Shown piece after piece: positions 1 to 64,000 of a stretch of 64,000 bases of DNA. The DNA is from Desulfotomaculum nigrificans DSM 574 (GTDB taxonomy: Bacteria > Bacillota > Desulfotomaculia > Desulfotomaculales > Desulfotomaculaceae): NCBI RefSeq assembly GCF_000189755.2, contig NZ_KI912183.1, positions 1,862,257-1,926,256 of the forward strand, given 5' to 3'. Numbering within the stretch: the stretch's first letter is position 1; each line of letters opens with the position of its first letter. Made by a program: the position numbers and the translations under genes. The notes beneath the pieces were generated by a model that saw only the letters and a list, made by a program, of their open reading frames with translations, was not told the DNA's origin and made no database searches.

Positions 1-1404
1 TGGTGTGTAGTATTTGGCAAAGACATCCACAAACTGCTGGGACGGTGCCTTCTGGGCCTGGGCCTCTTCCACCAGTTGAATGATTTTGGCCAGGGTGGTG
101 TCTTCCACCAACTTGGTAACTTTCATTTCAATGGCCCCTTGACCATTGATGGTCCCGGCGTATACCTCCTGACCAACGGTTTTCTCCACCGGCATGGACT
201 CACCGGTAATGGGGGCCTGGTTCACATCGGTCCGCCCCACCACCACTTCACCGTCCATTGGGATACGTTCACCGGGCTTGACGATGATAAGATCACCCAC
301 CACCAGTTCCTCCACCGGCAGACGTAGCTCTTGGCCAGCACGCCGTACCAGGGCCTCTTTGGGCGAGAGATCCATCAGGGCTCGAATGGAGTTACGGGTT
401 TTATCCATTGTATAGGCTTGCAGGGTATTGCCCAGGGCAAAAAGGAACACCACCGTGGCCCCTTCGGCCCATTCTCCGATGGCTGCCGCTCCAATCACCG
501 CCACCGCCATCAGGAAATTCATATCCAGCGACAAGGACTTGAGGGAATACCAACCGCTTTTGGCGGTGTAAAACCCGCCGCTGAGTATCGCAGTAAGATA
601 TACTGTGGTTACTAGATATTCGGGCAAATTCAAATAAGAAAGAACAAAACCACCCGCCACCAGGATACCGGAAATGGCTGTAAGCAGGAGCTTACTATCT
701 CCGAAGAAATTCCTTTGTGGCTGCTTTCTTTCTTCATTGGCTAACTGACCTTGATAACCCGCTGCTTCAATGGCCTTTAAAATACTTTCCACCGAGGCGG
801 AGTGCTTTACGGTCAGTTTGCCTGCTCCAAAGTTAATTTTTGCTTCGGCCACACCGGGTAAGGCAAGTAGCTTTTTCTCCAGCTTGGCGGCACAATCGGC
901 ACAATCCATGCCACTGACACGAAAGACCGTGGCTTTTGATTGGCCATCTAACTCAGCCTGGTAACCCGCTGCCTTTACGGTATCCAGGATTACCGCTAGG
1001 TCAACGCTATGGCTGACGGTCATTTTCGCAGCCCCAAAGTTAATCCTGACCTCCACCACTCCGGGCAGGGCCTGCACCCTTTTCTCCAGCTTCGCTGCAC
1101 AATCGGCACAGTCCAACCCGCTTAAGCGGAACTGGCTTTTCTGTAACTGGTTAGCCAGTGAGGTTATTTGAGGAACCTGGGCTAATTCAAAAGATTGCTT
1201 TGATAGGGCAGAGGTGTAGTTAATTTTGCCCAATGTGAAACCAGGTAAAGCATTAATCCTCTTACCAGGTACCAATTCCGGGGTGTCCGCAAGCTTTGCA
1301 ACCGTCGTATCTCCACAGCAACTGTTGCCACAACCACAGCTTCCGTGGGCTGTTTGGTCATCGGTATGGGGATGTTGATGGGAATGATCACAGGCTTTTT
1401 TCAC
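1..1404 (-). CDS. cadA: Heavy-metal P1B-type ATPase, Zn/Cd/Pb class (N-terminal part)
   Basis: This membrane pump would export divalent soft metals at the cost of ATP. The frame is open from a GTG at 1404, preceded by GCAGGAGGG, to the window edge, giving 468 codons. The N-terminus is His-rich and has a CGCGNSCC cluster near residues 23-30. Two HMA domains follow (about 92-150 and 160-220) with LDCADC and MDCADC motifs, which in known families favour Zn/Cd/Pb over Cu. Membrane segments start near 237, and the actuator motif TGES is present. The CPC and phosphorylation motifs lie outside the window, so metal specificity stays provisional. The ZIP permease nearby fits a metal-homeostasis locus. 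Confidence 0.9.
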   Translation of the reverse strand, partial: MKKACDHSHQHPHTDDQTAHGSCGCGNSCCGDTTVAKLADTPELVPGKRINALPGFTLGKINYTSALSKQSFELAQVPQITSLANQLQKSQFRLSGLDCADCAAKLEKRVQALPGVVEVRINFGAAKMTVSHSVDLAVILDTVKAAGYQAELDGQSKATVFRVSGMDCADCAAKLEKKLLALPGVAEAKINFGAGKLTVKHSASVESILKAIEAAGYQGQLANEERKQPQRNFFGDSKLLLTAISGILVAGGFVLSYLNLPEYLVTTVYLTAILSGGFYTAKSGWYSLKSLSLDMNFLMAVAVIGAAAIGEWAEGATVVFLFALGNTLQAYTMDKTRNSIRALMDLSPKEALVRRAGQELRLPVEELVVGDLIIVKPGERIPMDGEVVVGRTDVNQAPITGESMPVEKTVGQEVYAGTINGQGAIEMKVTKLVEDTTLAKIIQLVEEAQAQKAPSQQFVDVFAKYYTP

Positions 1405-1517
1405 AATAATCCCTCCTGCAAATAAAACATTCAAACAATCGCTTTAATATTAAAATATCATAGACTGCATCCTTTGTCACCTGTATTTTTTATTGAACTA
1501 AAAATTTTTAAAACCTA

Positions 1518-1549
1518 CCCCCACAAAACCTCCCTAAGCCAACGAATAG
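1518..1549 (+). promoter_or_regulatory. SigI-type promoter P1
   Basis: CCCACAAAAC and CGAATAG are separated by 13 nt, one short of the 14-nt spacing of the other eight copies. It lies about 70 bp upstream of the frameshifted secreted-protein gene at 1620. Confidence 0.4.
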
Positions 1550-1619
1550 CCTGTCAGAAAGAGAGATGCGGGCCCGTCTCTCTAGGAAATAGGTAAGAAA
1601 AAATATGCAGGAGGTCATC

Positions 1620-1863
1620 ATGAAAAAAATGTCTACCAAGATGAAAATGGCAGCAGCCGTAACCGTTCTAGCTTTAAGTATTCCTGTGGCCAGCTACCCA
1701 GACAACAACCCAGAAAACCACTGCCACCAAACAGGTGCAACAAACCAATGTAACGACTACTAGCACCACCAGCACCCACCCCGGTTACACCGGTATGAAT
1801 GACGGGTACCATAATAGCCCCCAGGTAAAAGCCACTGGCCAATCAGACCAGTCTCAGAGGTAG
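1620..1863 (+). pseudogene. Small secreted Thr/Gln-rich protein, frameshifted
   Basis: An ATG at 1620 follows GCAGGAGG and begins a signal peptide (MKKMSTKMKMAAAVTVLALS). The frame then enters unlikely sequence and stops at 1763. From about 1693 the +1 frame instead reads ATQTTTQKTTATKQ and continues Thr/Gln-rich to a TAG at 1861-1863, the composition expected for this locus. A one-base insertion or two-base deletion near 1690 is the simplest explanation. The 3' end overlaps the convergent broken gene at 1760-2179, so the two may have been fused tail to tail by a deletion. Its role is unknown. Confidence 0.55.
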
Positions 1864-2179
1864 TGTGAACTGGCTGTGGTGCTTGGCCAACCGGCACTGG
1901 TTGATCCTTTGGTGTACTGGATGGGCTATCCTGTTTATTCGCTGCTGCGGTCCCCGTATTCACTGGGGGTACCTCGGCAGGGTTATTGTTTTGTTTGGCC
2001 GTTGTTGTTTCTTCCGTTGTTTGCACTGTGCTTGGGGTCTGGTTTGTCTGATGCTCTTGGTTCCCGTTGTCTTTGAAAAATCAAAATGGATTTGCCAAGC
2101 CATTGTTTAGGGGTAAAACCAGGGCTAGGACGAGTAACACAGCCATGCCAGCGAGCATAATGTTTCTTTTTGACAACAT
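1760..2179 (-). pseudogene. LPLTN-family anchored protein, interrupted by in-frame TGA
   Basis: An ATG at 2179 (or GTG at 2182) follows AGAGGGGAAGAG and starts a hydrophobic signal/anchor ending LPLNNGLANPF. An in-frame TGA follows at 2081-2083, after which the same frame stays open with Thr/Gln/Pro-rich sequence and ends GGCWWC. The anchor aligns well with the intact paralogue at 18049-18585 (LPLTNVLADPYKF) and the one at 24286-24770. The TGA aligns with a Lys codon, so a nonsense mutation is likelier than selenocysteine. Promoter box B1 lies directly upstream. Confidence 0.6.
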
Positions 2180-2222
2180 CACATTTCTCTTCCCCTCTGT
2201 TTACATTCATTTAGCCTATGAA

Positions 2223-2262
2223 CATCACAGGAATGTTACAAGATTTTTAACATTTTTGTAAT
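2223..2262 (-). promoter_or_regulatory. Phased TGTNA box B1
   Basis: Read on the minus strand, TGTTA, TGTAA and TGTGA half-sites recur every 11 bp upstream of the broken LPLTN gene (ATG 2179). Confidence 0.6.
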
Positions 2263-2270
2263 AAACCAAA

Positions 2271-2309
2271 TGGCAGGGACTTCCTCACTTGGAGAAAGTC
2301 CCTGCCATA
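2271..2309. terminator. Hairpin, probable terminator
   Basis: GGCAGGGACTT pairs perfectly with AAGTCCCTGCC across a short loop. The U-tract is weak on both sides, so the direction is uncertain. Confidence 0.45.
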
Positions 2310-2313
2310 TTTA

Positions 2314-2442
2314 CTAATTAATTAAGCTACTAAAACCAAAAAAATGCTGGCCCCAGTATGGCCCGTATAAATCGGCAACGGATACCCCTTTGCTGGATGC
2401 AGAACTGATAAACTTGACGCCTCCCAGGGAATTGCCCGAGTG
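2314..2442 (-). pseudogene. 3' fragment of an unrecognised gene
   Basis: This minus-strand frame of 42 codons has no start and reads GVKFISSASSKGVSVADLYG followed by an aromatic tail (PYWGQHFFGF). An upstream in-frame TAA bounds it. The composition looks protein-like rather than random, so it may be the remnant of a deleted gene downstream of the ZIP permease. I do not recognise the family. Confidence 0.25.
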
Positions 2443-2510
2443 TTATTTCGTTTTTAGCATATCTTACATTCAAAATACTTAAGGTACACTTTTGTGATAT
2501 TAGAATTTTT

Positions 2511-3254
2511 CTATTCCAGCAAAAAAGTTATCAGTTTCCCCAGCAAAAGCCCCACCAATATACAAGGCACAAGGGTAGGCAGCACCAGATTCTTCCGTGC
2601 ATGGCCTAAAATTTCGTGCCAGGTAACAAACAAAATGGTGCCGATGGCTATGCCACAAATAAAGGCTAGATAGCTCCCATTGGGATTATTTAAGTTGGTG
2701 CCGAGGAAGGCGCCCAAACCAGACGGAACGGAAACAACGGAAGCCAGCATGGGAATGACCAAGCGATTGACTCCTGCAATAATAAAGGGCAGGGACATGG
2801 CCAGCCCTTCGGGGAAGTTGTGAAAAAGCATGGTGGTGGCCAAATCAACACCCATGCGGGGCTGATTCACCAGGCTGGTGCCCATTGCAAAACCAACCGG
2901 GAAATTATGAATGGCTATACCCAGGGCAAACCACAGGCCAGAGCGAATGAACCGGGAGCGCTGGGGGTTACCGGTAATAATGACCACTCGGTGTGAAACC
3001 TGCTCCAATAAAAAAACAAACAGCAAACCGGTGATAATCCCCGAAAGGGAGACCAGATACCCACCAGACCTGACACTTTCCGGCAACAACTCCAGCCCCA
3101 GTAAAGCAAAGATCATACCCGCAGCTACCGCTAGAATCAACCAGGGAGTCTTCTCGCTCCTTCGATCAATCCCACACGCCACCAGTCCCCCCAGCCCTAC
3201 ACCCGCCCCTCCCACACCAAACCCCATCATTGTCGAAAACAATAGGCTATTCAT
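2511..3254 (-). CDS. ZIP-family divalent metal transporter
   Basis: This polytopic membrane protein of 247 residues would import Zn, Fe or Mn into the cytoplasm. HNFPVGFA and HNFPEGLA are the paired metal-binding motifs of ZIP helices IV and V, and the length is normal for bacterial ZIPs of the GufA/ZupT type. An upstream in-frame ATG at 3272 overlaps the GGGAGG ribosome site, so the ATG at 3254, 8 nt after it, is preferred. It lies between the broken secreted-protein genes and a PAS kinase, and near the CadA-type exporter, which suggests linked metal homeostasis. The substrate cannot be told from sequence. Confidence 0.88.
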   Translation of the reverse strand: MNSLLFSTMMGFGVGGAGVGLGGLVACGIDRRSEKTPWLILAVAAGMIFALLGLELLPESVRSGGYLVSLSGIITGLLFVFLLEQVSHRVVIITGNPQRSRFIRSGLWFALGIAIHNFPVGFAMGTSLVNQPRMGVDLATTMLFHNFPEGLAMSLPFIIAGVNRLVIPMLASVVSVPSGLGAFLGTNLNNPNGSYLAFICGIAIGTILFVTWHEILGHARKNLVLPTLVPCILVGLLLGKLITFLLE

Positions 3255-3431
3255 TTTGTTATCGCCTCCCATAATTCCTAACCGATAAACTATATTCCAC
3301 AGGGCTTGTATGCTTTCTGACTAATTTGCTAAATTTTTGCACTTGCAACAATAGAATACTGCTGTTTAAAAGAGCATTTTACTCGTACTCTGGTTCTGCT
3401 AATCTCTTCGTTAAACATATCTCCACATAAG

Positions 3432-3470
3432 GAAACGACCAAACAGCCCCTACGTCTGTTTGGTCGTTTC
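3432..3470 (-). terminator. Perfect 15-bp hairpin, terminator of the PAS kinase
   Basis: GAAACGACCAAACAG pairs with CTGTTTGGTCGTTTC across a 9-nt loop. It sits about 80 bp downstream of the kinase stop. Confidence 0.6.
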
Positions 3471-3547
3471 TACTTTGTTCATTTATAATACTCAAGGTAT
3501 TAACTTGCTAGGGAAACTTTTATTGTTTGTGAACTACTGTTCAAAAA

Positions 3548-4873
3548 CTAAGCACTGACCGGTAGATAAACCCTAAAACTAGATCCCTGACCTTCTCTGC
3601 TATCCACTTCTATTCTTCCATTGTGGGCAGAAATAATGGCGTAGCAGATATTTAATCCTAAACCTGTACCATGTTCTTTGGTCGTAAAAAACGGTAACCC
3701 AAGCTTATTGAGGCTTTCGCACGGAATTCCCCTACCCGTATCTTTTATCTCGATAAAAGTATCGTTACAGTGGCTACCGGAACTTAGGGTTAAAATTCCT
3801 CCATCTGTCATGGCCTCGATTGCGTTTTGGCATAGATTTATTAATACTTGTTTCAATTGTTGCTTATCAAACATACACTCAGGTAAAATGTCTGCCCCTT
3901 TGTATTCCAGTGTTATATTATTCGCCAATGCCTGGGGTTCGATGCTAGCACGCACCTCTCCCATTAATTTAACGACGGATTGCTTTGTTAGAACTGGCTC
4001 TCGAAAGCGAGCTAATTTCAGAAAATCATTAATAATTCGGATGGCTTGATTGGTTTCTTCCAAAATTGTAGTGATATAATCTTGAAGTACCCTTTCACCT
4101 TCAACATTTTTCTTAATTAATTGAGCAAATCCTTGAATCACCGTTAAAGGATTTTTTATTTCATGGGTAATCCCAGCGGACATCAACCCAATGGCCGCTA
4201 GTTTTTCACTCTCCTTTAGACTATTCTTAATACGGAGATATTGATGAATTGCATTCTGTAATTCATCCTCCGCAGCCCGCTGATCCGTGAGATCCTTGCC
4301 GGTGGCAATGATGTATTGCACCTTCCCCTGCGTATCTGTAAGGGCTGTATTGCTCCACGTAATCCTTCTTTTTAGGCCCTGTTTGGTTAACCAATAATTT
4401 TCATTTTCGTTGGGGAAGTATCCATTTTTTATTTTGTTAAAGGCCACTTTTACTGAATCCACCTCTTCAGAAACCAGTAATAAATCAAAGATATTTCTAC
4501 CCTTCACCTCATTAAAGCAATAGCCAGTTGCCTTTTCGCACGATTTATTAAATTCGATGATCTTCCCCTCTTTATCAAGTACCACCACCAGGGCGTTTAC
4601 TGTATCCAGTACAGAGGCAAGTAATTGGCATTTGCCTTCTAGAACTTTATGTATTCGACTTAAACCATCAGGTTTGTTGCAAAATGGACAACAAACCTTT
4701 AGCTTTCCTTGCACCCCATGACAATCACAGGTCAAACAAGATTTGGAGTTTTCTTTTGTTTCGCCCTTTATTTTGTATTTCACAGAAACCTCTTCTTCCA
4801 TCGTTTTAACCGAAATATTTTGACAAATATCACTTAATTCCTTCATTATTTTTGTTTGATATAAAATTTGCAC
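3548..4873 (-). CDS. PAS-domain sensor histidine kinase, soluble
   Basis: This 441-residue kinase has no membrane segment and would sense a cytoplasmic signal. The N-terminus carries a Cys-rich segment (CLTCDCHG, then CCPFCNK) resembling a zinc or Fe-S site at about 43-70. A PAS domain follows at about 88-205. The HisKA H-box reads THEIKNPLTVIQGF, and N, G1 and G2 boxes (NLCQNAIEAM, DTGRGIP, GTGLGLNICYAI) are intact. The architecture resembles NtrB and sporulation kinases. No response regulator is adjacent, so it is an orphan. The GTG at 4873 lacks a clear ribosome site and a downstream ATG is possible. Confidence 0.88.
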   Translation of the reverse strand: MQILYQTKIMKELSDICQNISVKTMEEEVSVKYKIKGETKENSKSCLTCDCHGVQGKLKVCCPFCNKPDGLSRIHKVLEGKCQLLASVLDTVNALVVVLDKEGKIIEFNKSCEKATGYCFNEVKGRNIFDLLLVSEEVDSVKVAFNKIKNGYFPNENENYWLTKQGLKRRITWSNTALTDTQGKVQYIIATGKDLTDQRAAEDELQNAIHQYLRIKNSLKESEKLAAIGLMSAGITHEIKNPLTVIQGFAQLIKKNVEGERVLQDYITTILEETNQAIRIINDFLKLARFREPVLTKQSVVKLMGEVRASIEPQALANNITLEYKGADILPECMFDKQQLKQVLINLCQNAIEAMTDGGILTLSSGSHCNDTFIEIKDTGRGIPCESLNKLGLPFFTTKEHGTGLGLNICYAIISAHNGRIEVDSREGQGSSFRVYLPVSA

Positions 4874-4927
4874 CCGTAGGATCTTTAAATCATTTCATCT
4901 CTTTGGCTGTGAGTAGATCAATATAAA

Positions 4928-4957
4928 AAACAGGCTACCCCCTGCAGGGGCAACCTG
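4928..4957 (-). terminator. Intrinsic terminator
   Basis: On the minus strand a GC-rich hairpin (CAGGTTGCCCC / GGGGTAGCCTG) is followed by TTTTTTAT, just past the stop of the gene at 4976. Confidence 0.85.
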
Positions 4958-4975
4958 TCGTGTGTTCTTATTTAC

Positions 4976-5653
4976 TTACCAGCCGCAGTTCCCCCAGTTG
5001 CTATAGCCTCTCTGGGACCACTGTCCATTGTTTTGCATATGATTGGGCCAGTTTTGGTTCATATTGTTGTTCCAGTTATTGTTGTACTGTTGTGTGCTCT
5101 GGGTGCTAGCGGCGGTTGCAGTGCTCTTTTGGTTTTGAGGGTAGTACTTACTATACCACTGTTGGCACATTTGCTGCATTGCCTGCCAGTTTTGCTGACT
5201 CACTTGGCCGTTGGGCTGCTGTTGTCTGTACTGGTTATACATACCCAGGCAATATTTAATCATTTGCTCACGGGTCATTTGGCTGCCGTTTAACATGGGG
5301 CAGTTGGGCACCCCCATTTGCACGCAAAGCTGATACATTTGGTTATACAGATCGTTCTGGTTGGTTGGTGCTTGTTGAGTATTGCTATTATTTGGGGTCG
5401 CAGTTTGGTTAGTGGTAGTGGAAGCCTGAGCCACTGTTACGGTCGGTTGCTGGGTGGTCTTAGTAGTTTGGCTAGTGGTTTGCTTGGTGCTTTGGTTCGT
5501 ATTGGTATTCATGTTCATATTCATGGGATTGGGGTCGTTTTTCATCATCTCTACCCAGGATTGAGCCGGGGCTGCATAGGCTACCCCCACTAAGCTAACA
5601 CCCATGATCAGTACCAGTAAACTAAGGAGCCAACGTTTTTTCGGTAATTTCAA
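4976..5653 (-). CDS. Secreted NDPNP/MNMN-family protein ending -CGW
   Basis: This exported protein has 225 residues. A signal peptide (PKKRWLLSLLVLIMG to AYA) is followed by WVEMMKNDPNPMNMNMNTNT, a Thr/Gln-rich linker, a Cys/Met helical domain (CPMLNGSQMTREQMIKYC) and a Gln/Asn/Trp tail ending NWGNCGW. It is a close paralogue of 31150-31770 and shares the NDPNP motif with 9324-9962. A TTG at 5653 is chosen because it is conserved in the paralogue and lies at good distance from GAAAGGA; the ATG at 5662 abuts that site. It lies 41 bp after 5695-5976, probably in one operon under box B2. Function unknown; metal binding through Met/Cys is possible. Confidence 0.8.
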   Translation of the reverse strand: MKLPKKRWLLSLLVLIMGVSLVGVAYAAPAQSWVEMMKNDPNPMNMNMNTNTNQSTKQTTSQTTKTTQQPTVTVAQASTTTNQTATPNNSNTQQAPTNQNDLYNQMYQLCVQMGVPNCPMLNGSQMTREQMIKYCLGMYNQYRQQQPNGQVSQQNWQAMQQMCQQWYSKYYPQNQKSTATAASTQSTQQYNNNWNNNMNQNWPNHMQNNGQWSQRGYSNWGNCGW

Positions 5654-5694
5654 ATTGAACATCCTTTCTACTAAATATTGTTTAAATAGGTATC

Positions 5695-5976
5695 TTACCA
5701 GCACCAGCCTCCCATGCGCCAGCCGTTGTTGTAATAATTCGTGCTGTTATTATTGCTGTTGTTTTGGTACCAGTCATAGTTTGCCTGGTAGTTTGGATTG
5801 TTGTTAAACCAGGGGCACCAGTAACCGTAGCCACGATAGTTGTAAGATCCCTGTTGGCTTGGAACAGTTTGCTGTACTCCCGCCTTTGGCACGGTAGTTT
5901 GGGCGGCCAGGGCGGTGTTGAATGGCTGAGCTACCGCCAATAGCCCCAAAACTAAACTCTTTTTCGCTAACTTCAT
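5695..5976 (-). CDS. Small secreted Tyr/Asn-rich protein ending -WCW
   Basis: This 93-residue protein starts with a signal peptide cleaved near ALAA. The mature part is Gln/Asn/Tyr-rich with YWCPW and the tail motif YQANYDWYQNN. The latter resembles the tails of 18049-18585, 21186-21446 and the frame-corrected 24286-24770 gene. It ends GGWCW. The ATG follows CAGGAGAGGGGG. Box B2 and a TAAGAT -10 lie upstream, and 4976-5653 probably follows on the same transcript. I know of no named family. Two Cys and many aromatic residues suggest a cell-surface or matrix role, but that is inference. Confidence 0.75.
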   Translation of the reverse strand: MKLAKKSLVLGLLAVAQPFNTALAAQTTVPKAGVQQTVPSQQGSYNYRGYGYWCPWFNNNPNYQANYDWYQNNSNNNSTNYYNNGWRMGGWCW

Positions 5977-6010
5977 TTTTGTTTTCCCCCTCTCCTGTTG
6001 CTTTGAGCTT

Positions 6011-6065
6011 ATCTTAACAAACCAACATCACAGGAATGTCACAGGTATTTATCATTTTTGTGATA
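6011..6065 (-). promoter_or_regulatory. Box B2 with -10 TAAGAT
   Basis: Minus-strand half-sites TGATA, TGTGA and TGTGA at 11-bp steps end about 11 bp before TAAGAT (6011-6016). They drive 5695-5976 and probably 4976-5653. Confidence 0.7.
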
Positions 6066-6171
6066 TTTCTTTGGGTGTGATCTATGTCATTGTCGAGATC
6101 TATCTGTAGTCCCTTGCTAAAATTTACAGATGGAGCCATACTGAAAGAAGCATAGTAGGGGAGTGAGGTTA

Positions 6172-6273
6172 ATGAGTGATTTTTTAACCTCGGGCTGGTT
6201 GTTCATTGCCAGTTGGCTAGCTGCCACTCTTAAGCCAATACCGTGGAAGCCAAAGCCGCTGTACCGTTATTAA
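6172..6273 (+). CDS. Possible 33-residue membrane peptide or broken gene
   Basis: An ATG at 6172 follows GGGGAGTGAGGTTA. It encodes MSDFLTSGWLFIASWLAATL and a Lys/Pro-rich end, then stops at TAA 6271. Another plus frame stays open from 6243 to 6425, so this may be the start of a frameshifted gene. Only the ribosome site and the hydrophobic stretch support it. Confidence 0.3.
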   Translation: MSDFLTSGWLFIASWLAATLKPIPWKPKPLYRY

Positions 6274-6507
6274 CCCTCGCCCAACTGCTGGGTAACCTCT
6301 CTCGGGTTTGGTTTGGTCGCCAGAATCTCTTGGCAGCCCGTAGGTTATTTTGTGTTGGGAGCCATCCCCTTGAGTATCCTCGGTCCAAAGTATTTGTGAA
6401 TTTACAAAGTGAACACTCTTTTTTTTAAGTGTCCTACCTACAGGTAGCATTTTACAACAAGAGCCTACTTTTTTACTATGTTCTGCTAATTACAAAAAAT
6501 ACACAAC

Positions 6508-6546
6508 AAAAATGCACCCGTCACCAAAATTCACGGGTGCATTAAA
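6508..6546 (-). terminator. Intrinsic terminator of the M23 gene
   Basis: ATGCACCCGT pairs with ACGGGTGCAT, followed on the minus strand by TTTTTGTTGT. Confidence 0.85.
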
Positions 6547-6565
6547 ATCCTGAGTTCTTGAATGA

Positions 6566-7972
6566 TTAAGCAAGGGGATTTTTGGGTTTACCGATCACCA
6601 ATAGTTCAAAATGAATGTGAGGACCGGTTGATCTGCCGGTAGAACCAACCAGACCTATTATTTGGCCTTTATTAACAGTTTGCCCAGCCTTCACTTTTAT
6701 TTTTGACATATGGGCATAACGAGTTACCTCTCCATTTGTGTGCTTTATTTCTACAAAATTACCATAACTGCCATACCAGAAGGCCCGGGTAACTTGCCCA
6801 TTCCCGGCTGCCGGGATGGGATCTCCATAATTTCCTGCAATATCGATACCTTGATGGAATCTACCCCATCTCTGGCCAAAAGCTGAGGTTATGGCACCAG
6901 GTGGTCTGGTGATTCCACGAGAAGCAACCATCGTCTGTGAACTCTGTTCAATAATACGTGGCTGTGCTTCTTTTAAAACCTTTACACCAAGTACCTGCCG
7001 TTTAGTCTCCAACCCGTTCACAAAAACGATTTGGTATTTAACTTCACTTATCCCTTTTTTCCCTTCTTGAATAACTTTACTCTGGCCATAGGGTAGCTTT
7101 GGGGTTTTTCGAACCTGTTGAAGAAGTTCGATATTCTCCTGAACTGTTTTTTCTCCAACTGCAACTACGTTTAAAACCGGTGCCTGGGCACCTACAACTT
7201 TAACTTTTTGCCCAATTTGCATTATTTCCGGAGTAAATCCAGTATTGGCAGCCAGTAACTCTTCCGGGCTAATGTTGTAGGCATCGGCAATGCTCCAGAT
7301 GGTATCTCCCTCTTTAACCGTATACATTTGTGTTGTTTCAGATACACCCTTAAGAACTCTGACAGCTTGCTCCTCTGCTAATATCTTATCAACCGGCACA
7401 GACAGATCTACCAGATCGACTTTTTGTTGAAAGCTTACTTTATATTCAGGTTCAACCTGGTAGGTCTGTCGTATTTTTGTAAGGACTTGCTCCGCCGTTG
7501 CTCTATCCTTTACAGTTGCTATCAAGTTCCCGTCAACCTTTATTCCGACAGCACCAGCCTCGAAGGTCATGATCACAGACAAAAGGTTGCGTAGATCTTG
7601 CTGGGTCGCAAGACCCGATTTCTTAAAGCCCAGAAGTCTATATGTAACCTTTTGTTTTGTTTGAGCAGAATTGATTTTCCTTTGTTGTTCCTTAGCGAGA
7701 GAGTTAACCACTGCCTCTGCTGTGGCTTTATTTTTAACAACTGCCACTGGCAACCCATCCACTTCTACAGCACAGGCACTCCTATTTAGCACTGCAAAGA
7801 TAATGCCCGACACCAAAAGACTAAATAATAAGATTATAAATCCAACTTTGACCCAAAATCGATTTTTTGGTGTCCACACCTTAAAATTGGTAAGCTGGTT
7901 CTTATACTGCCTTATTAAGTTGCCTCTACCATATGGACTGACTATTTCTAAAGTTACATTTTCATGCTTCAC
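6566..7972 (-). CDS. Membrane-anchored LysM-G5-M23 peptidoglycan peptidase
   Basis: This 468-residue protein would cut peptide cross-links in the cell wall. One membrane anchor lies at about 42-63. A LysM domain (YTVKEGDTIWSIADAY, about 217-261) binds glycan, a G5 region follows (about 268-345), and the C-terminal M23/LytM domain (about 368-463) keeps HQGIDI and GPHIHFE, the zinc ligands of the family. The GTG at 7972 follows AAGGAGG. The promoter has box B3 and TAGATT and diverges from that of 8260-8862. Sharing the box with the small secreted proteins suggests wall remodelling belongs to the same response. Confidence 0.92.
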   Translation of the reverse strand: MKHENVTLEIVSPYGRGNLIRQYKNQLTNFKVWTPKNRFWVKVGFIILLFSLLVSGIIFAVLNRSACAVEVDGLPVAVVKNKATAEAVVNSLAKEQQRKINSAQTKQKVTYRLLGFKKSGLATQQDLRNLLSVIMTFEAGAVGIKVDGNLIATVKDRATAEQVLTKIRQTYQVEPEYKVSFQQKVDLVDLSVPVDKILAEEQAVRVLKGVSETTQMYTVKEGDTIWSIADAYNISPEELLAANTGFTPEIMQIGQKVKVVGAQAPVLNVVAVGEKTVQENIELLQQVRKTPKLPYGQSKVIQEGKKGISEVKYQIVFVNGLETKRQVLGVKVLKEAQPRIIEQSSQTMVASRGITRPPGAITSAFGQRWGRFHQGIDIAGNYGDPIPAAGNGQVTRAFWYGSYGNFVEIKHTNGEVTRYAHMSKIKVKAGQTVNKGQIIGLVGSTGRSTGPHIHFELLVIGKPKNPLA

Positions 7973-7994
7973 TGTTTTATTCCTCCTTGGCCTT

Positions 7995-8050
7995 AATCTA
8001 CCATTGTTTTGTCACAGCACTGTCACATGAACTTAAACTTTTTGTCAAAA
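7995..8050 (-). promoter_or_regulatory. Box B3 with -10 TAGATT
   Basis: Minus-strand TGTGACAGTGC and TGTGACA repeats at 11-bp steps precede TAGATT (7995-8000) for the M23 gene. Confidence 0.65.
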
Positions 8051-8068
8051 TCGACATTTGGTTCTTAT

Positions 8069-8120
8069 GTTACAAAATTTTACATCCTGTGACATGCTAA
8101 AAGAATACATAAGGTATAAT
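8069..8120 (+). promoter_or_regulatory. Box B4 with -10 TATAAT
   Basis: Plus-strand TTTTACATCC and TGTGACATGC repeats precede TATAAT at 8115-8120. It diverges from B3 and drives 8260-8862. Confidence 0.6.
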
Positions 8121-8164
8121 TTAGAAATTGGGAGAGGAGGAAAGTTCTTTAAAAATTTATTTTC

Positions 8165-8196
8165 CCCACATAAAAATTGACTAAGTTTCGGATGTA
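8165..8196 (+). promoter_or_regulatory. SigI-type promoter P2
   Basis: CCCACATAAA, 14 nt, then CGGATG. This second promoter for 8260-8862 sits directly before the ATG at 8200 and so argues against that ATG as start. Confidence 0.65.
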
Positions 8197-8259
8197 TTTA
8201 TGGATGACCGAGAAATTAAGTTCGGTCTAAAAATATCCAAGAAAGGAAAGGATAAAGGG

Positions 8260-8862
8260 TTGATACTACATAAGAAGTGGTTCTTAACGTCACTGGTGGT
8301 AGTACTAGGCATTGCCATCGTAGGTGTTGCGAATGCCGCTACCATCAAAAACAGTCTGGCAGACCAATCCCCCAAAGCCTCGACAAGCATTACCGTTTCA
8401 TCAGCAGTAAGTGCGGATCTGGTTAACCAGATGATCCAAAACTGCTGGCAATTCAACCAGACTCTGGTTGACCAGTGGGTAAAGACTTCCGGACTAAGCC
8501 AACAGGATCTTTTAAAAATGGAACAGAGTTGGATGCAGGGAGTAATGCAGCAAAATCCCAACCTTACCCTGCAAGAGGCTTTAAAAATGGAACAAACCTG
8601 GCTGCTGAACAATATAGCTAATTTCCAAAAGGTGGCCATGATTCCCCAGCAGTCCCAAACCCAACAGGCCCAGACAAAGCAACAAGTTCAGCCGACTCAG
8701 CAAGTCCAGCCAGCTCAACAAGTACAGCAGCCTCAACAAAGTCAGCCGACAGTGAGACCCCAAACTCCTCCGGTTCAGAAGACATACCAGACACCATACT
8801 ACGGAAATAGAAATTACTCTTATGGAAACAGAAATTATTCAAATTGGAATTGCGGATGGTAA
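8260..8862 (+). CDS. Secreted MIQNCW-family Gln-rich protein ending -CGW
   Basis: This exported protein has 200 residues. The signal peptide (HKKWFLTSLVVVLGIAIVGV) ends at ANA. A helical domain reads VNQMIQNCWQFNQTLVDQW with two LLKMEQSWM/ALKMEQTWL repeats. A Gln/Pro-rich linker and an Asn/Tyr tail ending NWNCGW follow. It is a paralogue of 11484-12032. A TTG at 8260 is preferred: it sits 5-8 nt after GGAAAGGATAAA, and the ATG at 8200 falls at the expected start of the P2 transcript. Two promoters (box B4 and SigI-type P2) converge on it, which links both regulatory layers. Function unknown. Confidence 0.78.
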   Translation: MILHKKWFLTSLVVVLGIAIVGVANAATIKNSLADQSPKASTSITVSSAVSADLVNQMIQNCWQFNQTLVDQWVKTSGLSQQDLLKMEQSWMQGVMQQNPNLTLQEALKMEQTWLLNNIANFQKVAMIPQQSQTQQAQTKQQVQPTQQVQPAQQVQQPQQSQPTVRPQTPPVQKTYQTPYYGNRNYSYGNRNYSNWNCGW

Positions 8863-8871
8863 CCTAGTAGA

Positions 8872-8905
8872 TAAGCCGGGAAGAAACCCCGGCTTATCTT
8901 TTTTT
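8872..8905 (+). terminator. Intrinsic terminator
   Basis: ATAAGCCGGG pairs with CCCGGCTTAT and is followed by CTTTTTTTG. Confidence 0.9.
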
Positions 8906-8910
8906 GCACA

Positions 8911-8957
8911 CAAGAAAGGTGCGCTTAAGTCTATTCCCTTAATGCGCACCTTTCTTG
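8911..8957. repeat. Perfect 14-bp inverted repeat
   Basis: CAAGAAAGGTGCGC and GCGCACCTTTCTTG flank 19 nt. No adequate U-tract follows, so it may be an element end or a protein site. It lies in the gene-free stretch 8863-9323. Confidence 0.5.
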
Positions 8958-9049
8958 CTTAAGTATAAAAAACCGTTTTTTATTCCCAATTGAGAGCCAT
9001 AAGCTCAGTGAGTTATTCCTTAAAATATCCAATTATATTTTGCTGGTAA

Positions 9050-9101
9050 GGTAAAAAAAATGCCCAATTTCTTGGGCTAAGCACTAGGCGCGTGTTACAT
9101 G
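9050..9101 (-). ncRNA. Candidate small RNA 1 (about 50 nt)
   Basis: On the minus strand box B5 and TATAAT (9108-9113) are followed by a leader of about 30 nt without an ORF, then hairpin GCCCAAGAAATTGGGC and a run of T. The hairpin is identical to the one in candidate RNA 2 (28380). Inverted repeat CACTAGG/CCTAGTG (9082-9120) brackets the -10 and could be an operator. Expression is inferred only. Confidence 0.45.
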
Positions 9102-9107
9102 TATTAA

Positions 9108-9162
9108 ATTATACCTAGTGTTTGTAACAGCAAAGTCACAAGTAATTAACATTTTTGTGATA
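9108..9162 (-). promoter_or_regulatory. Box B5 with -10 TATAAT
   Basis: Minus-strand TGTTA, TGTGA and TGTTA half-sites precede TATAAT. No protein gene follows before the terminator at about 9055. Confidence 0.65.
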
Positions 9163-9282
9163 TTACAATCCACATCAAAAAGTACCAGAACTTTTTTAAA
9201 TCTACTTTTTAAAACCAGCGGCTATCAGAATTAACGGCTAGTTCCCTGTTAGAAATACTAGTTGATAGTATTATTTCTAATG

Positions 9283-9320
9283 CAAAAGGCTTGCATCATT
9301 AGGACGCAAGCCTTTTATCT
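9283..9320 (-). terminator. Intrinsic terminator
   Basis: AAAAGGCTTGC pairs with GCAAGCCTTTT directly after the stop of 9324-9962. Confidence 0.8.
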
Positions 9321-9323
9321 ATT

Positions 9324-9962
9324 TTACCAACCCCAATTGGAGTTTCCTCGGCTCCACTGTTGGCCGCCGTTGCTGTTGGATTGTTGTTTCTTGGACATCG
9401 CATCCATCCAAGCTTTGTCCATCTCAAGCATTTGTTCCGGAGTCATGTTCATCATCTGCTGGTTCATATTGATACAATTCTGCATCATCTGGGTATAAAC
9501 ATCATTCTGAACGGGTTGCTGAACGTTCTTTTTAGCTGCCGCAGGTGCCTGGTTTGGGGTAGCTGTATTATTGGTATTACTGGTGGTAGCTGTGTTATTT
9601 GTCTGGGTGGTGGAACTATTAGCCCCGGTATTTGCAGTGCTAGTATCGGTATTGGTGTTCGTATTGGTGGTGCTGGCAGTATTAGTGTTTGTACTGGCAT
9701 CTGTGCTAGTGGTGGTACCAGTCTGGGTATCAACTGTAGCAGGTGTAGTTGTAGGTGCAGTTACGCTTGTGCCTGTGTTAGTGTTAGTGGTGGTGGTGGT
9801 GTTGGTATTCATGTTCATGGGCATGGGATTGGGGTCATTTTGGATCCAACCGGCCATCTTTTGCTGAAAATCAACGGGAACTGCAGCGTTAGCTATGCCC
9901 AGGGAACCTACTGCCAGACAAAGAGTAAGGGTAAAGGGAAGAATCTTTTTCTTAAAGTCCAT
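9324..9962 (-). CDS. Secreted Thr/Asn-rich NDPNP-family protein ending -WGW
   Basis: This 212-residue exported protein has a signal peptide ending ANA, then GWIQNDPNPMPMNMNTNT. A long Thr/Asn/Ser low-complexity region follows, then a short helical domain (MMQNCINMNQQMMNMTPEQM) and a tail ending NSNWGW. NDPNP plus Met-Asn repeats match 4976-5653 and 31150-31770, while the helical domain recalls the QNCW domain of 8260 and 11484. The ATG follows AGGAGGTAAATC. SigI-type promoter P3 lies 48 bp upstream. The low-complexity part may span the wall. Function unknown. Confidence 0.78.
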   Translation of the reverse strand: MDFKKKILPFTLTLCLAVGSLGIANAAVPVDFQQKMAGWIQNDPNPMPMNMNTNTTTTTNTNTGTSVTAPTTTPATVDTQTGTTTSTDASTNTNTASTTNTNTNTDTSTANTGANSSTTQTNNTATTSNTNNTATPNQAPAAAKKNVQQPVQNDVYTQMMQNCINMNQQMMNMTPEQMLEMDKAWMDAMSKKQQSNSNGGQQWSRGNSNWGW

Positions 9963-10009
9963 GTTTGATTTACCTCCTAAATTTTTAGCTTGGGGAGCGC
10001 TCCTGTTGA

Positions 10010-10041
10010 GTTATCCGAAACCCTCTCTTTTTTTATGTGGG
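10010..10041 (-). promoter_or_regulatory. SigI-type promoter P3
   Basis: On the minus strand CCCACATAAA, 14 nt, CGGATAAC lie upstream of 9324-9962. Confidence 0.65.
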
Positions 10042-10144
10042 GAAAATTATATTTTTTTACGTAGTGTTAAAATCAAATTTTTTCCTTCTTAGATTTAAAC
10101 CAGTGTTGTTAGTTACAAAAACCTTATTTAACCAGCTCAATTCA

Positions 10145-10176
10145 CCCACATAAAACCAGCCCTTTTTTCGGAAATT
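10145..10176 (+). promoter_or_regulatory. SigI-type promoter P4
   Basis: CCCACATAAA, 14 nt, CGGAAAT lie 100 bp upstream of the RsgI-like gene at 10277 and suggest feedback control. Confidence 0.65.
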
Positions 10177-10276
10177 TATTTAAAGAAGTGATTTCTGATG
10201 CCTTTATATCATCTTATCCGGAGTAAGATTTTTATCTCTACAGGCTTAGACCATATTCAGAAAGAGGTTGTTGCGC

Positions 10277-11386
10277 ATGAAAGCAAAAGCTATGGTGGCT
10301 AAAATAAACCCAGACAATTCATTGATGGTGGTTTTTACAGAAGACCGGCGGTTTGTTAACCTACCTTTACCGGATAATCCCCCTCCTTTAGGCTCAACCA
10401 TTCAGGTTGATTTACCGTCTGAAAAGAATTCCCTAAAAGGCTTATTAAGTACAAAATGGCTGGCGGTGGCGGCTATGCTAATGGTGGTACTAGCCATCGG
10501 TATGTTCAGTACCCTGGGGGTCTCACCGGTAGCCGCCTACGTCAACCTGGACATGAAGCCCAGCTTGCAGTTATCCGTAGATGACCAGGGTAAAGTAAAG
10601 GGAATTACCGCTCTCAATGATGAGGGTAAAAAACTGATCAATAAGATCGATGCCGACAATCAAGACCTCTATGGCCTGACTGGGGAGATTGTTCAAAAAG
10701 CAGATCAATTGGGTTATTTGGATGGGCAAAAGGATAATTTGGTGATGGTCAGTGTAACCAAGGTAAAGGATTCTGCCAATAGCCAAATTGACGAAAATAA
10801 GCTTCGTACTGTCATTCACGACCAGTTGAGTGCCAAACGCTACCCCGGTTATGTGGTGGTTAATGAAACCGATATGGATCACTGGCAGCGGGCACAAAAA
10901 TCAGGCTATAGTGTAAACCAATTGCTGATCTCCGAACAGGCTAAGACAAAAGGTATTGCCATTGATCCTCAGGCAATGCAAAAGCAGGATTATATGGAGG
11001 CGATGAAAAATTCTCACACTTCTGTTCCCATGCTGTTCCCAGAAAACAGCTGTGAGGTAACCTGGGCCAACAAAAATAGTACAGTCGGGGAGACTAAAAC
11101 ATACAGCAATCAAGCTCCCACCAACGGTGGCACCCCAAAATGGTCTGGCAACCAGCAATGGCAAAATAACCAAAACTGGAAATCCCAACAACAACAGCAG
11201 AACTGGCAGCCACAACAACAAGGCGGACATCAAACTCCCGCTCCCCAGCATATGCAAGAGGATCAAACAAATAGAAGCAACCAGTGGCAAGAAGATTCCC
11301 AGGGAAATTGGCAAGGGGATGAAAACTGGCGTGATCAAGAAAGTAGGGAAAGATCTTACGGGCAAAAATCTCGCAGTAATTGGTGA
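10277..11386 (+). CDS. rsgI: RsgI-like anti-sigma factor with Gln/Asn/Trp extracellular tail
   Basis: This single-pass membrane protein of 369 residues should bind a SigI-type sigma factor through its N-terminal RsgI domain (KAMVAKINPDNSLMVVFTED, residues 4-23). One membrane helix lies at about 60-82. The conserved juxtamembrane RsgI segment follows (AYVNLDMKPSLQLSVDDQGK). The extracellular end is Gln/Asn/Trp-rich and ends SRSNW. It resembles 19548-20873 along its length, but no sigma gene is adjacent. The orphan SigI-like gene at 16972 is the obvious candidate partner. The ATG at 10277 matches the paralogue start and follows AAAGAGG by 9 nt; the TTG at 10268 is too close. Confidence 0.85.
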   Translation: MKAKAMVAKINPDNSLMVVFTEDRRFVNLPLPDNPPPLGSTIQVDLPSEKNSLKGLLSTKWLAVAAMLMVVLAIGMFSTLGVSPVAAYVNLDMKPSLQLSVDDQGKVKGITALNDEGKKLINKIDADNQDLYGLTGEIVQKADQLGYLDGQKDNLVMVSVTKVKDSANSQIDENKLRTVIHDQLSAKRYPGYVVVNETDMDHWQRAQKSGYSVNQLLISEQAKTKGIAIDPQAMQKQDYMEAMKNSHTSVPMLFPENSCEVTWANKNSTVGETKTYSNQAPTNGGTPKWSGNQQWQNNQNWKSQQQQQNWQPQQQGGHQTPAPQHMQEDQTNRSNQWQEDSQGNWQGDENWRDQESRERSYGQKSRSNW

Positions 11387-11400
11387 TAAAAAATAATTTC

Positions 11401-11432
11401 CCCACATAAATTTACTTTTACTTACGGATATT
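11401..11432 (+). promoter_or_regulatory. SigI-type promoter P5
   Basis: CCCACATAAA, 14 nt, CGGATATT lie upstream of 11484-12032. Confidence 0.65.
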
Positions 11433-11483
11433 TTCTTAAAGGAGGAGAGGGCTTACAAACATACCAAAGAAAGGATGAGCAAG

Positions 11484-12032
11484 ATGAAGGTCAACAACAA
11501 ATGGTTACTTATTTTATTGATTGTGGCACTGGGTATCGCCATTGTGGGAGTGGCCAACGCCGATACCACGAATAGTAGCCAGGCCGATCAAACGGCAACC
11601 GTTACAGTTACCCCGGCAGTGAATGTTGCCACTACGGTTACACCGGATCAAGTAAAACAAATGATTCAAAATTGTTGGCAGTTAAACCAGGCTATGATTG
11701 ATCAGTGGTCCAAGGTTACCGGCCTAACTAAAGACGATCTTCTCAAGATGGAAATGACTTGGATGCAGGCAGTTATGCAGCAAAACCCCAGCCTGAGCCT
11801 GCAAGATGCAGTAAAGATGGAGCAGACCTGGATGATGAACAGCCTGACCAATTATCAATCGTCCAAGCAGATCCAAACAACTCAAATCCAGCAAACCCAG
11901 ACACAGCAAGCACCGCAACAGAACTTGGCTCCTCAGAACCCTCCACAACAGCAGGTTTACCCGAGATCCTACAATGGTAACAGACAATATTATGGCTGGA
12001 ATTGCCCCTGGAACTACAATTACTGCTGGTAA
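11484..12032 (+). CDS. Secreted MIQNCW-family protein ending -YCW
   Basis: This 182-residue exported protein is a paralogue of 8260-8862. Its signal peptide ends ANA. The helical domain reads VKQMIQNCWQLNQAMIDQW with LLKMEMTWM and AVKMEQTWM repeats, then a Gln/Thr linker and the tail GWNCPWNYNYCW. The ATG at 11484 is 9 nt from GAAAGG; the ATG at 11475 abuts that site and is less likely. P5 drives it, and an intrinsic terminator follows. Regular Trp and Met placement in the repeats may make a helical bundle. I do not recognise a named family. Confidence 0.78.
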   Translation: MKVNNKWLLILLIVALGIAIVGVANADTTNSSQADQTATVTVTPAVNVATTVTPDQVKQMIQNCWQLNQAMIDQWSKVTGLTKDDLLKMEMTWMQAVMQQNPSLSLQDAVKMEQTWMMNSLTNYQSSKQIQTTQIQQTQTQQAPQQNLAPQNPPQQQVYPRSYNGNRQYYGWNCPWNYNYCW

Positions 12033-12062
12033 GCCCTTCTCTCTTCATAATAGGATATTAGA

Positions 12063-12096
12063 ATAAAAAACTCCGGCCAAAACCGGAGTTTTTTTG
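12063..12096 (+). terminator. Intrinsic terminator
   Basis: AAAAAACTCCGG pairs with CCGGAGTTTTTTT. Confidence 0.9.
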
Positions 12097-12182
12097 TCTT
12101 TGTTACCGCTAATAAATGTAGCCTAGTTATTAGATTATGTATTATCCGAGTTTTTTCCTGGATCGTTGCATTCATTTTTTGT

Positions 12183-12875
12183 TTAAAAAACATTCGTTAA
12201 TATTTGTAACCTGTCGAAATACATTAACAGACCCAACATAATTAGGAACAGCCCGCTTATTTTAAGGCTAATGCCAGAATATCTCTTTAAAACCCTTTGT
12301 AATCTGGGAAATCTATCAAACATCAGACACAGTGCCAGCAGGGGTATGGCCATCCCCAGTGCATAACTGATTAATAACACACTTCCCGCTTTGGAAGAAT
12401 TGGTAGTAACCGCCACAGTCAGAACAGAGACCAATACCGGACCCACACAAGGGGCCCATGCTAGAGCCAGAGATATGCCCAGAAAAAAAGATGTTATGTA
12501 TTTTTTTTTGGGCGTATTACCGCGGGTTACCCTGTGCCTAACTGGCAAACTTATTTTAAATAAACCAAGGAGGTTTAACCCCATGAGTATTACAAAGATG
12601 CCGCCAATCTTTAATAACATAATTTGATTGATATCCAAAAAATTACCAAGAAAGCCGGAAGCTATACCAAAACCTACAAATACCAAAACAAATCCGGTGG
12701 TAAAGATGAAAACCTGCAGCGATATACCCCAACTAGAGCGGTTATGACCATTATTTTCTGTAATAGTAGTAGCTATCTGTGAAGTATAGACAGGCAATAG
12801 GGGTATCATACACGGTGAAAAAAAGGAAAGTATTCCAGCTAAAAAAGCTGCCCACAGAGATGTGTTGATTTCCAT
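12183..12875 (-). CDS. ccdA: CcdA/DsbD-type thiol-disulfide transmembrane transporter
   Basis: This 230-residue protein with six predicted membrane helices moves reducing power from cytoplasmic thioredoxin across the membrane to external thiol proteins, for example in cytochrome c maturation. FSPCMIPLLPVY and WAPCVGPVLVS hold the two redox Cys of the family. The ATG follows GGGGGGAG. No cytochrome or external thioredoxin gene is adjacent. Its place among Cys-containing secreted proteins makes a role in their thiol state plausible, though that is inference. Confidence 0.9.
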   Translation of the reverse strand: MEINTSLWAAFLAGILSFFSPCMIPLLPVYTSQIATTITENNGHNRSSWGISLQVFIFTTGFVLVFVGFGIASGFLGNFLDINQIMLLKIGGIFVILMGLNLLGLFKISLPVRHRVTRGNTPKKKYITSFFLGISLALAWAPCVGPVLVSVLTVAVTTNSSKAGSVLLISYALGMAIPLLALCLMFDRFPRLQRVLKRYSGISLKISGLFLIMLGLLMYFDRLQILTNVF

Positions 12876-13012
12876 ACGCTCCCCCCTTGTTTCGCCAGAA
12901 TCAGGAAGTTTTTATACTATATTCAAATAACCATTTAAGTATTCGCGACTAAGGGAAGCGGTTTAGAATTACTGTTCGGAAAAGGTTACTTGAAGAACTG
13001 TTTTCTTACATA

Positions 13013-13056
13013 ACAAAGCACACCCTGCCTAATTTTTACAGGGTGCTTTGTGTATT
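13013..13056. terminator. Hairpin, probable terminator
   Basis: ACAAAGCACACCCTG pairs with CAGGGTGCTTTGT. It lies between ccdA and 13125-13352, with weak T-runs. Confidence 0.5.
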
Positions 13057-13082
13057 ATTAAAGATTTTTATTAACATATGGT

Positions 13083-13117
13083 CAAAGTAGACTCCAGCCA
13101 AAACCAGAGTCTACTTT
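13083..13117 (-). terminator. Perfect 12-bp hairpin downstream of 13125
   Basis: CAAAGTAGACTC pairs with GAGTCTACTTTG just past the stop of 13125-13352. Confidence 0.6.
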
Positions 13118-13124
13118 GCGTACC

Positions 13125-13352
13125 TTACCAATAATAACCGTAGCCGTTGCCGTAATAACTAGATTGAGTATTGCCCGGTGGTGGGTACCACATACCACAG
13201 CCGCAACCATAACCATATCCGTAGGGATAGGCCGGTTGAGTGATATTAGGCTGTGGGGTGGCAGGTGCTGCCGATGCTTCTGTCACAGGAGCCACAATTG
13301 CAAGAACCGCTAAAAGAGCAAGAGACAGTAAACCAGTTTTGAATCTTTTCAT
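13125..13352 (-). CDS. Small secreted Tyr/Gly-rich protein ending -YYW
   Basis: This 75-residue protein has a clear signal peptide (MKRFKTGLLSLALLAVLAIV to ASA). The mature part of about 47 residues is Pro/Tyr/Gly-rich with YGYGYGCGCGMWYPPPG and ends NGYGYYW. It thus carries the shared terminal Trp. The ATG follows AGAAAGGAGGA, and box B6 with TACAAT lies upstream. The CGCGM cluster could bind metal. No named family is recognised. Confidence 0.72.
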   Translation of the reverse strand: MKRFKTGLLSLALLAVLAIVAPVTEASAAPATPQPNITQPAYPYGYGYGCGCGMWYPPPGNTQSSYYGNGYGYYW

Positions 13353-13380
13353 ATATTTTCCTCCTTTCTAATTTATTCAT

Positions 13381-13435
13381 ATTGTAACCATGTTTTGTTA
13401 CACCAGTGTCACAACTTTTTAACATTTTTGTGATT
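13381..13435 (-). promoter_or_regulatory. Box B6 with -10 TACAAT
   Basis: Minus-strand TGTTA, TGTGA and TGTAA half-sites at 11-bp steps precede TACAAT (13381-13386). Confidence 0.7.
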
Positions 13436-13482
13436 TTTCTAAAAACTATGCCAGGGTTCAAATTAAGTCATCTTACAATAAA

Positions 13483-13517
13483 AAAAAGAGGTGCACCTGT
13501 GTGAAGTGCACCTTCCT
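13483..13517 (-). terminator. Intrinsic terminator of the SLH gene
   Basis: AGGTGCAC pairs with GTGCACCT, followed on the minus strand by CTTTTTTTT. Confidence 0.85.
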
Positions 13518-13524
13518 TTAATAT

Positions 13525-14955
13525 TTACTGGGCCGGTGTTGTGGTTGCCGGTGTTGTGGTATCTGCAGGAGTTGTAGTAGCCGGTGTTGTAGTATCTGCA
13601 GGTGTTGTAGTTGCCGGTGTTGTGGTATCTGCAGGTGTGGTAGTAGCCGGTGTTGTGGTATCTGCAGGTGTTGTGGTAGCTGGTGTTGTAGTATCAGCAG
13701 GTGTTGTGGTTGCCGGTGTTGTGGTATCTGCAGGCGCTGTGGTTGCCGGTGCAGTTTGCTGGTTGCTGACAGCATCAATCATTATCACGTTACCAGCAGC
13801 GTCGAGGGCAACTTGAACCACATCCCCTGCCTTGATGTCATTGATGGTGGCAGGAGCATTATTAACCCAAACATATACGCTCTCAGCAACCGAAAGGGTT
13901 TTGGTATCCCCGTTGGTTAAAGTTACCGTAATGCTGCCGTTTTCCACGGAAGACAGGGTCCCAACTTGGCTGTTGTTCATCATATTGTTATCTAACATCA
14001 TGTTACCGTTCATTTGATTTAGACAACGGTCCAGTATTACACACATTTCTGCCCTGGAAATAGGTTTATTAGGCTGGAAGGTTTGGTCGGGATAGCCTGC
14101 AAAAATACCTTTTTCCATTGCGATTTTTACATACCCTTGCATGTCTGCGGGTATGGCAGAGCTGTCTTTAAAAGTAAGGTTGGCAGTTTGGGCTGCGGCG
14201 GCCTGGTCTTCCAGACCCAGTAAACGTACAGCCATTTGGGCTACCCAGAGCCTGGTGGCCGGCTTTTCGGGTGATAATTTGTTGCCGTCTGTGCCGGGTG
14301 TTAACAGTTGCTGGTTAACTGCCCAGTTAATGTGGTTAGCGGCCCAGGCCGGAGCGTCTACATAGGTACTTTGACCTGTAACCTGGTTGGCATTTTGGCT
14401 TCGGGCAATTAAGCTGATAGCCTCAGCCCGGTTTACCGACTGGTTAGGCTTAAAGCTGCCGTCCGGGTATCCTTTTACCATATCTGTGTTTTGCATTTTC
14501 ATAATATAGGGGGCTGCCCACATGGCATCTCTCATATCGTTAAAATGACCTTTTCTATCTCCGCTGTGTTGACCTGATTGATTCTGATTGTTGGGGTTAG
14601 CCTGTCCGCTATTCCAGTTGCCCTGATTGTTATTTCCCCAGTTATTGTTCTGGTTCATATGCATGTCGGAACCCCAGTTGGAGTTACTGTTATGATTATC
14701 ATTTCCTTGGTAACCCCCGCTGTTGCTGCCACCTCTCGATCCATAACTACCACTGTTACTTCCACCGCTCCATCCGGAATCACCGTCAGAGTGACTACCT
14801 CCACCGCTCCAACCGGAACTGCTGCCAGAGCTGCTGCCGCCAGAATGACTGCCCCCGCCTGAGTGTCCTCCACCGGAGCCGCCCCAAGCAAAGGCAGACC
14901 CGGCAAGACTTAAACATAAAACACCAGTAAGAAAAACAGATGCCAATTTTTTCAC
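13525..14955 (-). CDS. S-layer homology (SLH) surface protein with Thr/Pro repeat tail
   Basis: This 476-residue exported protein would attach to secondary wall polymer. The signal peptide ends at AFA. A Gly/Ser then Asn/Gln region (about 24-135) is followed by three SLH repeats with NRAEAISLIAR and SRAEMCVILDR cores (about 140-320). A small beta domain of DUF5666 type follows (about 333-395), and six copies of ADTTTPATTTP end the protein, probably as a wall-spanning stalk. The GTG at 14955 follows AGGAGG. SigI-type promoter P6 lies upstream. Unlike its neighbours it does not end in Trp. Confidence 0.88.
   Translation of the reverse strand: MKKLASVFLTGVLCLSLAGSAFAWGGSGGGHSGGGSHSGGSSSGSSSGWSGGGSHSDGDSGWSGGSNSGSYGSRGGSNSGGYQGNDNHNSNSNWGSDMHMNQNNNWGNNNQGNWNSGQANPNNQNQSGQHSGDRKGHFNDMRDAMWAAPYIMKMQNTDMVKGYPDGSFKPNQSVNRAEAISLIARSQNANQVTGQSTYVDAPAWAANHINWAVNQQLLTPGTDGNKLSPEKPATRLWVAQMAVRLLGLEDQAAAAQTANLTFKDSSAIPADMQGYVKIAMEKGIFAGYPDQTFQPNKPISRAEMCVILDRCLNQMNGNMMLDNNMMNNSQVGTLSSVENGSITVTLTNGDTKTLSVAESVYVWVNNAPATINDIKAGDVVQVALDAAGNVIMIDAVSNQQTAPATTAPADTTTPATTTPADTTTPATTTPADTTTPATTTPADTTTPATTTPADTTTPATTTPADTTTPATTTPAQ
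13534..13731 (-). repeat. Six tandem 33-nt coding repeats
   Basis: Each unit encodes ADTTTPATTTP. Copies differ only at a few third positions, which suggests recent expansion. Confidence 0.85.
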
Positions 14956-15045
14956 TTAATTGAACCTCCTTGTAGTAATATTTTTTTGTTTGCCAGGTAG
15001 CCTAAATTTTGCTAACACCCCTCCTCCATCTTTACTCCTTACCAA

Positions 15046-15077
15046 CTTATCCGAAGAAGTTCTTCTATTTATGTGGG
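15046..15077 (-). promoter_or_regulatory. SigI-type promoter P6
   Basis: On the minus strand CCCACATAAA, 14 nt, CGGATAAG lie 91 bp before the SLH gene. Confidence 0.65.
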
Positions 15078-15114
15078 TAACATTGGTTAATTTTTTATAT
15101 TTTTCCCTTTGATG

Positions 15115-15148
15115 AAAAAAGAGCCGATAAATGCCGACTCTTTCAAAA
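15115..15148 (-). terminator. Intrinsic terminator of htrA
   Basis: AAAGAGTCGG pairs with CGGCTCTTTTTT on the minus strand. Confidence 0.85.
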
Positions 15149-15182
15149 GTGCACGTTTTTATGGTGGTTGATTACGTTCCAT

Positions 15183-16322
15183 TTATTGCTCAGCCGGTCT
15201 CTCCTCAGTTAGAACGTTAATTTTTACAGTACTACCCCTGCGGAATATCTCCATTTGCACCTGGGAACCCACTTTCTTTTTCTGCAGGGTCTTACCTAAA
15301 TCTTTGTCACTTTCTATCTTACTTCCGTCGATGCTTAAAACAATATCTCCTTCATATATTCCTGCCTTATCAGCGGGTCCGCCCGGAACGACCCTGTAGA
15401 TGACAGCACCTGTGGAACCCTCATAACCAAGGTATTGCAAAATATCCGGGGTAACGGGACTGATTTGTACTCCCAGCCAGGGACGTTTTACGCTCCCCTG
15501 CTTGATCAGTTCATCTAAAACTTCTTTTACCGTGGTGGTGGGAATAGCAAAACCAATCCCCTGGGCCTGGGCGTTGATGGCAGTATTAATACCAATTACC
15601 TCACCCTTTAAATTTAATAAAGGGCCTCCGCTGTTACCCGGGTTGATAGAAGCATCGGTTTGCAGAAGGTGCTCAAAGCTGCGGCCATCTATCTCCAGTG
15701 GCCGTTCTTTGGCGCTAATAACTCCGGTGGTTACTGTGTCTTCCAAGCCAAAGGGGCTGCCAATAGCAATGACCCAATTGCCTACCCGGATTTGATTTGA
15801 ATCTCCCAGTGTAAGGGTTGACAAATCCTTTCCTTCTATTTTAAGTACAGCCAGGTCGAGGGATGGTTCTGCCCCTATTAATTGAACCGGATAGGGTTTC
15901 TTATGCCCTTTGACCAAAACTGTAATTTCTGCAGCACCCTCAATAACATGCTGGTTTGTAAGTATGTAGCCGTCTTTGGAAATAACAAATCCTGAACCAA
16001 GCCCGCTTTGATACTGGGGTTGGGGTATTATACCAAAATAACCTCTAAAAAACGGGTCATCATTAAGGGGATTATTGTTATACCCATTCATTTTAACCAC
16101 GGTGTTTATCTTGACGACAGCAGGACCTGCCTGTTCTACGATGTTGGCTATGGTATCAGGACCCACACCGGGGAAGCTGGCATAGGCCACTCCCTCTTGT
16201 TGAGCGGCTGTTCTTTGCTTTGGTGCAATATCCTTGACCAGGGTATAACCGCCGGCAAACATAATGCCTGAAAAAAAGGCCAGAACCAAGACAAATTGAG
16301 CTAGTTTCTTCCACCCTGTCAT
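15183..16322 (-). CDS. htrA: HtrA/DegP-type membrane-anchored serine protease with PDZ domain
   Basis: This 379-residue protease would degrade or refold damaged exported proteins. An N-terminal anchor (about 8-29) precedes a trypsin-like domain with the triad His125 (TNQHV), Asp156 (SLDLAVL) and Ser231 (GNSGGPL), then one PDZ domain (about 283-370). The ATG follows GAGAGGTAG. It lies downstream of 16410-16760, with a terminator between. In Bacillus subtilis CssRS controls htrA. Here an OmpR-type system lies 5 kb away, but no clear box was found directly before htrA. PDZ domains of this family bind C-termini, which matters given the Trp tails of its neighbours. Confidence 0.93.
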   Translation of the reverse strand: MTGWKKLAQFVLVLAFFSGIMFAGGYTLVKDIAPKQRTAAQQEGVAYASFPGVGPDTIANIVEQAGPAVVKINTVVKMNGYNNNPLNDDPFFRGYFGIIPQPQYQSGLGSGFVISKDGYILTNQHVIEGAAEITVLVKGHKKPYPVQLIGAEPSLDLAVLKIEGKDLSTLTLGDSNQIRVGNWVIAIGSPFGLEDTVTTGVISAKERPLEIDGRSFEHLLQTDASINPGNSGGPLLNLKGEVIGINTAINAQAQGIGFAIPTTTVKEVLDELIKQGSVKRPWLGVQISPVTPDILQYLGYEGSTGAVIYRVVPGGPADKAGIYEGDIVLSIDGSKIESDKDLGKTLQKKKVGSQVQMEIFRRGSTVKINVLTEERPAEQ

Positions 16323-16373
16323 TTCTATCTACCTCTCCATAAATAGATGTAAACACAGTCCCTTTCTCTTAAA

Positions 16374-16402
16374 GGGAAAAACCCCCGTTGAGGGGGTTAT
16401 TG
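16374..16402 (-). terminator. Intrinsic terminator
   Basis: AACCCCCT pairs with AGGGGGTT around CAACG, between 16410-16760 and htrA. Confidence 0.85.
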
Positions 16403-16409
16403 GGTTTAT

Positions 16410-16760
16410 TTACCAACACCAACCGTAATATCCGCCGCCCATCATGCCAGGGCCCATACCATAGTAGCCGTTGCCCATCATGGGGCCATTACCATTCTGT
16501 TGCATATAATCTTTCATGCTGTCAATTTGCTGCTTCCATGCCTTTGCTTGTTCCTCTGTGATATACCCGTATGACAGCATCTGATCTACCTGGGCCTTAC
16601 GCCATTCAAACATCTGGTTGAAATAGTCCTGAGCCTGTTGAGTATAAGAATCTTGGGCCTGTGTCTGGTCGGTACTGGTTCCCGCCGCGAAAGCCCCAGG
16701 AACCAGCATGGCCAGCATGGCCATTACAACTAACCCTAGTACAACTAACTTCTTTTTCAT
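16410..16760 (-). CDS. Secreted DUF2680/YckD-like protein ending -GWCW
   Basis: This 116-residue exported protein has a signal peptide ending AFAA. The helical middle part reads YITEEQAKAWKQQIDSM, typical of DUF2680 (YckD) proteins, which are uncharacterised cell-surface proteins. The tail is Met/Gly/Tyr-rich and ends YYGWCW. The ATG follows GGGGGAGG. Box B7 with TATAGT lies upstream. The Met-rich tail recalls 21186-21446 and could bind copper or silver, though nothing in the sequence proves this. Confidence 0.78.
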   Translation of the reverse strand: MKKKLVVLGLVVMAMLAMLVPGAFAAGTSTDQTQAQDSYTQQAQDYFNQMFEWRKAQVDQMLSYGYITEEQAKAWKQQIDSMKDYMQQNGNGPMMGNGYYGMGPGMMGGGYYGWCW

Positions 16761-16811
16761 TTAAAATTCCTCCCCCTTGTTTTGATTTATGTAATCACTT
16801 CCTATGCTTTT

Positions 16812-16866
16812 ACTATAACAGTATATTTTTACAGGAATGTCACAGGAATTTAAACTTTTTGTGATA
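16812..16866 (-). promoter_or_regulatory. Box B7 with -10 TATAGT
   Basis: Minus-strand GTTTAAATTCC, TGTGACATTCC and TGTAA at 11-bp steps precede TATAGT (16812-16817). Confidence 0.7.
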
Positions 16867-16919
16867 ATCAAGAAATTTTATCCAATTATTTGTATAACCA
16901 GCTAATTATTAGAAGGTGA

Positions 16920-16951
16920 CCCACAAAAAATAAAATACGTTTACGGATAAC
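16920..16951 (+). promoter_or_regulatory. SigI-type promoter P7
   Basis: CCCACAAAAA, 14 nt, CGGATAAC lie just before the SigI-like gene at 16972, suggesting autoregulation. Confidence 0.65.
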
Positions 16952-16971
16952 TGAATACAGGGGGTGATCTT

Positions 16972-17520
16972 TTGTTCGGTGCCCAAACAAACAATTTCTT
17001 ATTGTTGGCTCAAAAAGGTGACCCGTATGCCCGTAGTATCCTGCTGGCAAGCAATAAAAATTTCGTCAAAAAAACGGCCTCGCAGATTTGTAACAGGGTT
17101 TTACACTGGCATGTAGATGAGGAACTGGATGTAGCCCTGAACGCCTTTGATGATGCCATTGACAGTTTTTCAAAGTCGAAGGAAGACAATTTTTTCTATT
17201 ACGCGGAAAAAATAATCTATTTGCGTTTATATCAGCATTTAGAAAGAGAAGACACGCCAGGCGAACATGCCAGTCAGCTAAACTTGAAAAATCAGCCTTC
17301 TCTAACGGGTAAGCCGGATGCCTGGGACAGACAAAAATGGATATACCTGTTATGTGAAAACCACAAGGAGGTTTTGGAAGCATACGGCGTTTCCCATGAA
17401 GACCTCCTGGGGCGTGAGCAGAAAGACTGCGGGCTGGTAGTACAGTTAAAAGTTAAAATCCATGCGGCACGGGAAGCGCTGAGAAAACACTGGGAATCCT
17501 TTAAAGAAGAAATTGGTTAG
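16972..17520 (+). CDS. SigI-like sigma factor lacking the C-terminal domain
   Basis: This 182-residue protein matches the first two-thirds of SigI at 18817-19527. Region 2 is recognisable (HVDEELDVALNAFDDAIDSF, then a YAEKIIYLRLYQHLERE helix). The C-terminal SigI domain with the second DNA-binding helix, present in the paralogue as VSRRVLENGRKYIVAL, is missing; the protein ends with a charged helix instead. The TTG at 16972 follows CAGGGGGTG. No rsgI gene follows; the orphan RsgI at 10277 may be its partner. It could be a degenerate sigma factor, a decoy that titrates RsgI, or half of a split factor. Confidence 0.75.
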   Translation: MFGAQTNNFLLLAQKGDPYARSILLASNKNFVKKTASQICNRVLHWHVDEELDVALNAFDDAIDSFSKSKEDNFFYYAEKIIYLRLYQHLEREDTPGEHASQLNLKNQPSLTGKPDAWDRQKWIYLLCENHKEVLEAYGVSHEDLLGREQKDCGLVVQLKVKIHAAREALRKHWESFKEEIG

Positions 17521-17538
17521 TGCCGCCTTTCTTAAATA

Positions 17539-17611
17539 AGCTACAATTTCTTGTAGCTACACAGATGCAAAAAGCACCCGGGAACCAGCGGTTTTCCAGG
17601 TGCTTTTCTTT
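17539..17611. terminator. Two hairpins, bidirectional terminator
   Basis: AGCTACAA/TTGTAGCT is followed by AAAAGCACC/GGTGCTTTT. They serve the convergent genes 16972 (+) and 17632 (-). Confidence 0.75.
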
Positions 17612-17631
17612 ACATCTTTTTTCTACATATC

Positions 17632-17889
17632 CTAGCGAGACAGTTGTTCTTTCATTCTTTTGTATTCTTCCTCGGTGATTTCGTTTTTGGCGTAACGGGT
17701 ACCCAGTACCTCCAGGGCCGCCGACGACCCGTAGCCAGGTGATCTCTTAACCACCTTCAAGAGACCGTAGATTATCAACCCTACAATAACAATCGGAACC
17801 AACATGGACAGGATCATGCCAACCCATCCGCCAACACCGGACATCATGCCCATACCAGGCCAACCCATGCCATAACCACCACACCACAT
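17632..17889 (-). CDS. Small membrane protein with SHOCT domain
   Basis: This 85-residue protein starts MWCGGYGMGWPGMGMM, a Met/Gly/Trp-rich external end. A membrane helix (about 26-46) and a SHOCT domain (ALEVLGTRYAKNEITEEEY, about 58-84) follow; SHOCT is a short helical oligomerisation module. The shorter gene at 23997-24125 shares the GMGW plus membrane-helix layout without SHOCT. The ATG follows AAAGGGG, and box B8 with TACAAT lies upstream. It is probably envelope-stress associated by context only. Confidence 0.8.
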   Translation of the reverse strand: MWCGGYGMGWPGMGMMSGVGGWVGMILSMLVPIVIVGLIIYGLLKVVKRSPGYGSSAALEVLGTRYAKNEITEEEYKRMKEQLSR

Positions 17890-17931
17890 ACTGTTTACCC
17901 CTTTCTGATGTTTTTTGTATTTCCTTTACTA

Positions 17932-17987
17932 ATTGTACCCACTCTTTGTTACAGCCCCGTTACAGGTTTTTAACATTTTTGTGATAT
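17932..17987 (-). promoter_or_regulatory. Box B8 with -10 TACAAT
   Basis: Minus-strand TGTTA, TGTAA and TGTAA half-sites at 11-bp steps precede TACAAT (17932-17937). Confidence 0.7.
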
Positions 17988-18048
17988 TTAGCCAATTACC
18001 TTAACTAAACAACAGGCTCCTTGCGAAATCTGTGATAGAGAATATGCA

Positions 18049-18585
18049 TTACCAGTGTCCCATCGACCTGCTTCTCCAGCCGTTACCGTTATCGTACCAC
18101 TCATAGTTTGGCTGATAGTCCGGCGGTACAGCAATCATAGGCCCGCAATCCCAGCCGGGGTAATAACCTGGACCTGGTTGATACATGGTGTTCGGCTGGG
18201 TATTTTGTGCCGGTTGTGAGGTTAAGCCGGGCTGCGAAGCATCCTGTACCTGCTGCTGAGGTGCATTTTGCACCTGCTGTGGAGGTTGTGCAGTAGTTGT
18301 AGGCTGCCCGTTTGTGGCAGCGGGTGGTGTCGCCCCATTATCAACTGCCGAGGGATTATCATTTAATTGAGTAGCCTCTGTACTACTGCTGTTATTATTA
18401 ATAGCCGGTATTGCATCGTTGGGCGACAATAACTCTTCCTGTTGCTGCGTAGTCTGGTTCTTCTGACCGTTTTCACCCGTTATAAACTTATAAGGATCTG
18501 CGAGGACATTAGTCAGGGGCAGGACCAGGGCAAGGATGAGTATAATGCCCAGCGCAATGAGTGCTATGTTCTTCTTTGACCACAT
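18049..18585 (-). CDS. LPLTN-family anchored Gln/Asn-rich protein ending -GHW
   Basis: This 178-residue protein has a hydrophobic N-terminus (about 6-30) ending LPLTNVLADP, a long Gln/Asn/Thr/Pro linker and the tail DYQPNYEWYDNGNGW, ending SMGHW. Paralogues are the broken genes at 1760-2179 and 24286-24770. An upstream ATG at 18621 overlaps the TAGAAT -10 element, so the ATG at 18585 after GAGGGGAAGAGAG is chosen. Box B9 drives it, divergent from sigI. The YEWYDN tail recurs in 5695-5976. Function unknown; surface location is likely. Confidence 0.75.
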   Translation of the reverse strand: MWSKKNIALIALGIILILALVLPLTNVLADPYKFITGENGQKNQTTQQQEELLSPNDAIPAINNNSSSTEATQLNDNPSAVDNGATPPAATNGQPTTTAQPPQQVQNAPQQQVQDASQPGLTSQPAQNTQPNTMYQPGPGYYPGWDCGPMIAVPPDYQPNYEWYDNGNGWRSRSMGHW

Positions 18586-18619
18586 CACATTTCTCTCTTC
18601 CCCTCGTATTTTTATCCCC

Positions 18620-18675
18620 ATTCTAACCCACTAACTTCACAGGATTGTTACAAGTTTTTAACATTTTTGTCACAT
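18620..18675 (-). promoter_or_regulatory. Box B9 with -10 TAGAAT
   Basis: Minus-strand TGTTA, TGTAA and TGTGA at 11-bp steps precede TAGAAT (18620-18625). Confidence 0.7.
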
Positions 18676-18681
18676 AAGCGT

Positions 18682-18716
18682 TATGTCACAAAAAGTTTAC
18701 ATTGCTGTGACAATGG
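18682..18716 (+). promoter_or_regulatory. Box B10 upstream of sigI
   Basis: Plus-strand GTTTACATTGC and TGTGACAATGG repeats diverge from B9. A -10 near TTAAACT is weak. This places sigI under the box regulator. Confidence 0.55.
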
Positions 18717-18816
18717 CGACAAATTCAGACGTTAAACTAGAGAAAAGGATTGACCCGGCATCAATATATTAGCCAGCACTTTTGTCTGCTGAAAACATGT
18801 AAGCGGAGTGATTTAT

Positions 18817-19527
18817 TTGAGCGATACAGTTTTACAACTCGTTACGTTAGCTCAACAAGGGGACGACCAGGTCCGGGAGGAATTAATTTATCAGTGCAAG
18901 CCTTTTATTCAAAAGGTCTGTTTTCATATTTGTAAGAGAAACCTGACCTGGGAAAACGATGACGAGTTAAGCATTGCCCTGCTGGCCTTTAACGAAGCCA
19001 TCAACTCTTACAGTTCGGAGAAGACAGCCAGCTTTCAGACCTTTGCCCGTCAGATTATTCATCAAAGGTTGGTGGATTTTTTCCGCCGGGAGGGACGTCA
19101 CCAGCATTTGCCCTTTTCAAGTTTTTCCGAGGAAGAAGAAACTGAGCTAAGTTTGGCCGAATGTTCCCAGTCCTTAGAAAATTACAAGTTAAAGACAGAG
19201 CAAGAAGAATTGGCCGAGATGATGATTGAGTTTGAGCAACGGCTGCAGGAATTTGGCACCTCGCTGGAAGAGCTGGCAGATGTTTGCCCAAAACATAGAG
19301 ATACCAGGGAAAAATTATTACAAGTTGCCAGAATCTTAACAGACAATGAAACTATGCTTGCCTCCTTTCATAAAACCAAACGTATTCCCGCCAAAGACCT
19401 GGAAGAATCGGCAAAGGTAAGCAGGAGAGTTTTGGAAAATGGTCGTAAATATATTGTAGCCCTGGTGATTATATTATCCGAGGCTCGATTCTCCGCCTTT
19501 AAATCCTTTGCAGGTTTGGACCGCTAG
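18817..19527 (+). CDS. sigI: RNA polymerase sigma factor SigI
   Basis: This 236-residue alternative sigma factor would direct polymerase to the CCCACATAAA/CGGATAA promoters in the window. Region 2 carries ENDDELSIALLAFNEAINSY and FQTFARQIIHQRLVDFFRRE; the SigI C-terminal domain carries CPKHRDTREKL and VSRRVLENGRKYIVALVIIL. The TTG at 18817 follows GGAGTG by 7 nt, the same layout as at 16972; the GTG at 18808 overlaps that site. rsgI starts 20 bp after the stop. In Bacillus SigI serves heat and envelope stress; in Clostridium thermocellum paralogues sense polysaccharide. Confidence 0.93.
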   Translation: MSDTVLQLVTLAQQGDDQVREELIYQCKPFIQKVCFHICKRNLTWENDDELSIALLAFNEAINSYSSEKTASFQTFARQIIHQRLVDFFRREGRHQHLPFSSFSEEEETELSLAECSQSLENYKLKTEQEELAEMMIEFEQRLQEFGTSLEELADVCPKHRDTREKLLQVARILTDNETMLASFHKTKRIPAKDLEESAKVSRRVLENGRKYIVALVIILSEARFSAFKSFAGLDR

Positions 19528-19547
19528 CCGGAAAGAGGGTATCTGCT

Positions 19548-20873
19548 ATGAATATTAAAGCAATGGTAACCAAAATTGACAGGTCAAACAATTTGATGGT
19601 GGTCTTCACAGAAGACAGGCGGTTTATCAAACTACCTTTGCCTCCGAATGTCCCCAACCTGGGTGCAACCATACAGGTGAACTTGCAGCCGGAAAAGAAA
19701 TTGATGCATAAGCTGCTGACAACTAAGTGGTTTACAGCGGCAGCGGTCTTCCTCTTGGTTCTGGCAGCAGGTTTGTATACCTCCCTTGGAATATCGCCTG
19801 TAGCCGCCTACGTTAATTTAGACATGAAACCCCGTTTGCAACTATCCGTAAATGAACAAGGGAAAGTCACTGGTGTTACTGCCCTGAACCAAGAGGCTAA
19901 ACAATTATTGGACCGGGTGGATACCGGGCGACAGGATCTTTATCAGATTGTTAAAGATATAATGGAAGCAGTAGGTAATCAGGGTTATTTAGAACCTCAA
20001 AAGCAAAATCTGGTTATGGCTAGTGTTACTAACCTGCAGGATTCTTCCAATTATCAGGTTGATCAAACCAAGCTCCGCTCCATTATCCAGGAAGCGCTAA
20101 TTTCCCAGCATTACTCGGGTTACATCGTGATGAATAAAACCGGGCTCAATCAGTGGCAAAGGGCCCGGCAAGCAGGCCAAACAGTTAATGAATATCTTGT
20201 TTCCGAACGTGCCAGGGAAAAGGGCATCACCCTGACTCCCCGGGAATTGGATGACAGCGATTTAATGCAAGTTTTGGAAAAGTCGAATCTACCGGTTCCC
20301 ATGTTATTCCCTGAAAATACCTTGGAAGTATCACAACCAGGGGAACCTGTTTCCCCCCAACAGGGAGGAGATCATCCAAACAGTTCTTCAGCACCCAACC
20401 AGTTCTATGAAGAAAACCATTACGGTAGCTCCAGGTGGCAACAACAAAGCCAACAGTTCCCGAAAGCACCGGTACCGGCGGCAAAAAGTACTCACAGCAC
20501 TCCCGAAAAATATTATAGCAAACCAAACCAGTCAGAAGGGCACCCGGCAGACAGTGGAGCAAAAGATGCAATCGGCCAACAACAACCTGTTTGGGATATG
20601 GATAATCAATCCACGAGTAACGAACCTGTCCACGGGGATGAATCCGGTTCTCATAACCCACAGGTTCAGGAAAAAATGAACAATAATCAAAACAACCAGT
20701 GGGGCAACGAAGATACAATAGGAATGAGCCATCCAGCCCAGCAGGAACAAAGAAATACCCCGGATGACGGTAATCAAACTAATTCTACTCAACACGATTA
20801 CCAAAGAGATTCCTCAAAGCAAAATGCAGATAACAACAGTCGGCAGTCCGGGAGTAAAAGCAATGGTTGGTAG
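19548..20873 (+). CDS. rsgI: Anti-sigma-I factor RsgI
   Basis: This 441-residue single-pass membrane protein should hold SigI inactive. The N-terminal RsgI domain (KAMVTKIDRSNNLMVVFTED) is followed by one membrane helix at about 58-80, the conserved AYVNLDMKPRLQLSVNEQGK segment, a helical region and a long Gln/Asn/Ser/His extracellular tail ending SGSKSNGW. Known RsgI proteins carry sensor domains outside; here a low-complexity Trp-ended tail replaces them, as in the paralogue at 10277. The ATG follows GAAAGAGGG. It forms an operon with sigI. Release probably needs proteolysis, for which HtrA is a local candidate. Confidence 0.9.
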   Translation: MNIKAMVTKIDRSNNLMVVFTEDRRFIKLPLPPNVPNLGATIQVNLQPEKKLMHKLLTTKWFTAAAVFLLVLAAGLYTSLGISPVAAYVNLDMKPRLQLSVNEQGKVTGVTALNQEAKQLLDRVDTGRQDLYQIVKDIMEAVGNQGYLEPQKQNLVMASVTNLQDSSNYQVDQTKLRSIIQEALISQHYSGYIVMNKTGLNQWQRARQAGQTVNEYLVSERAREKGITLTPRELDDSDLMQVLEKSNLPVPMLFPENTLEVSQPGEPVSPQQGGDHPNSSSAPNQFYEENHYGSSRWQQQSQQFPKAPVPAAKSTHSTPEKYYSKPNQSEGHPADSGAKDAIGQQQPVWDMDNQSTSNEPVHGDESGSHNPQVQEKMNNNQNNQWGNEDTIGMSHPAQQEQRNTPDDGNQTNSTQHDYQRDSSKQNADNNSRQSGSKSNGW

Positions 20874-20881
20874 GTTTTTAG

Positions 20882-20906
20882 AAAGGCCGGGAAACCGGTC
20901 TTTTTT
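20882..20906 (+). terminator. Intrinsic terminator of sigI-rsgI
   Basis: A short GGCCGG/CCGGTC hairpin is followed by TTTTTT. Confidence 0.75.
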
Positions 20907-20938
20907 CTATATATACGTGCATATGCCCGTAAAAACAA

Positions 20939-20980
20939 AAAGAAGGCGCACTGGCTTAGCCAGTAGACCTTCTTTTTTAT
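20939..20980 (-). terminator. Intrinsic terminator
   Basis: AAAAAGAAGG and ACTGGCT pair with AGCCAGT and CCTTCTTTTTT, beyond the 20987 stop. Confidence 0.8.
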
Positions 20981-20986
20981 GTACCA

Positions 20987-21175
20987 CTACATCAGAGGAA
21001 CCATATAACGATCTTCTAAAAACCCCACAAAATCCCATGCTTCGTTCTCTGTTAACTTTTCCAAACCGCATTTATTATATAGCTCTTTAATTAGGTATAA
21101 GATATAATCCTCAGTGAGGTTATTGTGGTTTATTAATCTAACTATTGCCTTTAAAGTTTCATTTGTAGCAAACAT
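20987..21175 (-). CDS. Hypothetical 62-residue protein
   Basis: An ATG at 21175, 11 bp after the stop of 21186-21446, opens a soluble acidic protein: MFATNETLKAIVRLINHNN, then DYILYLIKELYNKCGLEKL and WDFVGFLEDRY. It looks helical and lacks a signal peptide. No strong ribosome site is seen, so translation may be coupled to the upstream gene. I do not recognise the family. Confidence 0.5.
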   Translation of the reverse strand: MFATNETLKAIVRLINHNNLTEDYILYLIKELYNKCGLEKLTENEAWDFVGFLEDRYMVPLM

Positions 21176-21185
21176 TTTACTTAAA

Positions 21186-21446
21186 CTACCAGCATCCCAT
21201 GCCCATTCCCATATAGCCCATACCCATTTGACCCATGCCCCAGCCGTAGCCGTTGTTTGCATAGTTGTAATTGGGCTGATAGTTAGCATCATACTGGTAA
21301 TATCCGGGGTTGGTGTAAACCTGTTGCGCGGTAGTTGCCTGCTGCACGTTTGCATGGGCACCGTGGGCAAAGGCGCTGGACAGGGGCAGAGCCACTAAAC
21401 TTAAGGCCAGAACTCCCAGAAAAACAAATTTTTTGGATAATTTCAT
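21186..21446 (-). CDS. Small secreted Met/Tyr-rich protein ending -GMGCW
   Basis: This 86-residue exported protein has a signal peptide ending AFA, then HGAHANVQQATTAQQ, the tail motif NYQPNYNYANNGYGWG and a Met/Gly run ending MGMGCW. Met-rich plus one Cys recalls copper-binding peptides, but this is only composition. The ATG follows AAAAAAGGAGG. Box B11 with TATTAT lies upstream, and 20987-21175 probably shares the transcript. It shares the YxPNY tail with 5695 and 18049. Confidence 0.75.
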   Translation of the reverse strand: MKLSKKFVFLGVLALSLVALPLSSAFAHGAHANVQQATTAQQVYTNPGYYQYDANYQPNYNYANNGYGWGMGQMGMGYMGMGMGCW

Positions 21447-21476
21447 CTACATTACCTCCTTTTTTCTGTTAAGGAT

Positions 21477-21530
21477 ATAATAACCAATGATTGTTACAGC
21501 AGTGTCACAAGCATTTAACATTTTTGTGAT
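21477..21530 (-). promoter_or_regulatory. Box B11 with -10 TATTAT
   Basis: Minus-strand TGTTA, TGTGA and TGTAA at 11-bp steps precede TATTAT (21477-21482). Confidence 0.7.
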
Positions 21531-21543
21531 TTTAGAGCAGTCT

Positions 21544-21592
21544 ATGTCACAAAAAGTTTTTTAATTGTAACACTGTTGTTAAACTGTATTAT
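21544..21592 (+). promoter_or_regulatory. Box B12 with -10 TATTAT, no gene downstream
   Basis: Plus-strand box diverging from B11, followed by TATTAT (21587-21592). The next plus-strand element is P8, then the terminator at 21688; no ORF lies between. Confidence 0.55.
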
Positions 21593-21600
21593 CCAAAAAT

Positions 21601-21628
21601 AAAATGTTAACTGGCGGGTAACATTTTA
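21601..21628. repeat. 9-bp inverted repeat in orphan leader
   Basis: AAAATGTTA and TAACATTTT flank CTGGCGGG in the transcript expected from B12. It may be a hairpin or operator. Confidence 0.4.
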
Positions 21629-21637
21629 CTTCTCTTA

Positions 21638-21669
21638 CCCACATAAAACCGGCACTATTTTCGGTAAGA
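21638..21669 (+). promoter_or_regulatory. SigI-type promoter P8, no gene downstream
   Basis: CCCACATAAA, 14 nt, CGGTAAGA point at the terminator 21688-21726 and would give an RNA of about 50 nt. Confidence 0.5.
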
Positions 21670-21687
21670 TTATAAGGGTAGCAAAGG

Positions 21688-21726
21688 GGCTGTCTCAGTT
21701 CATCAACAGAGACAGCCCCTTTTTGC
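21688..21726. terminator. Bidirectional intrinsic terminator
   Basis: AAGGGGCTGTCTC pairs with GAGACAGCCCCTT, then TTTT. It ends the histidine kinase operon and the orphan plus-strand transcript. Confidence 0.8.
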
Positions 21727-21745
21727 TTTGCATATGCCAAATAAG

Positions 21746-23137
21746 CTAAGTTTCTGATAAGGGAAGAAAAACCGTAAAAGTGGCCCCCTTTCCTAACTCA
21801 CTTTCAACTGTTACTTTTCCGCCATGTACTTCCACGATCTTTCTCACAATAGAAAGTCCAAGTCCGGAACCGGTTCCGCGCCGGGAGCGGGATTTGTCTA
21901 CCTTGTAAAACCTCTCCCAAATATTTTCTAATTCTTCTTGTGGTATGCCGGGGCCGTTATCCTTTACAGCTATAAAGGCAAAACCTTCACGTAAACCTAA
22001 TTCCACGGCGACCATGCCACCGGCATAAGAATGGCTGATAGCGTTATCCACCAGATTTGTTAGCACCTGTTTGAGGCGGTCAATATTTCCGAAGACGGTA
22101 ATTGCTTCTGGGGGGGTAATTGTTTTTACTATTGTCTTTTTAGCCGAGGCAATTTGTTTCATCCGCTCAACCGTAATATTGACGAGCTTGTTAAGTACCA
22201 CAAACTCCATCTCTTCCATATGCCCGACTTCCATTGACCTTAGTTTTAATATGTCATTGACCAGATCCTTAAGTCGGCCCGCTTCATCCATAATATTGTG
22301 GAGATAAAACTTTTCCTGTTCCTTTGACTTTACTATGCCATCATGCAACGCCTCGGCAAACCCCTGAATAACAGTCAAGGGGGTGCGCAATTCGTGGGAA
22401 ACATCGGAAACCAATTCCTGTCTTAAACGGTCCAACCGTTCAATGTCATCAATTTTTTCTTTTAATTGTGCCGACATGCGGTTTAATGAAAGAGCTAGAC
22501 GTCCCACTTCATCATCGGAGCTTACATTTAATTGTTTACCGAAATCTCCCTCAGCAATGGCTTTAGCCGTCTTTTCCATTTCAATCAGGGGGTTGGTAAA
22601 CTTTCTGAATAAAAATATGCTTAATACCGTAGCCATGACAATCCCCAGCAACGCTCCGAAAATCGCAATCTTTAACATATTCTTAATTTGTTGTTGGATG
22701 GTTGACAAGGGACTATGGATTAAAACTGCTCCTGCAATGCGACCGTCTCTTTTCAGTGGAACTGAGGCTAAAAAAACTTCCTCATTTACCCCTGCTATTT
22801 TACCGGTGAATACCGTATTGCGGCCTGCCTTTGCTTTCTCCAACAAACCTCGGTCTACTTTATGTTCATATTTGGGCCTATTCCCGTATTGTTGATGAAA
22901 AAGGGAGTCACCACTTTCGTTTACAACTAGAATATCCGCTCCTAAAAATTGACTTAATAGCCAAATCCTTTCCTTGATCACTTCGGGTTTTGCATCTTTT
23001 TTAAAAAAAGATGCAACCTCTTCGGCTTCATAGACATAAAAACGCGCCTGCTGGTCGTAAAAAAATGTCTTGATCTGCTGGGCCTGAATAATGACCGAAA
23101 AGGAAAAGACCCCCAAAACCAACAAAACAATGGCCAC
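21746..23137 (-). CDS. OmpR-partner membrane sensor histidine kinase
   Basis: This kinase of about 463 residues has two membrane segments flanking an external domain of about 130 residues, a HAMP domain (FRKFTNPLIEMEKTAKAI) and intact H, N, G boxes (SHELRTPLTVIQGFAEAL, NLVDNAISHS, DNGPGIP, GSGLGLSIV). The layout is that of PhoR/CssS/ResE kinases. The GTG at 23137 would start inside the first membrane helix. The same frame upstream encodes KWSLKRSLVTKLW across the regulator stop, so the true start may be a rare ATT near 23185. It is cotranscribed with 23164-23856. Confidence 0.9.
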   Translation of the reverse strand: MAIVLLVLGVFSFSVIIQAQQIKTFFYDQQARFYVYEAEEVASFFKKDAKPEVIKERIWLLSQFLGADILVVNESGDSLFHQQYGNRPKYEHKVDRGLLEKAKAGRNTVFTGKIAGVNEEVFLASVPLKRDGRIAGAVLIHSPLSTIQQQIKNMLKIAIFGALLGIVMATVLSIFLFRKFTNPLIEMEKTAKAIAEGDFGKQLNVSSDDEVGRLALSLNRMSAQLKEKIDDIERLDRLRQELVSDVSHELRTPLTVIQGFAEALHDGIVKSKEQEKFYLHNIMDEAGRLKDLVNDILKLRSMEVGHMEEMEFVVLNKLVNITVERMKQIASAKKTIVKTITPPEAITVFGNIDRLKQVLTNLVDNAISHSYAGGMVAVELGLREGFAFIAVKDNGPGIPQEELENIWERFYKVDKSRSRRGTGSGLGLSIVRKIVEVHGGKVTVESELGKGATFTVFLPLSET

Positions 23138-23163
23138 CCACAGTTTGGTGACCAGGCTTCTTT

Positions 23164-23856
23164 TTAATGACCACTTATTTCGAATTTGTACCCCACTCCC
23201 CGGATGGTTTTAATGTATTCGTCTTGGTTAGGTTGTCTTTCCAGTTTAGATCTTAGGCGATTTATATGGGTATCCACCGTACGAGAATCCCCGCAGTAAT
23301 CAAAACCCCAGACCATTTCCAACAGTTGATCCCGGCTGAATATTCTGCCAGGGTTTTTTGCCAGCATCGCTAAAAGTTCGAATTCCTTGGTGGTCAAATT
23401 AATCACTTCTCCATGCATCTCCAGTTCCCTGGTTAATTCGTTCAGTTTAAAGCCAGGGTAGGAAAGGATGTGACTATTATGTTTTTCCCCGATTCCTTCT
23501 GCTCTCCTCAGCACCGCTTTTACCCGAGCCACCAGTTCCCGTGTACTAAAGGGCTTAACGATGTAGTCGTCGGCCCCCAGGTCTAACCCCAGTACCCGGT
23601 CGTTCTCTTCTCCCTTGGCTGTCAGCATCACAATAGGGATTTTTCTTTCCCGTCGCAGCATCTTGCAGACGGTCCAGCCGTCCAACACAGGCATCATTAA
23701 ATCTAATAGCACAAGGTCAATGGGTTGGCTTTTCACAATATCCAACACTTGCTGGCCATCCTCTGCTTCGCATACTGTAAATCCTTCCGCTTCCAAATAG
23801 AGCCTCACTAGTTGCCTGATACGTTCTTCATCATCGGCAATTAAAATGGTTTTCAT
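23164..23856 (-). CDS. OmpR/PhoB-family response regulator
   Basis: This 230-residue transcription factor has a receiver domain (DDEE acidic pair, phospho-acceptor Asp in LVLLDLMMP, Lys in DYIVKPF) and a winged-helix DNA-binding domain (LTTKEFELLAMLAKNPG, then RTVDTHINRLRSKLE and TIRGVGYKFE). Such regulators bind 11-bp-phased direct repeats, the layout of the 21 boxes in this window, so it is the leading candidate to bind them. The ATG follows AAGGTAGG. Its own promoter region (23895-23941) has other repeats. The kinase follows directly. Confidence 0.93.
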   Translation of the reverse strand: MKTILIADDEERIRQLVRLYLEAEGFTVCEAEDGQQVLDIVKSQPIDLVLLDLMMPVLDGWTVCKMLRRERKIPIVMLTAKGEENDRVLGLDLGADDYIVKPFSTRELVARVKAVLRRAEGIGEKHNSHILSYPGFKLNELTRELEMHGEVINLTTKEFELLAMLAKNPGRIFSRDQLLEMVWGFDYCGDSRTVDTHINRLRSKLERQPNQDEYIKTIRGVGYKFEISGH

Positions 23857-23902
23857 GCTGCCACCTACCTTGTAATTACTAATTAGTCTAAATTCTACCT
23901 CT

Positions 23903-23941
23903 ATTGTTATGAATAAACAACTATGTTGTAAGTAAACAATA
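23903..23941 (-). promoter_or_regulatory. Tandem repeats upstream of the response regulator
   Basis: TTGTTTAT-TC-ATAACAA and TTGTTTAC-TT-ACAAC lie about 19 bp apart on the minus strand. They differ from the B-type boxes and may be an operator. Confidence 0.4.
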
Positions 23942-23996
23942 AAATATTGCTGGATGGTTCTACTATATTATCTGTACAGATTTCATGTATTTAATA

Positions 23997-24125
23997 CTAG
24001 TGCCGTTTTCTAAGCATGCCTATCACAAAATAGATACCTAGTCCAATAAGGCCAAGAAAGATCAGATTCATAAACATACCCATCCATCCCATGCCGTATG
24101 AGCCCGGCCAGAAACACCCAAACAT
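23997..24125 (-). CDS. 42-residue Met/Gly/Trp membrane protein
   Basis: An ATG at 24125 follows AAGGGAGGGG and encodes MFGCFWPGSYGMGWMGMFM, a membrane helix (LIFLGLIGLGIYFVIGML) and RKRH. The layout matches the first half of the SHOCT protein at 17632-17889. It lies between the response regulator and the broken LPLTN gene. A terminator-like hairpin at 24178-24205 separates it from box B13, so expression may depend on read-through. Function unknown. Confidence 0.65.
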   Translation of the reverse strand: MFGCFWPGSYGMGWMGMFMNLIFLGLIGLGIYFVIGMLRKRH

Positions 24126-24177
24126 GATAACCCCTCCCTTGTGTTGATTCTCCCAGCGTTATTTCCCTACTCAAGCT

Positions 24178-24224
24178 TGAAAAAAATTGCCTAATCCCTT
24201 GGGCAAAAACTTAGAGGTGTAGCT
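24178..24224 (-). ncRNA. Candidate small RNA 3, or attenuated leader
   Basis: Box B13 and TATACT (24231-24236) are followed by a short ORF-free leader containing GAAGCTACACCTCT, then hairpin TTGCC/GGCAA and TTTTTTT. The layout matches RNA 2, which has GAAGACACACCTCC. It may be a stand-alone RNA or an attenuator for 23997-24125. Confidence 0.45.
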
Positions 24225-24230
24225 TCGTTT

Positions 24231-24287
24231 AGTATAAATTGCTAATGTTACAAACACGTCACGGACAGGTAACATTTTTGTGATATT
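24231..24287 (-). promoter_or_regulatory. Box B13 with -10 TATACT
   Basis: Minus-strand TGTTA, CGTGA and TGTAA half-sites at 11-bp steps. It overlaps the 3' end of the frame-corrected LPLTN gene. Confidence 0.65.
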
Positions 24288-24770
24288 ACTCCCAGTGCCG
24301 CCTCTCTTTATCCCAGTTGCCTATCCGGTTGCTTCTATTATCATACCACTCGTAATCCGGATGATAATCGGAGTCCATTTGGTGAAACCAGGGGTAATGT
24401 CACCGGGATAGGATTGTGGACGCTTTTGGGCAGGTTGTTGAGTGGTATTTGACTCCTCTGCACTCTGACCGGGTTCTGGTAAGTTACGATCAGGCTGCTG
24501 CGTAGCCGGAGGTGCAGTTGATTCAATCTCTTCTGTTCTGGGGCCAGTTTGCTTAAATGTGCCGTCGGTCTGCTTTGATTCTTTTGTAGAGTTAGTACTT
24601 GGCGGTAGGTTTTTTTCAACTGGCTGCGATTCTTCATAAACTTCCATAACTACCTCACTAGGTACCTCATAATAGGAACTAGCAAATATGTTGGTCAATG
24701 GCAATATGCCCGATATTATTACTAAACCTACTGCTAGAATAAGAAAAATGCTTTCCCTCGTCCACTTCAT
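24286..24770 (-). pseudogene. LPLTN-family anchored protein with C-terminal frameshift
   Basis: An ATG at 24770 after AAAAGGGGAAGG starts an anchor ending LPLTNIFASSYYEV and a Pro/Gln/Glu linker to QKRPQSYPG. The open frame then ends at 24321 with unlike sequence. One frame over, from about 24400, the DNA reads HYPWFHQMDSDYHPDYEWYDN and ends RRHWE at 24286, matching the tail of 18049-18585. A single-base indel near 24400 therefore replaced the tail. It may be a real mutation or a sequence error. Box B14 lies upstream. Confidence 0.7.
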
Positions 24771-24802
24771 TGTCCTTCCCCTTTTCCTCACGGTGTAATT
24801 GT

Positions 24803-24857
24803 ATTTTAACTATGTAATATCACAGGAATATAACACTTCTTTAACATTTTTGTTACA
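24803..24857 (-). promoter_or_regulatory. Box B14 with -10 TAAAAT
   Basis: Minus-strand TGTTA and TGTGA half-sites precede TAAAAT (24803-24808) for the LPLTN gene at 24286-24770. Confidence 0.65.
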
Positions 24858-24912
24858 TGATTGTTTCTTTGAACACAAGTAATGAACATCATCCAAGGTT
24901 TGAAGAGATTTG

Positions 24913-24968
24913 ACTATAGCACTCCTTTGTCACATCCATGTTACAACCATTTAACGTTATTGTGATTT
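24913..24968 (-). promoter_or_regulatory. Box B15 with -10 TATAGT
   Basis: A second minus-strand box precedes TATAGT (24913-24918), about 60 bp upstream of B14. The two are tandem promoters or one is a remnant. Confidence 0.6.
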
Positions 24969-24979
24969 TCGGACAAGTT

Positions 24980-25012
24980 ATATCACAAAAAGTTTTTACT
25001 CCTGTAACAGTG
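24980..25012 (+). promoter_or_regulatory. Box B16
   Basis: Plus-strand AGTTTTTACTCC and TGTAACAGTGG repeats diverge from B15. TTATCCTA follows as a possible -10 for 25100-25336. Confidence 0.6.
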
Positions 25013-25099
25013 GTGAAAAGTTGATCCGTTATCCTAGGTATATAGACTAGGAGTCGAACAAACCGTGGATAAAGAAAACGCATGAAAGGGGGATTGGGA

Positions 25100-25336
25100 A
25101 TGGCAAGAGCAAAGAAGGTCACGGTATCTAGGGGAATTATTTCCTCTATAGATTTTGATAATGGATTAGTAGAAGTAAGAAACCCATCTGGTAGTACCAG
25201 ATATACCATCTTACCTGAAAATTTATTTGATACAGACGGAGCCATCATTTCTATTGAAGAGCTACGGCCAGGTGACCACGTATTCATCAGTGAGACCGAT
25301 TATGTTGCAGTAATGAAAGTATTAAAGGCCGTTTAG
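25100..25336 (+). CDS. Hypothetical 78-residue beta-rich protein
   Basis: The ATG at 25100 follows AAAGGGGGATTGGGA; the in-frame ATG at 25082 has no ribosome site. The product reads RAKKVTVSRGIISSIDFDNG and LRPGDHVFISETDYVAVMKV, a short alternating-hydrophobic pattern suggesting a small beta barrel, possibly of DUF5666 type. There is no signal peptide. It lies under divergent box B16 and heads a run of five small plus-strand genes. No certain family. Confidence 0.6.
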   Translation: MARAKKVTVSRGIISSIDFDNGLVEVRNPSGSTRYTILPENLFDTDGAIISIEELRPGDHVFISETDYVAVMKVLKAV

Positions 25337-25420
25337 CCATAACAATCACAATCCCTGCGACCCATCAATGATTAATCGACTTGAACTTAATTCAAGATAC
25401 CGACACAGGGAGGATCTACT

Positions 25421-25687
25421 ATGACTTGTTTAATTGTCGGAGCTGATAGTATTGGTAGTAAAGAAAAGGATCTAAGAGACATGGGCTTCCGGGAAGTGAT
25501 CCATTGGAACGGGCGAACCCTGCGTGAGCCAAAGCAGCTTCCCAGCAGGATTCACCTGGTGGTGGTAATTACCGGTTTTATTAACCACAACTACATGCAC
25601 AAAGTAAAAAAGCTGGCTAAAAAGTCCGGCATCCGGGTGATTTACATCAAGCGAGGCTTATCGGAATTAACCTGTGCCATAAGCTAA
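25421..25687 (+). CDS. DUF2325-family protein
   Basis: This 88-residue cytoplasmic protein matches the layout of DUF2325: a Rossmann-like start (MTCLIVGADSIGSKEKDL), HWNGRT, then a strand (LVVVITGFINHNYMHKVKK) and IRVIYIKRGLSEL. The family is found in clostridia and metal reducers and has no assigned role. The ATG follows CAGGGAGG. It sits 84 bp after 25100-25336. Confidence 0.75.
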   Translation: MTCLIVGADSIGSKEKDLRDMGFREVIHWNGRTLREPKQLPSRIHLVVVITGFINHNYMHKVKKLAKKSGIRVIYIKRGLSELTCAIS

Positions 25688-25829
25688 CCTTAAAGCATTC
25701 TACCGGGTTGCCGTCAACAATAAATGTTCTACCGGATTGGCTCGGTTTAAATATTGGACATTCAGTATAGAATTTAACTTTCCATTATATATACATTTTT
25801 TACGTAAAATTCAGGAGGCCTAAAGGAAT

Positions 25830-26057
25830 ATGCAAATAAAGCAAAAAGAAAAAGTACTGCAAATTTATGAAAAACGCTTAACAATCCATTGGAACCAGGA
25901 GAACAACCAAAATATCGCCAGAATTTATGACTACCGTGAGGTTGAACTCTGTAAACCGCTACACTTCAAAAATAGCAAAGAGGGTTACAAAAGTTTACTG
26001 CTATGGGTCAAAAATATTTCTCACACAGCGAACAAAGCAAGTTGTTCGCTAGTATGA
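25830..26057 (+). CDS. Hypothetical 75-residue protein
   Basis: An ATG follows CAGGAGGCCTAAAGGA. The product is basic and soluble (MQIKQKEKVLQIYEKRLTIH, then LCKPLHFKNSKEGYKSLLLW) with no signal peptide. It lies 21 bp before 26079-26465 and is probably cotranscribed. I do not recognise a family. Confidence 0.55.
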   Translation: MQIKQKEKVLQIYEKRLTIHWNQENNQNIARIYDYREVELCKPLHFKNSKEGYKSLLLWVKNISHTANKASCSLV

Positions 26058-26078
26058 TTACGAAAGGAGATAACAAAG

Positions 26079-26465
26079 ATGGCTAAACTCTATTTTGGCG
26101 GAGCCCTTGATACCATAAAAAGTGTTATTCTCACAGGATTTAAGCCCGGCCACATTCTAAGAAGCAGCATTGCAGATGCAATGTTAGATGCCCGGAATGC
26201 TGTGGGTTTAAATAAATTCTACAGGCCTGCTGTCATGGTTTTGGAAGTTCCGGCCAATGCCAGAGCTATCTCAACTAGCGGGTCTGGGGTCAAGGTTCTA
26301 CGTAGTTTTGCACCGGTCAGCCTTGATATCATTCTAATAAAGATTGATTTCCGCTCACCTCAGCTAGTTATGGTTGCCGGCAAGGTTTCCCCGCTCTCTG
26401 TTCTGGATATGAAAACACATCAACCAGGGGCCAGAGGTAAAAAGAAAATTAGTCTCAGTTTATAA
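26079..26465 (+). CDS. Hypothetical 128-residue protein
   Basis: The ATG follows GAAAGGAGA. The product reads MAKLYFGGALDTIKSVILTG, ARNAVGLNKFYRPAVMVLEV, then a strand-rich part and a basic end (GARGKKKISLSL). There is no signal peptide or membrane helix. It follows 25830-26057 closely. No family is recognised. Confidence 0.6.
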   Translation: MAKLYFGGALDTIKSVILTGFKPGHILRSSIADAMLDARNAVGLNKFYRPAVMVLEVPANARAISTSGSGVKVLRSFAPVSLDIILIKIDFRSPQLVMVAGKVSPLSVLDMKTHQPGARGKKKISLSL

Positions 26466-26548
26466 GTTACTATTTTTCTAGAAGACAGCTTATTATAGAG
26501 GATACTACCAATTTTAAATAAATTTCCTTACTCTAGGAGGTTGCACTG

Positions 26549-26743
26549 ATGAACATTTTAAAAGAGATTAAACTAGGTGATTGTGTAGATTTTGGGTTGG
26601 ACGGTTATGGATACATCATCGGCGAAAACAAAGAAGGTACTGCTTATTACATCACAATTGAAGAAGAGGATAGAACCAACCCCCTGGCACACGGGTGGTA
26701 CATTTTAAAAAACCTTGCCACAAGAATAATTGAAGTATATTAA
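26549..26743 (+). CDS. Hypothetical 64-residue acidic protein
   Basis: The ATG follows TAGGAGGTTGCACTG. The product (MNILKEIKLGDCVDFGLDGY, ITIEEEDRTNPLAHGWYILK) looks like a small SH3-like or beta-barrel fold with the G-D-x-V-x-F start often seen there, but this is weak. It is the last of five small plus-strand genes, with a GGGTGCG/GTACCC hairpin about 100 bp downstream. Confidence 0.55.
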   Translation: MNILKEIKLGDCVDFGLDGYGYIIGENKEGTAYYITIEEEDRTNPLAHGWYILKNLATRIIEVY

Positions 26744-26837
26744 TAGATAAGGGAGTGTCGCAAAATTACTTTCTGAAGTAGTTAGCTCAATCTTTTGTGT
26801 GTAATAAAAAACAAAATTTCAAGATATTTACAATAAT

Positions 26838-26868
26838 TATGGGGTGCGAAATATACCGTACCCTTTTA
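26838..26868 (+). terminator. Probable terminator
   Basis: GGGTGCG pairs with GTACCC, then TTTTATTA. The loop GAAATATACC resembles that of the terminator at 28206. Confidence 0.55.
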
Positions 26869-26914
26869 TTACGTCTTGACCCAATATTTAACAAATCTTC
26901 AATTTACCTACTAC

Positions 26915-26946
26915 CCCTCTAAATAAAAGTTATTTTTTCGGATAAC
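26915..26946 (+). promoter_or_regulatory. SigI-type promoter P9
   Basis: CCCTCTAAAT, 14 nt, CGGATAAC. The -35 is divergent but the spacing and -10 are exact. It drives the riboswitch leader and the CAP gene. Confidence 0.5.
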
Positions 26947-26954
26947 TCATTGAG

Positions 26955-27090
26955 AACATGGCCGAATTCCCTGTACCAGGAATACGGGGGGACTTATTAT
27001 GGGGCGAATCCTTTACAGGAGGTGAGCTTTTTAGAAAAGGATGGGTACCCTAGAACCCAAGCCCGGCAACTAACCCCGAAGGCCAAAGGT
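26955..27090 (+). ncRNA. c-di-AMP (ydaO/yuaA-type) riboswitch, copy 1
   Basis: GGCCGAATTCC, ACGGGGGGAC, GGGGCGAATCC and GGCAACTAACCCCGAAGGCC follow the order of conserved blocks of the ydaO RNA. GGCC ends can pair as helix P1. Known ydaO RNAs bind cyclic di-AMP and control wall-remodelling genes. Confidence 0.8.
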
Positions 27091-27114
27091 ACAAGGAATA
27101 AGGCAGTTTTCAAT

Positions 27115-27236
27115 TTGTGTGCCGAATCCCAGTCAACTGGGTACGGGGGAACCAAATTGGGGGTGAATCCTTTTGTTTTTAAAAGGTAGGGTTATCCTTA
27201 CCCGAATCCGTCAGCTAACTCCGGAGGCTTGTAAGG
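27115..27236 (+). ncRNA. c-di-AMP (ydaO/yuaA-type) riboswitch, copy 2
   Basis: GTGCCGAATCCC, ACGGGGGAACC, GGGGGTGAATCC, CTTACCCGAATCCGTCAGC and TAACTCCGGAGGC match the ydaO consensus more closely than copy 1. It ends about 15 bp before the CAP gene start, so it may act on translation or by termination. Confidence 0.87.
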
Positions 27237-27250
27237 AGAGGAGTAAGAAA

Positions 27251-28195
27251 ATGAATTTGCGACTTAAGAAAGTTTCCATCTTCCTGGCAGCATTTTTCGT
27301 TCTTGGTATTCTGTTACCGTTTATGGCCCCGCAGGCATCTCTGGCAGCAGCCGGTGATGATCAGGATTTTGTGACACTGGTGAATCAGGCCAGATCTAAG
27401 GCCGGTCTACCCGTTCTTACATATGACCGAGAATTATCCATCCAGGCAGCTAATAATCTGGATTACTATTTAAAAACCGGACAAACCCCCGGCTCGGCTA
27501 TGTTAATTCAAATTGCAAAGGCTGGCGGCTACAGCAGCATCGGTCAGACCTTTGTCAGTGGCAGTGATGTCAAAACCATGTTTGATAAGCAGTTAAAGTA
27601 TTATGGCAGTAGTTCTATCCTGAACACTAAATACAACCGTATCGGTTTAGTGATTACCGAAACAGCTACCGGCAAGCTTTGCGTGCAGCTGCTGGCCACT
27701 AAGAAAGATGTACAGGTACAGCCGCAACCAGCTCCAGCACCCCAACCTGCTCCAGAGCCACAGCCACAGCCCGCTCCACAACCTGTTCCGCAACCGTCTA
27801 CCTTTATGAGTGAGATGCAACAGCAAGTGGTAGATCTGGTGAACCAGGAAAGGGCAAAATATGGTCTCAAACCGCTAACAGCTAAGCAAGACCTTACTTC
27901 TGTAGCCCAGTTGAAGGCCCAGGACATGTATCAAAACCGGTACTTTGACCATACCTCTCCCACCTATGGGACTCCCTTTGACATGATGCGTAAGTTTGGT
28001 ATTAGTTATACCGCAGCCGGTGAGAATATTGCTATGGGACAGAAGACAGCGGCCCAAGTTGTGCAGGACTGGATGAACAGCCCGGGACACAGGGCCAACA
28101 TTTTAAATGCCAACTACAATGAGATTGGTATAGGTGTTTACAACAGTTATACCGGTTACGGCTACATCTGGGTTCAGATGTTTGCTCGGAGATAA
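27251..28195 (+). CDS. Secreted double CAP/SCP-domain protein
   Basis: This 314-residue exported protein has a signal peptide ending ASLAAA. A shortened, degenerate CAP-like domain (VTLVNQARSKAGLPVLTYDR, about 40-150), a Pro/Gln/Ala stalk and a complete C-terminal CAP domain follow (VVDLVNQERAKYGLKPL to the end), with DHTSP, GENIA, SPGHRANI and YIWVQMF motifs typical of YkwD-type proteins. The ATG at 27251 after GGAGAGGAG is chosen over upstream TTG codons inside the riboswitch. It is controlled by SigI-type P9 and tandem c-di-AMP riboswitches, and so tied to wall stress. Confidence 0.9.
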   Translation: MNLRLKKVSIFLAAFFVLGILLPFMAPQASLAAAGDDQDFVTLVNQARSKAGLPVLTYDRELSIQAANNLDYYLKTGQTPGSAMLIQIAKAGGYSSIGQTFVSGSDVKTMFDKQLKYYGSSSILNTKYNRIGLVITETATGKLCVQLLATKKDVQVQPQPAPAPQPAPEPQPQPAPQPVPQPSTFMSEMQQQVVDLVNQERAKYGLKPLTAKQDLTSVAQLKAQDMYQNRYFDHTSPTYGTPFDMMRKFGISYTAAGENIAMGQKTAAQVVQDWMNSPGHRANILNANYNEIGIGVYNSYTGYGYIWVQMFARR

Positions 28196-28205
28196 TCAGC
28201 AAATA

Positions 28206-28243
28206 CAGGGTGTGAAGTATACCGCACCCTGTATTTTTTTGCC
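28206..28243 (+). terminator. Intrinsic terminator
   Basis: ACAGGGTG pairs with CGCACCCTGT, then ATTTTTTT. Confidence 0.85.
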
Positions 28244-28297
28244 TACTTAGAAGTACCTATAGATATTTCCAATTAACACAGCTGTAACATAATTGCA

Positions 28298-28324
28298 AGG
28301 GGCCAATAGGCCCTGTTTCTTTAT
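28298..28324 (+). terminator. Short hairpin GGGGCC/GGCCCT
   Basis: AGGGGCC-AATA-GGCCCT is followed by GTTTCTTT. No gene lies between it and the CAP terminator. Confidence 0.5.
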
Positions 28325-28379
28325 GTACATGACTAGGAAATGGAACCAGGGTTATTTGTCCTATAAACTTAAAAAAGCA

Positions 28380-28438
28380 AAGAAAAAAGCCCAATTTCTT
28401 GGGCCACACAAAAAAATATATAAACGGAGGTGTGTCTT
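28380..28438 (-). ncRNA. Candidate small RNA 2 (about 58 nt)
   Basis: Box B17 and TATAAT (28446-28451) are followed by GAAGACACACCTCC, a U-rich stretch, hairpin GCCCAAGAAATTGGGC (identical to RNA 1) and TTTTTT. No start codon with a ribosome site lies between. ACACCTCC is complementary to Shine-Dalgarno sequences, so a translation-blocking role is possible. Confidence 0.5.
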
Positions 28439-28445
28439 CCTTTGT

Positions 28446-28499
28446 ATTATAATCTAGCTTTGTTACAACTAAGTCACACCTTTATAACATTTTTGTAAC
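28446..28499 (-). promoter_or_regulatory. Box B17 with -10 TATAAT
   Basis: Minus-strand TGTTA, TGTGA and TGTAA at 11-bp steps. It lies downstream of feoA and points only at candidate RNA 2. Confidence 0.65.
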
Positions 28500-28541
28500 T
28501 TTGCTTTAAAGTTAGACCAATTTGAAATTCAGAAACTAGGC

Positions 28542-28823
28542 TTAAGCAAGAATCTCAATACATTGGGCGATATTGTGATCAACTGCCAGAGTGGTATTAC
28601 CCACCTTAAACACTACGGAAGGAGATTTCTGAATTACTTTTACCGGCATTCCCGGTAATACACCCATCGCCATGATCTTCTTTAAAATGTTATCATCTTT
28701 GGTATGAATTCCAGTAATAGTCCCACCTTTTCCTACTTCGGCATCGAGCAGCAGCATGGAATTTTTGTTAACAGCCACCTGTGACATAACTTTGGATATG
28801 GTTTCAGCCCGTCCAATACTCAT
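28542..28823 (-). CDS. feoA: FeoA-domain protein
   Basis: This 93-residue cytoplasmic protein has the SH3-like FeoA core (DDNILKKIMAMGVLPGMPVK, then VVFKVGNTTLAVDHNIAQCI) and a short N-terminal extension. FeoA supports ferrous iron uptake by FeoB. The ATG at 28823 overlaps the stop of the zinc-ribbon gene (ATGA), so translation is coupled; the upstream ATG at 28838 lies inside that gene. It is the last gene of the feo operon. Confidence 0.88.
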   Translation of the reverse strand: MSIGRAETISKVMSQVAVNKNSMLLLDAEVGKGGTITGIHTKDDNILKKIMAMGVLPGMPVKVIQKSPSVVFKVGNTTLAVDHNIAQCIEILA

Positions 28824-28993
28824 GATTTCTTCACCCATTTCTTGACTAATTTAACAAGCCCGGCCTCAGGCATCATTTCATAATTGCATCTGGGGCATTT
28901 GATTTTTCGGCAACCATTACTCAAGGCACAACCGCTGCAGCCTTTGTTGGCCGTATCTTCCCTAAATTCAACGCCACAAAAACTACATTTCAA
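28820..28993 (-). CDS. Zinc-ribbon protein of the feo operon
   Basis: This 57-residue protein starts at a TTG directly after the TAA of feoB-C, with GGGGGGA as ribosome site. CSFC and CPRC pairs, with a further GCSGCALSNGC cluster between, make eight Cys in all, enough for one or two metal sites. It ends in a basic helix (LVKLVKKWVKKS). Similar small Cys proteins accompany feoB in anaerobes; a role in iron handling or sensing is inferred from position. Confidence 0.7.
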   Translation of the reverse strand: MKCSFCGVEFREDTANKGCSGCALSNGCRKIKCPRCNYEMMPEAGLVKLVKKWVKKS

Positions 28994-30448
28994 TTAAATC
29001 CCCCCAATCATCTTTAATAACAGGTTTAGTACATATCCTGCCAAGAAAGCAAAGGGGAAAATAAATCCGGCGATGGCCAAGGCTGTTTTTAAGCCCCGTT
29101 CCTTCAGCATCATGCTAAACTGGGCGATGCAAGGTACAAACAAGGTGAGGGTTGCTGCTGCCACCACCAGCTGTTCGGTGGACAAAGCACCGTTCTGCTG
29201 CAGGTCGTACAGACCTGCAGCACCGTAATCCCTTCGGAAGAATCCAAATAGGAAGGCCACAGCTGCTTCTGCAGGTAAACCAATCAGGTTCATCACAGGT
29301 TCCAGGGCCTTCACAACCAGATCAAAGAGTCCTGTGAGTCTGCCAGCCCAAATAAGCACACTGGCTAAAATAAAGATGGGTAAAATTTCAAGAAAGTACC
29401 ACTGCATACGAGTGTAGGTTTTGCTCACCACATTGGCGATGGTTGGCATTCTTAAAGGAGGCACTTCCATATAAAAGATCGGTTTGTCGCCGGGCATTAA
29501 TTTAGCCGTAAGGAAGCCGATAAACAGGAAGACCAGCGTAAGGAAACTCACCCATGCGGCTAAAGCTAGGGGCTTGCCGGAGAGAAGGGCCAAAATAACC
29601 CCCAATTGAGCGGAGCAGGGAATGGCCAAGGCCAGCAGCAGGGTGGCAATGATGCGCTCTCTTTTGGTCTCCAAAGTTCTGGTCACCATCGTAGCCATCG
29701 TGTCGCATCCAAAACCCAGGGTCATGGGAATTACTGCCCGCCCGTTTAGGCCAATGGCCTTGAATACACGGTCCACCAGAAGGGCCAACCGGGGTAAGTA
29801 ACCGGAATCTTCAATGATAGAAAAGGCGATAAAGAAGGTACCAACAATTGGTAAGATAATGGCAATAGCATAGCGAATACCTAACGTAATAATGCCATAA
29901 TCATTGGCAATGAGGTCTTGAACAACTGGCCAGGGTATGTACCTGGCAGTCCAGACGTTTACCAGGGGATTAATATAGATTTCAAAAACATCCGCCTCCA
30001 AGAAATCCACCAGGGTACCGGCGCCAAAAACACCCACAAACTGGTACAGGCCGTAATATAGTACCAGAAGTAAGATCGGTATCCCGGTAAAGGGGTTTAT
30101 GGTCAATTTATTGAGTATTTCAGAAAAACGATTGTTATCTGTAACTTTCCCTTCTTTAACAGCATCTGCCAAAAGGCTGTTGGTAAGTTCCTGTCTTTTC
30201 AAGGTAATCACATAGTTTATCGGTTGCTCAAAGGCCACAGAGGTTTCTTGGATAACTTTTTGAATACCAGCGTAAGAATTTTCCTTCTCCTGAACCAATT
30301 GGTGGATTTCTTTATCTCCCTGCAGGAGAAGCAATGCTATGGTTCTCGTGGAAAGTTTATAAGTATGCTTTAGGCTGCTCTCTATTTTTTGTACTGCAGC
30401 CTGTATGTCCGTGTTGTAATTCATTTCATTAACTAACAAGCTTGCCAT
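28994..30448 (-). CDS. feoB: FeoB C-terminal (membrane) part, separate ORF
   Basis: This 484-residue part holds the helical linker (TYKLSTRTIALLLLQGD) and the polytopic permease with both Gate repeats (IPMTLGFGCDTMATMVTRTL and FGFFRRDYGAAGLYDL). It lacks the G domain, which lies upstream in the other frame. The ATG at 30448 overlaps the end of the G-domain ORF by 20 bp and has no good ribosome site. A one-base shift would join the two into a normal FeoB, so it is a natural split, a programmed frameshift or an indel. Together they import Fe(II). Confidence 0.88.
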   Translation of the reverse strand: MASLLVNEMNYNTDIQAAVQKIESSLKHTYKLSTRTIALLLLQGDKEIHQLVQEKENSYAGIQKVIQETSVAFEQPINYVITLKRQELTNSLLADAVKEGKVTDNNRFSEILNKLTINPFTGIPILLLVLYYGLYQFVGVFGAGTLVDFLEADVFEIYINPLVNVWTARYIPWPVVQDLIANDYGIITLGIRYAIAIILPIVGTFFIAFSIIEDSGYLPRLALLVDRVFKAIGLNGRAVIPMTLGFGCDTMATMVTRTLETKRERIIATLLLALAIPCSAQLGVILALLSGKPLALAAWVSFLTLVFLFIGFLTAKLMPGDKPIFYMEVPPLRMPTIANVVSKTYTRMQWYFLEILPIFILASVLIWAGRLTGLFDLVVKALEPVMNLIGLPAEAAVAFLFGFFRRDYGAAGLYDLQQNGALSTEQLVVAAATLTLFVPCIAQFSMMLKERGLKTALAIAGFIFPFAFLAGYVLNLLLKMIGGI

Positions 30449-30995
30449 TTTCTTTGATCACCCTTTTCAACTGTTCTACTCCCTCGCCTTTAACAAAGAC
30501 GGCACTTACCACCGGAACCCCCAGCCTTTTTTGCAAAGAGGACACATTTACATCTAGCCCTAACTTTTTTGCTTCATCCATCATGTTTAAAACCAAAACA
30601 ACCGGCAAACCAGCTTCAATCAGTTGTAGTGTTAGGGGTAGCATTCTTGGCAAGTTTTTTGCGTCCACCACATGGACCACCGCTTCCGGATGTTCATTGA
30701 GCAATAGTCGGCGAGATACCGCTTCTTCTTCCGTAATAGGTAACAGCGAATACATGCCTGGTGTATCTACCACTTCGAAATACTCGTCGCCAATTTTGCC
30801 CTTACCTCTGGATACCTCCACGGTTGTACCGGGGTAGTTGGATACTGTTACATAAGCACCGGTTAGGCGGTTAAACAAAACGCTTTTGCCTACATTGGGG
30901 TTGCCTACTAAAACTACTTTTTTAAGGCCGTGCAGTTCCAGTGGTTCGGTGTCCGAACCGCAACACTTACCACCTTTTCTCATTTTTTTCAGCAA
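30429..30995 (-). CDS. feoB: FeoB N-terminal G domain, separate ORF
   Basis: This 188-residue GTPase domain has G1 GNPNVGKS, a G2-region NYPGTTVE, G3 DTPG, G4 NMMD and a G5-like SAVFVKGEG. It normally gates the FeoB permease. The TTG at 30995 follows GAGGGAGGGA. An upstream in-frame start at 31034 would overlap the Fur-like site and is rejected. It heads the feo operon under box B18 and a Fur-like site, so both iron and the box regulator may control it. It stops in the 20-bp overlap with feoB-C. Confidence 0.88.
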   Translation of the reverse strand: MLKKMRKGGKCCGSDTEPLELHGLKKVVLVGNPNVGKSVLFNRLTGAYVTVSNYPGTTVEVSRGKGKIGDEYFEVVDTPGMYSLLPITEEEAVSRRLLLNEHPEAVVHVVDAKNLPRMLPLTLQLIEAGLPVVLVLNMMDEAKKLGLDVNVSSLQKRLGVPVVSAVFVKGEGVEQLKRVIKENGKLVS

Positions 30996-31018
30996 GGAAA
31001 TCCCTCCCTCATTAAGAA

Positions 31019-31033
31019 TGATAATTAATTTCA
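31019..31033 (-). promoter_or_regulatory. Fur-like site upstream of feoB
   Basis: TGATAATTAATTTCA matches 13 of 15 positions of the 7-1-7 Fur consensus. It lies between box B18 and the feoB start. Confidence 0.6.
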
Positions 31034-31042
31034 ATTACTGAG

Positions 31043-31101
31043 AAGAATTTACCACTCCAATGTTACAGGAATGTCACAGCTATGTAACATTTTTGTGACA
31101 A
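31043..31101 (-). promoter_or_regulatory. Box B18 upstream of feoB
   Basis: Minus-strand TGTTA, TGTGA and TGTAA at 11-bp steps are followed by TAAATT as a possible -10. Confidence 0.65.
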
Positions 31102-31106
31102 AAGGA

Positions 31107-31136
31107 AAAAGACTGCCGGTATTGGCAGTCTTTGAC
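31107..31136 (-). terminator. Intrinsic terminator
   Basis: AAAGACTGCC pairs with GGCAGTCTTTTT after the stop of 31150-31770. Confidence 0.85.
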
Positions 31137-31149
31137 ACTTGTTTTTCAA

Positions 31150-31770
31150 TTACCAACCACAGTAGCCCCAGTTACCGTTTCCGCCACGATTCCAGTTATT
31201 GTTGGACCAGTTTCGATTCATGTTATTGTTCCAATTATTGCTGTATTGGTAGTTGGTGTTTTGGGATGCGGAGACATTGCTGGTGCTTTTCTGGCTTTGT
31301 GGATAATACTTACTGTACCACTGCTGGCACATTTGCTGCATAGCCTGCCAGTTTTGCTGGCTGATCTGTCCGTTTGGCTGTTGTTTTACAATCTGGTTAT
31401 AGTTACTCAGACAATATTTAATCATTTGTTCACGAGTCATTTGGCTGCCGTTTAACATCGGGCAATTCTGCATCATGGGGTAACCCACTTGCTGGCAAAG
31501 TTGGAGCATTTGATTGTAAAGATCTGTTGGCTTGGCTTGGGCTTGTTGGCTGGTATTTTGGGATACAACCGGCTGGTTGGTCTTGGCCGGCTTGTTAGAC
31601 TGAGTCGGTTGCTGGTTATTTATGTTCATATTCATATACGTAGGGTTGGGGTCGTTTTTCATCATGTCAACCCAGCTTTGAGGCGTAGCAGCATTAGCAA
31701 CTCCTACCAGGCTGATCCCTAAAATAAGTGCAAAGAGACTCAATAGCCAACGTTTCTTTGGCATTTTCAA
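31150..31770 (-). CDS. Secreted NDPNP/MNMN-family protein ending -YCGW
   Basis: This 206-residue exported protein is a close paralogue of 4976-5653. The signal peptide (PKKRWLLSLFALILGISLVG) ends ANA. WVDMMKNDPNPTYMNMNINN, a short linker, the CPMLNGSQMTREQMIKYC domain and an Asn/Trp tail ending NWGYCGW follow. The TTG at 31770 follows AGAAAGGAATGG and is conserved in the paralogue; upstream in-frame ATGs have no site. Box B19 with TAAGAT drives it. Its distance of 26 kb from the paralogue, with the same promoter type, shows the regulon is dispersed across the locus. Confidence 0.8.
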   Translation of the reverse strand: MKMPKKRWLLSLFALILGISLVGVANAATPQSWVDMMKNDPNPTYMNMNINNQQPTQSNKPAKTNQPVVSQNTSQQAQAKPTDLYNQMLQLCQQVGYPMMQNCPMLNGSQMTREQMIKYCLSNYNQIVKQQPNGQISQQNWQAMQQMCQQWYSKYYPQSQKSTSNVSASQNTNYQYSNNWNNNMNRNWSNNNWNRGGNGNWGYCGW

Positions 31771-31873
31771 GTTAAACCATTCCTTTCTGATTGCTTCTTT
31801 CTTTATCTTAATAATCCTATTCAATTATTTCGCAGTACAGGAACCTCCTGTTTCCCCTCCTTTCTACTTGCCC

Positions 31874-31930
31874 TTATCTTAACTTACTAACTTCACAGCA
31901 ATGTCACAGGTTTTTAACATTTTTGTGATC
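31874..31930 (-). promoter_or_regulatory. Box B19 with -10 TAAGAT
   Basis: Minus-strand TGTTA, TGTGA and TGTGA at 11-bp steps end just before a TAAGAT -10. Confidence 0.72.
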
Positions 31931-32006
31931 TTCCCAAAATTGTGATTTATATCATTGCATAAAGACACTCCGCCTTAAACCAATTGGTTGTATGGAGGGA
32001 AAAAAA

Positions 32007-32036
32007 TGAAGCCCCCTTTGGAATTGAAGGGGGGCC
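32007..32036 (-). terminator. Intrinsic terminator of the GGDEF gene
   Basis: CCCCCCTT pairs with AAAGGGGG; on the minus strand CTTCATTTTTTT follows. Confidence 0.8.
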
Positions 32037-32056
32037 CGTTGTATTTACATTCATGT

Positions 32057-32629
32057 TTATAAAATGCGTTTACTACGTTTGTGGCGATACATTAAATCAT
32101 CTGCTCTAGCCAGAAGCTCCTCGATTGAATATTCCATTTCACAACGAACTATGCCAACACTTATTTCTAATTTGTAAGGACGATTTCCCTTGGCATTGTA
32201 TTCTTCCATATACTCCTGCAAACGCCGTGTTATCCTCTCAGAGGAATTATCAGCTCCTTGGAGCAGTACCACAAATTCATCTCCCCCAAGTCGGGCAATT
32301 ATATCGGAATTGCGAAAAGTTTTTTTTAGAATGTTTCCAGTCTCAATAATCGCCCGATCCCCTTCTCGGTGCCCCAGGTTGTCGTTAACCCATTTCAGAT
32401 TATCTAAATCGGCAAAAAGCAGATACATCGCCATTGTTGCACCACTTGCTATTTCTAAACGTTGACTAGTCAGGGTTAAAAAGCCCCGCCGGTTATACAA
32501 ACCTGTAAGCTCATCCACCATTGACAGGGAATGTAATTTCTTATTTAACTCTTTTAACATTCTAATTTGCTGACGTCCTTCTATCAGCTCATTGATTAAC
32601 TGTTCTTTCGTTTTCTCTTTATCCTTCAT
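32057..32629 (-). CDS. Soluble GGDEF diguanylate cyclase
   Basis: This 190-residue protein would make cyclic di-GMP. A short helical N-terminus (about 1-38) is followed by a full GGDEF domain: DELTGLYNRRGF, DLDNLKWVNDNLGH, ARLGGDEFVVLL and a C-terminal ARADDLMYRHKR helix. The catalytic GGDEF motif is intact. There is no sensor domain and no membrane helix. The ATG follows AGAGAGGG. Box B20 drives it, so second-messenger output may be part of the box regulon. Confidence 0.92.
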   Translation of the reverse strand: MKDKEKTKEQLINELIEGRQQIRMLKELNKKLHSLSMVDELTGLYNRRGFLTLTSQRLEIASGATMAMYLLFADLDNLKWVNDNLGHREGDRAIIETGNILKKTFRNSDIIARLGGDEFVVLLQGADNSSERITRRLQEYMEEYNAKGNRPYKLEISVGIVRCEMEYSIEELLARADDLMYRHKRSKRIL

Positions 32630-32689
32630 ACTTGACCCTCTCTTTAGAAAAGGTATTTTTATCCCGGTGGGTGGTAGAAGCTTCTTTAA

Positions 32690-32745
32690 GTCTAATCTAG
32701 AAATGTGTCAGTAATGTCAAATTAATTTAAACTTTTTGTGACATA
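32690..32745 (-). promoter_or_regulatory. Box B20
   Basis: Minus-strand GTTTAAATTAA and TTTGACATTAC repeats precede TAGATTAGAC, a possible -10 for the GGDEF gene. Confidence 0.55.
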
Positions 32746-32765
32746 GCGTATTCCGGTTATTTGCT

Positions 32766-32800
32766 ATATCACAAAAAGTTTAGATTGGTGTAACACTGCT
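32766..32800 (+). promoter_or_regulatory. Box B21
   Basis: Plus-strand AGTTTAGATTGG and TGTAACACTGC repeats diverge from B20. TTATCCTA follows, as at B16, before 32867-33037. Confidence 0.6.
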
Positions 32801-32866
32801 GAAAAAAATAGTAAGTTATCCTATACATAGGAACTTCGAATTAAGTAAACCAAAGGAGGTTATAAA

Positions 32867-33037
32867 ATGACCCAAGCACAAATCAATCTTAAAATGATAC
32901 AGTCCCAAATGACTCTGGCCGGGCTAGTACATGAATTTGGCCAAGACCATCCAAAGGTAACTAAATATCAAAAGAAAATAAAACGACTTACTAATGAAAT
33001 GAAACGTCTTAAAGCTCACCAAACAAAAAAATTCTAG
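32867..33037 (+). CDS. Hypothetical 56-residue basic helical protein
   Basis: The ATG at 32867 follows AAAGGAGG. The product (MTQAQINLKMIQSQMTLAGL, then a Lys-rich helix YQKKIKRLTNEMKRLKAH) has no signal peptide and looks like a small coiled coil. Box B21 lies upstream, which puts a cytoplasmic protein in the box regulon. No family is recognised. Confidence 0.7.
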   Translation: MTQAQINLKMIQSQMTLAGLVHEFGQDHPKVTKYQKKIKRLTNEMKRLKAHQTKKF

Positions 33038-33071
33038 TAAATAGTTAAATGAAAGGGTAGCACTGCCCCTA

Positions 33072-33451
33072 TTGAACTATTTAAATGTCTTGGAACCACT
33101 GAAAGCAAAAAGCAAAGCTCCTCAAACGGGAAATCTTTGCCCTCTATTATGGCCCACCGGGACCCCCGAGTACCCTGGTATGCCAAGCTATTTATCCCTG
33201 TCCTGGTGGGCTATGCCTTTAGCCCGGTGGATTTCATCCCAGACTTTATTCCCATTCTGGGTTATTGGGATGACTTAATTTTGCTGCCTATAGGAATTAC
33301 CCTTAAAGACGATCCCTACCCAGTCGTGGAAGAATCCCGCCAAAAGACGGAGCAGCACCTCAAGCAAAAACCCACCAACTGGGTGGCGGGGTTCATCATT
33401 ATGATGGTTTGGGTGGCCTTTCTTAGCTGGTTCATACTAAAAATTAGGTAG
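33072..33451 (+). pseudogene. DUF1232 (YkvA-like) membrane protein with two frameshifts
   Basis: The C-terminal part is a good DUF1232 match (HRDPRVPWYAKLF, SPVDFIPDFIPILGYWDD) with a final membrane helix. The usual N-terminus is spread over three frames: LEPLKAKSKA from 33072, then LKREIFALYY, then AHRDPR. Two single-base insertions about 30-40 bp apart explain this. The intact part from about 33137 has no ribosome site. Either the gene is decayed or the sequence has two errors. Confidence 0.65.
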
Positions 33452-33479
33452 CCACCGGGTTCACCAGGGCTACCTATTT
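33446..33479 (+). terminator. Hairpin terminator
   Basis: AGGTAGCC pairs with GGCTACCT, then ATTTGTATTT. Confidence 0.65.
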
Positions 33480-33515
33480 GTATTTGCTCTATGGTAAAAA
33501 CCACTGATATTTAAC

Positions 33516-33899
33516 TTACCCCCGCCACCGAGCCGAATAATCCCGCACATCCACATGAACAAAACCCTGGCTTTGGTAAACACCAATGCCCCCAAAGCCC
33601 GCTTGCTCCGCGAGGCGGCTTAGTTCAGCCACCGCCACCCCCGGCACCTGAATATCCGCTGCCATGCCCTTTAGGTGATAGGAGTTCGTTTCCCCACCCA
33701 CAGCCCTGTTGTGAGCGGGGCAGCGGTAACCGCTATTCACCAGTACCGGTTTTCCCGCTAGCTGGCGGAAGGCTTCCAGTTTATTGATTAAATAGGGATG
33801 AATCAGCAACCTGCCACAGCATTGACAGGACAATTCGGTTTCTACAAAGTGGGCAGAGAGATGCTGTCCCACTCCGGCTATTTTAATCCCTTCCACCAT
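33516..33899 (-). CDS. M15-family D-Ala-D-Ala carboxypeptidase-like protein
   Basis: This 127-residue peptidase carries the M15 zinc motif SYHLKGMAADI and VHVDVRDY, and NSGYRCPAHN typical of this short subfamily. CQCCGRLLIHP near the N-terminus is also usual there. Such proteins trim peptidoglycan stems and occur in prophages and next to DUF1659/DUF2922 genes. The ATG at 33899 follows GGGGGT. It is last in the operon 34647 to 33516. Confidence 0.87.
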   Translation of the reverse strand: MVEGIKIAGVGQHLSAHFVETELSCQCCGRLLIHPYLINKLEAFRQLAGKPVLVNSGYRCPAHNRAVGGETNSYHLKGMAADIQVPGVAVAELSRLAEQAGFGGIGVYQSQGFVHVDVRDYSARWRG

Positions 33900-33908
33900 C
33901 AGCACCCC

Positions 33909-34094
33909 CTAGAGGTTATTGATTAGCTCGTTCAGCTCTTTCATATCCATATTGCTCTGCCGGGCAATGATGATACTTAAGAGGTTAATGCTTTTTTGCA
34001 AGTCCCGAATAGTGGGTTCCAGGCGGAGCAGCAGGTAACCCGCCACCACCATCGGGAAACCGTAGTTCGAGGCTAATTTAAAAAGTTCCTCCAC
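33909..34094 (-). CDS. YvrJ-family small membrane protein
   Basis: This 61-residue protein starts at a GTG after GGAGGGAAAAGC. EELFKLASNYGFPMVVAGYL and LLLRLEPTIRDLQ give one membrane helix followed by an amphipathic helix, as in YvrJ proteins, which are sometimes called holin-like. It lies 9 bp before the M15 peptidase gene, so a holin/endolysin-like pair is possible, but no lysis role is proven. Confidence 0.8.
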   Translation of the reverse strand: MEELFKLASNYGFPMVVAGYLLLRLEPTIRDLQKSINLLSIIIARQSNMDMKELNELINNL

Positions 34095-34118
34095 GCTTTT
34101 CCCTCCCTCTATATAAGA

Positions 34119-34148
34119 CAAAAAAAGGGAGGCCACCGCCTCCCTGGT
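34119..34148 (-). terminator. Intrinsic terminator
   Basis: AGGGAGGC pairs with GCCTCCCT; TTTTTT follows on the minus strand. Confidence 0.8.
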
Positions 34149-34153
34149 TACTA

Positions 34154-34372
34154 CTAAAGAATGTTTAATTCTGCCACATCTCGCGTCACAAGTCTGGCAC
34201 CGGCCACGCCGGTCAGGCTGCCGCCAGTGCTGGTAAAGACATCCCTTGCCACTATCGTATCCATGACGGTTCTAACTTCGGCCTCTTGCACATCATCCCT
34301 GGGGTTGGTAACACGCAGGGTTACCTTCTCACCAGCCATGTTGACAAAGATTAGTTCTAAAGTCTTAGCCAT
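34154..34372 (-). CDS. DUF2922 family protein
   Basis: This 72-residue protein (KTLELIFVNMAGEKVTLRV, then EAEVRTVMDTIVARDVF) matches DUF2922, a small conserved firmicute family usually next to DUF1659 and YvrJ genes. Its function is unknown. It lies 50 bp after 34423-34647. Confidence 0.85.
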   Translation of the reverse strand: MAKTLELIFVNMAGEKVTLRVTNPRDDVQEAEVRTVMDTIVARDVFTSTGGSLTGVAGARLVTRDVAELNIL

Positions 34373-34422
34373 AATTCCTACCTCCTATTCTCTCAGTTTC
34401 ACCTGGAACTCGTTGCTACCCT

Positions 34423-34647
34423 TTACTGGTTCATTAACTCGCTATCATCAGAACGATAAATGCCCAACAGGGCGATGCTTTGCAGGGTGTTGATAGCAGT
34501 AGCCACATCATAGAGAGCCTGATCGGTGGCTGTAACCTTTGCTTTGGAATAGGTAGTGTTTACATAGATGGGGTTACCGCTGGCGTTAACACCATTTTGG
34601 TATCTCAGCTTGATGCTGCAGGCATAGGGTTCCTTTACCACTGCCAT
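34423..34647 (-). CDS. DUF1659 family protein
   Basis: This 74-residue protein (IKLRYQNGVNASGNPIYVNT, then ALYDVATAINTLQSIAL) matches DUF1659. The ATG follows AAAGGAGGAA. It is first in the four-gene operon ending with the M15 peptidase. A hairpin with TTTTTTT (34700-34735) lies in its leader and could be an attenuator. Confidence 0.85.
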   Translation of the reverse strand: MAVVKEPYACSIKLRYQNGVNASGNPIYVNTTYSKAKVTATDQALYDVATAINTLQSIALLGIYRSDDSELMNQ

Positions 34648-34699
34648 TGTCCATTCCTCCTTTAGATTTTATCGGTAGCAGGCCCGCTCCGTACAAATA

Positions 34700-34735
34700 A
34701 AAAAAGCCGACAGGAACAAACGTCCGGTCGACTTG
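34700..34735 (-). terminator. Hairpin with U-tract upstream of DUF1659 operon
   Basis: GTCGACCGGA pairs imperfectly with TCCTGTCGGC; TTTTTTT follows on the minus strand. It is either an attenuator or the end of a transcript from the GC-rich segment. Confidence 0.55.
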
Positions 34736-34859
34736 GTATTATTTTACTGCTAGGTAGACCTAGTGTCAAGGGTTTGGGGGCATCTAGGGTGCTATTGATT
34801 TCTATTACCGATGCGATTAGGCCAGGTCGTTGCCATGTTGAAATGGGGCAGCTGCCCAT

Positions 34860-36067
34860 TTCGGCCACCCTCGGCAGCGTGCCTTTTCTTTCGGGTCAAC
34901 CCTTCGGGGTCCGGCACCCTGCCTCTCCTCTGGGGTCCTAAGCCGCACACTGGCGGCAGCCGCTTATTGGCGAATCTCTGGGGTCACGGCCACCGCCTGA
35001 GTGCTCCTGAGTGCTCGCCGTGCTTACGGGTCCCGGTCACCTGCGGCAGCGTGCCCTTATACGTATTCCTTTGGGGTCTGACACCCTGCCTTTCCTCCGG
35101 GTCCTGGCCTTCGTGCCAGCCTCCGCTGGCCGTCTTCCGGGTCGGCACAAAGGCCTTTCGGGGTCCGCAGACACCGAGAGCGGGGTATGAATGGTTTGTT
35201 TAAATCCAGCTACCTATCCTCTCCCCCGCTCCCGGTGACTGCATTCTTTCGGGTCCTGTGCAAGCCATTCTCTTGGGTCCGTGCAGGTCAGCCCGCCACC
35301 AGGCCCTCTCCCCATTGGCTCATTCTATCCCCAAACCTGGTCCTATCCATGAAGATTCCAGTACCTATCCGCAGCCCAGCCTCGTGGCAGGCCAGCTCTA
35401 AGGTCAAGCCTCCGCTCGTTGTATCCGTTCCGTTCCGCTACCGGTCGCTCCGCTGGGCCAGCGGCCCAATTTAAGGCATTCCTCTTAAGCCGGGGCCGCA
35501 AGCCCCGCTCCACTCCCTCACGCTACACTACACTCCATCAACCAGCTCCGGCCTACCGGGGTATTCCTTTGGGGTCTAGGCCGCACCTTGCCGCAGACCG
35601 ACTTAGATGTAGCCTCTGGGGTCACCGATCTGCGGCAAAGTGCTCGCATTGCTCTGGGGTCCTAGTGCCGCTGCAGCGGCCCACTGTAGCACCGAGAAGC
35701 GGGCTGCCTACCCTGGCGGCGGCTGCCGCGGTCAGCCCCAACCCTCCAAACCTCCCGCCCCAGGCTTTGGGCCGGGAGGCTTCCGCCTTTGGTGCACAAC
35801 TGAAGGTGACTCTCCCATGTCTCTCCATTGTACTGCGCCTTTGCCGCTGCTCCCCGCTGCTACAGCTTCCTGCTGGTGCAACGGCACCTGCCACCGCCGG
35901 GATTTTCCGGCACCCCTGTTGCAGGTCATCCTCCTATGGTGCCGAAAAATCCAGCTTTACGGTTGTCCAAACTGCAGCGTCAATGCCGGAGCCATCAAGG
36001 GCCGCTGCGAAAAATTTTATGCTCCTCTAGGGAGCGAACAATTGGGGTCAGGACCATAAAATTTTTC
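34860..36067 (+). repeat. GC-rich gene-poor segment with about 15 GGGTC motifs
   Basis: The plus strand repeats the motif YNGGGTC or TNTGGGGTC at roughly 34891, 34905, 34931, 34979, 35026, 35071, 35097, 35137, 35158, 35248, 35272, 35569, 35615, 35653 and 36043, always in one orientation. Several copies lie within longer degenerate units (GGCAGCGTGCC or GTGCTCGC before the motif). Open frames here are long only because of GC content and look unlike protein. A 13-bp inverted repeat closes the segment. It could be a large structured RNA, a recombination region or decayed foreign DNA. Confidence 0.6.
36009..36067. repeat. Perfect 13-bp inverted repeat with inner hairpin
   Basis: GAAAAATTTTATG and CATAAAATTTTTC flank 33 nt that contain GCTCC-TCTA-GGGAGC and the last GGGGTC motif. 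AT-rich arms in a GC-rich segment make it stand out. Confidence 0.7.
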
Positions 36068-36151
36068 TCCGCTTTCCGGGCACGGCCCTCCACCCTTGAC
36101 AGCCCCGGCACCGGCTCCGTGGTTCTATAAGAAAATGGGAGGTTGTTAGGT

Positions 36152-36472
36152 ATGCTGAGAAAGTTACTGGGTAAGGTGGATGAAGGTCGGTTTAGTCGGG
36201 CATTGGCGGGTCTTGCTGCTGGCTGGCAGTTTGAAGTGGGTTATCGGGTCTTTGGTCAGCGGGGTGTGGAAGTACGAGGCTTTGTGAAGTATGGCCGCAA
36301 GCAGTACACAGTAGCCATCTCCCCCAAAGGGGCCTGGTGCAGCTGCTCCGATGTGGTCTACCGGGGTACCCTCTGCAAGCACATCGCCTTCGTTGCAATG
36401 GCCGAGCTAGCCTACTACGCTGCCGAGCGTAGTGCCCATCGGGAACCCCAGGAGGTACGCCCCGGCACCTAG
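36152..36472 (+). CDS. SWIM zinc-finger protein
   Basis: This 106-residue protein has the SWIM motif CxCx(n)CxH (WCSCSDVVYRGTLCKHIAF, about 65-83), a DNA- or protein-binding zinc finger found in recombination partners and transposases. The N-terminal half (RALAGLAAGWQFEVGYRVFG) resembles the usual lead-in. The ATG at 36152 follows GGGAGG by 9 nt. It directly follows the GC-rich repeat segment and may act on it, which is inference. Confidence 0.82.
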   Translation: MLRKLLGKVDEGRFSRALAGLAAGWQFEVGYRVFGQRGVEVRGFVKYGRKQYTVAISPKGAWCSCSDVVYRGTLCKHIAFVAMAELAYYAAERSAHREPQEVRPGT

Positions 36473-36503
36473 CCGGGGCAGCCCGGCGGGGCCGGGCTTT
36501 AGC
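36462..36503 (+). terminator. GC-rich terminator hairpins
   Basis: CCCCGGC/GCCGGGG is followed by AGCCCGGC/GCCGGGCTTT. Confidence 0.7.
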
Positions 36504-36607
36504 TGCGGCTGCAGTTTTGCCCATGCTGCAGTTGCCCGGCTTAATACCCCTTATGTCAGTATATAGGTGTGTTACTATTTACATTCGTGCATACTATATA
36601 GTGAAGG

Positions 36608-36634
36608 CTGTATAGGTTCGGACTATACAGCCAT
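36608..36634. repeat. 10-bp hairpin with GTTCGGA loop
   Basis: GGCTGTATAG-GTTCGGA-CTATACAGCC is a perfect stem. The same 7-nt loop occurs in a hairpin upstream of the NYN gene (37372). Confidence 0.7.
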
Positions 36635-36645
36635 AGATTCCAACG

Positions 36646-36680
36646 GGCTGCTGAGGATTGGAACCTCGGCAGCCTTTTCA
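36646..36680 (+). terminator. Hairpin with possible pseudoknot
   Basis: GGCTGCTGAGG pairs with CCTCGGCAGCC, then TTTTC. Its loop TTGGAA is complementary to TTCCAA at about 36637. Confidence 0.55.
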
Positions 36681-37223
36681 TTATCTCTTTACCTGGTCAA
36701 GATCCGCAATCTGCAGGGAAATATGGTCATCACACAATCCCTTCAAATATCCGGCCTTTTGCCTGTCTACAATGCCTAAAACTACCGTTTTTCCCAACTG
36801 TCTAGCCATATTGACGGCCGGTTCGTAGTCAGTATCGGCACTTAACAGGATTGCTTCATCGTAGGCATTGAAAAACGCTAAAGACACTAAATCTACAGCG
36901 ATGTTAACATCAGTGCCTTTCTCGGTGTAAATATCTTGACCACTAGCATCCTTTCCAACAACCTGTAAATAACCAATTTTGGCAATGCAATTAGGAACCT
37001 GTTTGTTTAAAGTATCCACAAAATGCTTGGTAGAAGCTGCCTTTTGTTTATCGTTGTCACTTGCCGCGGTGTAATAATATAATCTTTGTAAATTACCATT
37101 TCGCTTTCCAGCTAAATAGTTGGCTAGTTTGGAATAATCAATTCTCTGCTGACTCCCACCATATAGATTGGTTACAGCTTTCTCAAAGTTATTCCCGTCT
37201 ATGAAGACCATAACTCTTTTCAA
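36681..37223 (-). CDS. NYN-domain (LabA-like, PIN-fold) putative ribonuclease
   Basis: This 180-residue protein has the NYN acidic core: MVFIDGNNFE, EKGTDVNIAVDLVSLAF and LLSADTDYEPAVNMARQLGK. NYN domains share the PIN nuclease fold and usually cut RNA. The TTG at 37223 follows TTGGAGG. A strong promoter (TTGACA, 18 nt, TATAAT at 37401-37430) precedes a leader with at least three hairpins, so the protein may process its own leader. Other roles, such as phage defence, cannot be excluded. Confidence 0.85.
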   Translation of the reverse strand: MKRVMVFIDGNNFEKAVTNLYGGSQQRIDYSKLANYLAGKRNGNLQRLYYYTAASDNDKQKAASTKHFVDTLNKQVPNCIAKIGYLQVVGKDASGQDIYTEKGTDVNIAVDLVSLAFFNAYDEAILLSADTDYEPAVNMARQLGKTVVLGIVDRQKAGYLKGLCDDHISLQIADLDQVKR

Positions 37224-37289
37224 AAAAATTCCTCCAAGAAAGACTAAAGGCACTAGCTTCTAATGCCAGCGCCCGTCCGTTTGTCTCTT

Positions 37290-37394
37290 GCCAATTGAAC
37301 TTCCATTATCCAATTGGCGATTTTCTCTTTTGAGGAACATCTCCCAGTGATGTTCCTGTTGCTCTCTGCGAGCTTAAGTCCGAACCTTAAGCTT
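37290..37394 (-). promoter_or_regulatory. Structured leader of the NYN gene: three hairpins
   Basis: On the minus strand GCTTAAG-GTTCGGA-CTTAAGC, GGAACATC-ACTGGGA-GATGTTCC and GCCAATTG-13 nt-CAATTGGC follow each other within 105 nt. The first repeats the loop of the hairpin downstream of the gene. Confidence 0.65.
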
Positions 37395-37400
37395 AAATTC

Positions 37401-37430
37401 ATTATAAAGACCTGTCCCTTTATGTGTCAA
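37401..37430 (-). promoter_or_regulatory. Strong SigA-type promoter
   Basis: TTGACA, 18 nt, TATAAT match the consensus. Transcription should start at the first leader hairpin of the NYN gene. Confidence 0.8.
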
Positions 37431-37628
37431 TAAGAAAAGCCCGTTCCTATCAGGGTTTTCTAAGAAGGAGAACTTTATTCCAAGAGGTGAGTTTTAAAAT
37501 AATAAATCACTGGTCCAAGACAAGTTTCTAAACTGATAATTCCCGGGAATCATCACAATATCCTTCTGTTTACAAATTGGCAGTTGCTCCAGCTGATATC
37601 TTTCTCTGAAAATTTCCTACCAGCACAA

Positions 37629-37656
37629 AACCGGCCCCGTTGGGCCGGCTGTTTAT
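37629..37656 (-). terminator. Intrinsic terminator
   Basis: CCGGCCC-AACG-GGGCCGG is followed by TTTTG on the minus strand. It ends the prophage early operon. Confidence 0.75.
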
Positions 37657-37667
37657 TTTCTATCCCT

Positions 37668-37940
37668 CTACAGTTGTTTAACCCCAGGAAATTCAAGCAC
37701 CTTGTTATCCCGTTCCAGCCCCTGCCTGCGCTTTTGTAATATCTCCTGCAGACTTGCCATACCCGATTCAGTCAGCCCTGGCCCAAACTCCACCTGAATG
37801 GCGGCGGAATGAAAGAGCAGGTCAAAGAGTGCTTCGTGTTTCTGGGCTTCCTCCAGCATCCCCCGCTCCGTGTAGAAGTTCTTTGCCACCGTGAGTGCCG
37901 TAAATAAGGTACAAACCTCGTCACCTTCTAACTTAATCAA
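37668..37940 (-). CDS. Hypothetical phage protein
   Basis: This 90-residue acidic helical protein (VCTLFTALTVAKNFYTERGM, then ALFDLLFHSAAIQVEF) starts at a TTG that overlaps the upstream TGA, with AAAGGAG at suitable distance. It is last in the leftward early operon. No family is recognised. Confidence 0.6.
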   Translation of the reverse strand: MIKLEGDEVCTLFTALTVAKNFYTERGMLEEAQKHEALFDLLFHSAAIQVEFGPGLTESGMASLQEILQKRRQGLERDNKVLEFPGVKQL

Positions 37941-38269
37941 CCGAAATTCCACTCCTTTGCCACCGCCCCTGGCGGTAAATCCTCCGGTTCTCCTTCAATA
38001 AATTGAAAGAGCCCACCATCCTCCGGCTCGTCCAAGCTATCCTCGGCCTTTGCTATAGCCGGGGGTTTGTCCAGCAGGCTCACCTGCACTGGGTTAATCT
38101 GCACCGTCACTGGCTCGTTGGGCTTGAATTGCTTTAGCTCCAGTAAATTCTCATCCGTTAGTTCGATATCATCCAGCAGCACCCGGATGGCTTGTGCCCA
38201 ACCATCGGTCAGGGTCCGGTTGGCGATTTCAATTTTCTTGATCCGTGCCTTAAAGTCTGCTTGTCGCAT
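37937..38269 (-). CDS. Hypothetical phage protein
   Basis: This 110-residue acidic protein (MRQADFKARIKKIEIANRTL, ELTDENLLELKQFKPNEPVT) has an ATG after GGAGGGAG. It lies between the RusA resolvase and 37668-37940 in the leftward operon. I do not recognise the family. Confidence 0.65.
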   Translation of the reverse strand: MRQADFKARIKKIEIANRTLTDGWAQAIRVLLDDIELTDENLLELKQFKPNEPVTVQINPVQVSLLDKPPAIAKAEDSLDEPEDGGLFQFIEGEPEDLPPGAVAKEWNFG

Positions 38270-38294
38270 AGTCTATACTCCCTCCTGTTGTTTG

Positions 38295-38642
38295 TCAATC
38301 ATTTACAATTTGCTGCACCACTACCTCTGCCCGCTCTGGGATTCCCCTCTTTAGGCTGGCAAAGAGTTTCACCACCTGCCGGTCATCTTGCCAGGCAATA
38401 CCATTTAACCCATCACTGATGGCCTTCACATAGTTGTCCAAATCACCGGGTCGGCGGCTAAAGTAGAATTTTACCCCCAACGCCACCGGCCCCGTAAGGG
38501 GCTGGGGGAAAAGGTTTTTGGCATAAAGACCCACCGCCCTTTCATACTCCCGGCAGTTTTGCGGTGTGTAGATGTTCCCATGCTTGCCCACCCTGGGTCG
38601 ATGCTTTGGTACCGGTCGCCCGGGGATGGTAAAGTGTATCAT
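38295..38642 (-). CDS. rusA: RusA-type Holliday junction resolvase
   Basis: This 115-residue phage nuclease cuts four-way junctions. It shows the RusA pattern GRPVPKHRPRVGKHG, RRPGDLDNYVKAISDGLNG and DDRQVVKL, with the catalytic Asp residues in GDLDN and DD. The ATG follows GGAGGTGAG. It sits in the phage early operon after the helicase loader, as in many siphoviruses. Confidence 0.9.
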   Translation of the reverse strand: MIHFTIPGRPVPKHRPRVGKHGNIYTPQNCREYERAVGLYAKNLFPQPLTGPVALGVKFYFSRRPGDLDNYVKAISDGLNGIAWQDDRQVVKLFASLKRGIPERAEVVVQQIVND

Positions 38643-38679
38643 GCTAATTTCTCACCTCCAACCTCTCACTTCCCGCCTC

Positions 38680-39579
38680 TCAGGCCAGCCGGTAATCCGG
38701 CCCCTCACAGCGTAGCAGCCTCCCTCGACACATGGCAAAAAGCCTGCTGGCGGTGGCATCGCCGATTTTTTCCGCCAGGGTGTCCATATCTTCGTTGCTG
38801 GTAAAGCAGGTGGGCAGGCCCATGCGGTAGCGGTAGTTGATGATGCGGTAGTATTGATTGAGCACCCATTCGGTGGTCTTGGCTTTGCCCAGATCGTCCC
38901 AGATTAGAAGTTCCACTCGCTCGATGCTGCCGATGAGTTTTTCAAAGTGCTCGTTATCCTCGGCAAACTGCCCCTGCCTCAGTTCCGCCACAATGTCGGC
39001 ATCGTTCACCAGCAGTACCTGGACACCACTATGCAGCAGGGTGAGGGCCACCGCCGATAGCAAATGGGTTTTTCCCAGGCCGTAGGAATTATGCTTGGCT
39101 TTTACAGCGGCCCGCTGCACCGGGTCCCGGATTTCCTTGATGCTGCTTTCACCCATTTTGGCCAGAAACCCCAGGCTATTGTTTCGTTCTTTCCGAATGG
39201 CCTGGAATTCAGCCACATACTTCCGGGCCATTGCCAGCATTTTGGTGTTGTGGGGTAAGAGTTTGTAATTTTTAAAGGTGGCCCCGGTAAAGGCCGGGTC
39301 GATGTGGCTGCTTTTGATGCGCCGCTCAAGCATCCGTTGTTTGCGACACTCACAGAAGGTAAAAGCACCGTCACCTGCTGGGACAAATTCCAGATCTCGG
39401 CACTTGCTGCAGCGGTACTGTGGCTCCTCTATGGTAGATGGCTGGGGCTGGGTGGTTCCCTGCTCACTTTGCTGTTTCTTTGCCGCTTGCCTTTCCCTAG
39501 CTATCCTGGACCAGATGGGCATAGCGGCTGGTGGGTCGGTTGGGGATAGTTTGGTCAGAATCTTCTCGATGGTTTCCAC
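38680..39579 (-). CDS. DnaC-like helicase loader ATPase
   Basis: This 299-residue protein has an N-terminal Cys cluster (CSKCRDLE to CECRKQ, about 57-79) likely binding zinc, then an AAA+ core: Walker A SYGLGKTHLL, Walker B LLIWDDLGK, sensor TSNED and an Arg-finger region near TASRLF. It should load replicative helicase at the phage origin. It overlaps the replisome-organizer gene by about 80 bp, so the two are cotranslated. The start at 39579 follows AAAGGAGGTAAC. Confidence 0.88.
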   Translation of the reverse strand: METIEKILTKLSPTDPPAAMPIWSRIARERQAAKKQQSEQGTTQPQPSTIEEPQYRCSKCRDLEFVPAGDGAFTFCECRKQRMLERRIKSSHIDPAFTGATFKNYKLLPHNTKMLAMARKYVAEFQAIRKERNNSLGFLAKMGESSIKEIRDPVQRAAVKAKHNSYGLGKTHLLSAVALTLLHSGVQVLLVNDADIVAELRQGQFAEDNEHFEKLIGSIERVELLIWDDLGKAKTTEWVLNQYYRIINYRYRMGLPTCFTSNEDMDTLAEKIGDATASRLFAMCRGRLLRCEGPDYRLA

Positions 39580-40534
39580 TGGTGTTACCTCCTTTAGGTG
39601 TGCCCCCTCCCCGTTCCCGCTCCTGGGCCAACCGCCGCATAATGCCGGTGGTGTATTCCTCCCGTTTATCCCGGTGGCGGGCTAGGTGGATGGCAATGGC
39701 TTCCAGAACGATTTCTGCCGGGTACTGTTCCCATTGATTCATGTGTTTTGCGACGATGGAAGGTGAGATGCTTCGGTGCTTTCTGGTCTGGCTAACCAGT
39801 TGCCAGTAGTCCCGAAGGGTATCTGTCTGCCTATAGCTGTATCTGGGGAACTGGGCTAAAATGTCCGGTAGGGTTGCCCTTTTATCCATATTGGCTTTGT
39901 GGGGGGATTGGGGGGTATTCTTATACCCATATTCTTTAGTATTCTTACCTATATTCTTGGGCGTCCCGTAGGCCGCGCCGTTATTGGCCTCTTGGGCTGT
40001 CACTGGTACTGTAGGAGTACCAGTGCTAGTACTCTCAGAGTACCAGGCTGGTACTGTAGCAGTACCAGTGGAGGCCTTTGCTGGTACTCCTAGCGTACCA
40101 GTGAGAGAAGGTTCTGGTACTGCAGGAGTACCAGGGGGCGATTCTGTTGGTACTGTGACAGTACCAGGAAGCTGGCTTTCTTCGTCCTCTATTTCCTCAA
40201 TAGAAGCTACTTCCTCTCTGGCCTGGTACCGCTGCCAACTGCTGACCTTCACTTTCATGCCCTGCAGCGGTGCCGCCTGTACCACCAGGTAGCCCTGGTC
40301 TTGTAGGAACCGCAGGGCAGCGGCGATGGTGCTTTTACTGATGGTCTTGCCCTGCTGCCCCAGATTCTGTTGGATTTCTTTGTAGCTCAGATAAAGCTCC
40401 CCAGCGGCCAGCTCGCCGGTGGCGAAGGGGGTTGCTTTCAGCAGGCAGTAGACCCAGAGCTTAAAGCATATGTCGGGCATATTAAAATGTCCGTGGTCGA
40501 TGGTCTTACGCCAGAGCTTAATCCAACCCGACAC
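39497..40534 (-). CDS. Phage replisome organizer (DnaD-like initiator)
   Basis: This 345-residue protein has an N-terminal winged-helix (WIKLWRKTIDHGHFNMPDIC, about 3-110) like phage replisome organizers. A low-complexity linker of GT-xx-VP repeats (about 123-178) and a C-terminal helical part (TLPDILAQFPRYSYRQTDTL) follow. The GTG at 40534 after GGAGGGAGGCGG is chosen; the longer open frame upstream overlaps 40548-40907 and has no site. The linker DNA holds six palindromic repeats, a likely origin. It works with the adjacent loader. Confidence 0.82.
   Translation of the reverse strand: MSGWIKLWRKTIDHGHFNMPDICFKLWVYCLLKATPFATGELAAGELYLSYKEIQQNLGQQGKTISKSTIAAALRFLQDQGYLVVQAAPLQGMKVKVSSWQRYQAREEVASIEEIEDEESQLPGTVTVPTESPPGTPAVPEPSLTGTLGVPAKASTGTATVPAWYSESTSTGTPTVPVTAQEANNGAAYGTPKNIGKNTKEYGYKNTPQSPHKANMDKRATLPDILAQFPRYSYRQTDTLRDYWQLVSQTRKHRSISPSIVAKHMNQWEQYPAEIVLEAIAIHLARHRDKREEYTTGIMRRLAQERERGGGTPKGGNTSGNHREDSDQTIPNRPTSRYAHLVQDS
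40003..40167. repeat. Six 21-bp palindromic iterons, candidate phage origin
   Basis: CTGGTACT-N5-AGTACCAG or close variants start at 40003, 40026, 40048, 40081, 40114 and 40147; the last four are 33 bp apart. They lie in the linker of the replisome organizer gene, a common place for phage origins, as in the lambda O gene. Confidence 0.7.
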
Positions 40535-40547
40535 CCCGCCTCCCTCC

Positions 40548-40907
40548 TTAGTCTTCCAGCACCAGCTTGAGCTGGCAGCTGAATTTCTCCTGGGCAATCT
40601 TCTCCAAAGCTCGGGTCCGGCGGATAATGGCTTTGGCCCTGGGCAGCAGGTGCCGGGTGGCCACTGCCAAGTCTGCTTCATCCTGAATGACGAAATAACC
40701 ACCACCTGTGGGCTCTGTGCAACTGCCAATGGGCAGACCGTGCTTAACCACCAAACTGTAGATTATTTCCCTAGCCTCCCTCTCAGATAGGCCAGAGAGC
40801 TTGGCCAACTGGACTTTGGTGATGGCTTGCCGATGGCCGGTGGGAATGAGTGAATAGATCAGTTGTTCCCGACAAGTTAATGAATTTATATCTAGAACCA
40901 AGGCCAT
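40548..40907 (-). CDS. Phage winged-helix DNA-binding protein
   Basis: This 119-residue protein has a helix-turn-helix core (TKVQLAKLSGLSEREAREII) and a wing (GGGYFVIQDEADL), followed by a basic C-terminal helix. The ATG at 40907 follows AAGGGTGG. It lies 13 bp upstream of the replisome organizer gene, so a role in replication or its control is likely. Confidence 0.75.
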   Translation of the reverse strand: MALVLDINSLTCREQLIYSLIPTGHRQAITKVQLAKLSGLSEREAREIIYSLVVKHGLPIGSCTEPTGGGYFVIQDEADLAVATRHLLPRAKAIIRRTRALEKIAQEKFSCQLKLVLED

Positions 40908-40999
40908 AACCACCCTTCAAGATTTATTAGTTAGAGCACAGTAATAGAAATGTGAAAGCATGGAAATATATAATTGAAACATCAATGGAGGGTATCCTT

Positions 41000-41161
41000 A
41001 TGTCTAGAAAGCCTCTACAGACTGCTCAGGAAAAGCTACTGTATTTGGGTAGCATTTATGGAATGGAGAATGTAGTTGAAATACTTGAGAGTCGTTTGCA
41101 TCGTTCCGTCGGGAATAACAATATGTTCAATAATAAAAATAAGATTCACCGGGTCAAATGA
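41000..41161 (+). CDS. Hypothetical 53-residue protein on the opposite strand
   Basis: The ATG at 41000 follows GGAGGGTATCCTT. The product (MSRKPLQTAQEKLLYLGSIY, MENVVEILESRLHRSV) is helical with a basic end. It runs against the leftward phage operon, so it is a moron-like gene or a host gene. No family is recognised. Confidence 0.55.
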   Translation: MSRKPLQTAQEKLLYLGSIYGMENVVEILESRLHRSVGNNNMFNNKNKIHRVK

Positions 41162-41382
41162 AGATAATAACCCGTTATTATTCAAATGAACACCCCGCAC
41201 CCGAAGTCTGACCGGCAGATGGGAGCAGGGTTATTCAGTTGTCGGCGCATTTTCTGTCCATCAGCCATCGGTTTTGGTTTTGGGAGAATATATATGTTTT
41301 TTTGATATTGGCCATTATCAGTTGGCCGTTGTACATTGGGTTTTGGCTTTTAGAATGGACGAGGACTAACGGCCGAGGGCCT

Positions 41383-43389
41383 TTACACCGCCGAAACCTT
41401 CCCTTCCTCCACCCAAAACAGCTTCACTCTAGCAATCCCAGGATTCTCTGGCTTTACATCACCCACCGTGGTGAACACCAACACCTGGTCGTATTCCTCT
41501 GCAATATCCAGCAGCATCCCGGTGAGTAAATCCCGGTTTTCCTGGTCCAGCATATCGGCCTCATCAATGGCCAGGAAGGACAGCCCCACGGCATGGCTGA
41601 GGGCTTCTTGGATGGCAATGCCCACTCGTAGCTGCTCGGATTTAGACAATAGCTTCAGTGGTAAGAGCGGCCCACCATTAGCTCGGCACAGCAGGGACAT
41701 ATCCTTGCCCAGACCCAATTGGTAAGCCCCACCTGTCAATCGGCCCAATCGGTCATTAACCCGGCCCAGGAAATCACCTAAAATTCCGGCTAACAGATCC
41801 CGCCGTAGGCCATCTGGCCCCAGGGCTTTGACCAATATCTCCATATCCGCCACTTCGGCGGTTAGGGTGGTCGCTTCACCCTTTAGTTCCTCTTGTCTGC
41901 GGGCCAGGGCCACCCGCTCCCCTGCCTGTACCAGTTTTCCTTCCACTTCCTGCATTTCCCCCACCAGTGCCTGCAGTTCTAGTTCCAGTCCCTCCGGTAC
42001 CGCCTCTGGCTCCGGCAGGCTAGCCAGCTCTTGGGTCAATGCTTCCCTTTCACTGGTTAGTTGTTTGATTAACATCTGCTGGGTGTTGAGTTCTCCCTGC
42101 AGGAGCAGTCTTTGTTTGGTTTGCTCCCGCTCCGCAGCCTAGTTTACCTTTAACTGGGCCAGTTCCTCACCGGCCTGGTTTATTTCTGCTAGCAGCTCCG
42201 CCACTTGCTCTTGAATATCCTTTAAGCTCTCTTGGGCTGCCCGGTATTCCTGGTTTAACCTCTGTAAAATCTCCTCCACCTGGGTTTTACTCATGCCGCA
42301 CTGAATATGCTCCGGGGCCAGGGGGCAGCGGCGATCCGCACTGGCCAATGCTTTGGCTGCGCTGGTGACGGTTTCCATGCGGCTTTGTAGGTTGACAGCC
42401 TCACCTTTAAGGGATGCCATCTGATTATTTAGGCCCTCGATAGCCCCTCGAAGGTCCTTTTCCCGCTCCCCATAGCTGCCTTCGTCCAGTGCGTTCGCCT
42501 GCGCTGGCAGACCTTGCAATCCCGCCATAAGTCCCGCTGCTTTGTCCTGCACCGTCTGAAGTTTTTGGTCCAAGACGTTTATTTTATGACTCAAAGCCTG
42601 TCGCCTGGCCGGAAGGTTGCGATCACCGGCGGCACTTAAAAGCTCTTCCCGATGCTGTCGTAACTGGGCCAGTTGGCCCTTTAATTCTTCCACCTGCTCG
42701 TCTGCCGGCGTTTCAAGCAAAGCCCCATCCGATAGTTCCGCCAGGGCCGCTTCGGTTCGCTGTTTATCGCGCTTTAATTCCTTCCGTAGATCTTTGGCCC
42801 GCTTCTCCATCACCTCCAGCACCTCTGACCCGCCGGTGAGGTTGGCCGGATAATAGCCTTTGGCCTGTCCCGCCAATGCTGTGGCTTTTTCCTCCGAATG
42901 ACCAGTGGCTTTTAGCCACGCAGCCAGCTTTTCCGCCACGGTTTCGGCGGTACAGGCTAGACCAAAGGCCCCGAAAAGAAAAGCCCGCTGCTCTGATGGG
43001 GGCATGACTAAAAAGGCACTGGCATTGAGGGCGATTTGCAGCCGTTCCTCGTCTGTTCGCAAACTGTTCAAAATGCTGGCCTGGGCCTCCTGGCCGGTGA
43101 GTTTCCCCACCCGCAGGCTGTTGGGTGGCATACTGCGCAGGATGCTACCCAAACCCTCCACTTCCAGTGACACCGCAGCTTGCTTCTGCCCCCGGCAGAT
43201 TAGTTCCGCAGATCCACGGCCTGCCCGGTCGGTCCAAAGGCAATGGCCGGTCAAGGCCCACTCCAGGGCAGCCAGTAGCGTGGTTTTTCCGGCATTGTTA
43301 TGGCCCACAAAGAAATTCACCTGGTCCAGTTCCAATTCAGTGGCTTCATGATTACGGAAATTTTGTACCCCTAGCTTCTTGATTTTCAT
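41383..43389 (-). pseudogene. Phage SMC/Rad50-like ATPase interrupted by TAG
   Basis: Two in-frame halves make one SMC-like protein of 668 codons before the final stop. The first (43389-42139) has Walker A GHNNAGKTT, a coiled coil and a Rad50-hook-like CPLAPEHIQCGM. A TAG at 42139-42141 interrupts it at QLKVN. The same frame then resumes as AAEREQTKQR and carries the signature LLSKSEQLRVGIAIQEAL and Walker B FLAIDEADML. A CAG to TAG change explains it. The halves could also act as separate proteins, since an ATG occurs at 42075. It probably worked with the adjacent recombinase. Confidence 0.8.
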
Positions 43390-43466
43390 GGGACAAGCCT
43401 CCATAATAATATTTGAGATATGTTGTGTGCCGCCTGGCAGGGAAACTCCCGGCCAAGCGGCTTCCT

Positions 43467-43685
43467 TTATTTTCTAGGCACCACCGCCAGCCGGTACAGT
43501 ACCTTTAGCTGTCCGATGGCCTCCTCGATCTCCTGTACCTTCCTTTGCCGAGCGGGTAATTCGTGTCGATAATCCTGCCCCCGCCTCTGTCGCTCCTTTT
43601 TCAACACCTGTAAAACCCCTTGAAAACAAACTCCTGCCAGCTCTGGGTTCTCTCTAGGAAACAGGCTGTGTTCCGTGTATCCCAC
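43467..43685 (-). CDS. Hypothetical phage protein
   Basis: This 72-residue basic protein (LVLKKERQRRG-type region, then VQEIEEAIGQLKVLYRL) starts at a GTG whose G is the last base of the upstream TAG, behind AAAAGGAGG. It is coupled to the Sak4-like gene. No family is recognised. Confidence 0.6.
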   Translation of the reverse strand: MGYTEHSLFPRENPELAGVCFQGVLQVLKKERQRRGQDYRHELPARQRKVQEIEEAIGQLKVLYRLAVVPRK

Positions 43686-44854
43686 TAAAAGAGCCTCCTT
43701 TTACCACCAGCTGCTTTAGCCGGGGGAGGTGTTAGGTTCTCAAGAGAACTCCAAAAGGGGTCATCTTCTTGATGGCTATTAAGGGGTGTTTTCAGTTCTT
43801 GGGCCTTGCCTTTGCCCTTGCCCTGGCTTCTTGCAGCAGCTTGGCTGGACTTGGCTGCCTCTTTACCAGTGCCACCATACAGAGCTTCCCAAGCCTCACT
43901 ACCAGGACCCTGTGCTACAATGGGTCCAGCCGGTGGAAAATCAATCACTTCAGCCCCCTGCCCCACTGCCTTGCTTCCGGTAACCTCCCTGCCTGCTGTG
44001 CTGTTAAGCTCCGGCCCCTTTGTGGCTACCCCATTGGCCCCAGCTGTGGTAAAACCCAACTTTTCCTGCTGGCTGACCAGCTCACCAGTACCTTCCCCAT
44101 TTCCACCCGCAGGAACTTGTCCAACTGGTGCAGCACTCCCTAACCCACTACCTGCCTGAACAGCCTCCTGTGGTACGCCACTTTCCAGCCAAGCCAACAG
44201 CTTCCGCCCCGTTTCCCGGTTCGGCTTAAACACCTGCCCATCAAACAACCCAGTCCGATCCTTGCTGGCACTGGCCAGGTGGGCTAAATCAATATCCATA
44301 AACACCGTCATTTCATACTCCATGCCATCCCGCTGAATGGGGTTCATGCCCACCTTCTTCACCACCGTCTTGCCATTCTCGGTGGTCTGAATATGCTCCA
44401 TCTTTGACCGCAGGGTGGCGATAATGTGGCACTTGCTCTGTAGCAGGGCATCGACCAGCTCATTATGCCGGGGCGTCACCTGCCGCCAGGCGGTCCAAGA
44501 ATTGCCGGACTTGTCCGCCGCATAACCGTGGATATCCAACACTCCGCCGGTCCCAGCCCAGGCGTGGGTGAGACTGTCAATGATAATCACCTCATAGCCC
44601 GCCGCCTCCGCCGACCGGATGGCTTCCACATACTTCTCCGGCGTAAAGGGTGCCTCCAGGGTACAAACATCATATTCCCCCAGATGACAGTACAACTCCC
44701 CAGACCCCCGCTCGGTATCAATCATCGCCACCGGCCCGCCCAGCCCAAAGGCCATCTGCAGGGCCGAAAAGGTCTTGCCACTGCCAGCGGGACCGGCGAT
44801 CCCTAAACGCAATTTCGCTTTCTTCCGCTGCGCCCGATGAAACTTAACAGCCAT
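43685..44854 (-). CDS. Phage RecA-like (Sak4-type) recombinase ATPase
   Basis: This 389-residue protein has a RecA-fold core at about 10-225: Walker A GPAGSGKTFSA, MIDTERGSG, Walker B EVIIIDSLTHAW and a CHIIATLRSK strand. Similar phage proteins pair with a single-strand binding or annealing partner in recombination. The C-terminal third is low-complexity. The ATG follows GGGAGGGGAA. It sits upstream of the SMC-like gene, and both probably belong to a recombination module. Confidence 0.87.
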   Translation of the reverse strand: MAVKFHRAQRKKAKLRLGIAGPAGSGKTFSALQMAFGLGGPVAMIDTERGSGELYCHLGEYDVCTLEAPFTPEKYVEAIRSAEAAGYEVIIIDSLTHAWAGTGGVLDIHGYAADKSGNSWTAWRQVTPRHNELVDALLQSKCHIIATLRSKMEHIQTTENGKTVVKKVGMNPIQRDGMEYEMTVFMDIDLAHLASASKDRTGLFDGQVFKPNRETGRKLLAWLESGVPQEAVQAGSGLGSAAPVGQVPAGGNGEGTGELVSQQEKLGFTTAGANGVATKGPELNSTAGREVTGSKAVGQGAEVIDFPPAGPIVAQGPGSEAWEALYGGTGKEAAKSSQAAARSQGKGKGKAQELKTPLNSHQEDDPFWSSLENLTPPPAKAAGGKRRLF

Positions 44855-44876
44855 CAAAATTCCCCTCCCTCACTAA

Positions 44877-45149
44877 CTAGAGACTGTTCAGGTTATAAAA
44901 GAAGTTGACCTTCGCCCGCTCCTCCTCCAACTGCAGCCAGGAAAACCCGCCGGGCCGATGACTATAGCGGTGAATCCTAGGCTCCTCCACCAGCCGCTCC
45001 CCAAAGCCACTGACCGCCAACTCCTTCGCCTTAAGCTGGCTATCCCCCGGTGTTAAGTTGTGGCAGCTAATCACCACCATCGCCTCACCCAACCCACAGG
45101 CTTGCAAAGCCTCTTGTAAATTCGCCAACGCTTCGTTTACCTTCAACAC
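44877..45149 (-). CDS. Hypothetical phage protein
   Basis: This 90-residue protein starts at a GTG after GGAGGCGG (VNEALANLQEALQACGLGEA, then a basic RIHRYSHRPGGFSW). It follows 45150-45320 without gap and precedes the Sak4-like gene. No family is recognised. Confidence 0.6.
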   Translation of the reverse strand: MLKVNEALANLQEALQACGLGEAMVVISCHNLTPGDSQLKAKELAVSGFGERLVEEPRIHRYSHRPGGFSWLQLEEERAKVNFFYNLNSL

Positions 45150-45320
45150 CTAAACCGCCTCCTTCATAAAATCCTGATTTTCCACCCTAACCTCACCGTA
45201 AGACTGGTTTTCCTTGACCCAGTGATGGGTACAGTCCAAACCAAAGGTTAACCACCTTCGCATGGCCCGCAGGAACAATCGAAAATCCCCGGCCTTGCCC
45301 ATAAAAACCGCCTTTCTCAC
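45150..45320 (-). CDS. Hypothetical 56-residue phage protein
   Basis: A GTG at 45320 follows GGGAGGGG and encodes a basic protein (RKAVFMGKAGDFRLFLRAMR, RWLTFGLDCTHHWV). Its 3' end contains the ribosome site of 44877-45149, which supports that it is translated. No family is recognised. Confidence 0.6.
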   Translation of the reverse strand: MRKAVFMGKAGDFRLFLRAMRRWLTFGLDCTHHWVKENQSYGEVRVENQDFMKEAV

Positions 45321-45332
45321 GGAACCCCTCCC

Positions 45333-45656
45333 TTACCCTGCGGTTGATAAATCCACCTGGCCCTTCCAGGTTAAAAGCTCTTTGGTATGGTAGCGGATAA
45401 TTTTCCGCTTGCCACTGCCGGGGATTTCCATGTAGCACTCCCTGGGCAGCACCCCTCTGGTTCTTAGCTCATCCAGCATCCAGCGGCTGATTTTTAGCAC
45501 CCTGGCCGCTTCCGCTGGTTTCAAGAGCGGGTCCAACTGCTTTACCACCCGTTCCTCTGTTTCCTCCACTGGCTCCCTGCGTGCCGGGACCTGTCGACCA
45601 CACTCGGGACAAAACCTGGCACCCTCCGGCAGCTTGGTCTTACAAAGGCAAACCAT
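45333..45656 (-). CDS. Zinc-ribbon plus helix-turn-helix regulator
   Basis: This 107-residue protein has a CLC-x(9)-RFCPECGR zinc ribbon at the N-terminus and an excisionase-like helix-turn-helix (LLKPAEAARVLKISRWMLDE). The ATG at 45656 follows AAAGGAG; the longer upstream frame has no site. It is second in the leftward early operon after the XRE gene and is probably an early regulator or excisionase. Confidence 0.75.
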   Translation of the reverse strand: MVCLCKTKLPEGARFCPECGRQVPARREPVEETEERVVKQLDPLLKPAEAARVLKISRWMLDELRTRGVLPRECYMEIPGSGKRKIIRYHTKELLTWKGQVDLSTAG

Positions 45657-45718
45657 CTGTTTCACTCCTTTCTGCAGCACCTGCTCTCCTTGTGTTCTAT
45701 CGAACCCCATTGAGTTCA

Positions 45719-45949
45719 CTAGCACTCGGTTTGGATAAAAAAATAATCCTCCAACTTTTTGCCCAGGCCGTCGGTAATCTTCTTGGCTATGGACGGTCCA
45801 GGATTCTTTTCCTTATTGATGATTTGATTCAGATAGGGTTGGGAAATACCCACCTTTTCCGCAAACTTACTTTGGGTACAGCCTGTCCTAACAATGTCCT
45901 CCAGCAGCTTCGACCCATCCTTTAGCGTCACAGTTACTTTAATGCCCAT
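45719..45949 (-). CDS. XRE-family regulator (Cro-like)
   Basis: This 76-residue protein is almost entirely a helix-turn-helix (CTQSKFAEKVGISQPYLNQI). The ATG follows GGGGGGAGG. It is divergent from the CI-like gene at 46154, the layout of a phage lysis/lysogeny switch, and leads the early operon. Confidence 0.87.
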   Translation of the reverse strand: MGIKVTVTLKDGSKLLEDIVRTGCTQSKFAEKVGISQPYLNQIINKEKNPGPSIAKKITDGLGKKLEDYFFIQTEC

Positions 45950-46153
45950 CGTACCTCCCCCCTTGCGAGTTCTTTAGCACTTGTAATGCGTTCTGTTGTA
46001 CTCATGTTATCACACAGCGAGTGCTGTAGCAATAGGTTTTAATCCATAATTAGGTATTTTTTCCTACAAACCATGACGATTTATAAATTTTCAATAAAAA
46101 ACTATTGCTTTTCTGCTAACTTTTGTCCATACTAGAAACAGGTGGTGAGTGCT

Positions 46154-46585
46154 ATGGAAAACACCCAAGACATCGGGAGTTATCTTTTACAGCTTAGGGA
46201 ACAGTTCGAGCTGTCCACAAGGGACGTAGAAAAACTAGCAGGAGTCAATTCTTCCTTCCTGTCTCAAATCGAACGGGGGGTTAAAAAGCCATCACCCAAA
46301 ACTCTGGCAAGACTTGCTCCGGTTTATGAAGTGAGCTACGAAAACCTTATGGTGGTGGCAGGTTATCTGCCTGCACCAGAGACAAGCGGTGCCAAGAGCC
46401 TGCAGGAAAAGGTTTTTGACCCCAATTATTTTCCCAATGAAATTGACCTCAAAGAATTGCTGTTGGTCGCCAATATCAACTTTAATGGCGAGCGAATGGC
46501 CTTAGAAGACAAAGAAAAACTCCTGCGTATTGCAGAGATTCTTTGGGAGGAGCGACGCAAAACCGAACAGAGTAAGAAGAAATAA
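46154..46585 (+). CDS. XRE-family repressor (CI-like)
   Basis: This 143-residue protein has an N-terminal helix-turn-helix (LSTRDVEKLAGVNSSFLSQI, about 18-37) and a helical C-terminal part. The ATG at 46154 follows AGGTGGTGAG. It is transcribed rightward with the ImmA-like protease, the known pairing in which the protease cuts the repressor on induction (ICEBs1 ImmR/ImmA). Confidence 0.87.
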   Translation: MENTQDIGSYLLQLREQFELSTRDVEKLAGVNSSFLSQIERGVKKPSPKTLARLAPVYEVSYENLMVVAGYLPAPETSGAKSLQEKVFDPNYFPNEIDLKELLLVANINFNGERMALEDKEKLLRIAEILWEERRKTEQSKKK

Positions 46586-46622
46586 TCGAAAACTGGCAGC
46601 ATACGGGGAGGCAGAGGTTGTT

Positions 46623-47045
46623 ATGAAGGAACGAATACTTCGAGAAATTGACCGATTAGTTCGCCAATTTGGCACCCGAAATCCCTATGAGTTAGCTGAT
46701 TATTTGGATTTACATCTCGTTAAGAGAACCCTGCCCAAAGGTATTGTCGGCGTAGTGGCAGAGGTATTAGAAGAGAAATACATTCTCCTGGATGCTGCTT
46801 TACCTGATGAAGAAGCCCGCTACATCGTAGCCCACGAAATCTATCATCATATCGATAATCATCCTGATTATTTTTCAACCCAGAAGGGCTATTGGGGTAA
46901 CTTGTATGAGAGAGGGCCAGATTACTTCGCCGCCGGTCTTTTGATCGAGGAAGAGCCAGAGTGGGGCGAAACCATCATGGAATTCTCCGCTAGAATAGGG
47001 GTTCCCTTAAAGCTGGTTAGAATCTGGCACAAAGATGCAGCGTAA
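46623..47045 (+). CDS. ImmA/IrrE-family metallopeptidase
   Basis: This 140-residue protein has the zinc protease motif HEIYHH (HExxH) in YIVAHEIYHHIDNHPDYF, with a downstream Glu-rich helix. It would cleave the adjacent CI-like repressor. The ATG at 46623 follows GGGGAGGCAGAGG; an open frame extending upstream overlaps the repressor gene and is rejected. Confidence 0.88.
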   Translation: MKERILREIDRLVRQFGTRNPYELADYLDLHLVKRTLPKGIVGVVAEVLEEKYILLDAALPDEEARYIVAHEIYHHIDNHPDYFSTQKGYWGNLYERGPDYFAAGLLIEEEPEWGETIMEFSARIGVPLKLVRIWHKDAA

Positions 47046-47137
47046 ATGATTAGACCCGTTACTCCGGCCCATAAGCCGGGGTAATTTTAGCCCTTTTGTC
47101 CAAACATATGTTATCAAATTCCTTGAAGGAGGTGAGC

Positions 47138-47179
47138 TTGGGTAACCACACATTTCTATGTAGAAGGAGGAATTTGTAA
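47138..47179 (+). CDS. 13-residue leader peptide coupled to 47179
   Basis: A TTG at 47138 follows AAGGAGGTGAGC, a near-perfect ribosome site. The frame (MGNHTFLCRRRNL) ends at TAA whose last A is the first base of the next ATG. This suggests translational coupling. Confidence 0.4.
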   Translation: MGNHTFLCRRRNL

Positions 47180-47430
47180 TGTCTAGCTCGTCCGGCAATT
47201 TTGCAGAAGACCTTATAGTCGCTCTCGAAACGGAAGGTGGAAAAGCCTTTGCAGAACGGCTTGAAAGCTTGATCTTAACCATTCAAAAACATTGCCAAGA
47301 AACTGAAGAAGGGGCTAAGGAACCTGTACCCTGTCCCTTTTGTGGCCAAGCTACAACCCAGTACTTTTGTAGCCCAAACCTTCATGTGCACCTACACTGT
47401 GAACACTGCGAAGCCCTTCTAGGGATGTAG
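47179..47430 (+). CDS. Small zinc-ribbon protein
   Basis: This 83-residue protein has a C-terminal zinc ribbon (CPFCG, then LHCEHCEALLG) and an acidic helical N-terminus. The ATG follows AGAAGGAGG. It lies 17 bp upstream of the integrase gene and may help excision or regulation; this is position-based only. Confidence 0.65.
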   Translation: MSSSSGNFAEDLIVALETEGGKAFAERLESLILTIQKHCQETEEGAKEPVPCPFCGQATTQYFCSPNLHVHLHCEHCEALLGM

Positions 47431-47447
47431 TAAAGGAGTGATTACTA

Positions 47448-48632
47448 TTGGCAGGACACCTACAAAAACGCAGTAAAAATTCCTGGACCATTTACATTGA
47501 AATGGGCAGAGATACAGAAGGCAAAAGAAAGCGCCTCTGCCGGGCCTTCAAAGGTACCAAAAAAGAAGCCGAAAAAGAAATGGCCCGTTTGCTCTTGGAA
47601 ATTGACAGCGGTCAATATATCGAACCCACTAAGCTCACCTTTGGTGATTATCTTCTTAACTGGCTAACTGACTATGGCAAATCAAATCTAGCCAATACCA
47701 CCTACTACAGCTACCAAAAAATCATCGAAAAACACATCATTCCAGAAATCGGTGGTATCCTTCTCCAAAAACTCCAGCCCATGCACCTGCAAAAGTACTA
47801 CTCACTCAAGCTAGATTCCCTGTCTAAGCGTACCGTCCAATACCACCACCGAGTCATCCGAGAAGCCTTAAAACACGCTGTCCAACTTCAGGCCGTTACC
47901 CGTAACGTCGCCGATGCCGTTGCCGCTCCTAAGCCCCAGCGGCCAGAAATCAATATGCCCAGCATAGAGAAGATTAACGAATTCCTAGTGGCTGCCAGTG
48001 AGCACCAGGATTGGTCCATTATTTACACCACCCTACTCACCGGCATGCGTAGAGGCGAAGTCATGGGCCTAAGATGGTCCGATGTGGACTTTAAACAGAA
48101 GGTCCTGCATGTCCGCCAAACCCTGCAGCGGCTCCCTAAAATCGGCTTCTACTTCGCTCCCCCAAAATCAAAAAAGAGCCGCCGGCCTGTGGTGATGCCG
48201 GAAGCTCTTATAGAAGTGCTAAAAAACCATAGAAAAAAGCAAATGGAAAATATGCTGGAAATGGGAGAACACTACCAGGATAACAACCTCGTCTTCTGCC
48301 GCCCAGACGGCACCCCAGAAGACCCCTCCCGCCTAAACCATCGCTACAAAGACCTGGTGGACGGCATCGGCATGAACGGCTTCCGCTTCCACGACCTGCG
48401 TCACCTGCACGCTACCCTACTGATGGAGCAACACGTCCACCCCAAAATTGTGCAAGAACGTCTGGGTCACCAAACTTTTATCATAACCCTGGATTTATAT
48501 ACTCACTCCATCCCCACCATGCAGCGCGAAGCAGCAGAAAAAATTAACGAAAGTTTAGGGAAGCAAATTCAGTCCCTGATGGCAGGAAGCAATAGAGAAA
48601 ATAAAAAGGGAAGCAATCGGGAAGCAAAATAG
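47448..48632 (+). CDS. Phage-type tyrosine integrase
   Basis: This 394-residue recombinase has an N-terminal AP2-like DNA-binding part, a SAM-like core-binding domain and the catalytic domain with Arg (TGMRRGEVMGLRW), HxxR (FHDLRHLHATLL), a second His (RLGHQT) and Tyr (LDLYTHS). The TTG at 47448 follows AAAGGAGTG. It ends about 55 bp from the 3' end of tRNA-Leu, the likely attachment site. I noticed no second copy of the tRNA end at the left border. Confidence 0.93.
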   Translation: MAGHLQKRSKNSWTIYIEMGRDTEGKRKRLCRAFKGTKKEAEKEMARLLLEIDSGQYIEPTKLTFGDYLLNWLTDYGKSNLANTTYYSYQKIIEKHIIPEIGGILLQKLQPMHLQKYYSLKLDSLSKRTVQYHHRVIREALKHAVQLQAVTRNVADAVAAPKPQRPEINMPSIEKINEFLVAASEHQDWSIIYTTLLTGMRRGEVMGLRWSDVDFKQKVLHVRQTLQRLPKIGFYFAPPKSKKSRRPVVMPEALIEVLKNHRKKQMENMLEMGEHYQDNNLVFCRPDGTPEDPSRLNHRYKDLVDGIGMNGFRFHDLRHLHATLLMEQHVHPKIVQERLGHQTFIITLDLYTHSIPTMQREAAEKINESLGKQIQSLMAGSNRENKKGSNREAK

Positions 48633-48685
48633 AAAAATAGACGATTCATAAGAACCGTCCATGTACTGTGAAACCTTGATTTTAT

Positions 48686-48772
48686 TGGTGCCCGGAGCCG
48701 GGGTCGAACCGGCACGGTTGTTACACCGCAGGATTTTAAGTCCTGTGCGTCTGCCTATTCCGCCACCCGGGC
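48686..48772 (-). tRNA. tRNA-Leu (anticodon UAA)
   Basis: The stems fold (GCCCGGG/CCGGGC acceptor, CAGGA/TCCTG anticodon stem), with a long variable arm typical of Leu and encoded CCA. It is the probable integration target of the adjacent prophage. Confidence 0.92.
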
Positions 48773-48844
48773 ATGTATTAAATTTATATGCTTATTTTAT
48801 ATGCTTATTGAGTATAACAAGTAAATTCAACTTTGTCAATATGT

Positions 48845-48922
48845 TGGCGGAGCTGACGGGAGTCGAACCCGCGATCTCCTGCGTGACAGGCAGGCATGTT
48901 AGGCCTCTACACCACAGCTCCA
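48845..48922 (-). tRNA. tRNA-Asp (anticodon GUC)
   Basis: The cloverleaf ends GCCA with CCA encoded and has loop CTGTCAC. It looks identical to the copy at 52193-52270. Confidence 0.92.
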
Positions 48923-48934
48923 AATGAAGGTAAC

Positions 48935-49009
48935 TGGAGCGGAAGACGGGATTCGAACCCGCGACCCTCGCCTTGGCAAGGCGATGCTCTACCACTGAGC
49001 CACTTCCGC
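48935..49009 (-). tRNA. tRNA-Gly (anticodon GCC)
   Basis: The cloverleaf has loop TTGCCAA and encoded CCA. Apparently identical copies lie at 50139 and 52030. Confidence 0.93.
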
Positions 49010-49085
49010 AAACTGCTTGCCTCACCGACAAGCAATAATATATCATATCCAAGTAGATTAAGTCAACTACCAAGTTATGTTAACA

Positions 49086-49208
49086 TTATTCTTTATATTT
49101 TCGGCCAAAGCCAACCACTAACACCACCAGTGCCAGTGTTACTGTAATAAACATTAGCAGCAGCTGGGTTTTAGTTAGGCTGTTATAAAAATTTAACAAT
49201 GCTTCCAT
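49086..49208 (-). CDS. 40-residue single-span membrane protein
   Basis: An ATG at 49208 follows AGAAAGG and encodes MEALLNFYNSLTKTQLLLMF, a second half rich in Val/Leu (VTLALVVLVVGF) and the basic end GRKYKE. One membrane helix is clear. It lies upstream of the tRNA cluster. No family is recognised. Confidence 0.55.
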   Translation of the reverse strand: MEALLNFYNSLTKTQLLLMFITVTLALVVLVVGFGRKYKE

Positions 49209-49381
49209 CAGACACTACCTTTCTAAATTACCGCATACCACAATTGTGATGTGATGAGGTACAAGCTATTTATTATATGATTATTTTTGGAAATTTTTTA
49301 CTTATTTTATATGTTATGGAAGGATTTTCCTCCTGGCTGACGAATTTATTTTAAAACATTTCGCTTAGGAGGTAAAGACCA

Positions 49382-49981
49382 ATGGTTTTCCAACAATACC
49401 GCAGTATCGTAGATAGAATAAGCCGCCTGGACAAGCCTCTGTCATCTTTAACCAGAGCCGAAAGAAATGAAGTCTTGGATCTTTCCATTCGTCAAGAGGA
49501 ACTGGAAAAACAAATCGGGGAGCAAATTCGCAGCAGTTTTAAAGAGCTGCAAGACGGTTTAGATATAGTGGCTGAGTGGGTCAAGCTGATGCAGGAAGAG
49601 TCCATTAAGGCTTTGGGGGTTGAGGGCACCCCGGAAGAAGTCTTAGCCCTGGAAGAAACTTTAGCCCAGGTTAACTCATTAAACAACCAAATTTCATCGC
49701 TGACCCTGGCCAATTATTCTAACTCTACAAAGGCTAATACAAAGTGTGATGCCAAACCCACTCAAGAACCTGCTAAGGCCAGCCTGAAACCTGTTTTATC
49801 CCTGGCCCCGTCCACCATTGACATGGTGGAAACAGGTGGGCAAGACAAAATCGTAGCCAAAGTCCTGGAAGAAATACAAGAATCTGTGGTCTCTGCTGCC
49901 CCAACCTATCAGCCCGAAATTTTTAACCAACCCAGAATTGTCATCGAGAAAACCAAGCCATCAAAAAAGAAGAAACGTTAA
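49382..49981 (+). CDS. Hypothetical coiled-coil protein
   Basis: This 199-residue cytoplasmic protein has a coiled-coil N-terminal half (LDLSIRQEELEKQIGEQIRS, EWVKLMQEESIKAL) and a Lys-rich C-terminus (KTKPSKKKKR). The ATG follows CTTAGGAGG, and a good terminator follows. Its position between tRNA clusters looks stable. No family is recognised. Confidence 0.7.
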   Translation: MVFQQYRSIVDRISRLDKPLSSLTRAERNEVLDLSIRQEELEKQIGEQIRSSFKELQDGLDIVAEWVKLMQEESIKALGVEGTPEEVLALEETLAQVNSLNNQISSLTLANYSNSTKANTKCDAKPTQEPAKASLKPVLSLAPSTIDMVETGGQDKIVAKVLEEIQESVVSAAPTYQPEIFNQPRIVIEKTKPSKKKKR

Positions 49982-50012
49982 AAGCTCGGTAAAATCACCG
50001 AGCTTTTCCTGT
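49982..50012 (+). terminator. Intrinsic terminator
   Basis: AAAGCTCGG pairs with CCGAGCTTTT. Confidence 0.85.
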
Positions 50013-50061
50013 TTAAAATATTTAAAGCCATTCATTTAAGGTGGCTGGTAACTGCTTTATT

Positions 50062-50130
50062 TGCGGCAGCAGATTCGAACCGGGAATAAAGGATCTGCAG
50101 TCCTCTCCCTTACCCCTTGGCTATGCCGCC
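50062..50130 (-). pseudogene. Degenerate tRNA-Cys (anticodon GCA)
   Basis: The sequence matches the intact tRNA-Cys at 51945 through the anticodon (CTGCAGA), but the T-arm (CCCGG against CTGCTG) no longer pairs, the acceptor end is altered and CCA is missing. It is a decayed duplicate. Confidence 0.7.
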
Positions 50131-50138
50131 AAAAAGAA

Positions 50139-50213
50139 TGGAGCGGAAGACGGGATTCGAACCCGCGACCCTCGCCTTGGCAAGGCGATGCTCTACCACT
50201 GAGCCACTTCCGC
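50139..50213 (-). tRNA. tRNA-Gly (anticodon GCC)
   Basis: A second copy of the 48935 gene, with CCA encoded. Confidence 0.93.
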
Positions 50214-50216
50214 CCA

Positions 50217-50292
<76 letters not shown>

Positions 50293-50364
50293 ACTGCCGA
50301 CATTAATAAGTTATATCATGGTTAACTCAAATAATCAAGAGGAAATTAATTATAAAATTGCCCA

Positions 50365-50937
50365 TTATATGCCGGTACTGCCAAACCCCCCAATTCCTCT
50401 TTCTGTCTCACTTAATTCCTCACACTCCACCAATTCGATATCGGGAAGTTTATGAATAATCGCCTGGGCAATTCTGTCCCCGGCTCGAAAAGAAACCCGT
50501 TGGCTCCCTGAATTATAAAGTAAAACCATAACCTCACCCCGGTAGTCAGAATCCACCACTCCCACGGCATTACTGAGGGTTAAGCCATATTTCCTGGCCA
50601 TGCCGCTACGGGCATAGACTAACATGGCATGTCCTTGAGGTATTTCAAAGGCCAAACCGGTACGAACCTGCTTATGCTCACCTGGTTCAATGGAGAAGTT
50701 CTCTATACAATGCAGGTCAAAACCTGCGCTTTCGGTTGTAGCTCGCCTGGGCATCTCAGCATTTTCATGCAGTCGCTTAATTTTAATGATGCTATTTTTA
50801 AACTCAAAATATCCACAGCGTCTAAATGGATATAGCGCTTCATCCCGAGGAATTTTTATTTCCTGCTTCTCGCACTTGTAGTCACCCCGGATGATTTCTA
50901 CTCCATATTTACACCGTTTACAGGTTTCTCGCATCAT
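50365..50937 (-). CDS. dut: dUTP diphosphatase with N-terminal Cys extension
   Basis: This 190-residue enzyme hydrolyses dUTP to dUMP and keeps uracil out of DNA. All five trimeric dUTPase motifs are present: AGFDLHC, ARSGMA, NAVGVVDSDYRGEV, GDRIAQ and RGIGGFGSTG. About 50 residues precede the usual start, with four Cys (CKRCKYGVEI, CEKQEI, RRCGYF) that could bind a metal. The ATG at 50937 follows AAGGAGTG. The core is normal in length, so the extension is an added module. Confidence 0.92.
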   Translation of the reverse strand: MMRETCKRCKYGVEIIRGDYKCEKQEIKIPRDEALYPFRRCGYFEFKNSIIKIKRLHENAEMPRRATTESAGFDLHCIENFSIEPGEHKQVRTGLAFEIPQGHAMLVYARSGMARKYGLTLSNAVGVVDSDYRGEVMVLLYNSGSQRVSFRAGDRIAQAIIHKLPDIELVECEELSETERGIGGFGSTGI

Positions 50938-51081
50938 AAACACTCCTTAAATGAGCCGACTATTTGTGATAAATATCACTTCGACACTGTATATACTTTT
51001 TCCCTTCTATAAAGAAAAATTTTATGTCGCTTACATTACATTTTTCCAAAAAAATATTTTAAGCATAATTTTATAAAACTC

Positions 51082-51129
51082 TTGACAAACAATTACTTTT
51101 ATCGTATTATTTGAATATCGTAATAATAC
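51082..51129 (+). promoter_or_regulatory. SigA-type promoter with overlapping operator
   Basis: TTGACA, 17 nt, TATTAT (51105-51110) are overlapped by the inverted repeat GTATTATT-N10-AATAATAC (51104-51129). A repressor could control 51172-51864. Confidence 0.6.
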
Positions 51130-51171
51130 AATAGTCCTTAAAAGAAAATTATTTTAGGAGGGAGTCATTTT

Positions 51172-51864
51172 ATGAAAAATATTTTACTGTTAAACAGATA
51201 CCGTAAGCAGGCCTTAACCTGGTTTATTCTGCCTACGGTTATCGTGGCCGGTTGGATTTATCCACCCGCCGGATTCTTGCTTTTATTATGTATGATTGGT
51301 TCTGTGGGGCTGTCCTTCTTTCGGGGTAGAGCTTGGTGCGACTGGATGTGCCCACGGGGCGCCTTTTATGATATTTTCTTTCAAAAGCCCAATAAAAGTA
51401 AGCCCATTCCGGCCTGGTTACGTTCCAAGGGACTAAGAATTTTTATGTTAGGTTTGATCTTTGTTACCCTGGGAACTCAGCTATACCTGTTCTGGGGCGA
51501 TATTAACAAAATGGGGATGGCATTTGTCCGGTTGCTTACCCTTACCACTCTGGTGGGAATTATTTTAGCCATTACTGTTCACCCCAGAGGTTGGTGTCAT
51601 ATTTGCCCGATGGGTACGCTGGCCAGTTGGTTCGGTAAAGGCAAAGCCCCGCTATATATCAACAGCGATAAGTGCACCGATTGCGGTTTATGCTCTAAAG
51701 CCTGCCCGATGGGACTGAAACCGAACCAAGACAAGGAAGCAGGCCAATTACTGGATGCCGATTGCATTAAATGCGGCAGCTGCACCGTTGCCTGCAACCG
51801 CAAGGCCCTGGATTTCAACCCCATGAAAACCGTAAAGTCTGCTGAAATTAAAAAAGCCTCTTAA
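51172..51864 (+). CDS. NapH/NosR-like membrane ferredoxin
   Basis: This 230-residue protein has about four membrane helices, two CxxxCP motifs (WCDWMCPRG, CHICPMG) of the NapH/NosR/CcoG class, then two 4Fe-4S clusters (CTDCGLCSKACP, CIKCGSCTVACN). It would move electrons across or along the membrane. No reductase gene is adjacent, so the partner is unknown. The ATG follows AGGAGGGAG. The promoter with operator suggests regulation. Confidence 0.88.
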   Translation: MKNILLLNRYRKQALTWFILPTVIVAGWIYPPAGFLLLLCMIGSVGLSFFRGRAWCDWMCPRGAFYDIFFQKPNKSKPIPAWLRSKGLRIFMLGLIFVTLGTQLYLFWGDINKMGMAFVRLLTLTTLVGIILAITVHPRGWCHICPMGTLASWFGKGKAPLYINSDKCTDCGLCSKACPMGLKPNQDKEAGQLLDADCIKCGSCTVACNRKALDFNPMKTVKSAEIKKAS

Positions 51865-51897
51865 TGTTAACTCCAGTTCAATACTAAACAGCAAATA

Positions 51898-51937
51898 ACA
51901 AAAGCCACCTACCTTAGAGTAGATGGCTTTATTTTTA
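51898..51937 (+). terminator. Intrinsic terminator
   Basis: AAAAGCCACCTAC pairs with GTAGATGGCTTT, then ATTTTT. Confidence 0.8.
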
Positions 51938-51944
51938 TAATAAT

Positions 51945-52019
51945 TGGAGGCGGCACCCAGATTCGAACTGGGGAATAAAGGATTTGCAGTCCTCTGCCTT
52001 ACCACTTGGCTATGCCGCC
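51945..52019 (-). tRNA. tRNA-Cys (anticodon GCA)
   Basis: An intact cloverleaf with T-arm CCCAG/CTGGG, acceptor GGCGGCA/TGCCGCC and CCA encoded. Confidence 0.93.
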
Positions 52020-52029
52020 AGATATAAAA

Positions 52030-52104
52030 TGGAGCGGAAGACGGGATTCGAACCCGCGACCCTCGCCTTGGCAAGGCGATGCTCTACCACTGAGCCACTT
52101 CCGC
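52030..52104 (-). tRNA. tRNA-Gly (anticodon GCC)
   Basis: A third copy in the window, with CCA encoded. Confidence 0.93.
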
Positions 52105-52107
52105 GCA

Positions 52108-52183
<76 letters not shown>

Positions 52184-52192
52184 TTAATATGA

Positions 52193-52270
52193 TGGCGGAG
52201 CTGACGGGAGTCGAACCCGCGATCTCCTGCGTGACAGGCAGGCATGTTAGGCCTCTACACCACAGCTCCA
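52193..52270 (-). tRNA. tRNA-Asp (anticodon GUC)
   Basis: A second copy, apparently identical to 48845-48922. Confidence 0.92.
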
Positions 52271-52365
52271 AATTCAGCAGCGTTAGCCGCTGACATTGAT
52301 TAGTATACAAAAACTATGATCAGAAGTCAAATGAAATTTTATTATCTCTAAGATGATTTTAACAT

Positions 52366-53238
52366 TTATTTTACATTATTCTTACCAAAGGCTAAAATTG
52401 CTTCCCGTACCAACTTTGCCCCCAGGATGGCGGTACGTTCTGACTGGTCATATACCGGGCTAATTTCCACCAAATCAAAACCAACCACATTTAGCTGTTT
52501 CATTAAATAAATAGCTTCCAGTATTTCCGCCGCTGAGCATCCGCCCGGTTCCGGTGTCCCGGTTCCCGGAGCAAAGGCCGGGTCAACTACATCAATGTCT
52601 ATAGTGATATGAACCGGCCAGCCCTGCAGCTCCGGTAACACCTTTTTTAACGGGGCCAAAATTTGCCCCACAAACATATTGGTGTTATCCCGGGCATAAG
52701 CAAACTCATCCCTGGTACCGGAACGGATACCAAACTGGTAAATATTTTTTCCGCCCACCAGGGAGGCCACCCGTCTTATCACCGAAGCATGGGAATAAGG
52801 CTGCCCCATATATTCCTCTCGCAGATCGGCATGGGCATCAAAATGGAGTATTTTAAGACCAGGATATTTAGCTGCCACCTGTTCAATGACCGGCAAACTA
52901 ATCAGGTGTTCACCACCCAGCACCAGGGGAAACTTGCCATCCTTAAGAATGTGCGCCGTCACCTGACCAATACGGTTTAAGCTTTCTGCCACGTGCCCGA
53001 AGGGCAGGGAAATATCACCGGCATCATAGTAACGGTAGTTAGCTAAATCCCGGTCCAGCATGACACTGTACTCTTCCAGGCCGATGGATACCTGGCGCAC
53101 AGCCTGGGGTCCCTGCCGGGTGCCTGGCCGGAAGCTAACTGTAAAATCCATCGGTGCTCCTACCAGCACGATATCCGAATTGTTGTAATCCTCAGAGCAA
53201 CCCATAAAGCCGGTACCTCTGTCCAGCAGGTTAAACAT
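52366..53238 (-). CDS. speB: Agmatinase
   Basis: This 290-residue ureohydrolase turns agmatine into putrescine and urea. The two-Mn site is intact: GGEHLIS, HFDAHADLR, HASVIRR and TIDIDVVDPAFAPG. The length is typical. The ATG follows GGAGGTATAGGG. It is the third gene after pdaD and speE on the same strand, so the three give arginine to agmatine to putrescine to spermidine. Confidence 0.94.
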   Translation of the reverse strand: MFNLLDRGTGFMGCSEDYNNSDIVLVGAPMDFTVSFRPGTRQGPQAVRQVSIGLEEYSVMLDRDLANYRYYDAGDISLPFGHVAESLNRIGQVTAHILKDGKFPLVLGGEHLISLPVIEQVAAKYPGLKILHFDAHADLREEYMGQPYSHASVIRRVASLVGGKNIYQFGIRSGTRDEFAYARDNTNMFVGQILAPLKKVLPELQGWPVHITIDIDVVDPAFAPGTGTPEPGGCSAAEILEAIYLMKQLNVVGFDLVEISPVYDQSERTAILGAKLVREAILAFGKNNVK

Positions 53239-53316
53239 CCCTATACCTCCCGGTCATGTAATAGACCGGCATTTCCAGAAACCAAATAACTTTCGTTCCA
53301 GAAATGCCAGTCAGTT

Positions 53317-54147
53317 TTACTTAATTAGTTCCCGCACAAAGTTAGGTAATACAAAAGCAGCCTTATGTATTCCCGGATTGTAGTAACGGGTGGGGTAATT
53401 GGGCCAGTTGCTTAAATCTGCAGCTTCCGGATCATATTTTTTAGATCCTATGGTAAAGCTCCAACAACCACCGGGGTATTCAGGTATAAAGGCCAGGTAT
53501 AGTTTGGTAATAGGGAAGATGTCTCTGGTATTTTTTTGCACTTTGGGCAGCAGATTTACATCATAATAGGGAGACTCGGTTTGCGCCACAAAAATACCGT
53601 CTTCTTTTAGAGCATCACGACAGCTCTCATAAAAACCTTTTTCAAACAGTCCTACGGCCGGTCCAATGGGGTCGGTGGAATCGGTAATAATTATGTCAAA
53701 TTCATTTTGGTGCTCCTGTACATATTTAATGCCGTCTTGATAGAGCACTTCTACCCTGGGATCATTAAGACCACAGGAAATCTCCGGCAAAAATTCTTTG
53801 GCGGTTTCCACTACCCGCCGGTCAATTTCCACCAGCACTGCCTTTTCTACCCGGGGATGCTTAATAATTTCCCGAATAGCACCGCCGTCACCACCGCCAA
53901 TAACCAGTACTTTTTTAGGATTGGGGTGGGTATTTAAGGCCACGTGGGTGATCATTTCATGATAAACAAATTCGAACTTGGTGCTGGTCATAATAATGTT
54001 ATCCAGGAACAGCACCCGGCCCATAGCCTTAGTATCGACAATGGCTAGATGTTGAAATTCGGTTTGCTCAGAATGGACTGTACTTGTTACCTCTAGACCA
54101 AGGGACAGCCCAGGTACAATATTTCTTTCATAAAACCATAGATCCAT
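53317..54147 (-). CDS. speE: Spermidine synthase
   Basis: This 276-residue aminopropyltransferase makes spermidine from putrescine and decarboxylated AdoMet. [31 protein letters not shown] and [12 protein letters not shown] are the family motifs. The ATG follows TAAGGAGG, 20 bp after pdaD. No AdoMet decarboxylase (speD) is in the window, so the aminopropyl donor must come from elsewhere. Confidence 0.95.
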
Positions 54148-54167
54148 TAAAATAAAACCTCCTTACT

Positions 54168-54626
54168 TTAATACCAGAGAGGAACTGCGGCTAAAGCACA
54201 GCCGATTTTTTCAACTTTATGTTCGGTAGAAGCAATTTTAATTTCTTTAAGCTCCATACCACGGGTGGCAAATGCTTCCTTAACCATATTTTCAATATTC
54301 TTCTCGGCCTCTTCTTTAGAACATTTGCCGGAAAACTCCATGATTACACCGAAGGTGTCTTCGGATATCCCAACACCAACACAGGCAGAAATTGTTTCCC
54401 CAGGCACATCACTAACAATGTAACCGTAGGCGGTAGGCACCAGAGAACCCGGGGGCAATACCAGACCCGGATCATATTGCGTGCCGGGGGGTAAAATACT
54501 GGACACCCTGAGCAAATTTACGTTACCGATGCGAGCCTTTAATAAAGCATTGTCAAAGGCGGTTAGGAAGCTTTTTCCTTCGGCAGAAGCCGCAGTGACA
54601 AAATATTTCTTAGGTGTCGGTAACAT
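54168..54626 (-). CDS. pdaD: Pyruvoyl-dependent arginine decarboxylase
   Basis: This 152-residue proenzyme cleaves itself at a Ser-Ser bond, here in LLRVSSILPPG (about residues 39-49), to form the pyruvoyl cofactor, then makes agmatine from arginine. The C-terminal domain (GICEDT-like GVGISEDTFGVIMEFSG) is normal. The ATG at 54626 follows AGAGGAGAA by 6-8 nt; longer in-frame starts overlap that site. It heads the polyamine operon. Confidence 0.93.
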   Translation of the reverse strand: MLPTPKKYFVTAASAEGKSFLTAFDNALLKARIGNVNLLRVSSILPPGTQYDPGLVLPPGSLVPTAYGYIVSDVPGETISACVGVGISEDTFGVIMEFSGKCSKEEAEKNIENMVKEAFATRGMELKEIKIASTEHKVEKIGCALAAVPLWY

Positions 54627-54830
54627 CCTCATTTCTCCTCTCATTTTAGCTATTTTCCACAAGTCTGGCTAAACACAAAACATATTATACCAAAATGAAA
54701 ATAAAAATAAACTGTTTTTTGGCAAGACAGCAATTTTTATACAAAGCCAATGTTTTTTGTCAGGAATGTCCTGAATCAGACTGGGTAACCTAAGTTTGAA
54801 CCGTTGACCAAATCAAAGGAGGTAAGTATT

Positions 54831-55310
54831 TTGAAAACAATCACCGGTTTTTTCTCTTCCCGTGACCAAGCCGAAAAAGCTGTAAGAGAGTTGCGCAACA
54901 AGGGTTTCGATAGGGACATCTCTGTGTTAGCAAAAGGCGGCAAACAAGGTGAAGAGGGACCCATTACCTCCAATTTTACCGGTGGGGACTCTGTGGCTGA
55001 CGGTGCCGTCAATGGAGCCGCCATCGGTGGTTTGGCCGGTCTCGCCCTGGGTGCCGGTGCTTTAGCCATTCCCGGCTTTGGCCCTTTAGTGGCTGCCGGT
55101 CCCATAGCTGCCATGTTATCCGGTGCTGCCACCGGTGGTGTTGCCGGTGGTTTGGCTGACTATGGTATTCCTGCCAATAAAGGTCGGGAATTTGAAGACC
55201 GCATTAGACAGGGCAAGATTATGGTAGCTGTAAAAGCGGATGACAACAGAGCCGAAGACGCTGCCCAAGGATTAAGGCAGGCCGGCGGCGAAAATGTTGA
55301 AATCCACTAG
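54831..55310 (+). CDS. General stress protein 17M/YflT-like protein
   Basis: This 159-residue protein has an N-terminal YflT-type domain (ITGFFSSRDQAEKAVRELRN) and a Gly/Ala-rich hydrophobic middle (GAAIGGLAGLALGAGALAIP), then a second alpha/beta part (KIMVAVKADDNRAEDAAQGL). Such proteins are stress-induced; their action is unknown. The TTG at 54831 follows AAAGGAGG. Confidence 0.8.
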   Translation: MKTITGFFSSRDQAEKAVRELRNKGFDRDISVLAKGGKQGEEGPITSNFTGGDSVADGAVNGAAIGGLAGLALGAGALAIPGFGPLVAAGPIAAMLSGAATGGVAGGLADYGIPANKGREFEDRIRQGKIMVAVKADDNRAEDAAQGLRQAGGENVEIH

Positions 55311-55316
55311 CTGCCG

Positions 55317-55346
55317 GAAAACCGAGGTCAAGCCTCGGTTTTTCTT
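55317..55346 (+). terminator. Intrinsic terminator
   Basis: AAAACCGAGG pairs with CCTCGGTTTTT. Confidence 0.88.
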
Positions 55347-55384
55347 TTTATCAACAAACCTTTTTAATATATAAGCAAACTTAT

Positions 55385-56248
55385 TTACTTCTCCTCACTC
55401 AACTTTTCATAAATACTTTTAAACACCAGTGCATCTTCCGCCTGGGTACCCTGGGATTCACAAATAATTACCGGCTCCATTCGGCGTTCCAGGATTAACT
55501 CAGCCAGGGGGGCAAAGTCCGGTCCATACAGGTGGCTCTCCTTTAAGGTCCAGTGTTTTTTCTCTCCGGCGCCGGTAAATTCTACCGGGCTAAAATGTAT
55601 ATGTAAATTTTGTAAAATCTGCTCCCCCAAGGCATCGGCAATTTTATCCAGGACCGCGGCGAAATCGGCTTTAGTTTTCAGGCTGCCCTGAGTTACTGCA
55701 TTAAGATGCCCGAAGTCAATGCAGGGTACCACCGGGTGGCCCAGGGAGCATAAGCCTAATATTTCATCCAGGCTGCCTATTTGGTTTAATTTGCCCATGG
55801 TTTCCGCTGCCAGCAAAATGTCATCTAATCCCTCTTCTTTAACCTCCAGCAGAATTTCCCGCAGGTAATTTTGTGCCCTTTTAAAAGTTTCCTGCCGATT
55901 ATCTCCCGGTCCCCCGCCGGGATGAAAGACCGCCGTGGTGGCACCCATCCAGCGAGCTGCTCGCAATGAGTCCAAGATATAGCCCTTGGTTTTCACTTTC
56001 TTTTCCGGGTCTTCGGTACTGAGGTTGATATAGTAAGGTGCATGGATGGACAACTTGATGTCGTACTGCCTGGCCCTCTCACCCAATTCCCTGGCCGTTT
56101 CTTCCTTAATACGTACACCACGGCTGCATTGATATTCGTATGCATTCAGCCCCTGGGCAGCCAACCAGGCCGGCATGTCCAACGAGCTTTTATACCCCTG
56201 GGCATAAAAGGAGTCCGGAGCACCGGCCGAACCAAAACGAACAACCAT
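55385..56248 (-). CDS. Endonuclease IV-like (AP endonuclease family 2) protein
   Basis: This 287-residue TIM-barrel protein has the metal ligands of the Nfo family in order: SIHAPYYIN, FHPGG, LAAETMG, CIDFGHLNA, HIHFSP and ICESQ. Nfo cuts abasic DNA sites. The sequence is divergent in the DNA-binding loops, so a related sugar-phosphate isomerase-like role is possible. The ATG follows AAGGAGAG. Confidence 0.87.
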   Translation of the reverse strand: MVVRFGSAGAPDSFYAQGYKSSLDMPAWLAAQGLNAYEYQCSRGVRIKEETARELGERARQYDIKLSIHAPYYINLSTEDPEKKVKTKGYILDSLRAARWMGATTAVFHPGGGPGDNRQETFKRAQNYLREILLEVKEEGLDDILLAAETMGKLNQIGSLDEILGLCSLGHPVVPCIDFGHLNAVTQGSLKTKADFAAVLDKIADALGEQILQNLHIHFSPVEFTGAGEKKHWTLKESHLYGPDFAPLAELILERRMEPVIICESQGTQAEDALVFKSIYEKLSEEK

Positions 56249-56363
56249 GAAAAACTCTCCTTTATAAAAATATTATCACCAGAAAAAATATCCATTTTAT
56301 GGAAGGTAATTAACCTTATTGGAAGAATTATACATTTATTATGCTGTAACCGGAGGTATCGTT

Positions 56364-57941
56364 ATGCGCAGTAAATTATATCAAATAGGATTTTTACTTT
56401 TATTTTTAGCCTTTTTTTCGGCAGTTGTAAAATACCACTGGGCTAGTGAGACTGTTATCAACCAAAAGGTGAATTTACCGGAACAACCGGAGGTTATCTA
56501 TGGTTTAGCAGAACCAATTAAGACTTTAGATCCGGCGGAGGCCAGTAATTCAGCCGAGGCCAAGGTGCTGGTCAACATATTTGAAGGATTAGTCCGTTAC
56601 AAAGCTAATTCCACCGAAATTGAACCTGCCTTGGCCACAGATTGGGAGATTTCCCCGGACGGTCGCAGTTGGGTGTTTCACCTGCGTCGGGGAGTAGTTT
56701 TCCATGATGGCACAAAATTTAACGCCCAAGCAGTAAAGTTCTCGGTGGAAAGGCAGCTTCACCCCCTAAAAAAAGACACCATGACCTATGGCAGCTTTAC
56801 TTTCGGGATGGTTAAATCAGTAGAAATCCTTGATGATTATACAGTAAAGTTTAACCTTAATGCACCCTACAGCCCCTTTTTAAGAAATCTGGCTATGCCC
56901 TGGGCTGCCCCCATCGTTAGCCCCGGCGCGGTAACTAAATATGGTGAGGAATTTTACCGCCACCCGGTTGGCACCGGCCCCTTTTATTTAGCCGACTGGC
57001 GTAATGATACGCCTGTTTTGCTGGCCAATGATCACTACTGGGGCGGCACCCCCCGTATTAAATCTGTTGGATTTGCCAACCTTGCTCCAGAAGATTGCGC
57101 CGCCGCCATAAAGTCCGGCAAAATAACACTGGCCGACATCAACAGCCAGGAAAATCTAACGGCCAAAAATATCACCGTAATAAGTCAGCCTGGGATCTCC
57201 CTTAATTACCTGGGCCTGTTTAATAACCGGCCGCCCTTTAATAATGACAAGGTCAGACGAGCCGTCTGTATGGCCGTGGATCGCCAGGCCATTGCTGAAA
57301 AATTATTCGCCAACCGTCGCCTGGCCGCCAACAGTGTCCTGCCGCCTAAGGTATTAGGCTACAGCGAAAATCTTAAACCCTATAGCGGGGGACCCCAGAA
57401 GGCCAGGGCATTACTCAGTAATTATGGATATCCTGATGGAGTGGATATTACCCTCATCACCTATGACTGTCAACGCCCCTACAACCCCCTGGGGGGCAAG
57501 GAACTGGCACAAATTATCAAAGATCAGCTGGCCCAAGCAGGCATCAGGGTCAAGATTAAAGCCTATGCCTGGCATGAGTTTAAAACAGCCCTGCGTAATC
57601 AATCCGGAGATGCCTTTTTATTTGGTTGGGTGGGGGACAACCTGGACCCTGACAACTTCCTCTATACCTTATTATCCTCCAGCCAAATTAAGCAGACCAA
57701 CTTGACCCACTATAAAAACAGTGAAGTGGATCGCTTAATCAGTGCTGCCCAAAAAGAGTTGAATGAAAAAACCCGGGAAAGGTTGTATTTTCACGCTCAA
57801 CAAATTATTCTCCAAGATACCCCGGCCATATTCCTAAATTTTGGTCAAAACAGCGTAGCCATATCCAACAATTTAAAGGGAGTGGGGCTAAATCCCTACG
57901 GTCTTCCCTTATTAGCCACTGCTTATATTTTAAATAAATAA
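56364..57941 (+). CDS. ABC transporter solute-binding protein (peptide/nickel family 5)
   Basis: This 525-residue lipid-free exported or anchored protein has an N-terminal hydrophobic segment and the SBP_bac_5 layout (VIYGLAEPIKTLDPAEASNS, GVVFHDGTKFNAQAVKFSVE, GTGPFYLADWRN). It would bind oligopeptides, nickel chelates or similar. No permease or ATPase gene is adjacent, so it is an orphan. The ATG at 56364 follows CCGGAGG; longer frames have no site. Confidence 0.88.
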   Translation: MRSKLYQIGFLLLFLAFFSAVVKYHWASETVINQKVNLPEQPEVIYGLAEPIKTLDPAEASNSAEAKVLVNIFEGLVRYKANSTEIEPALATDWEISPDGRSWVFHLRRGVVFHDGTKFNAQAVKFSVERQLHPLKKDTMTYGSFTFGMVKSVEILDDYTVKFNLNAPYSPFLRNLAMPWAAPIVSPGAVTKYGEEFYRHPVGTGPFYLADWRNDTPVLLANDHYWGGTPRIKSVGFANLAPEDCAAAIKSGKITLADINSQENLTAKNITVISQPGISLNYLGLFNNRPPFNNDKVRRAVCMAVDRQAIAEKLFANRRLAANSVLPPKVLGYSENLKPYSGGPQKARALLSNYGYPDGVDITLITYDCQRPYNPLGGKELAQIIKDQLAQAGIRVKIKAYAWHEFKTALRNQSGDAFLFGWVGDNLDPDNFLYTLLSSSQIKQTNLTHYKNSEVDRLISAAQKELNEKTRERLYFHAQQIILQDTPAIFLNFGQNSVAISNNLKGVGLNPYGLPLLATAYILNK

Positions 57942-58036
57942 GACAAATTTTTTATAATTTTGACGTATATGTTTCTTTTTTTGGAAAAAAATATGTTTAG
58001 CCAAATCTAAAAATACTTCAGTAGGAGGTATACTAA

Positions 58037-58768
58037 ATGTATCAAAATATGCAACAACTGCAACAACGTATTAATCACCTGCGTAATGACCTGAGCCAGG
58101 TAGAGCAGATTTGTCAACAACTGTCCCAGGCCGAGCAAAGCAATCATCAACAACTGCAAAGATTATCCCAAAACGAAAGCAATGCTACCCAGCAATTACA
58201 GCGCATTGCCCAAACCTGCCAGCACATGAGCCGGGATCTGGAGCAAATCTCCAGTGTTTCTCAGCAAATGATGTCCCAGACTCAGGGCTATCAAACCAAT
58301 CAGTTCTCCAGCGGTCAACAATACACCGGTCAACAATACACCGGTCAACCGTATACCGGCCAACAGTTTGGTCAACAAAACACCCAGTTTAGCACCGGCC
58401 TAAATCAGGCTGTTTCCGCCGCCACCGGTGGCCAAAACTACCAACAATTTGGCGGCAACATGAGCCAGATTATAGCCAAAGCCACCAACCAACAGGGCCA
58501 ACAATATGGTCAGAACCAGTATAGTCAATATCAAAACTTTGGTCAAAACCAACCCTACAATCAATTTGGCCAATATAGTGAATATAACCAGTTCGGCCAA
58601 AACCAGCAGTATGGCCAGAATCAGTTCAGTCAGCAACCCTTTGGCCAGAATTTAAATCTGAGCTACGGATTAAGCTCAGCCCAGGCCAGCTACCTGAGCC
58701 AACAAAACCAACAGCAAAACCAAGCTTATCAAACCGGATTTCAAGCATCACAATATAACGTACAGTAA
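58037..58768 (+). CDS. Gln-rich prion-like protein with N-terminal coiled coil
   Basis: This 243-residue protein has a coiled-coil start (MQQLQQRINHLRNDLSQVEQ, about 4-90) and then a Gln/Asn/Tyr/Gly/Phe region with QQYTG repeats and many FGQNQ units. There is no signal peptide. Its composition resembles phase-separating or spore-coat proteins such as CotF-associated Gln-rich proteins, but the role is unknown. The ATG follows TAGGAGG. Confidence 0.78.
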   Translation: MYQNMQQLQQRINHLRNDLSQVEQICQQLSQAEQSNHQQLQRLSQNESNATQQLQRIAQTCQHMSRDLEQISSVSQQMMSQTQGYQTNQFSSGQQYTGQQYTGQPYTGQQFGQQNTQFSTGLNQAVSAATGGQNYQQFGGNMSQIIAKATNQQGQQYGQNQYSQYQNFGQNQPYNQFGQYSEYNQFGQNQQYGQNQFSQQPFGQNLNLSYGLSSAQASYLSQQNQQQNQAYQTGFQASQYNVQ

Positions 58769-58774
58769 TCTCTA

Positions 58775-58804
58775 AGAAGGGTCCAACATAGGCCCTTCTT
58801 TTTA
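58775..58804 (+). terminator. Intrinsic terminator
   Basis: AGAAGGG pairs with CCCTTCT, then TTTTA. Confidence 0.85.
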
Positions 58805-58936
58805 TACTTTGCCAACCTTTGAGTTCATTTTACAAACAAAGGAAACATTAGACATTTTATTCCCCTTAACAAAATTTAACAATAAGAATTATAATAAAAA
58901 CACATATTAGGAAAGTATTTACAGGGGGTGTGACTT

Positions 58937-59176
58937 TTGGCAAAAGTATTAAAGGAAGGGGCTGCATATAACCAACGAGACGTAATAGACGTTCTGGTTG
59001 AATTCTCTTGCTTTAAAGACCGGGTGGAAAAGAAATTTAAAGAAGTAGCCAGGGAATTGGAAGGTAAGCCAAACGAACATGATCTATGGGTTGGTTTATA
59101 CCTTATCTCCAGTGACTATGCGGATGAGCAGTATGCCCGCCGAAAAACAGTTGACCCAATCCAGAAAATCTCTTAA
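58937..59176 (+). CDS. Hypothetical 79-residue protein
   Basis: The TTG at 58937 follows CAGGGGGTG. The product is charged and helical (VIDVLVEFSCFKDRVEKKF, LYLISSDYADEQYA). A terminator follows. No family is recognised. Confidence 0.65.
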   Translation: MAKVLKEGAAYNQRDVIDVLVEFSCFKDRVEKKFKEVARELEGKPNEHDLWVGLYLISSDYADEQYARRKTVDPIQKIS

Positions 59177-59184
59177 ATAGACAC

Positions 59185-59213
59185 CCTACGTAAAGGCGTA
59201 GGGTTTTTCTATG
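59185..59213 (+). terminator. Intrinsic terminator
   Basis: CCCTACG pairs with CGTAGGG, then TTTTT. Confidence 0.85.
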
Positions 59214-59414
59214 TAATGCAAAATTATATATATTTGTAATGCCACCTTCACCAAAAGTAACTACGCAATTAAAACAAAAAATACAAGCAAACAAATCAGC
59301 CTAAACATAATAAATTTATAGAAACATTTACCAAAAATACGACAAACATTCCGTTTGACAATTTTTGTTAAGAGAGGTATAATCAACAAAAATGAATGTA
59401 GGAGGTAAAATAAG

Positions 59415-59708
59415 TTGCCTTTTGAAGTATATTACCCACGTTCCGAAAACTTTGTATCAGTTTCCAAAAATCACATAACTTTAAATCGTAATTTAGCGGC
59501 AAAGTTAAACACAGACCATGTCGAGCTCGCCTATGATAGAGATGCTAAAGTAATCCGCATAACTGCAGCCGCACCTGATAGTGGATTAATTCTAAATAAA
59601 ACCAGAATTGGTGCTAAAGGTTTTCTACAGTATTTCGGCATTGAATCTAAAGGAAAGTTTCCGGCTACTTACAACGCCGAGGAAAACAGCATCTATATCC
59701 AGCTATAA
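59415..59708 (+). CDS. Hypothetical 97-residue protein
   Basis: The TTG at 59415 follows GTAGGAGG. The beta-rich product (VSVSKNHITLNRNLAAKLNT, then VELAYDRDAKVIRITAA) has the look of a conserved clostridial protein with an AbrB-like start, but I cannot assign it. A terminator follows. Confidence 0.65.
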   Translation: MPFEVYYPRSENFVSVSKNHITLNRNLAAKLNTDHVELAYDRDAKVIRITAAAPDSGLILNKTRIGAKGFLQYFGIESKGKFPATYNAEENSIYIQL

Positions 59709-59738
59709 AATAATCTCAACCAACAGGTTGGGATTATT
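59708..59738 (+). terminator. Intrinsic terminator
   Basis: AATAATCTCAACC pairs with GGTTGGGATTATT. Confidence 0.8.
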
Positions 59739-59770
59739 TGTGTCTAACCCGAAACAAGGAGGTAACTCAA

Positions 59771-60283
59771 TTGATCCTTCCCTATCTTGAACATAAACCT
59801 TTAATTAAACCATCAGTTTATATTGCCCCCGGCGCCGTGGTGGTGGGTCGAGTGGAACTTCAGGAGCAAGTAAGTATATGGTACAATGCAGTAGTTCGCG
59901 GTGATGATGACGGGGTGGTCATTGGCCGGGCTACCAATATTCAAGATGGTTGTTTACTCCACCAAAACGAAGGCATCCCGTTAATTATCGGCGAAGAAGT
60001 AACGGTGGGCCACGGCGCTATTCTGCATGGTTGCACCATTGGTGACGGTTGTTTAATCGGTATGGGAGCCATTGTGTTGACCGGGGCAAAGATCGGCCCG
60101 GAAACACTGATTGGTGCCGGCACATTAATCAAGGAAAACCAGCAAATCCCATCCGGAGTGCTGGTGGTAGGAACCCCCGGCCGCATTGTCAGGGAACTCT
60201 CCGCCGAGGAAAGGCAAAACCTACGTCAATCGGCCCGGCACTACGTACAAATGGCCGAGCAGCATAGAGGGAGCCAAAGTTAA
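59771..60283 (+). CDS. Gamma-class carbonic anhydrase-like hexapeptide protein
   Basis: This 170-residue left-handed beta-helix protein has the three His ligands of gamma carbonic anhydrases in LLHQNEG and VGHGAILHG, so it may hydrate CO2. The Glu proton shuttle of the archaeal enzyme is not obvious, which is usual in this YrdA/PaaY subgroup. The TTG at 59771 follows AAGGAGG. Confidence 0.88.
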   Translation: MILPYLEHKPLIKPSVYIAPGAVVVGRVELQEQVSIWYNAVVRGDDDGVVIGRATNIQDGCLLHQNEGIPLIIGEEVTVGHGAILHGCTIGDGCLIGMGAIVLTGAKIGPETLIGAGTLIKENQQIPSGVLVVGTPGRIVRELSAEERQNLRQSARHYVQMAEQHRGSQS

Positions 60284-60307
60284 ACCGGGCCAGTGGCCCG
60301 GTTTTAC
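60282..60307. terminator. Bidirectional terminator
   Basis: AAACCGGGCC pairs with GGCCCGGTTTT between convergent genes. Confidence 0.8.
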
Positions 60308-60591
60308 TCCTTATCACAAACAATGCCCCGCTCAAAATCATCCTTACTTAGGTAAATAACATCCGTCAGGGCATATTTGCTAAAGGTCTGATCCAATTCC
60401 TTTTCATAGCGATGACCATAAACAATACCTCTGGAAACTGCCCTATCCTCAAAACAAATGGTGTACAGATCACCTTCTTTTAAAACCCGGCATGGTATGT
60501 CATGGTTTTTAGCAAATTGTACTGCAATGGGCAAAGCAAGCTCAAAATCCTCGGATTCCATTATAAAGGCAGGGTAAAGATTAGATCGCAA
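60304..60591 (-). CDS. Hypothetical 95-residue protein
   Basis: The TTG at 60591 follows AAAGGAAAGGAG by 8-9 nt and is preferred to the ATG at 60624. The soluble product (ESEDFELALPIAVQFAKNHD, then LYTICFEDRAVSRGIVYG) has no signal peptide. No family is recognised. Confidence 0.65.
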   Translation of the reverse strand: MRSNLYPAFIMESEDFELALPIAVQFAKNHDIPCRVLKEGDLYTICFEDRAVSRGIVYGHRYEKELDQTFSKYALTDVIYLSKDDFERGIVCDKE

Positions 60592-60695
60592 TTTTAAAGG
60601 CTCCTTTCCTTTCTGGCTTACCATAAGATATTCAACGGACTTTCATTTTGCCCTTTATGAAATTGATGCCATAAATGTCAATACAAAACCGGCTT

Positions 60696-60728
60696 AAAAA
60701 GAAAACCCCGGAATAAACCCAGGGTTAT
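60696..60728 (-). terminator. Intrinsic terminator
   Basis: AACCCTGG pairs with CCGGGGTT, then TTCTTTTT on the minus strand. Confidence 0.8.
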
Positions 60729-61675
60729 CAATCACAAAGATCCTCTTCATCAATATCTCTGGTGTTAAATATTTCCACCGTAGCTTTACGGCTTAACAGG
60801 GTATCTAAGCCATGGCTATCCACCCGCCACCCCTTTTCGCCGCCATTAACCATTTGTATTGCCACCTTTTTTTCCACCACATTTGAACTTTCCCGGTACA
60901 TCACCGTGAGGTAAACCCAATAAGTGTGGGGGCGGCCTCCTTCGGGGCGAATACGCTGCACTTTAATGCGGGAGATTTCCGATACCAGGGATTTTAATAA
61001 ATTTTGTTCTGATTCAGCAGGCTTGTGCAGAGTTTTAATGGCCAAGCCGGCATCCTGCTGGTCTAAAGCAGTAAAAAATACCTCTATGACCTCTTCGGGT
61101 GTCATGCTGGCAAGCATTTGTTTAAACCGCCCGGCTGCTTTCCAGATCATCATTTGATGGGCCAGGTTTTCCTTGCCTGACTGGTGCACCTTGCTGTCCC
61201 GAAAATGAATACAAAAATGGCCATCAAAATTATTGCCCCGAATGGCCCCGGCCCCGTGGGGCATACCGGCCATGGAAGCAGCAATCCGGCGATTACCCAC
61301 CTCCACTACAATAGCTTTACGCTGCCAGCTCCATTGCCCGTTATAAATCACCTTCATAATGGCTGTATCACGGGCCGTTAAGGGCTGCACGTCAGCATGG
61401 TATTCACCGGCCCGGCGCTGGACCCGAAAACTTAAACCGGTATCCACATCCACCACCGTGGCATTGGTGTAAAGGCCAAAAATTTTATCTACTTCTTCCC
61501 ATCTTAAAAACTCACCCCGCTGAATCTCCGGCGCTTCACTGTTAGGCTCTATTTCAAAGGGCTTAGAGCGAAAATTCTCCCATAAGAGATTAATAACGGT
61601 TAAAAGACAAGCTAAAGCTATAAAAAGTTTAACAATTTGCTTAGGCTTTAAAATTAAAATCAAAGAATTTCTCAC
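60728..61675 (-). CDS. Membrane-anchored conserved clostridial protein
   Basis: This 315-residue protein has an N-terminal anchor (IVKLFIALACLLTVINLLW) and an external domain with MPHGAGAIRGNNFDGHFCIH, then SKVHQSG and HQMMIWKAAG. The fixed His and Cys residues look catalytic or metal-binding, somewhat like L,D-transpeptidase folds, but I cannot assign it. The GTG at 61675 follows GGGGGACGGG. It lies 64 bp downstream of fni. Confidence 0.7.
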   Translation of the reverse strand: MRNSLILILKPKQIVKLFIALACLLTVINLLWENFRSKPFEIEPNSEAPEIQRGEFLRWEEVDKIFGLYTNATVVDVDTGLSFRVQRRAGEYHADVQPLTARDTAIMKVIYNGQWSWQRKAIVVEVGNRRIAASMAGMPHGAGAIRGNNFDGHFCIHFRDSKVHQSGKENLAHQMMIWKAAGRFKQMLASMTPEEVIEVFFTALDQQDAGLAIKTLHKPAESEQNLLKSLVSEISRIKVQRIRPEGGRPHTYWVYLTVMYRESSNVVEKKVAIQMVNGGEKGWRVDSHGLDTLLSRKATVEIFNTRDIDEEDLCD

Positions 61676-61739
61676 TGGCCCGTCCCCCAAGAAATATCTA
61701 TCAAATAATATGGTGGACCAGCGTATTTATGCAGATTTT

Positions 61740-62798
61740 TTAGTTACTAAATTCTCCTTTTCGTCGGGCATAGCTGTCCACTTCTATGCCCCGGCGAGCT
61801 AACCAGTGATAGGTTGTACCGCCTATTACTGCCGGCACTGAAGTTAGATCAGCTATTCTCCTGGCACCTAACATCAGCATGATCCGGCGGATATCGGCAA
61901 TTAAGTTCTGCAGATAGGCGGTAAGTTCCTCAGTAGAACCGTCAATTAAGATCTTTAGCAGCGGCCGGGCCATTCCCACCATGCTGCATCCCAGACAAAG
62001 AGCCTTAACACAATCCAGGGCATGTACAATTCCCCCGGAGGCAATTAAATGACCCGGTGATTCCACCGCCAGCCCCTCTAACAAGCTAATAGCTGTGGGA
62101 ATACCCCAGGCCCATCGGGTTTGTCGCCCAGAACGGTTGTTCTCAATGGCTATAAAGTCTGTGCCCCCGGCCCCGCCCACATCAATATAGGCTGCCCCGG
62201 CGGCCCGGAGTCGACTGATAGTTTCCCGGGACATACCAAAGCCAACTTCTTTTACCACCACCGGTGTGGTCAATTGTTTGGTTAAAAGTTCAATGTTCTG
62301 TAAAATACCCCGGAAGTCCCGGTCACCCTCAGCCATGGCCAATTCCTGGGGTACGTTCAGATGCAGTTGCAGACCATCGGCCTTAATCATTTTAATTGCT
62401 TCCCTGGCTTCATTTAAGGTGCAGTCCGCCCCCAGGTTGGCCAGAATAACCCCATCCGGGTTAGCATCCCGCACCACGCTAAAGCTGGACCGGACGGCAT
62501 GGTCCTCTAAAGCTGCCCGTTGGGAACCCACTGCCATGGCTACACCGACGGTATAGGCAGCCTTGGCCAGACTAAAGTTAATGCTTTCCAGCTCAGGGTG
62601 ACCACCGGTCATGGCATTAATTAGCAGGGGACCTTGCAAGACCTTACCTAAAAAAGTACAGGAAGTGTCCACATCCGCCAGGTTAAGTTGCGGCAGGGAG
62701 TTATGTACCAGTGTAATATCGTCAAATCCCGTGGACACGGCACTTTCCTTTTGCCGTAAGGATAACTCAATATGCTCCAGTTTACGATTTAAGCGCAA
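61740..62798 (-). CDS. fni: Type 2 isopentenyl-diphosphate isomerase
   Basis: This 352-residue FMN enzyme interconverts IPP and DMAPP for isoprenoids. INAMTGGHPE, VGSQRAALED, HLNVPQELAMAEGDRDF, VVVKEVGFGMS, DVGGAGGTDF and IASGGI are family motifs. The TTG at 62798 after CAGGGGGGA gives the usual length; the longer frame upstream has no site. Confidence 0.94.
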   Translation of the reverse strand: MRLNRKLEHIELSLRQKESAVSTGFDDITLVHNSLPQLNLADVDTSCTFLGKVLQGPLLINAMTGGHPELESINFSLAKAAYTVGVAMAVGSQRAALEDHAVRSSFSVVRDANPDGVILANLGADCTLNEAREAIKMIKADGLQLHLNVPQELAMAEGDRDFRGILQNIELLTKQLTTPVVVKEVGFGMSRETISRLRAAGAAYIDVGGAGGTDFIAIENNRSGRQTRWAWGIPTAISLLEGLAVESPGHLIASGGIVHALDCVKALCLGCSMVGMARPLLKILIDGSTEELTAYLQNLIADIRRIMLMLGARRIADLTSVPAVIGGTTYHWLARRGIEVDSYARRKGEFSN

Positions 62799-62945
62799 AA
62801 TTAGTCCCCCCTGAGTAAAACTGACTAAAAATTGTGGGAACGGATCGTTGGAAATACCGGGCTGCCAAAAAAGTACTAATGTTGTTATTTGTCGATTATT
62901 ATATTCTCCCGCCAACAGTAAATTCCCTTTTAGATCCGGCAGATT

Positions 62946-62985
62946 TAACAAACGGACGGTTCCCTTGAGGAAACCGCCCGTTTTG
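62946..62985 (-). terminator. Intrinsic terminator of typA
   Basis: AAACGGGCGGTTTC pairs with GGAACCGTCCGTTT. Confidence 0.8.
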
Positions 62986-62986
62986 G

Positions 62987-64000
62987 CTAGGACACGTTGG
63001 CCACTTTTTTGGCCTTACTTCTCTCGTGTTTATCCAATATTTTTTTCCTAATTCTCAGGCTCTTGGGGGTCACTTCCAGCAGTTCATCATCATTTAAATA
63101 CTCCAGAGACTCTTCCAAGCTCATAATGCGGGGTTCCTCCAGTTTAACCGTTGCTTCAGCTGTGCTGGCTCGGTGGTTGGTCAATTGCTTTTTCTTACAT
63201 ACGTTAACCTCAATATCCTGTTCCCTGACATGTTCCCCTACCACCATACCTTCATACACCTTGGTGCCCGGTGTAATGAACAGGGTACCCCTGTCCTGCA
63301 CCGAGTTTAACCCGTAAAAGGTGGCTTCCCCTGATTCAAAGGCAATCAGTACACCCTGATAACGGCGTTTAATCTCCCCTTTAAAAGGTTCATAACCAAG
63401 AAAGGTATGGTTCATCACCGCATGGCCCCTGGTTTCGGTCAGCAGTTGGGAGCGGAAACCGATCAAGCCCCGGGCCGGCACTTTAAATTCCAGCCGCAGC
63501 TGACCCGGCCCGTTGGGCCCCATATTAATCATTTCTCCCTTTCTGCTGCCCAGTATCTCCATCACCGGGCCCATTTTGTCCTCGGGAATATCTACCAGCA
63601 ACAGTTCCATGGGCTCCATTAATTGGCCGTTTTCCCTTTTATAGATAACCTCTGGTTTAGATACCTGCAGCTCAAAACCTTCCCGGCGCATGGTCTCAAT
63701 TAAAATAGAAAGGTGCAGCTCGCCGCGGCCGGCCACCTTAAACATATCCGGTGAATCAGTATCCTGAACCCGTAAACTTACGTTCTTTTCCATTTCCTTG
63801 TACAACCTGGCCCTTAATTTGCGGGAAGTTAAATGTTCGCCTTCCTGGCCGGCAAAGGGGCTGTCGTTAACCATAAAGGTCATTTCCAGAGTGGGCTCGT
63901 CCACTGTGATGGCCGGCAGCGCCACTGGATTATCCTTATCGGCAATGGTTTCACCTATCTTAATATCATCCAGGCCTGAAACTACCACGATCTCGCCGCA
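62987..64000 (-). CDS. typA: TypA/BipA ribosome-associated GTPase (C-terminal part)
   Basis: The last 337 residues of this translational GTPase are in the window; the G domain lies beyond the right edge. [54 protein letters not shown] and the BipA-specific C-terminal domain with [20 protein letters not shown] are clear. TypA supports ribosome assembly and stress adaptation. Nothing unusual is seen. Confidence 0.95.

Follow-up and report, generated by a model that had tools for sequence, protein, structure and literature searches.

A gene cluster of Desulfotomaculum nigrificans DSM 574 encodes ten small exported proteins and two RsgI-type anti-sigma factors that all end in tryptophan (Trp). 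This observation, made in a preliminary description of the 64,000-nucleotide stretch of DNA analyzed here (the window), is confirmed: all twelve Trp termini claimed exist at the ends of their genes. Judged from the sequences, the ending looks selected, as it is conserved while the sequence preceding it drifts. We lean, somewhat beyond even confidence, toward an envelope-stress regulon of a SigI/RsgI variant in Desulfotomaculum-type bacteria, whose exoproteins would carry a common C-terminal recognition or assembly signature. From the earlier interpretation it stands that the ending is shared, not due to chance, conserved and tied to SigI/RsgI loci; the proposal that an HtrA protease reads it is not supported.

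The terminal tryptophan and its conservation

The tailed exoproteins of the cluster are:

4976..5704, minus strand: exoprotein A1, ends NCGW
5695..5976, minus strand: exoprotein C, ends GGWCW; related to G and E
8200..8862, plus strand: exoprotein B2, ends NCGW; the true start may be near 8257
9324..9962, minus strand: exoprotein D, ends NWGW
11484..12032, plus strand: exoprotein B1, ends YNYCW
13125..13352, minus strand: exoprotein F, ends GYYW
16410..16760, minus strand: DUF2680 exoprotein, ends GWCW; PF10925 E=4e-10
18049..18585, minus strand: exoprotein E, ends MGHW
21186..21446, minus strand: exoprotein G, ends GMGCW
24286-24791: broken copy of family E, previously noted as ending HWE; its tail frame indeed reads ..RRHWE
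31150..31764, minus strand: exoprotein A2, ends YCGW

A second broken copy of the 24286 (E) family lies at ~1760-2180, where the open frame ends CWWC.

In a list of 16 intact exported or anchored products of the cluster, compiled by hand, 12 end in Trp; the remaining four are M23, SLH, HtrA and CAP. The comparison sample covered ~913 kb of the same genome with the cluster excluded. Here, Trp ends only 1 of 101 exported-like genes (a class defined by a crude hydropathy rule devised for this analysis) and 6 of the 835 called genes. The ending therefore exceeds chance, as had been claimed, and is not equally frequent throughout the sampled secretome (Fisher test, 3e-12; 6e-6 if collapsed to five Trp and four non-Trp groups). 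The automatic gene caller, which overlooks some small genes, by itself gives 6/8 exported-like and 8/32 called genes of the cluster as Trp-ended. Over nine families Trp is found at position -1 in nine, at -3 in three and at -2 or -4 in none. Given the composition of the tails, the product of the probabilities for -1 is ~7e-12 when the families are taken as independent. By BLASTP, A, B and D overlap one another and so do C, E and G, so that about five independent groups remain (A/B/D, C/E/G, DUF2680, F and RsgI). The estimate of at least five families holds up, but not the description of all of them as unrelated.

The exoprotein ends are of low complexity and rich in N/Q/Y/G/W; for B1 a helical core (54-137) and a disordered tail are predicted. 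A known C-terminal sorting tag was considered and rejected, as the curated sorting-signal models of NCBIfam gave no match at E<=0.1 for the ten tailed window exoproteins, both RsgIs and one protein of family H. The NCBIfam WGxxGxxG family scored 18.7 of 35 bits only, below its cut-off.

Outside the species, Trp ends all 17 complete close homologues read (A 4/4, B 6/6, D 1/1, E 1/1, H 4/4 and the DUF2680 protein of genome G005), mostly as -CW or -CGW; family H was picked up because its members end in Trp and is not an unbiased test, and the count leaving it out is 13/13. Loss of the tail from orthologues was thus not what was found. The homologues of A end in NCGW (G003, G005, G008) or NDW (G038), the six of B1, from five other genomes, all in CW, that of D in YCRW (G064) and that of E in SGHW (G005). 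The tail preceding the Trp is poorly conserved. Other endings occur as well: the relatives of A in G024 and G036, which are weak and N-terminal-only, end in MRR and MHR, and one exported protein of G003/G008 ends in RQYP. DUF2680 proteins end in K (3) or Q (1) in the Met-type loci of the same genus and in CW in Trp-tail loci. The hosts are mostly sulfate-reducing bacteria, and an ending common to several small exported families points to a shared job.

The W-type SigI and RsgI

The cluster contains the following genes of the SigI/RsgI type:

10277..11386, plus strand: RsgI1, W-type, ends RSNW; RsgI_M E=7e-25
16972-17520: short SigI-like gene
18808..19527, plus strand: SigI, W-type, with sigma-70 region 2
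19548..20873, plus strand: RsgI2, W-type, ends SNGW; RsgI_M E=5e-21

RsgI2 lies next to its cognate SigI, and RsgI1 has no SigI gene beside it. In the model of RsgI1 the RsgI_M domain is well predicted and the tail (266-369) is predicted to be disordered; the outer RsgI_M domain (SEAL-like) matches 8t9n in phmmer (E=4e-6). The W-type SigI is 61-62% identical to the SigI of the loci in G036, G037, G051, G053 and G064. SigI/RsgI loci with Trp tails, which the preliminary description suggested looking for, do occur in relatives: family B and a W-type RsgI are found in the same 6 of 113 genomes (1/C(113,6)=4e-10), counting the RsgI of G037, a 60-residue fragment. Both window RsgIs carry the terminal Trp as described, but it is exact in only three of the six W-type RsgIs. 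Moreover, Trp tails occur beside other RsgIs. At locus L041 of G005 the RsgI is His-rich and the neighbors have Trp tails nonetheless, while G003 and G008, where the NCGW protein is retained, have a single RsgI each, of the canonical (Asn-Pro) kind. The ending is hence not tied to the W-type RsgI.

Both window RsgIs have Lys-Pro where the canonical RsgI has Asn-Pro. The Asn-Pro pair, which marks the scissile loop of self-cleaving RsgIs (SEAL autoproteolysis), is absent from all six full W-type RsgIs (Lys-Pro in four, Thr-Ser and Ala-Asn in the others) and present in 37/58 rows; in the solved RsgI structures the chains begin at its Pro. For B. subtilis RsgI, a constitutive cut at site 1 is outlined, with ectodomain release as the regulated step (PMC10202637). 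With Asn-Pro lost, the W-type RsgI is a more plausible substrate for an external site-1 protease than the normal RsgI is.

The composition of the RsgI tail follows that of the neighboring small exported proteins (n=18) for Trp (rho 0.79, p=1e-4), Met (0.73, p=6e-4) and His (0.50, p=0.035), whereas Lys (-0.27) is not significant; the p-values are optimistic because related genomes were compared.

The putative regulon

The SigI promoter has been described in outline as an A-tract at -35 with CGWA at -10 (PMC10575876). The conserved pattern before the genes here is CCCACNTAA-N15-CGRAW, with CGGA or CGAA as -10. A predicted promoter of this type (<=1 mismatch) precedes all eight family-B genes in the six genomes, and also SigI in L122, L123, L125 and L126. 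Exact matches number four in the genome, all of them within the window. The matches in the cluster are:

8165..8193, plus strand: before B2, exact
10013..10041, minus strand: before D, exact
10145..10173, plus strand: before RsgI1, 1 mismatch
11401..11429, plus strand: before B1, exact
15049..15077, minus strand: before the SLH-domain protein (13525-14955; ends PAQ, no Trp tail), exact
16920..16948, plus strand: before the short SigI-like gene, 1 mismatch

A second pattern resembles the WalR consensus, given as TGTWAH-N5-TGTWAH (PMC9210968); a link between SigI and WalR is indicated for B. subtilis (PMC7478892). This WalR-like triple TGT repeat occurs 16 times in the window, partly as overlapping matches, where 0.04 would be expected. 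In the genome 24 of the 25 sites fall inside 88.5 kb, and a reversed control pattern gives one match. The boxes lie upstream of these genes:

6028..6054, minus strand: C, 1 mismatch
8012..8038, minus strand: M23 peptidase (6566-7972), 2 mismatches
13398..13424, minus strand: F, 1 mismatch
17949..17975, minus strand: SHOCT protein (17632-17889), 1 mismatch
18637..18663, minus strand: E, exact
21494..21520, minus strand: G, 1 mismatch
24820..24956, minus strand: broken E-family copy (24286-24791), two boxes
31893..31919, minus strand: A2, exact

A candidate to read the TGT boxes is the two-component system identified with Pfam:

21746..23856, minus strand: HAMP histidine kinase (21746-~23150) and OmpR/PhoB-type regulator (23164-23856)

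The regulator is 59-61% identical in the loci of G037, G051, G053 and G064. Its identification as WalR (YycF) itself was rejected at 238.1 bits against an NCBIfam cut-off of 340; MtrA and PhoB score slightly higher than YycF among the 25 models listed, all below cut-off, and the regulator is possibly WalR-like. Judged from these predicted sites, the Trp-ended genes look like one regulon, with M23, SLH and SHOCT as putative members that lack the tail.

Readings of the tail and known systems

The regulon would be run by the divergent W-type SigI/RsgI together with the OmpR/PhoB-family two-component system and its WalR-like repeats. Its outputs would include the small exported proteins with N/Q/Y/G/W-rich ends, a terminal Trp and, in most cases, a Cys separated from it by at most one residue. 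Once the proteins have reached the wall space, the extreme C-terminus may act as recognition or assembly determinant, for example in binding to a surface partner that they have in common or in thiol-dependent cross-linking. The W-rich disordered RsgI tail would sample the same environment as the exoprotein tails, and through it the cell could sense that the exoprotein layer or the wall is missing or misassembled. A separate site-1 protease would then cut RsgI and release SigI.

The HtrA-type protease had been proposed as reader, with a part in the cleavage of RsgI:

15183..16322, minus strand: HtrA-type protease with PDZ domain

The Trp tail would be a ligand of its PDZ domain, and unfolded exoproteins would activate HtrA to cleave RsgI and free SigI. 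Aromatic C-termini are read by DegS-type PDZ domains and the C-termini of outer-membrane proteins activate DegS. The gene lies beside tailed genes both here and in the G005 locus, and an RsgI without its self-cleavage pair plausibly needs a protease. We nevertheless consider this mechanism quite improbable. HtrA matches at E<=1e-60 occur in 105/113 genomes, most of them without a detected member of families A, B, D, E and H. When the window HtrA was compared by BLASTP with the genes called at W-type loci of the relatives (L121, L122, L123, L125 and L126, read in pieces of 9.5-20 kb), nothing matched. Desulforadius tongensis (G037, 99% complete) keeps its -CW tails with no HtrA match at E<=1e-60, although a weaker HtrA may exist. 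In addition, only half of the W-type RsgIs keep the Trp, G003 and G008 keep the tail with no W-type RsgI, and the Cys moves between -2 and -3, which would be unusual in a PDZ motif. The tails thus show no specific co-occurrence with HtrA, which is only one candidate reader.

The tails may instead form a metal or thiol site, where Cys (or His), the terminal Trp and the carboxylate bind a soft metal or form disulfides, so that the proteins would buffer metals outside the cell or build a cross-linked coat. A Cys at -2 or -3 in 7/10 window exoproteins and 4/4 H proteins would suit such a role, as would the Met/His-rich paralogous M-type loci and the heavy-metal (P-type) ATPase, ZIP, FeoAB and CcdA-type genes near the cluster. 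However, Cys is missing from these positions in window D (GW, with no Cys near), E and F (YYW), in the A protein of G038 and in the RsgIs; Trp is the steadier residue, and Pfam and NCBIfam gave no metal-binding family above cut-off. This reading seems unlikely. The P-type ATPase, ZIP and FeoAB genes that surround the cluster nevertheless count against the envelope-stress regulon, in that a metal role suits them too. Quite improbable as well is the view that there is no specific reader and that sticky aromatic low-complexity ends spread by duplication and domain shuffling, the Trp being inherited with the tail. The overlapping families, a D/B hybrid in G053 and the biased composition of the tails agree with it, but drift of the tail has left the last residue in place, Trp occupies -1 in 9/9 families and -2 in none, and among the 30 best-scoring DUF2680 loci read only the copy of the Trp-tail cluster ends in Trp.

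The envelope-stress regulon could be taken further, to a minimal -C(x)W-COOH address that is read extracellularly by a dedicated receptor in monoderms. It would be linked to an anti-sigma factor that mimics, in its disordered tail, the composition of its exoproteins (in Trp and Met/His versions) and that gave up self-cleavage for a regulated site-1 cut. This extension is possible, but on balance doubtful. RsgI-type anti-sigma factors serve as models of the extracellular sensing of wall damage or polymers. As, in this naturally diverged set, the RsgI tail varies with the neighboring exoproteins and the self-cleavage pair is lost, two questions become testable: what the disordered tail senses, and whether a protease can replace self-cleavage. 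The conserved Trp ending is also short and simple to mutate, which makes it a practical starting point in the search for an extracellular partner in Gram-positive cells.

The sorting tags LPXTG, PEP-CTERM and MYXO-CTERM combine a hydrophobic segment with a basic end. Like them, the Trp ending is a C-terminal signature common to several exported families, but only the last 2-4 residues are shared and neither segment nor basic end is present. Features in common with DegS/RseA and other PDZ-gated proteolysis are a PDZ protease, exported proteins whose free C-termini are aromatic, and an anti-sigma factor that has an outer domain; the cluster differs in the unspecific distribution of HtrA, the unfixed Trp of RsgI and the absence of outer-membrane proteins. 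Shared with the WalRK (YycFG) regulon are the 5-base spacing of TGT-type direct repeats, putative targets that include exported proteins and an M23 peptidase, and apparent co-control with SigI, whereas the repeats here are triple and nearly confined to one 88.5-kb region, and the local regulator stays below the YycF cut-off. The SigI/RsgI systems of Bacillus subtilis and Clostridium thermocellum share the SigI-like sigma factor, an RsgI_M domain (SEAL-like, related to PDB 8t9n, 8her and 8u9o) and a disordered outer RsgI tail, and in B. subtilis there is a link from SigI to WalRK and to genes for the wall. In contrast, the W-type RsgI lacks Asn-Pro, the promoter match reads CG[G/A]A instead of CGWA, Pfam reported no carbohydrate-binding module in the outer tail, which resembles those of the exoproteins, and the putative regulon holds Trp-ended exoproteins.

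Conservation of the tryptophan ending

The window spans bases 1862257-1926256 of its genome, and all twelve C-termini listed in the preliminary description were found again when the sequence was re-read. In a hand-made list of the intact exported or anchored products between 4976 and 31824, 12 of 16 end in Trp, the remaining four being the M23, SLH, HtrA and CAP proteins. With an automatic gene caller the count for the same cluster is 6 of 8 exported-like genes ending in Trp, as the caller misses some small genes. In about 913 kb of the same genome (3.05 Mb) sampled outside the cluster, 6 of 835 called genes end in Trp, as does 1 of 101 exported-like genes; the rate in the cluster is therefore not that of the sampled secretome. 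Across nine families, Trp occupies the last position in all nine and the penultimate position in none. The carriers had been said to belong to at least five families; about five independent groups can be counted, but the families of small exported proteins (A to G) are partly related, with overlap among A, B and D and among C, E and G.

Every complete close homologue that was read in other genomes (numbered with G; their loci with L) keeps the terminal Trp; the reading covered families A, B, D, E and H and the DUF2680 proteins. Homologues of A end in NCGW in G003, G005 and G008 and in NDW in G038. The six B homologues, from five genomes, end in YCW (four), HCW and FCW. The D homologue of G064 ends in YCRW, the E homologue of G005 in GHW and a DUF2680 protein of G005 in SCW. 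Four proteins of family H end in DGCW (three) or WCW; this family was chosen because its members end in Trp, and the count without it is 13 of 13. The D homologue of G037 runs off its contig and was left out. The linker before the ending varies in length and sequence, and a G053 gene in which a D-like front is joined to the B domain still ends in FCW. On comparison of these sequences, the Trp ending appears to be under selection. Counter-evidence comes from weak N-terminal relatives of A, which end in MRR (G024) and MHR (G036), and from an exported protein of G003 and G008 that ends in RQYP.

Other sources of the tail were considered. DUF2680 was rejected, since 29 of the best-scoring 30 loci read (mostly distant, and out of many more matches) end in other residues; within the same genus, the DUF2680 proteins of Met-type loci end in K (three) or Q (one). 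A cause at the RNA or DNA level was rejected as well: the Trp codon is followed by ordinary TAA, TAG or TGA stops, and no shared element downstream of the genes was noticed by eye. A conserved fold that would explain the tail was sought with B1, and the structure searches gave nothing on function. The B1 model (mean pLDDT 59) is helical in its core and disordered in its tail; none of 12 Foldseek matches reached E<=0.001, and VIA-align returned nothing with Z>=5.

Besides its intact gene, family E has two decayed copies (about 1760-2180 and 24286-24791), one with an in-frame stop and the other with a shifted frame. Further along, ten tRNA genes at 48686-52269 are arranged as near-repeats (Leu, Asp, Gly; Cys, Gly, Phe; Cys, Gly, Phe, Asp).

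In a single scan of genome contigs, family B was found in seven loci, one of them near-identical to the window. Among the carriers of this family, the most specific one, are Desulfotruncus alcoholivorax, Desulforadius tongensis, Peptococcaceae bacterium BRH_c8a and three MAGs; judging from the named carriers, a spore-forming sulfate reducer is the probable host.

Putative promoters and boxes of the Trp-ended genes

Two kinds of putative regulatory sequence precede the genes of the cluster.

Putative regulatory sequences and the genes downstream
SigI-type promoter, exact match to the sequence pattern: upstream of B2, D, B1 and the SLH gene
SigI-type promoter, one mismatch: upstream of RsgI1 and a short SigI-like gene; one more elsewhere in the genome
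WalR-like box: upstream of C, M23, F, SHOCT, E, G, the broken E copy, the first FeoB gene and A2

The SigI-type pattern, CCCACATAA-N15-CGGAT, has four exact copies genome-wide, all in the window. A relaxed form of it, with at most one mismatch, stands upstream of 8 of 8 B genes from six genomes and, in four relatives, also upstream of SigI; the background of this relaxed form with a 15-base gap is 1 site in 400 kb of the own genome and 5 sites in 338 kb of other loci. When two mismatches to the original pattern are allowed, its matches are no commoner than those of its reversed control (28 versus 22 in all). One such match at 21638-21666 (+), also seen in L141, points into the kinase gene at its 3' end and possibly marks the start of an antisense or small RNA. 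The short SigI-like gene (16972-17520), which has its own promoter match, encodes a protein that, by eye, stops short of the C-terminal helix-turn-helix found in SigI; its homologues in G051 and G064 (L121, L122) are 43-44% identical.

The second pattern, TGTTAA-N5-TGTNAC-N5-TGTGA, resembles the WalR consensus TGTWAH-N5-TGTWAH (excerpts of PMC9210968). In the window it matches at 16 places, some of which overlap, where 0.04 would be expected. Genome-wide, 24 of 25 matches fall inside one 88.5-kb stretch, and the reversed control gives 1; some of the other boxes are not upstream of any gene. The HAMP kinase with its OmpR/PhoB-type regulator (21746-23856) is the likely candidate for reading these boxes. 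Near this system, 25082-25336 encodes a small protein with no Pfam match and with homologues 45-64% identical in G005, G036, G051 and G064 (two copies in the latter). Judged by the putative promoters and boxes, the Trp-ended genes look like a regulon.

SigI, the W-type RsgI (with its W-rich disordered tail), the same two-component system and Trp-ended proteins share one locus in G051, G064 and G053. In G036 no such system was found within the 12 kb available, and in G037 SigI lies beside an RsgI fragment. On the flanks of the regulon lie heavy-metal P-type ATPase and ArsR-type genes, at window 1-1400, in L049 and in L125, the G037 locus, where RsgI is cut short directly before the ATPase gene.

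Divergence of the W-type RsgI

The W-type RsgI forms a distinct group, with six proteins in five genomes at E<=2e-160 and the next match at 5e-55. The genomes with family B are the same six, out of 113, that have this RsgI, the G037 protein being a fragment; at class level the search covers 113 genomes, as many as at order level.

Canonical RsgI cleaves itself at an Asn-Pro pair. The cut was placed there on the basis of PDB chain starts, as the second chain of solved RsgI structures begins at the Pro aligned with this pair. Asn-Pro is present in 37 of 58 RsgI rows and is missing from all six full W-type proteins, 11 Met/His-tailed ones and three others; two Met-rich RsgIs retain it. Four RsgIs without the pair have Asn-Ser in its place and may therefore cleave themselves in another way. 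In the AlphaFold model of RsgI1, strands 85-92 and 96-102 flank the Asn-Pro place, and the tail from 266 is unstructured with low confidence.

For W, M and H, but not for K, the composition of RsgI tails tracks that of neighbouring small exported proteins (n=18, with optimistic p-values as the genomes are related). The Trp end that had been ascribed to RsgI itself holds for both window copies but is not fixed, as the four relatives end in SWD, SWDRWN, QWDGMQ and KNKW.

A parallel type of SigI/RsgI locus is Met/His-rich: L048 (G000 1826000-1845900), L036, L042, L043, L045, L130, L139 and L140. Several have Met-rich exported neighbours, and Asn-Pro is absent from all except L130.

Reading of the ending and relation to known systems

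It had been proposed that the PDZ domain of HtrA reads the terminal Trp, leading to RsgI cleavage and SigI release. HtrA is not accepted here as the general reader because it is near-universal (105 of 113 genomes at E<=1e-60), because G037 has no match at this threshold yet keeps its -CW tails, and because a tailed A protein is kept in two species whose only RsgI is of the canonical type. It adjoins tailed genes in G005 and the own window, and in no other locus compared.

The sequence shows that the ending is shared and selected, that SigI-type and WalR-like sites are present, that a divergent RsgI co-occurs and that the tail compositions match. In the working proposed, the exoproteins would be exported under envelope stress and recognized or assembled via their Trp ending by a putative reader, while the RsgI tail would sample the same layer. 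Release of SigI would then need a protease cut that the canonical RsgI does not need. Because Asn-Pro has been lost, an external site-1 protease appears more likely for the W-type RsgI than for the textbook RsgI, of which the cleavage is constitutive (excerpts of PMC10202637). The strongest rival is a metal or thiol role of the tails, favored by the Cys close to the terminal Trp and by the surrounding ZIP, FeoA, FeoB, heavy-metal P-type ATPase and ArsR family genes.

A literature search found nothing on such a C-terminal Trp ending, which does not prove that it is unpublished; the excerpts of PMC12203970, PMC12234377, PMC10766802 and PMC12484212 contained nothing decisive. In B. subtilis, wall genes are activated jointly by WalR and SigI (excerpts of PMC7478892). 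The window regulator is not WalR by the NCBIfam model (238 bits against a cut-off of 340). The SigI/RsgI and WalR-like parts belong to known kinds, and the regulon is a variant of these by its set of Trp-ended products, its loss of Asn-Pro and its tail mimicry.
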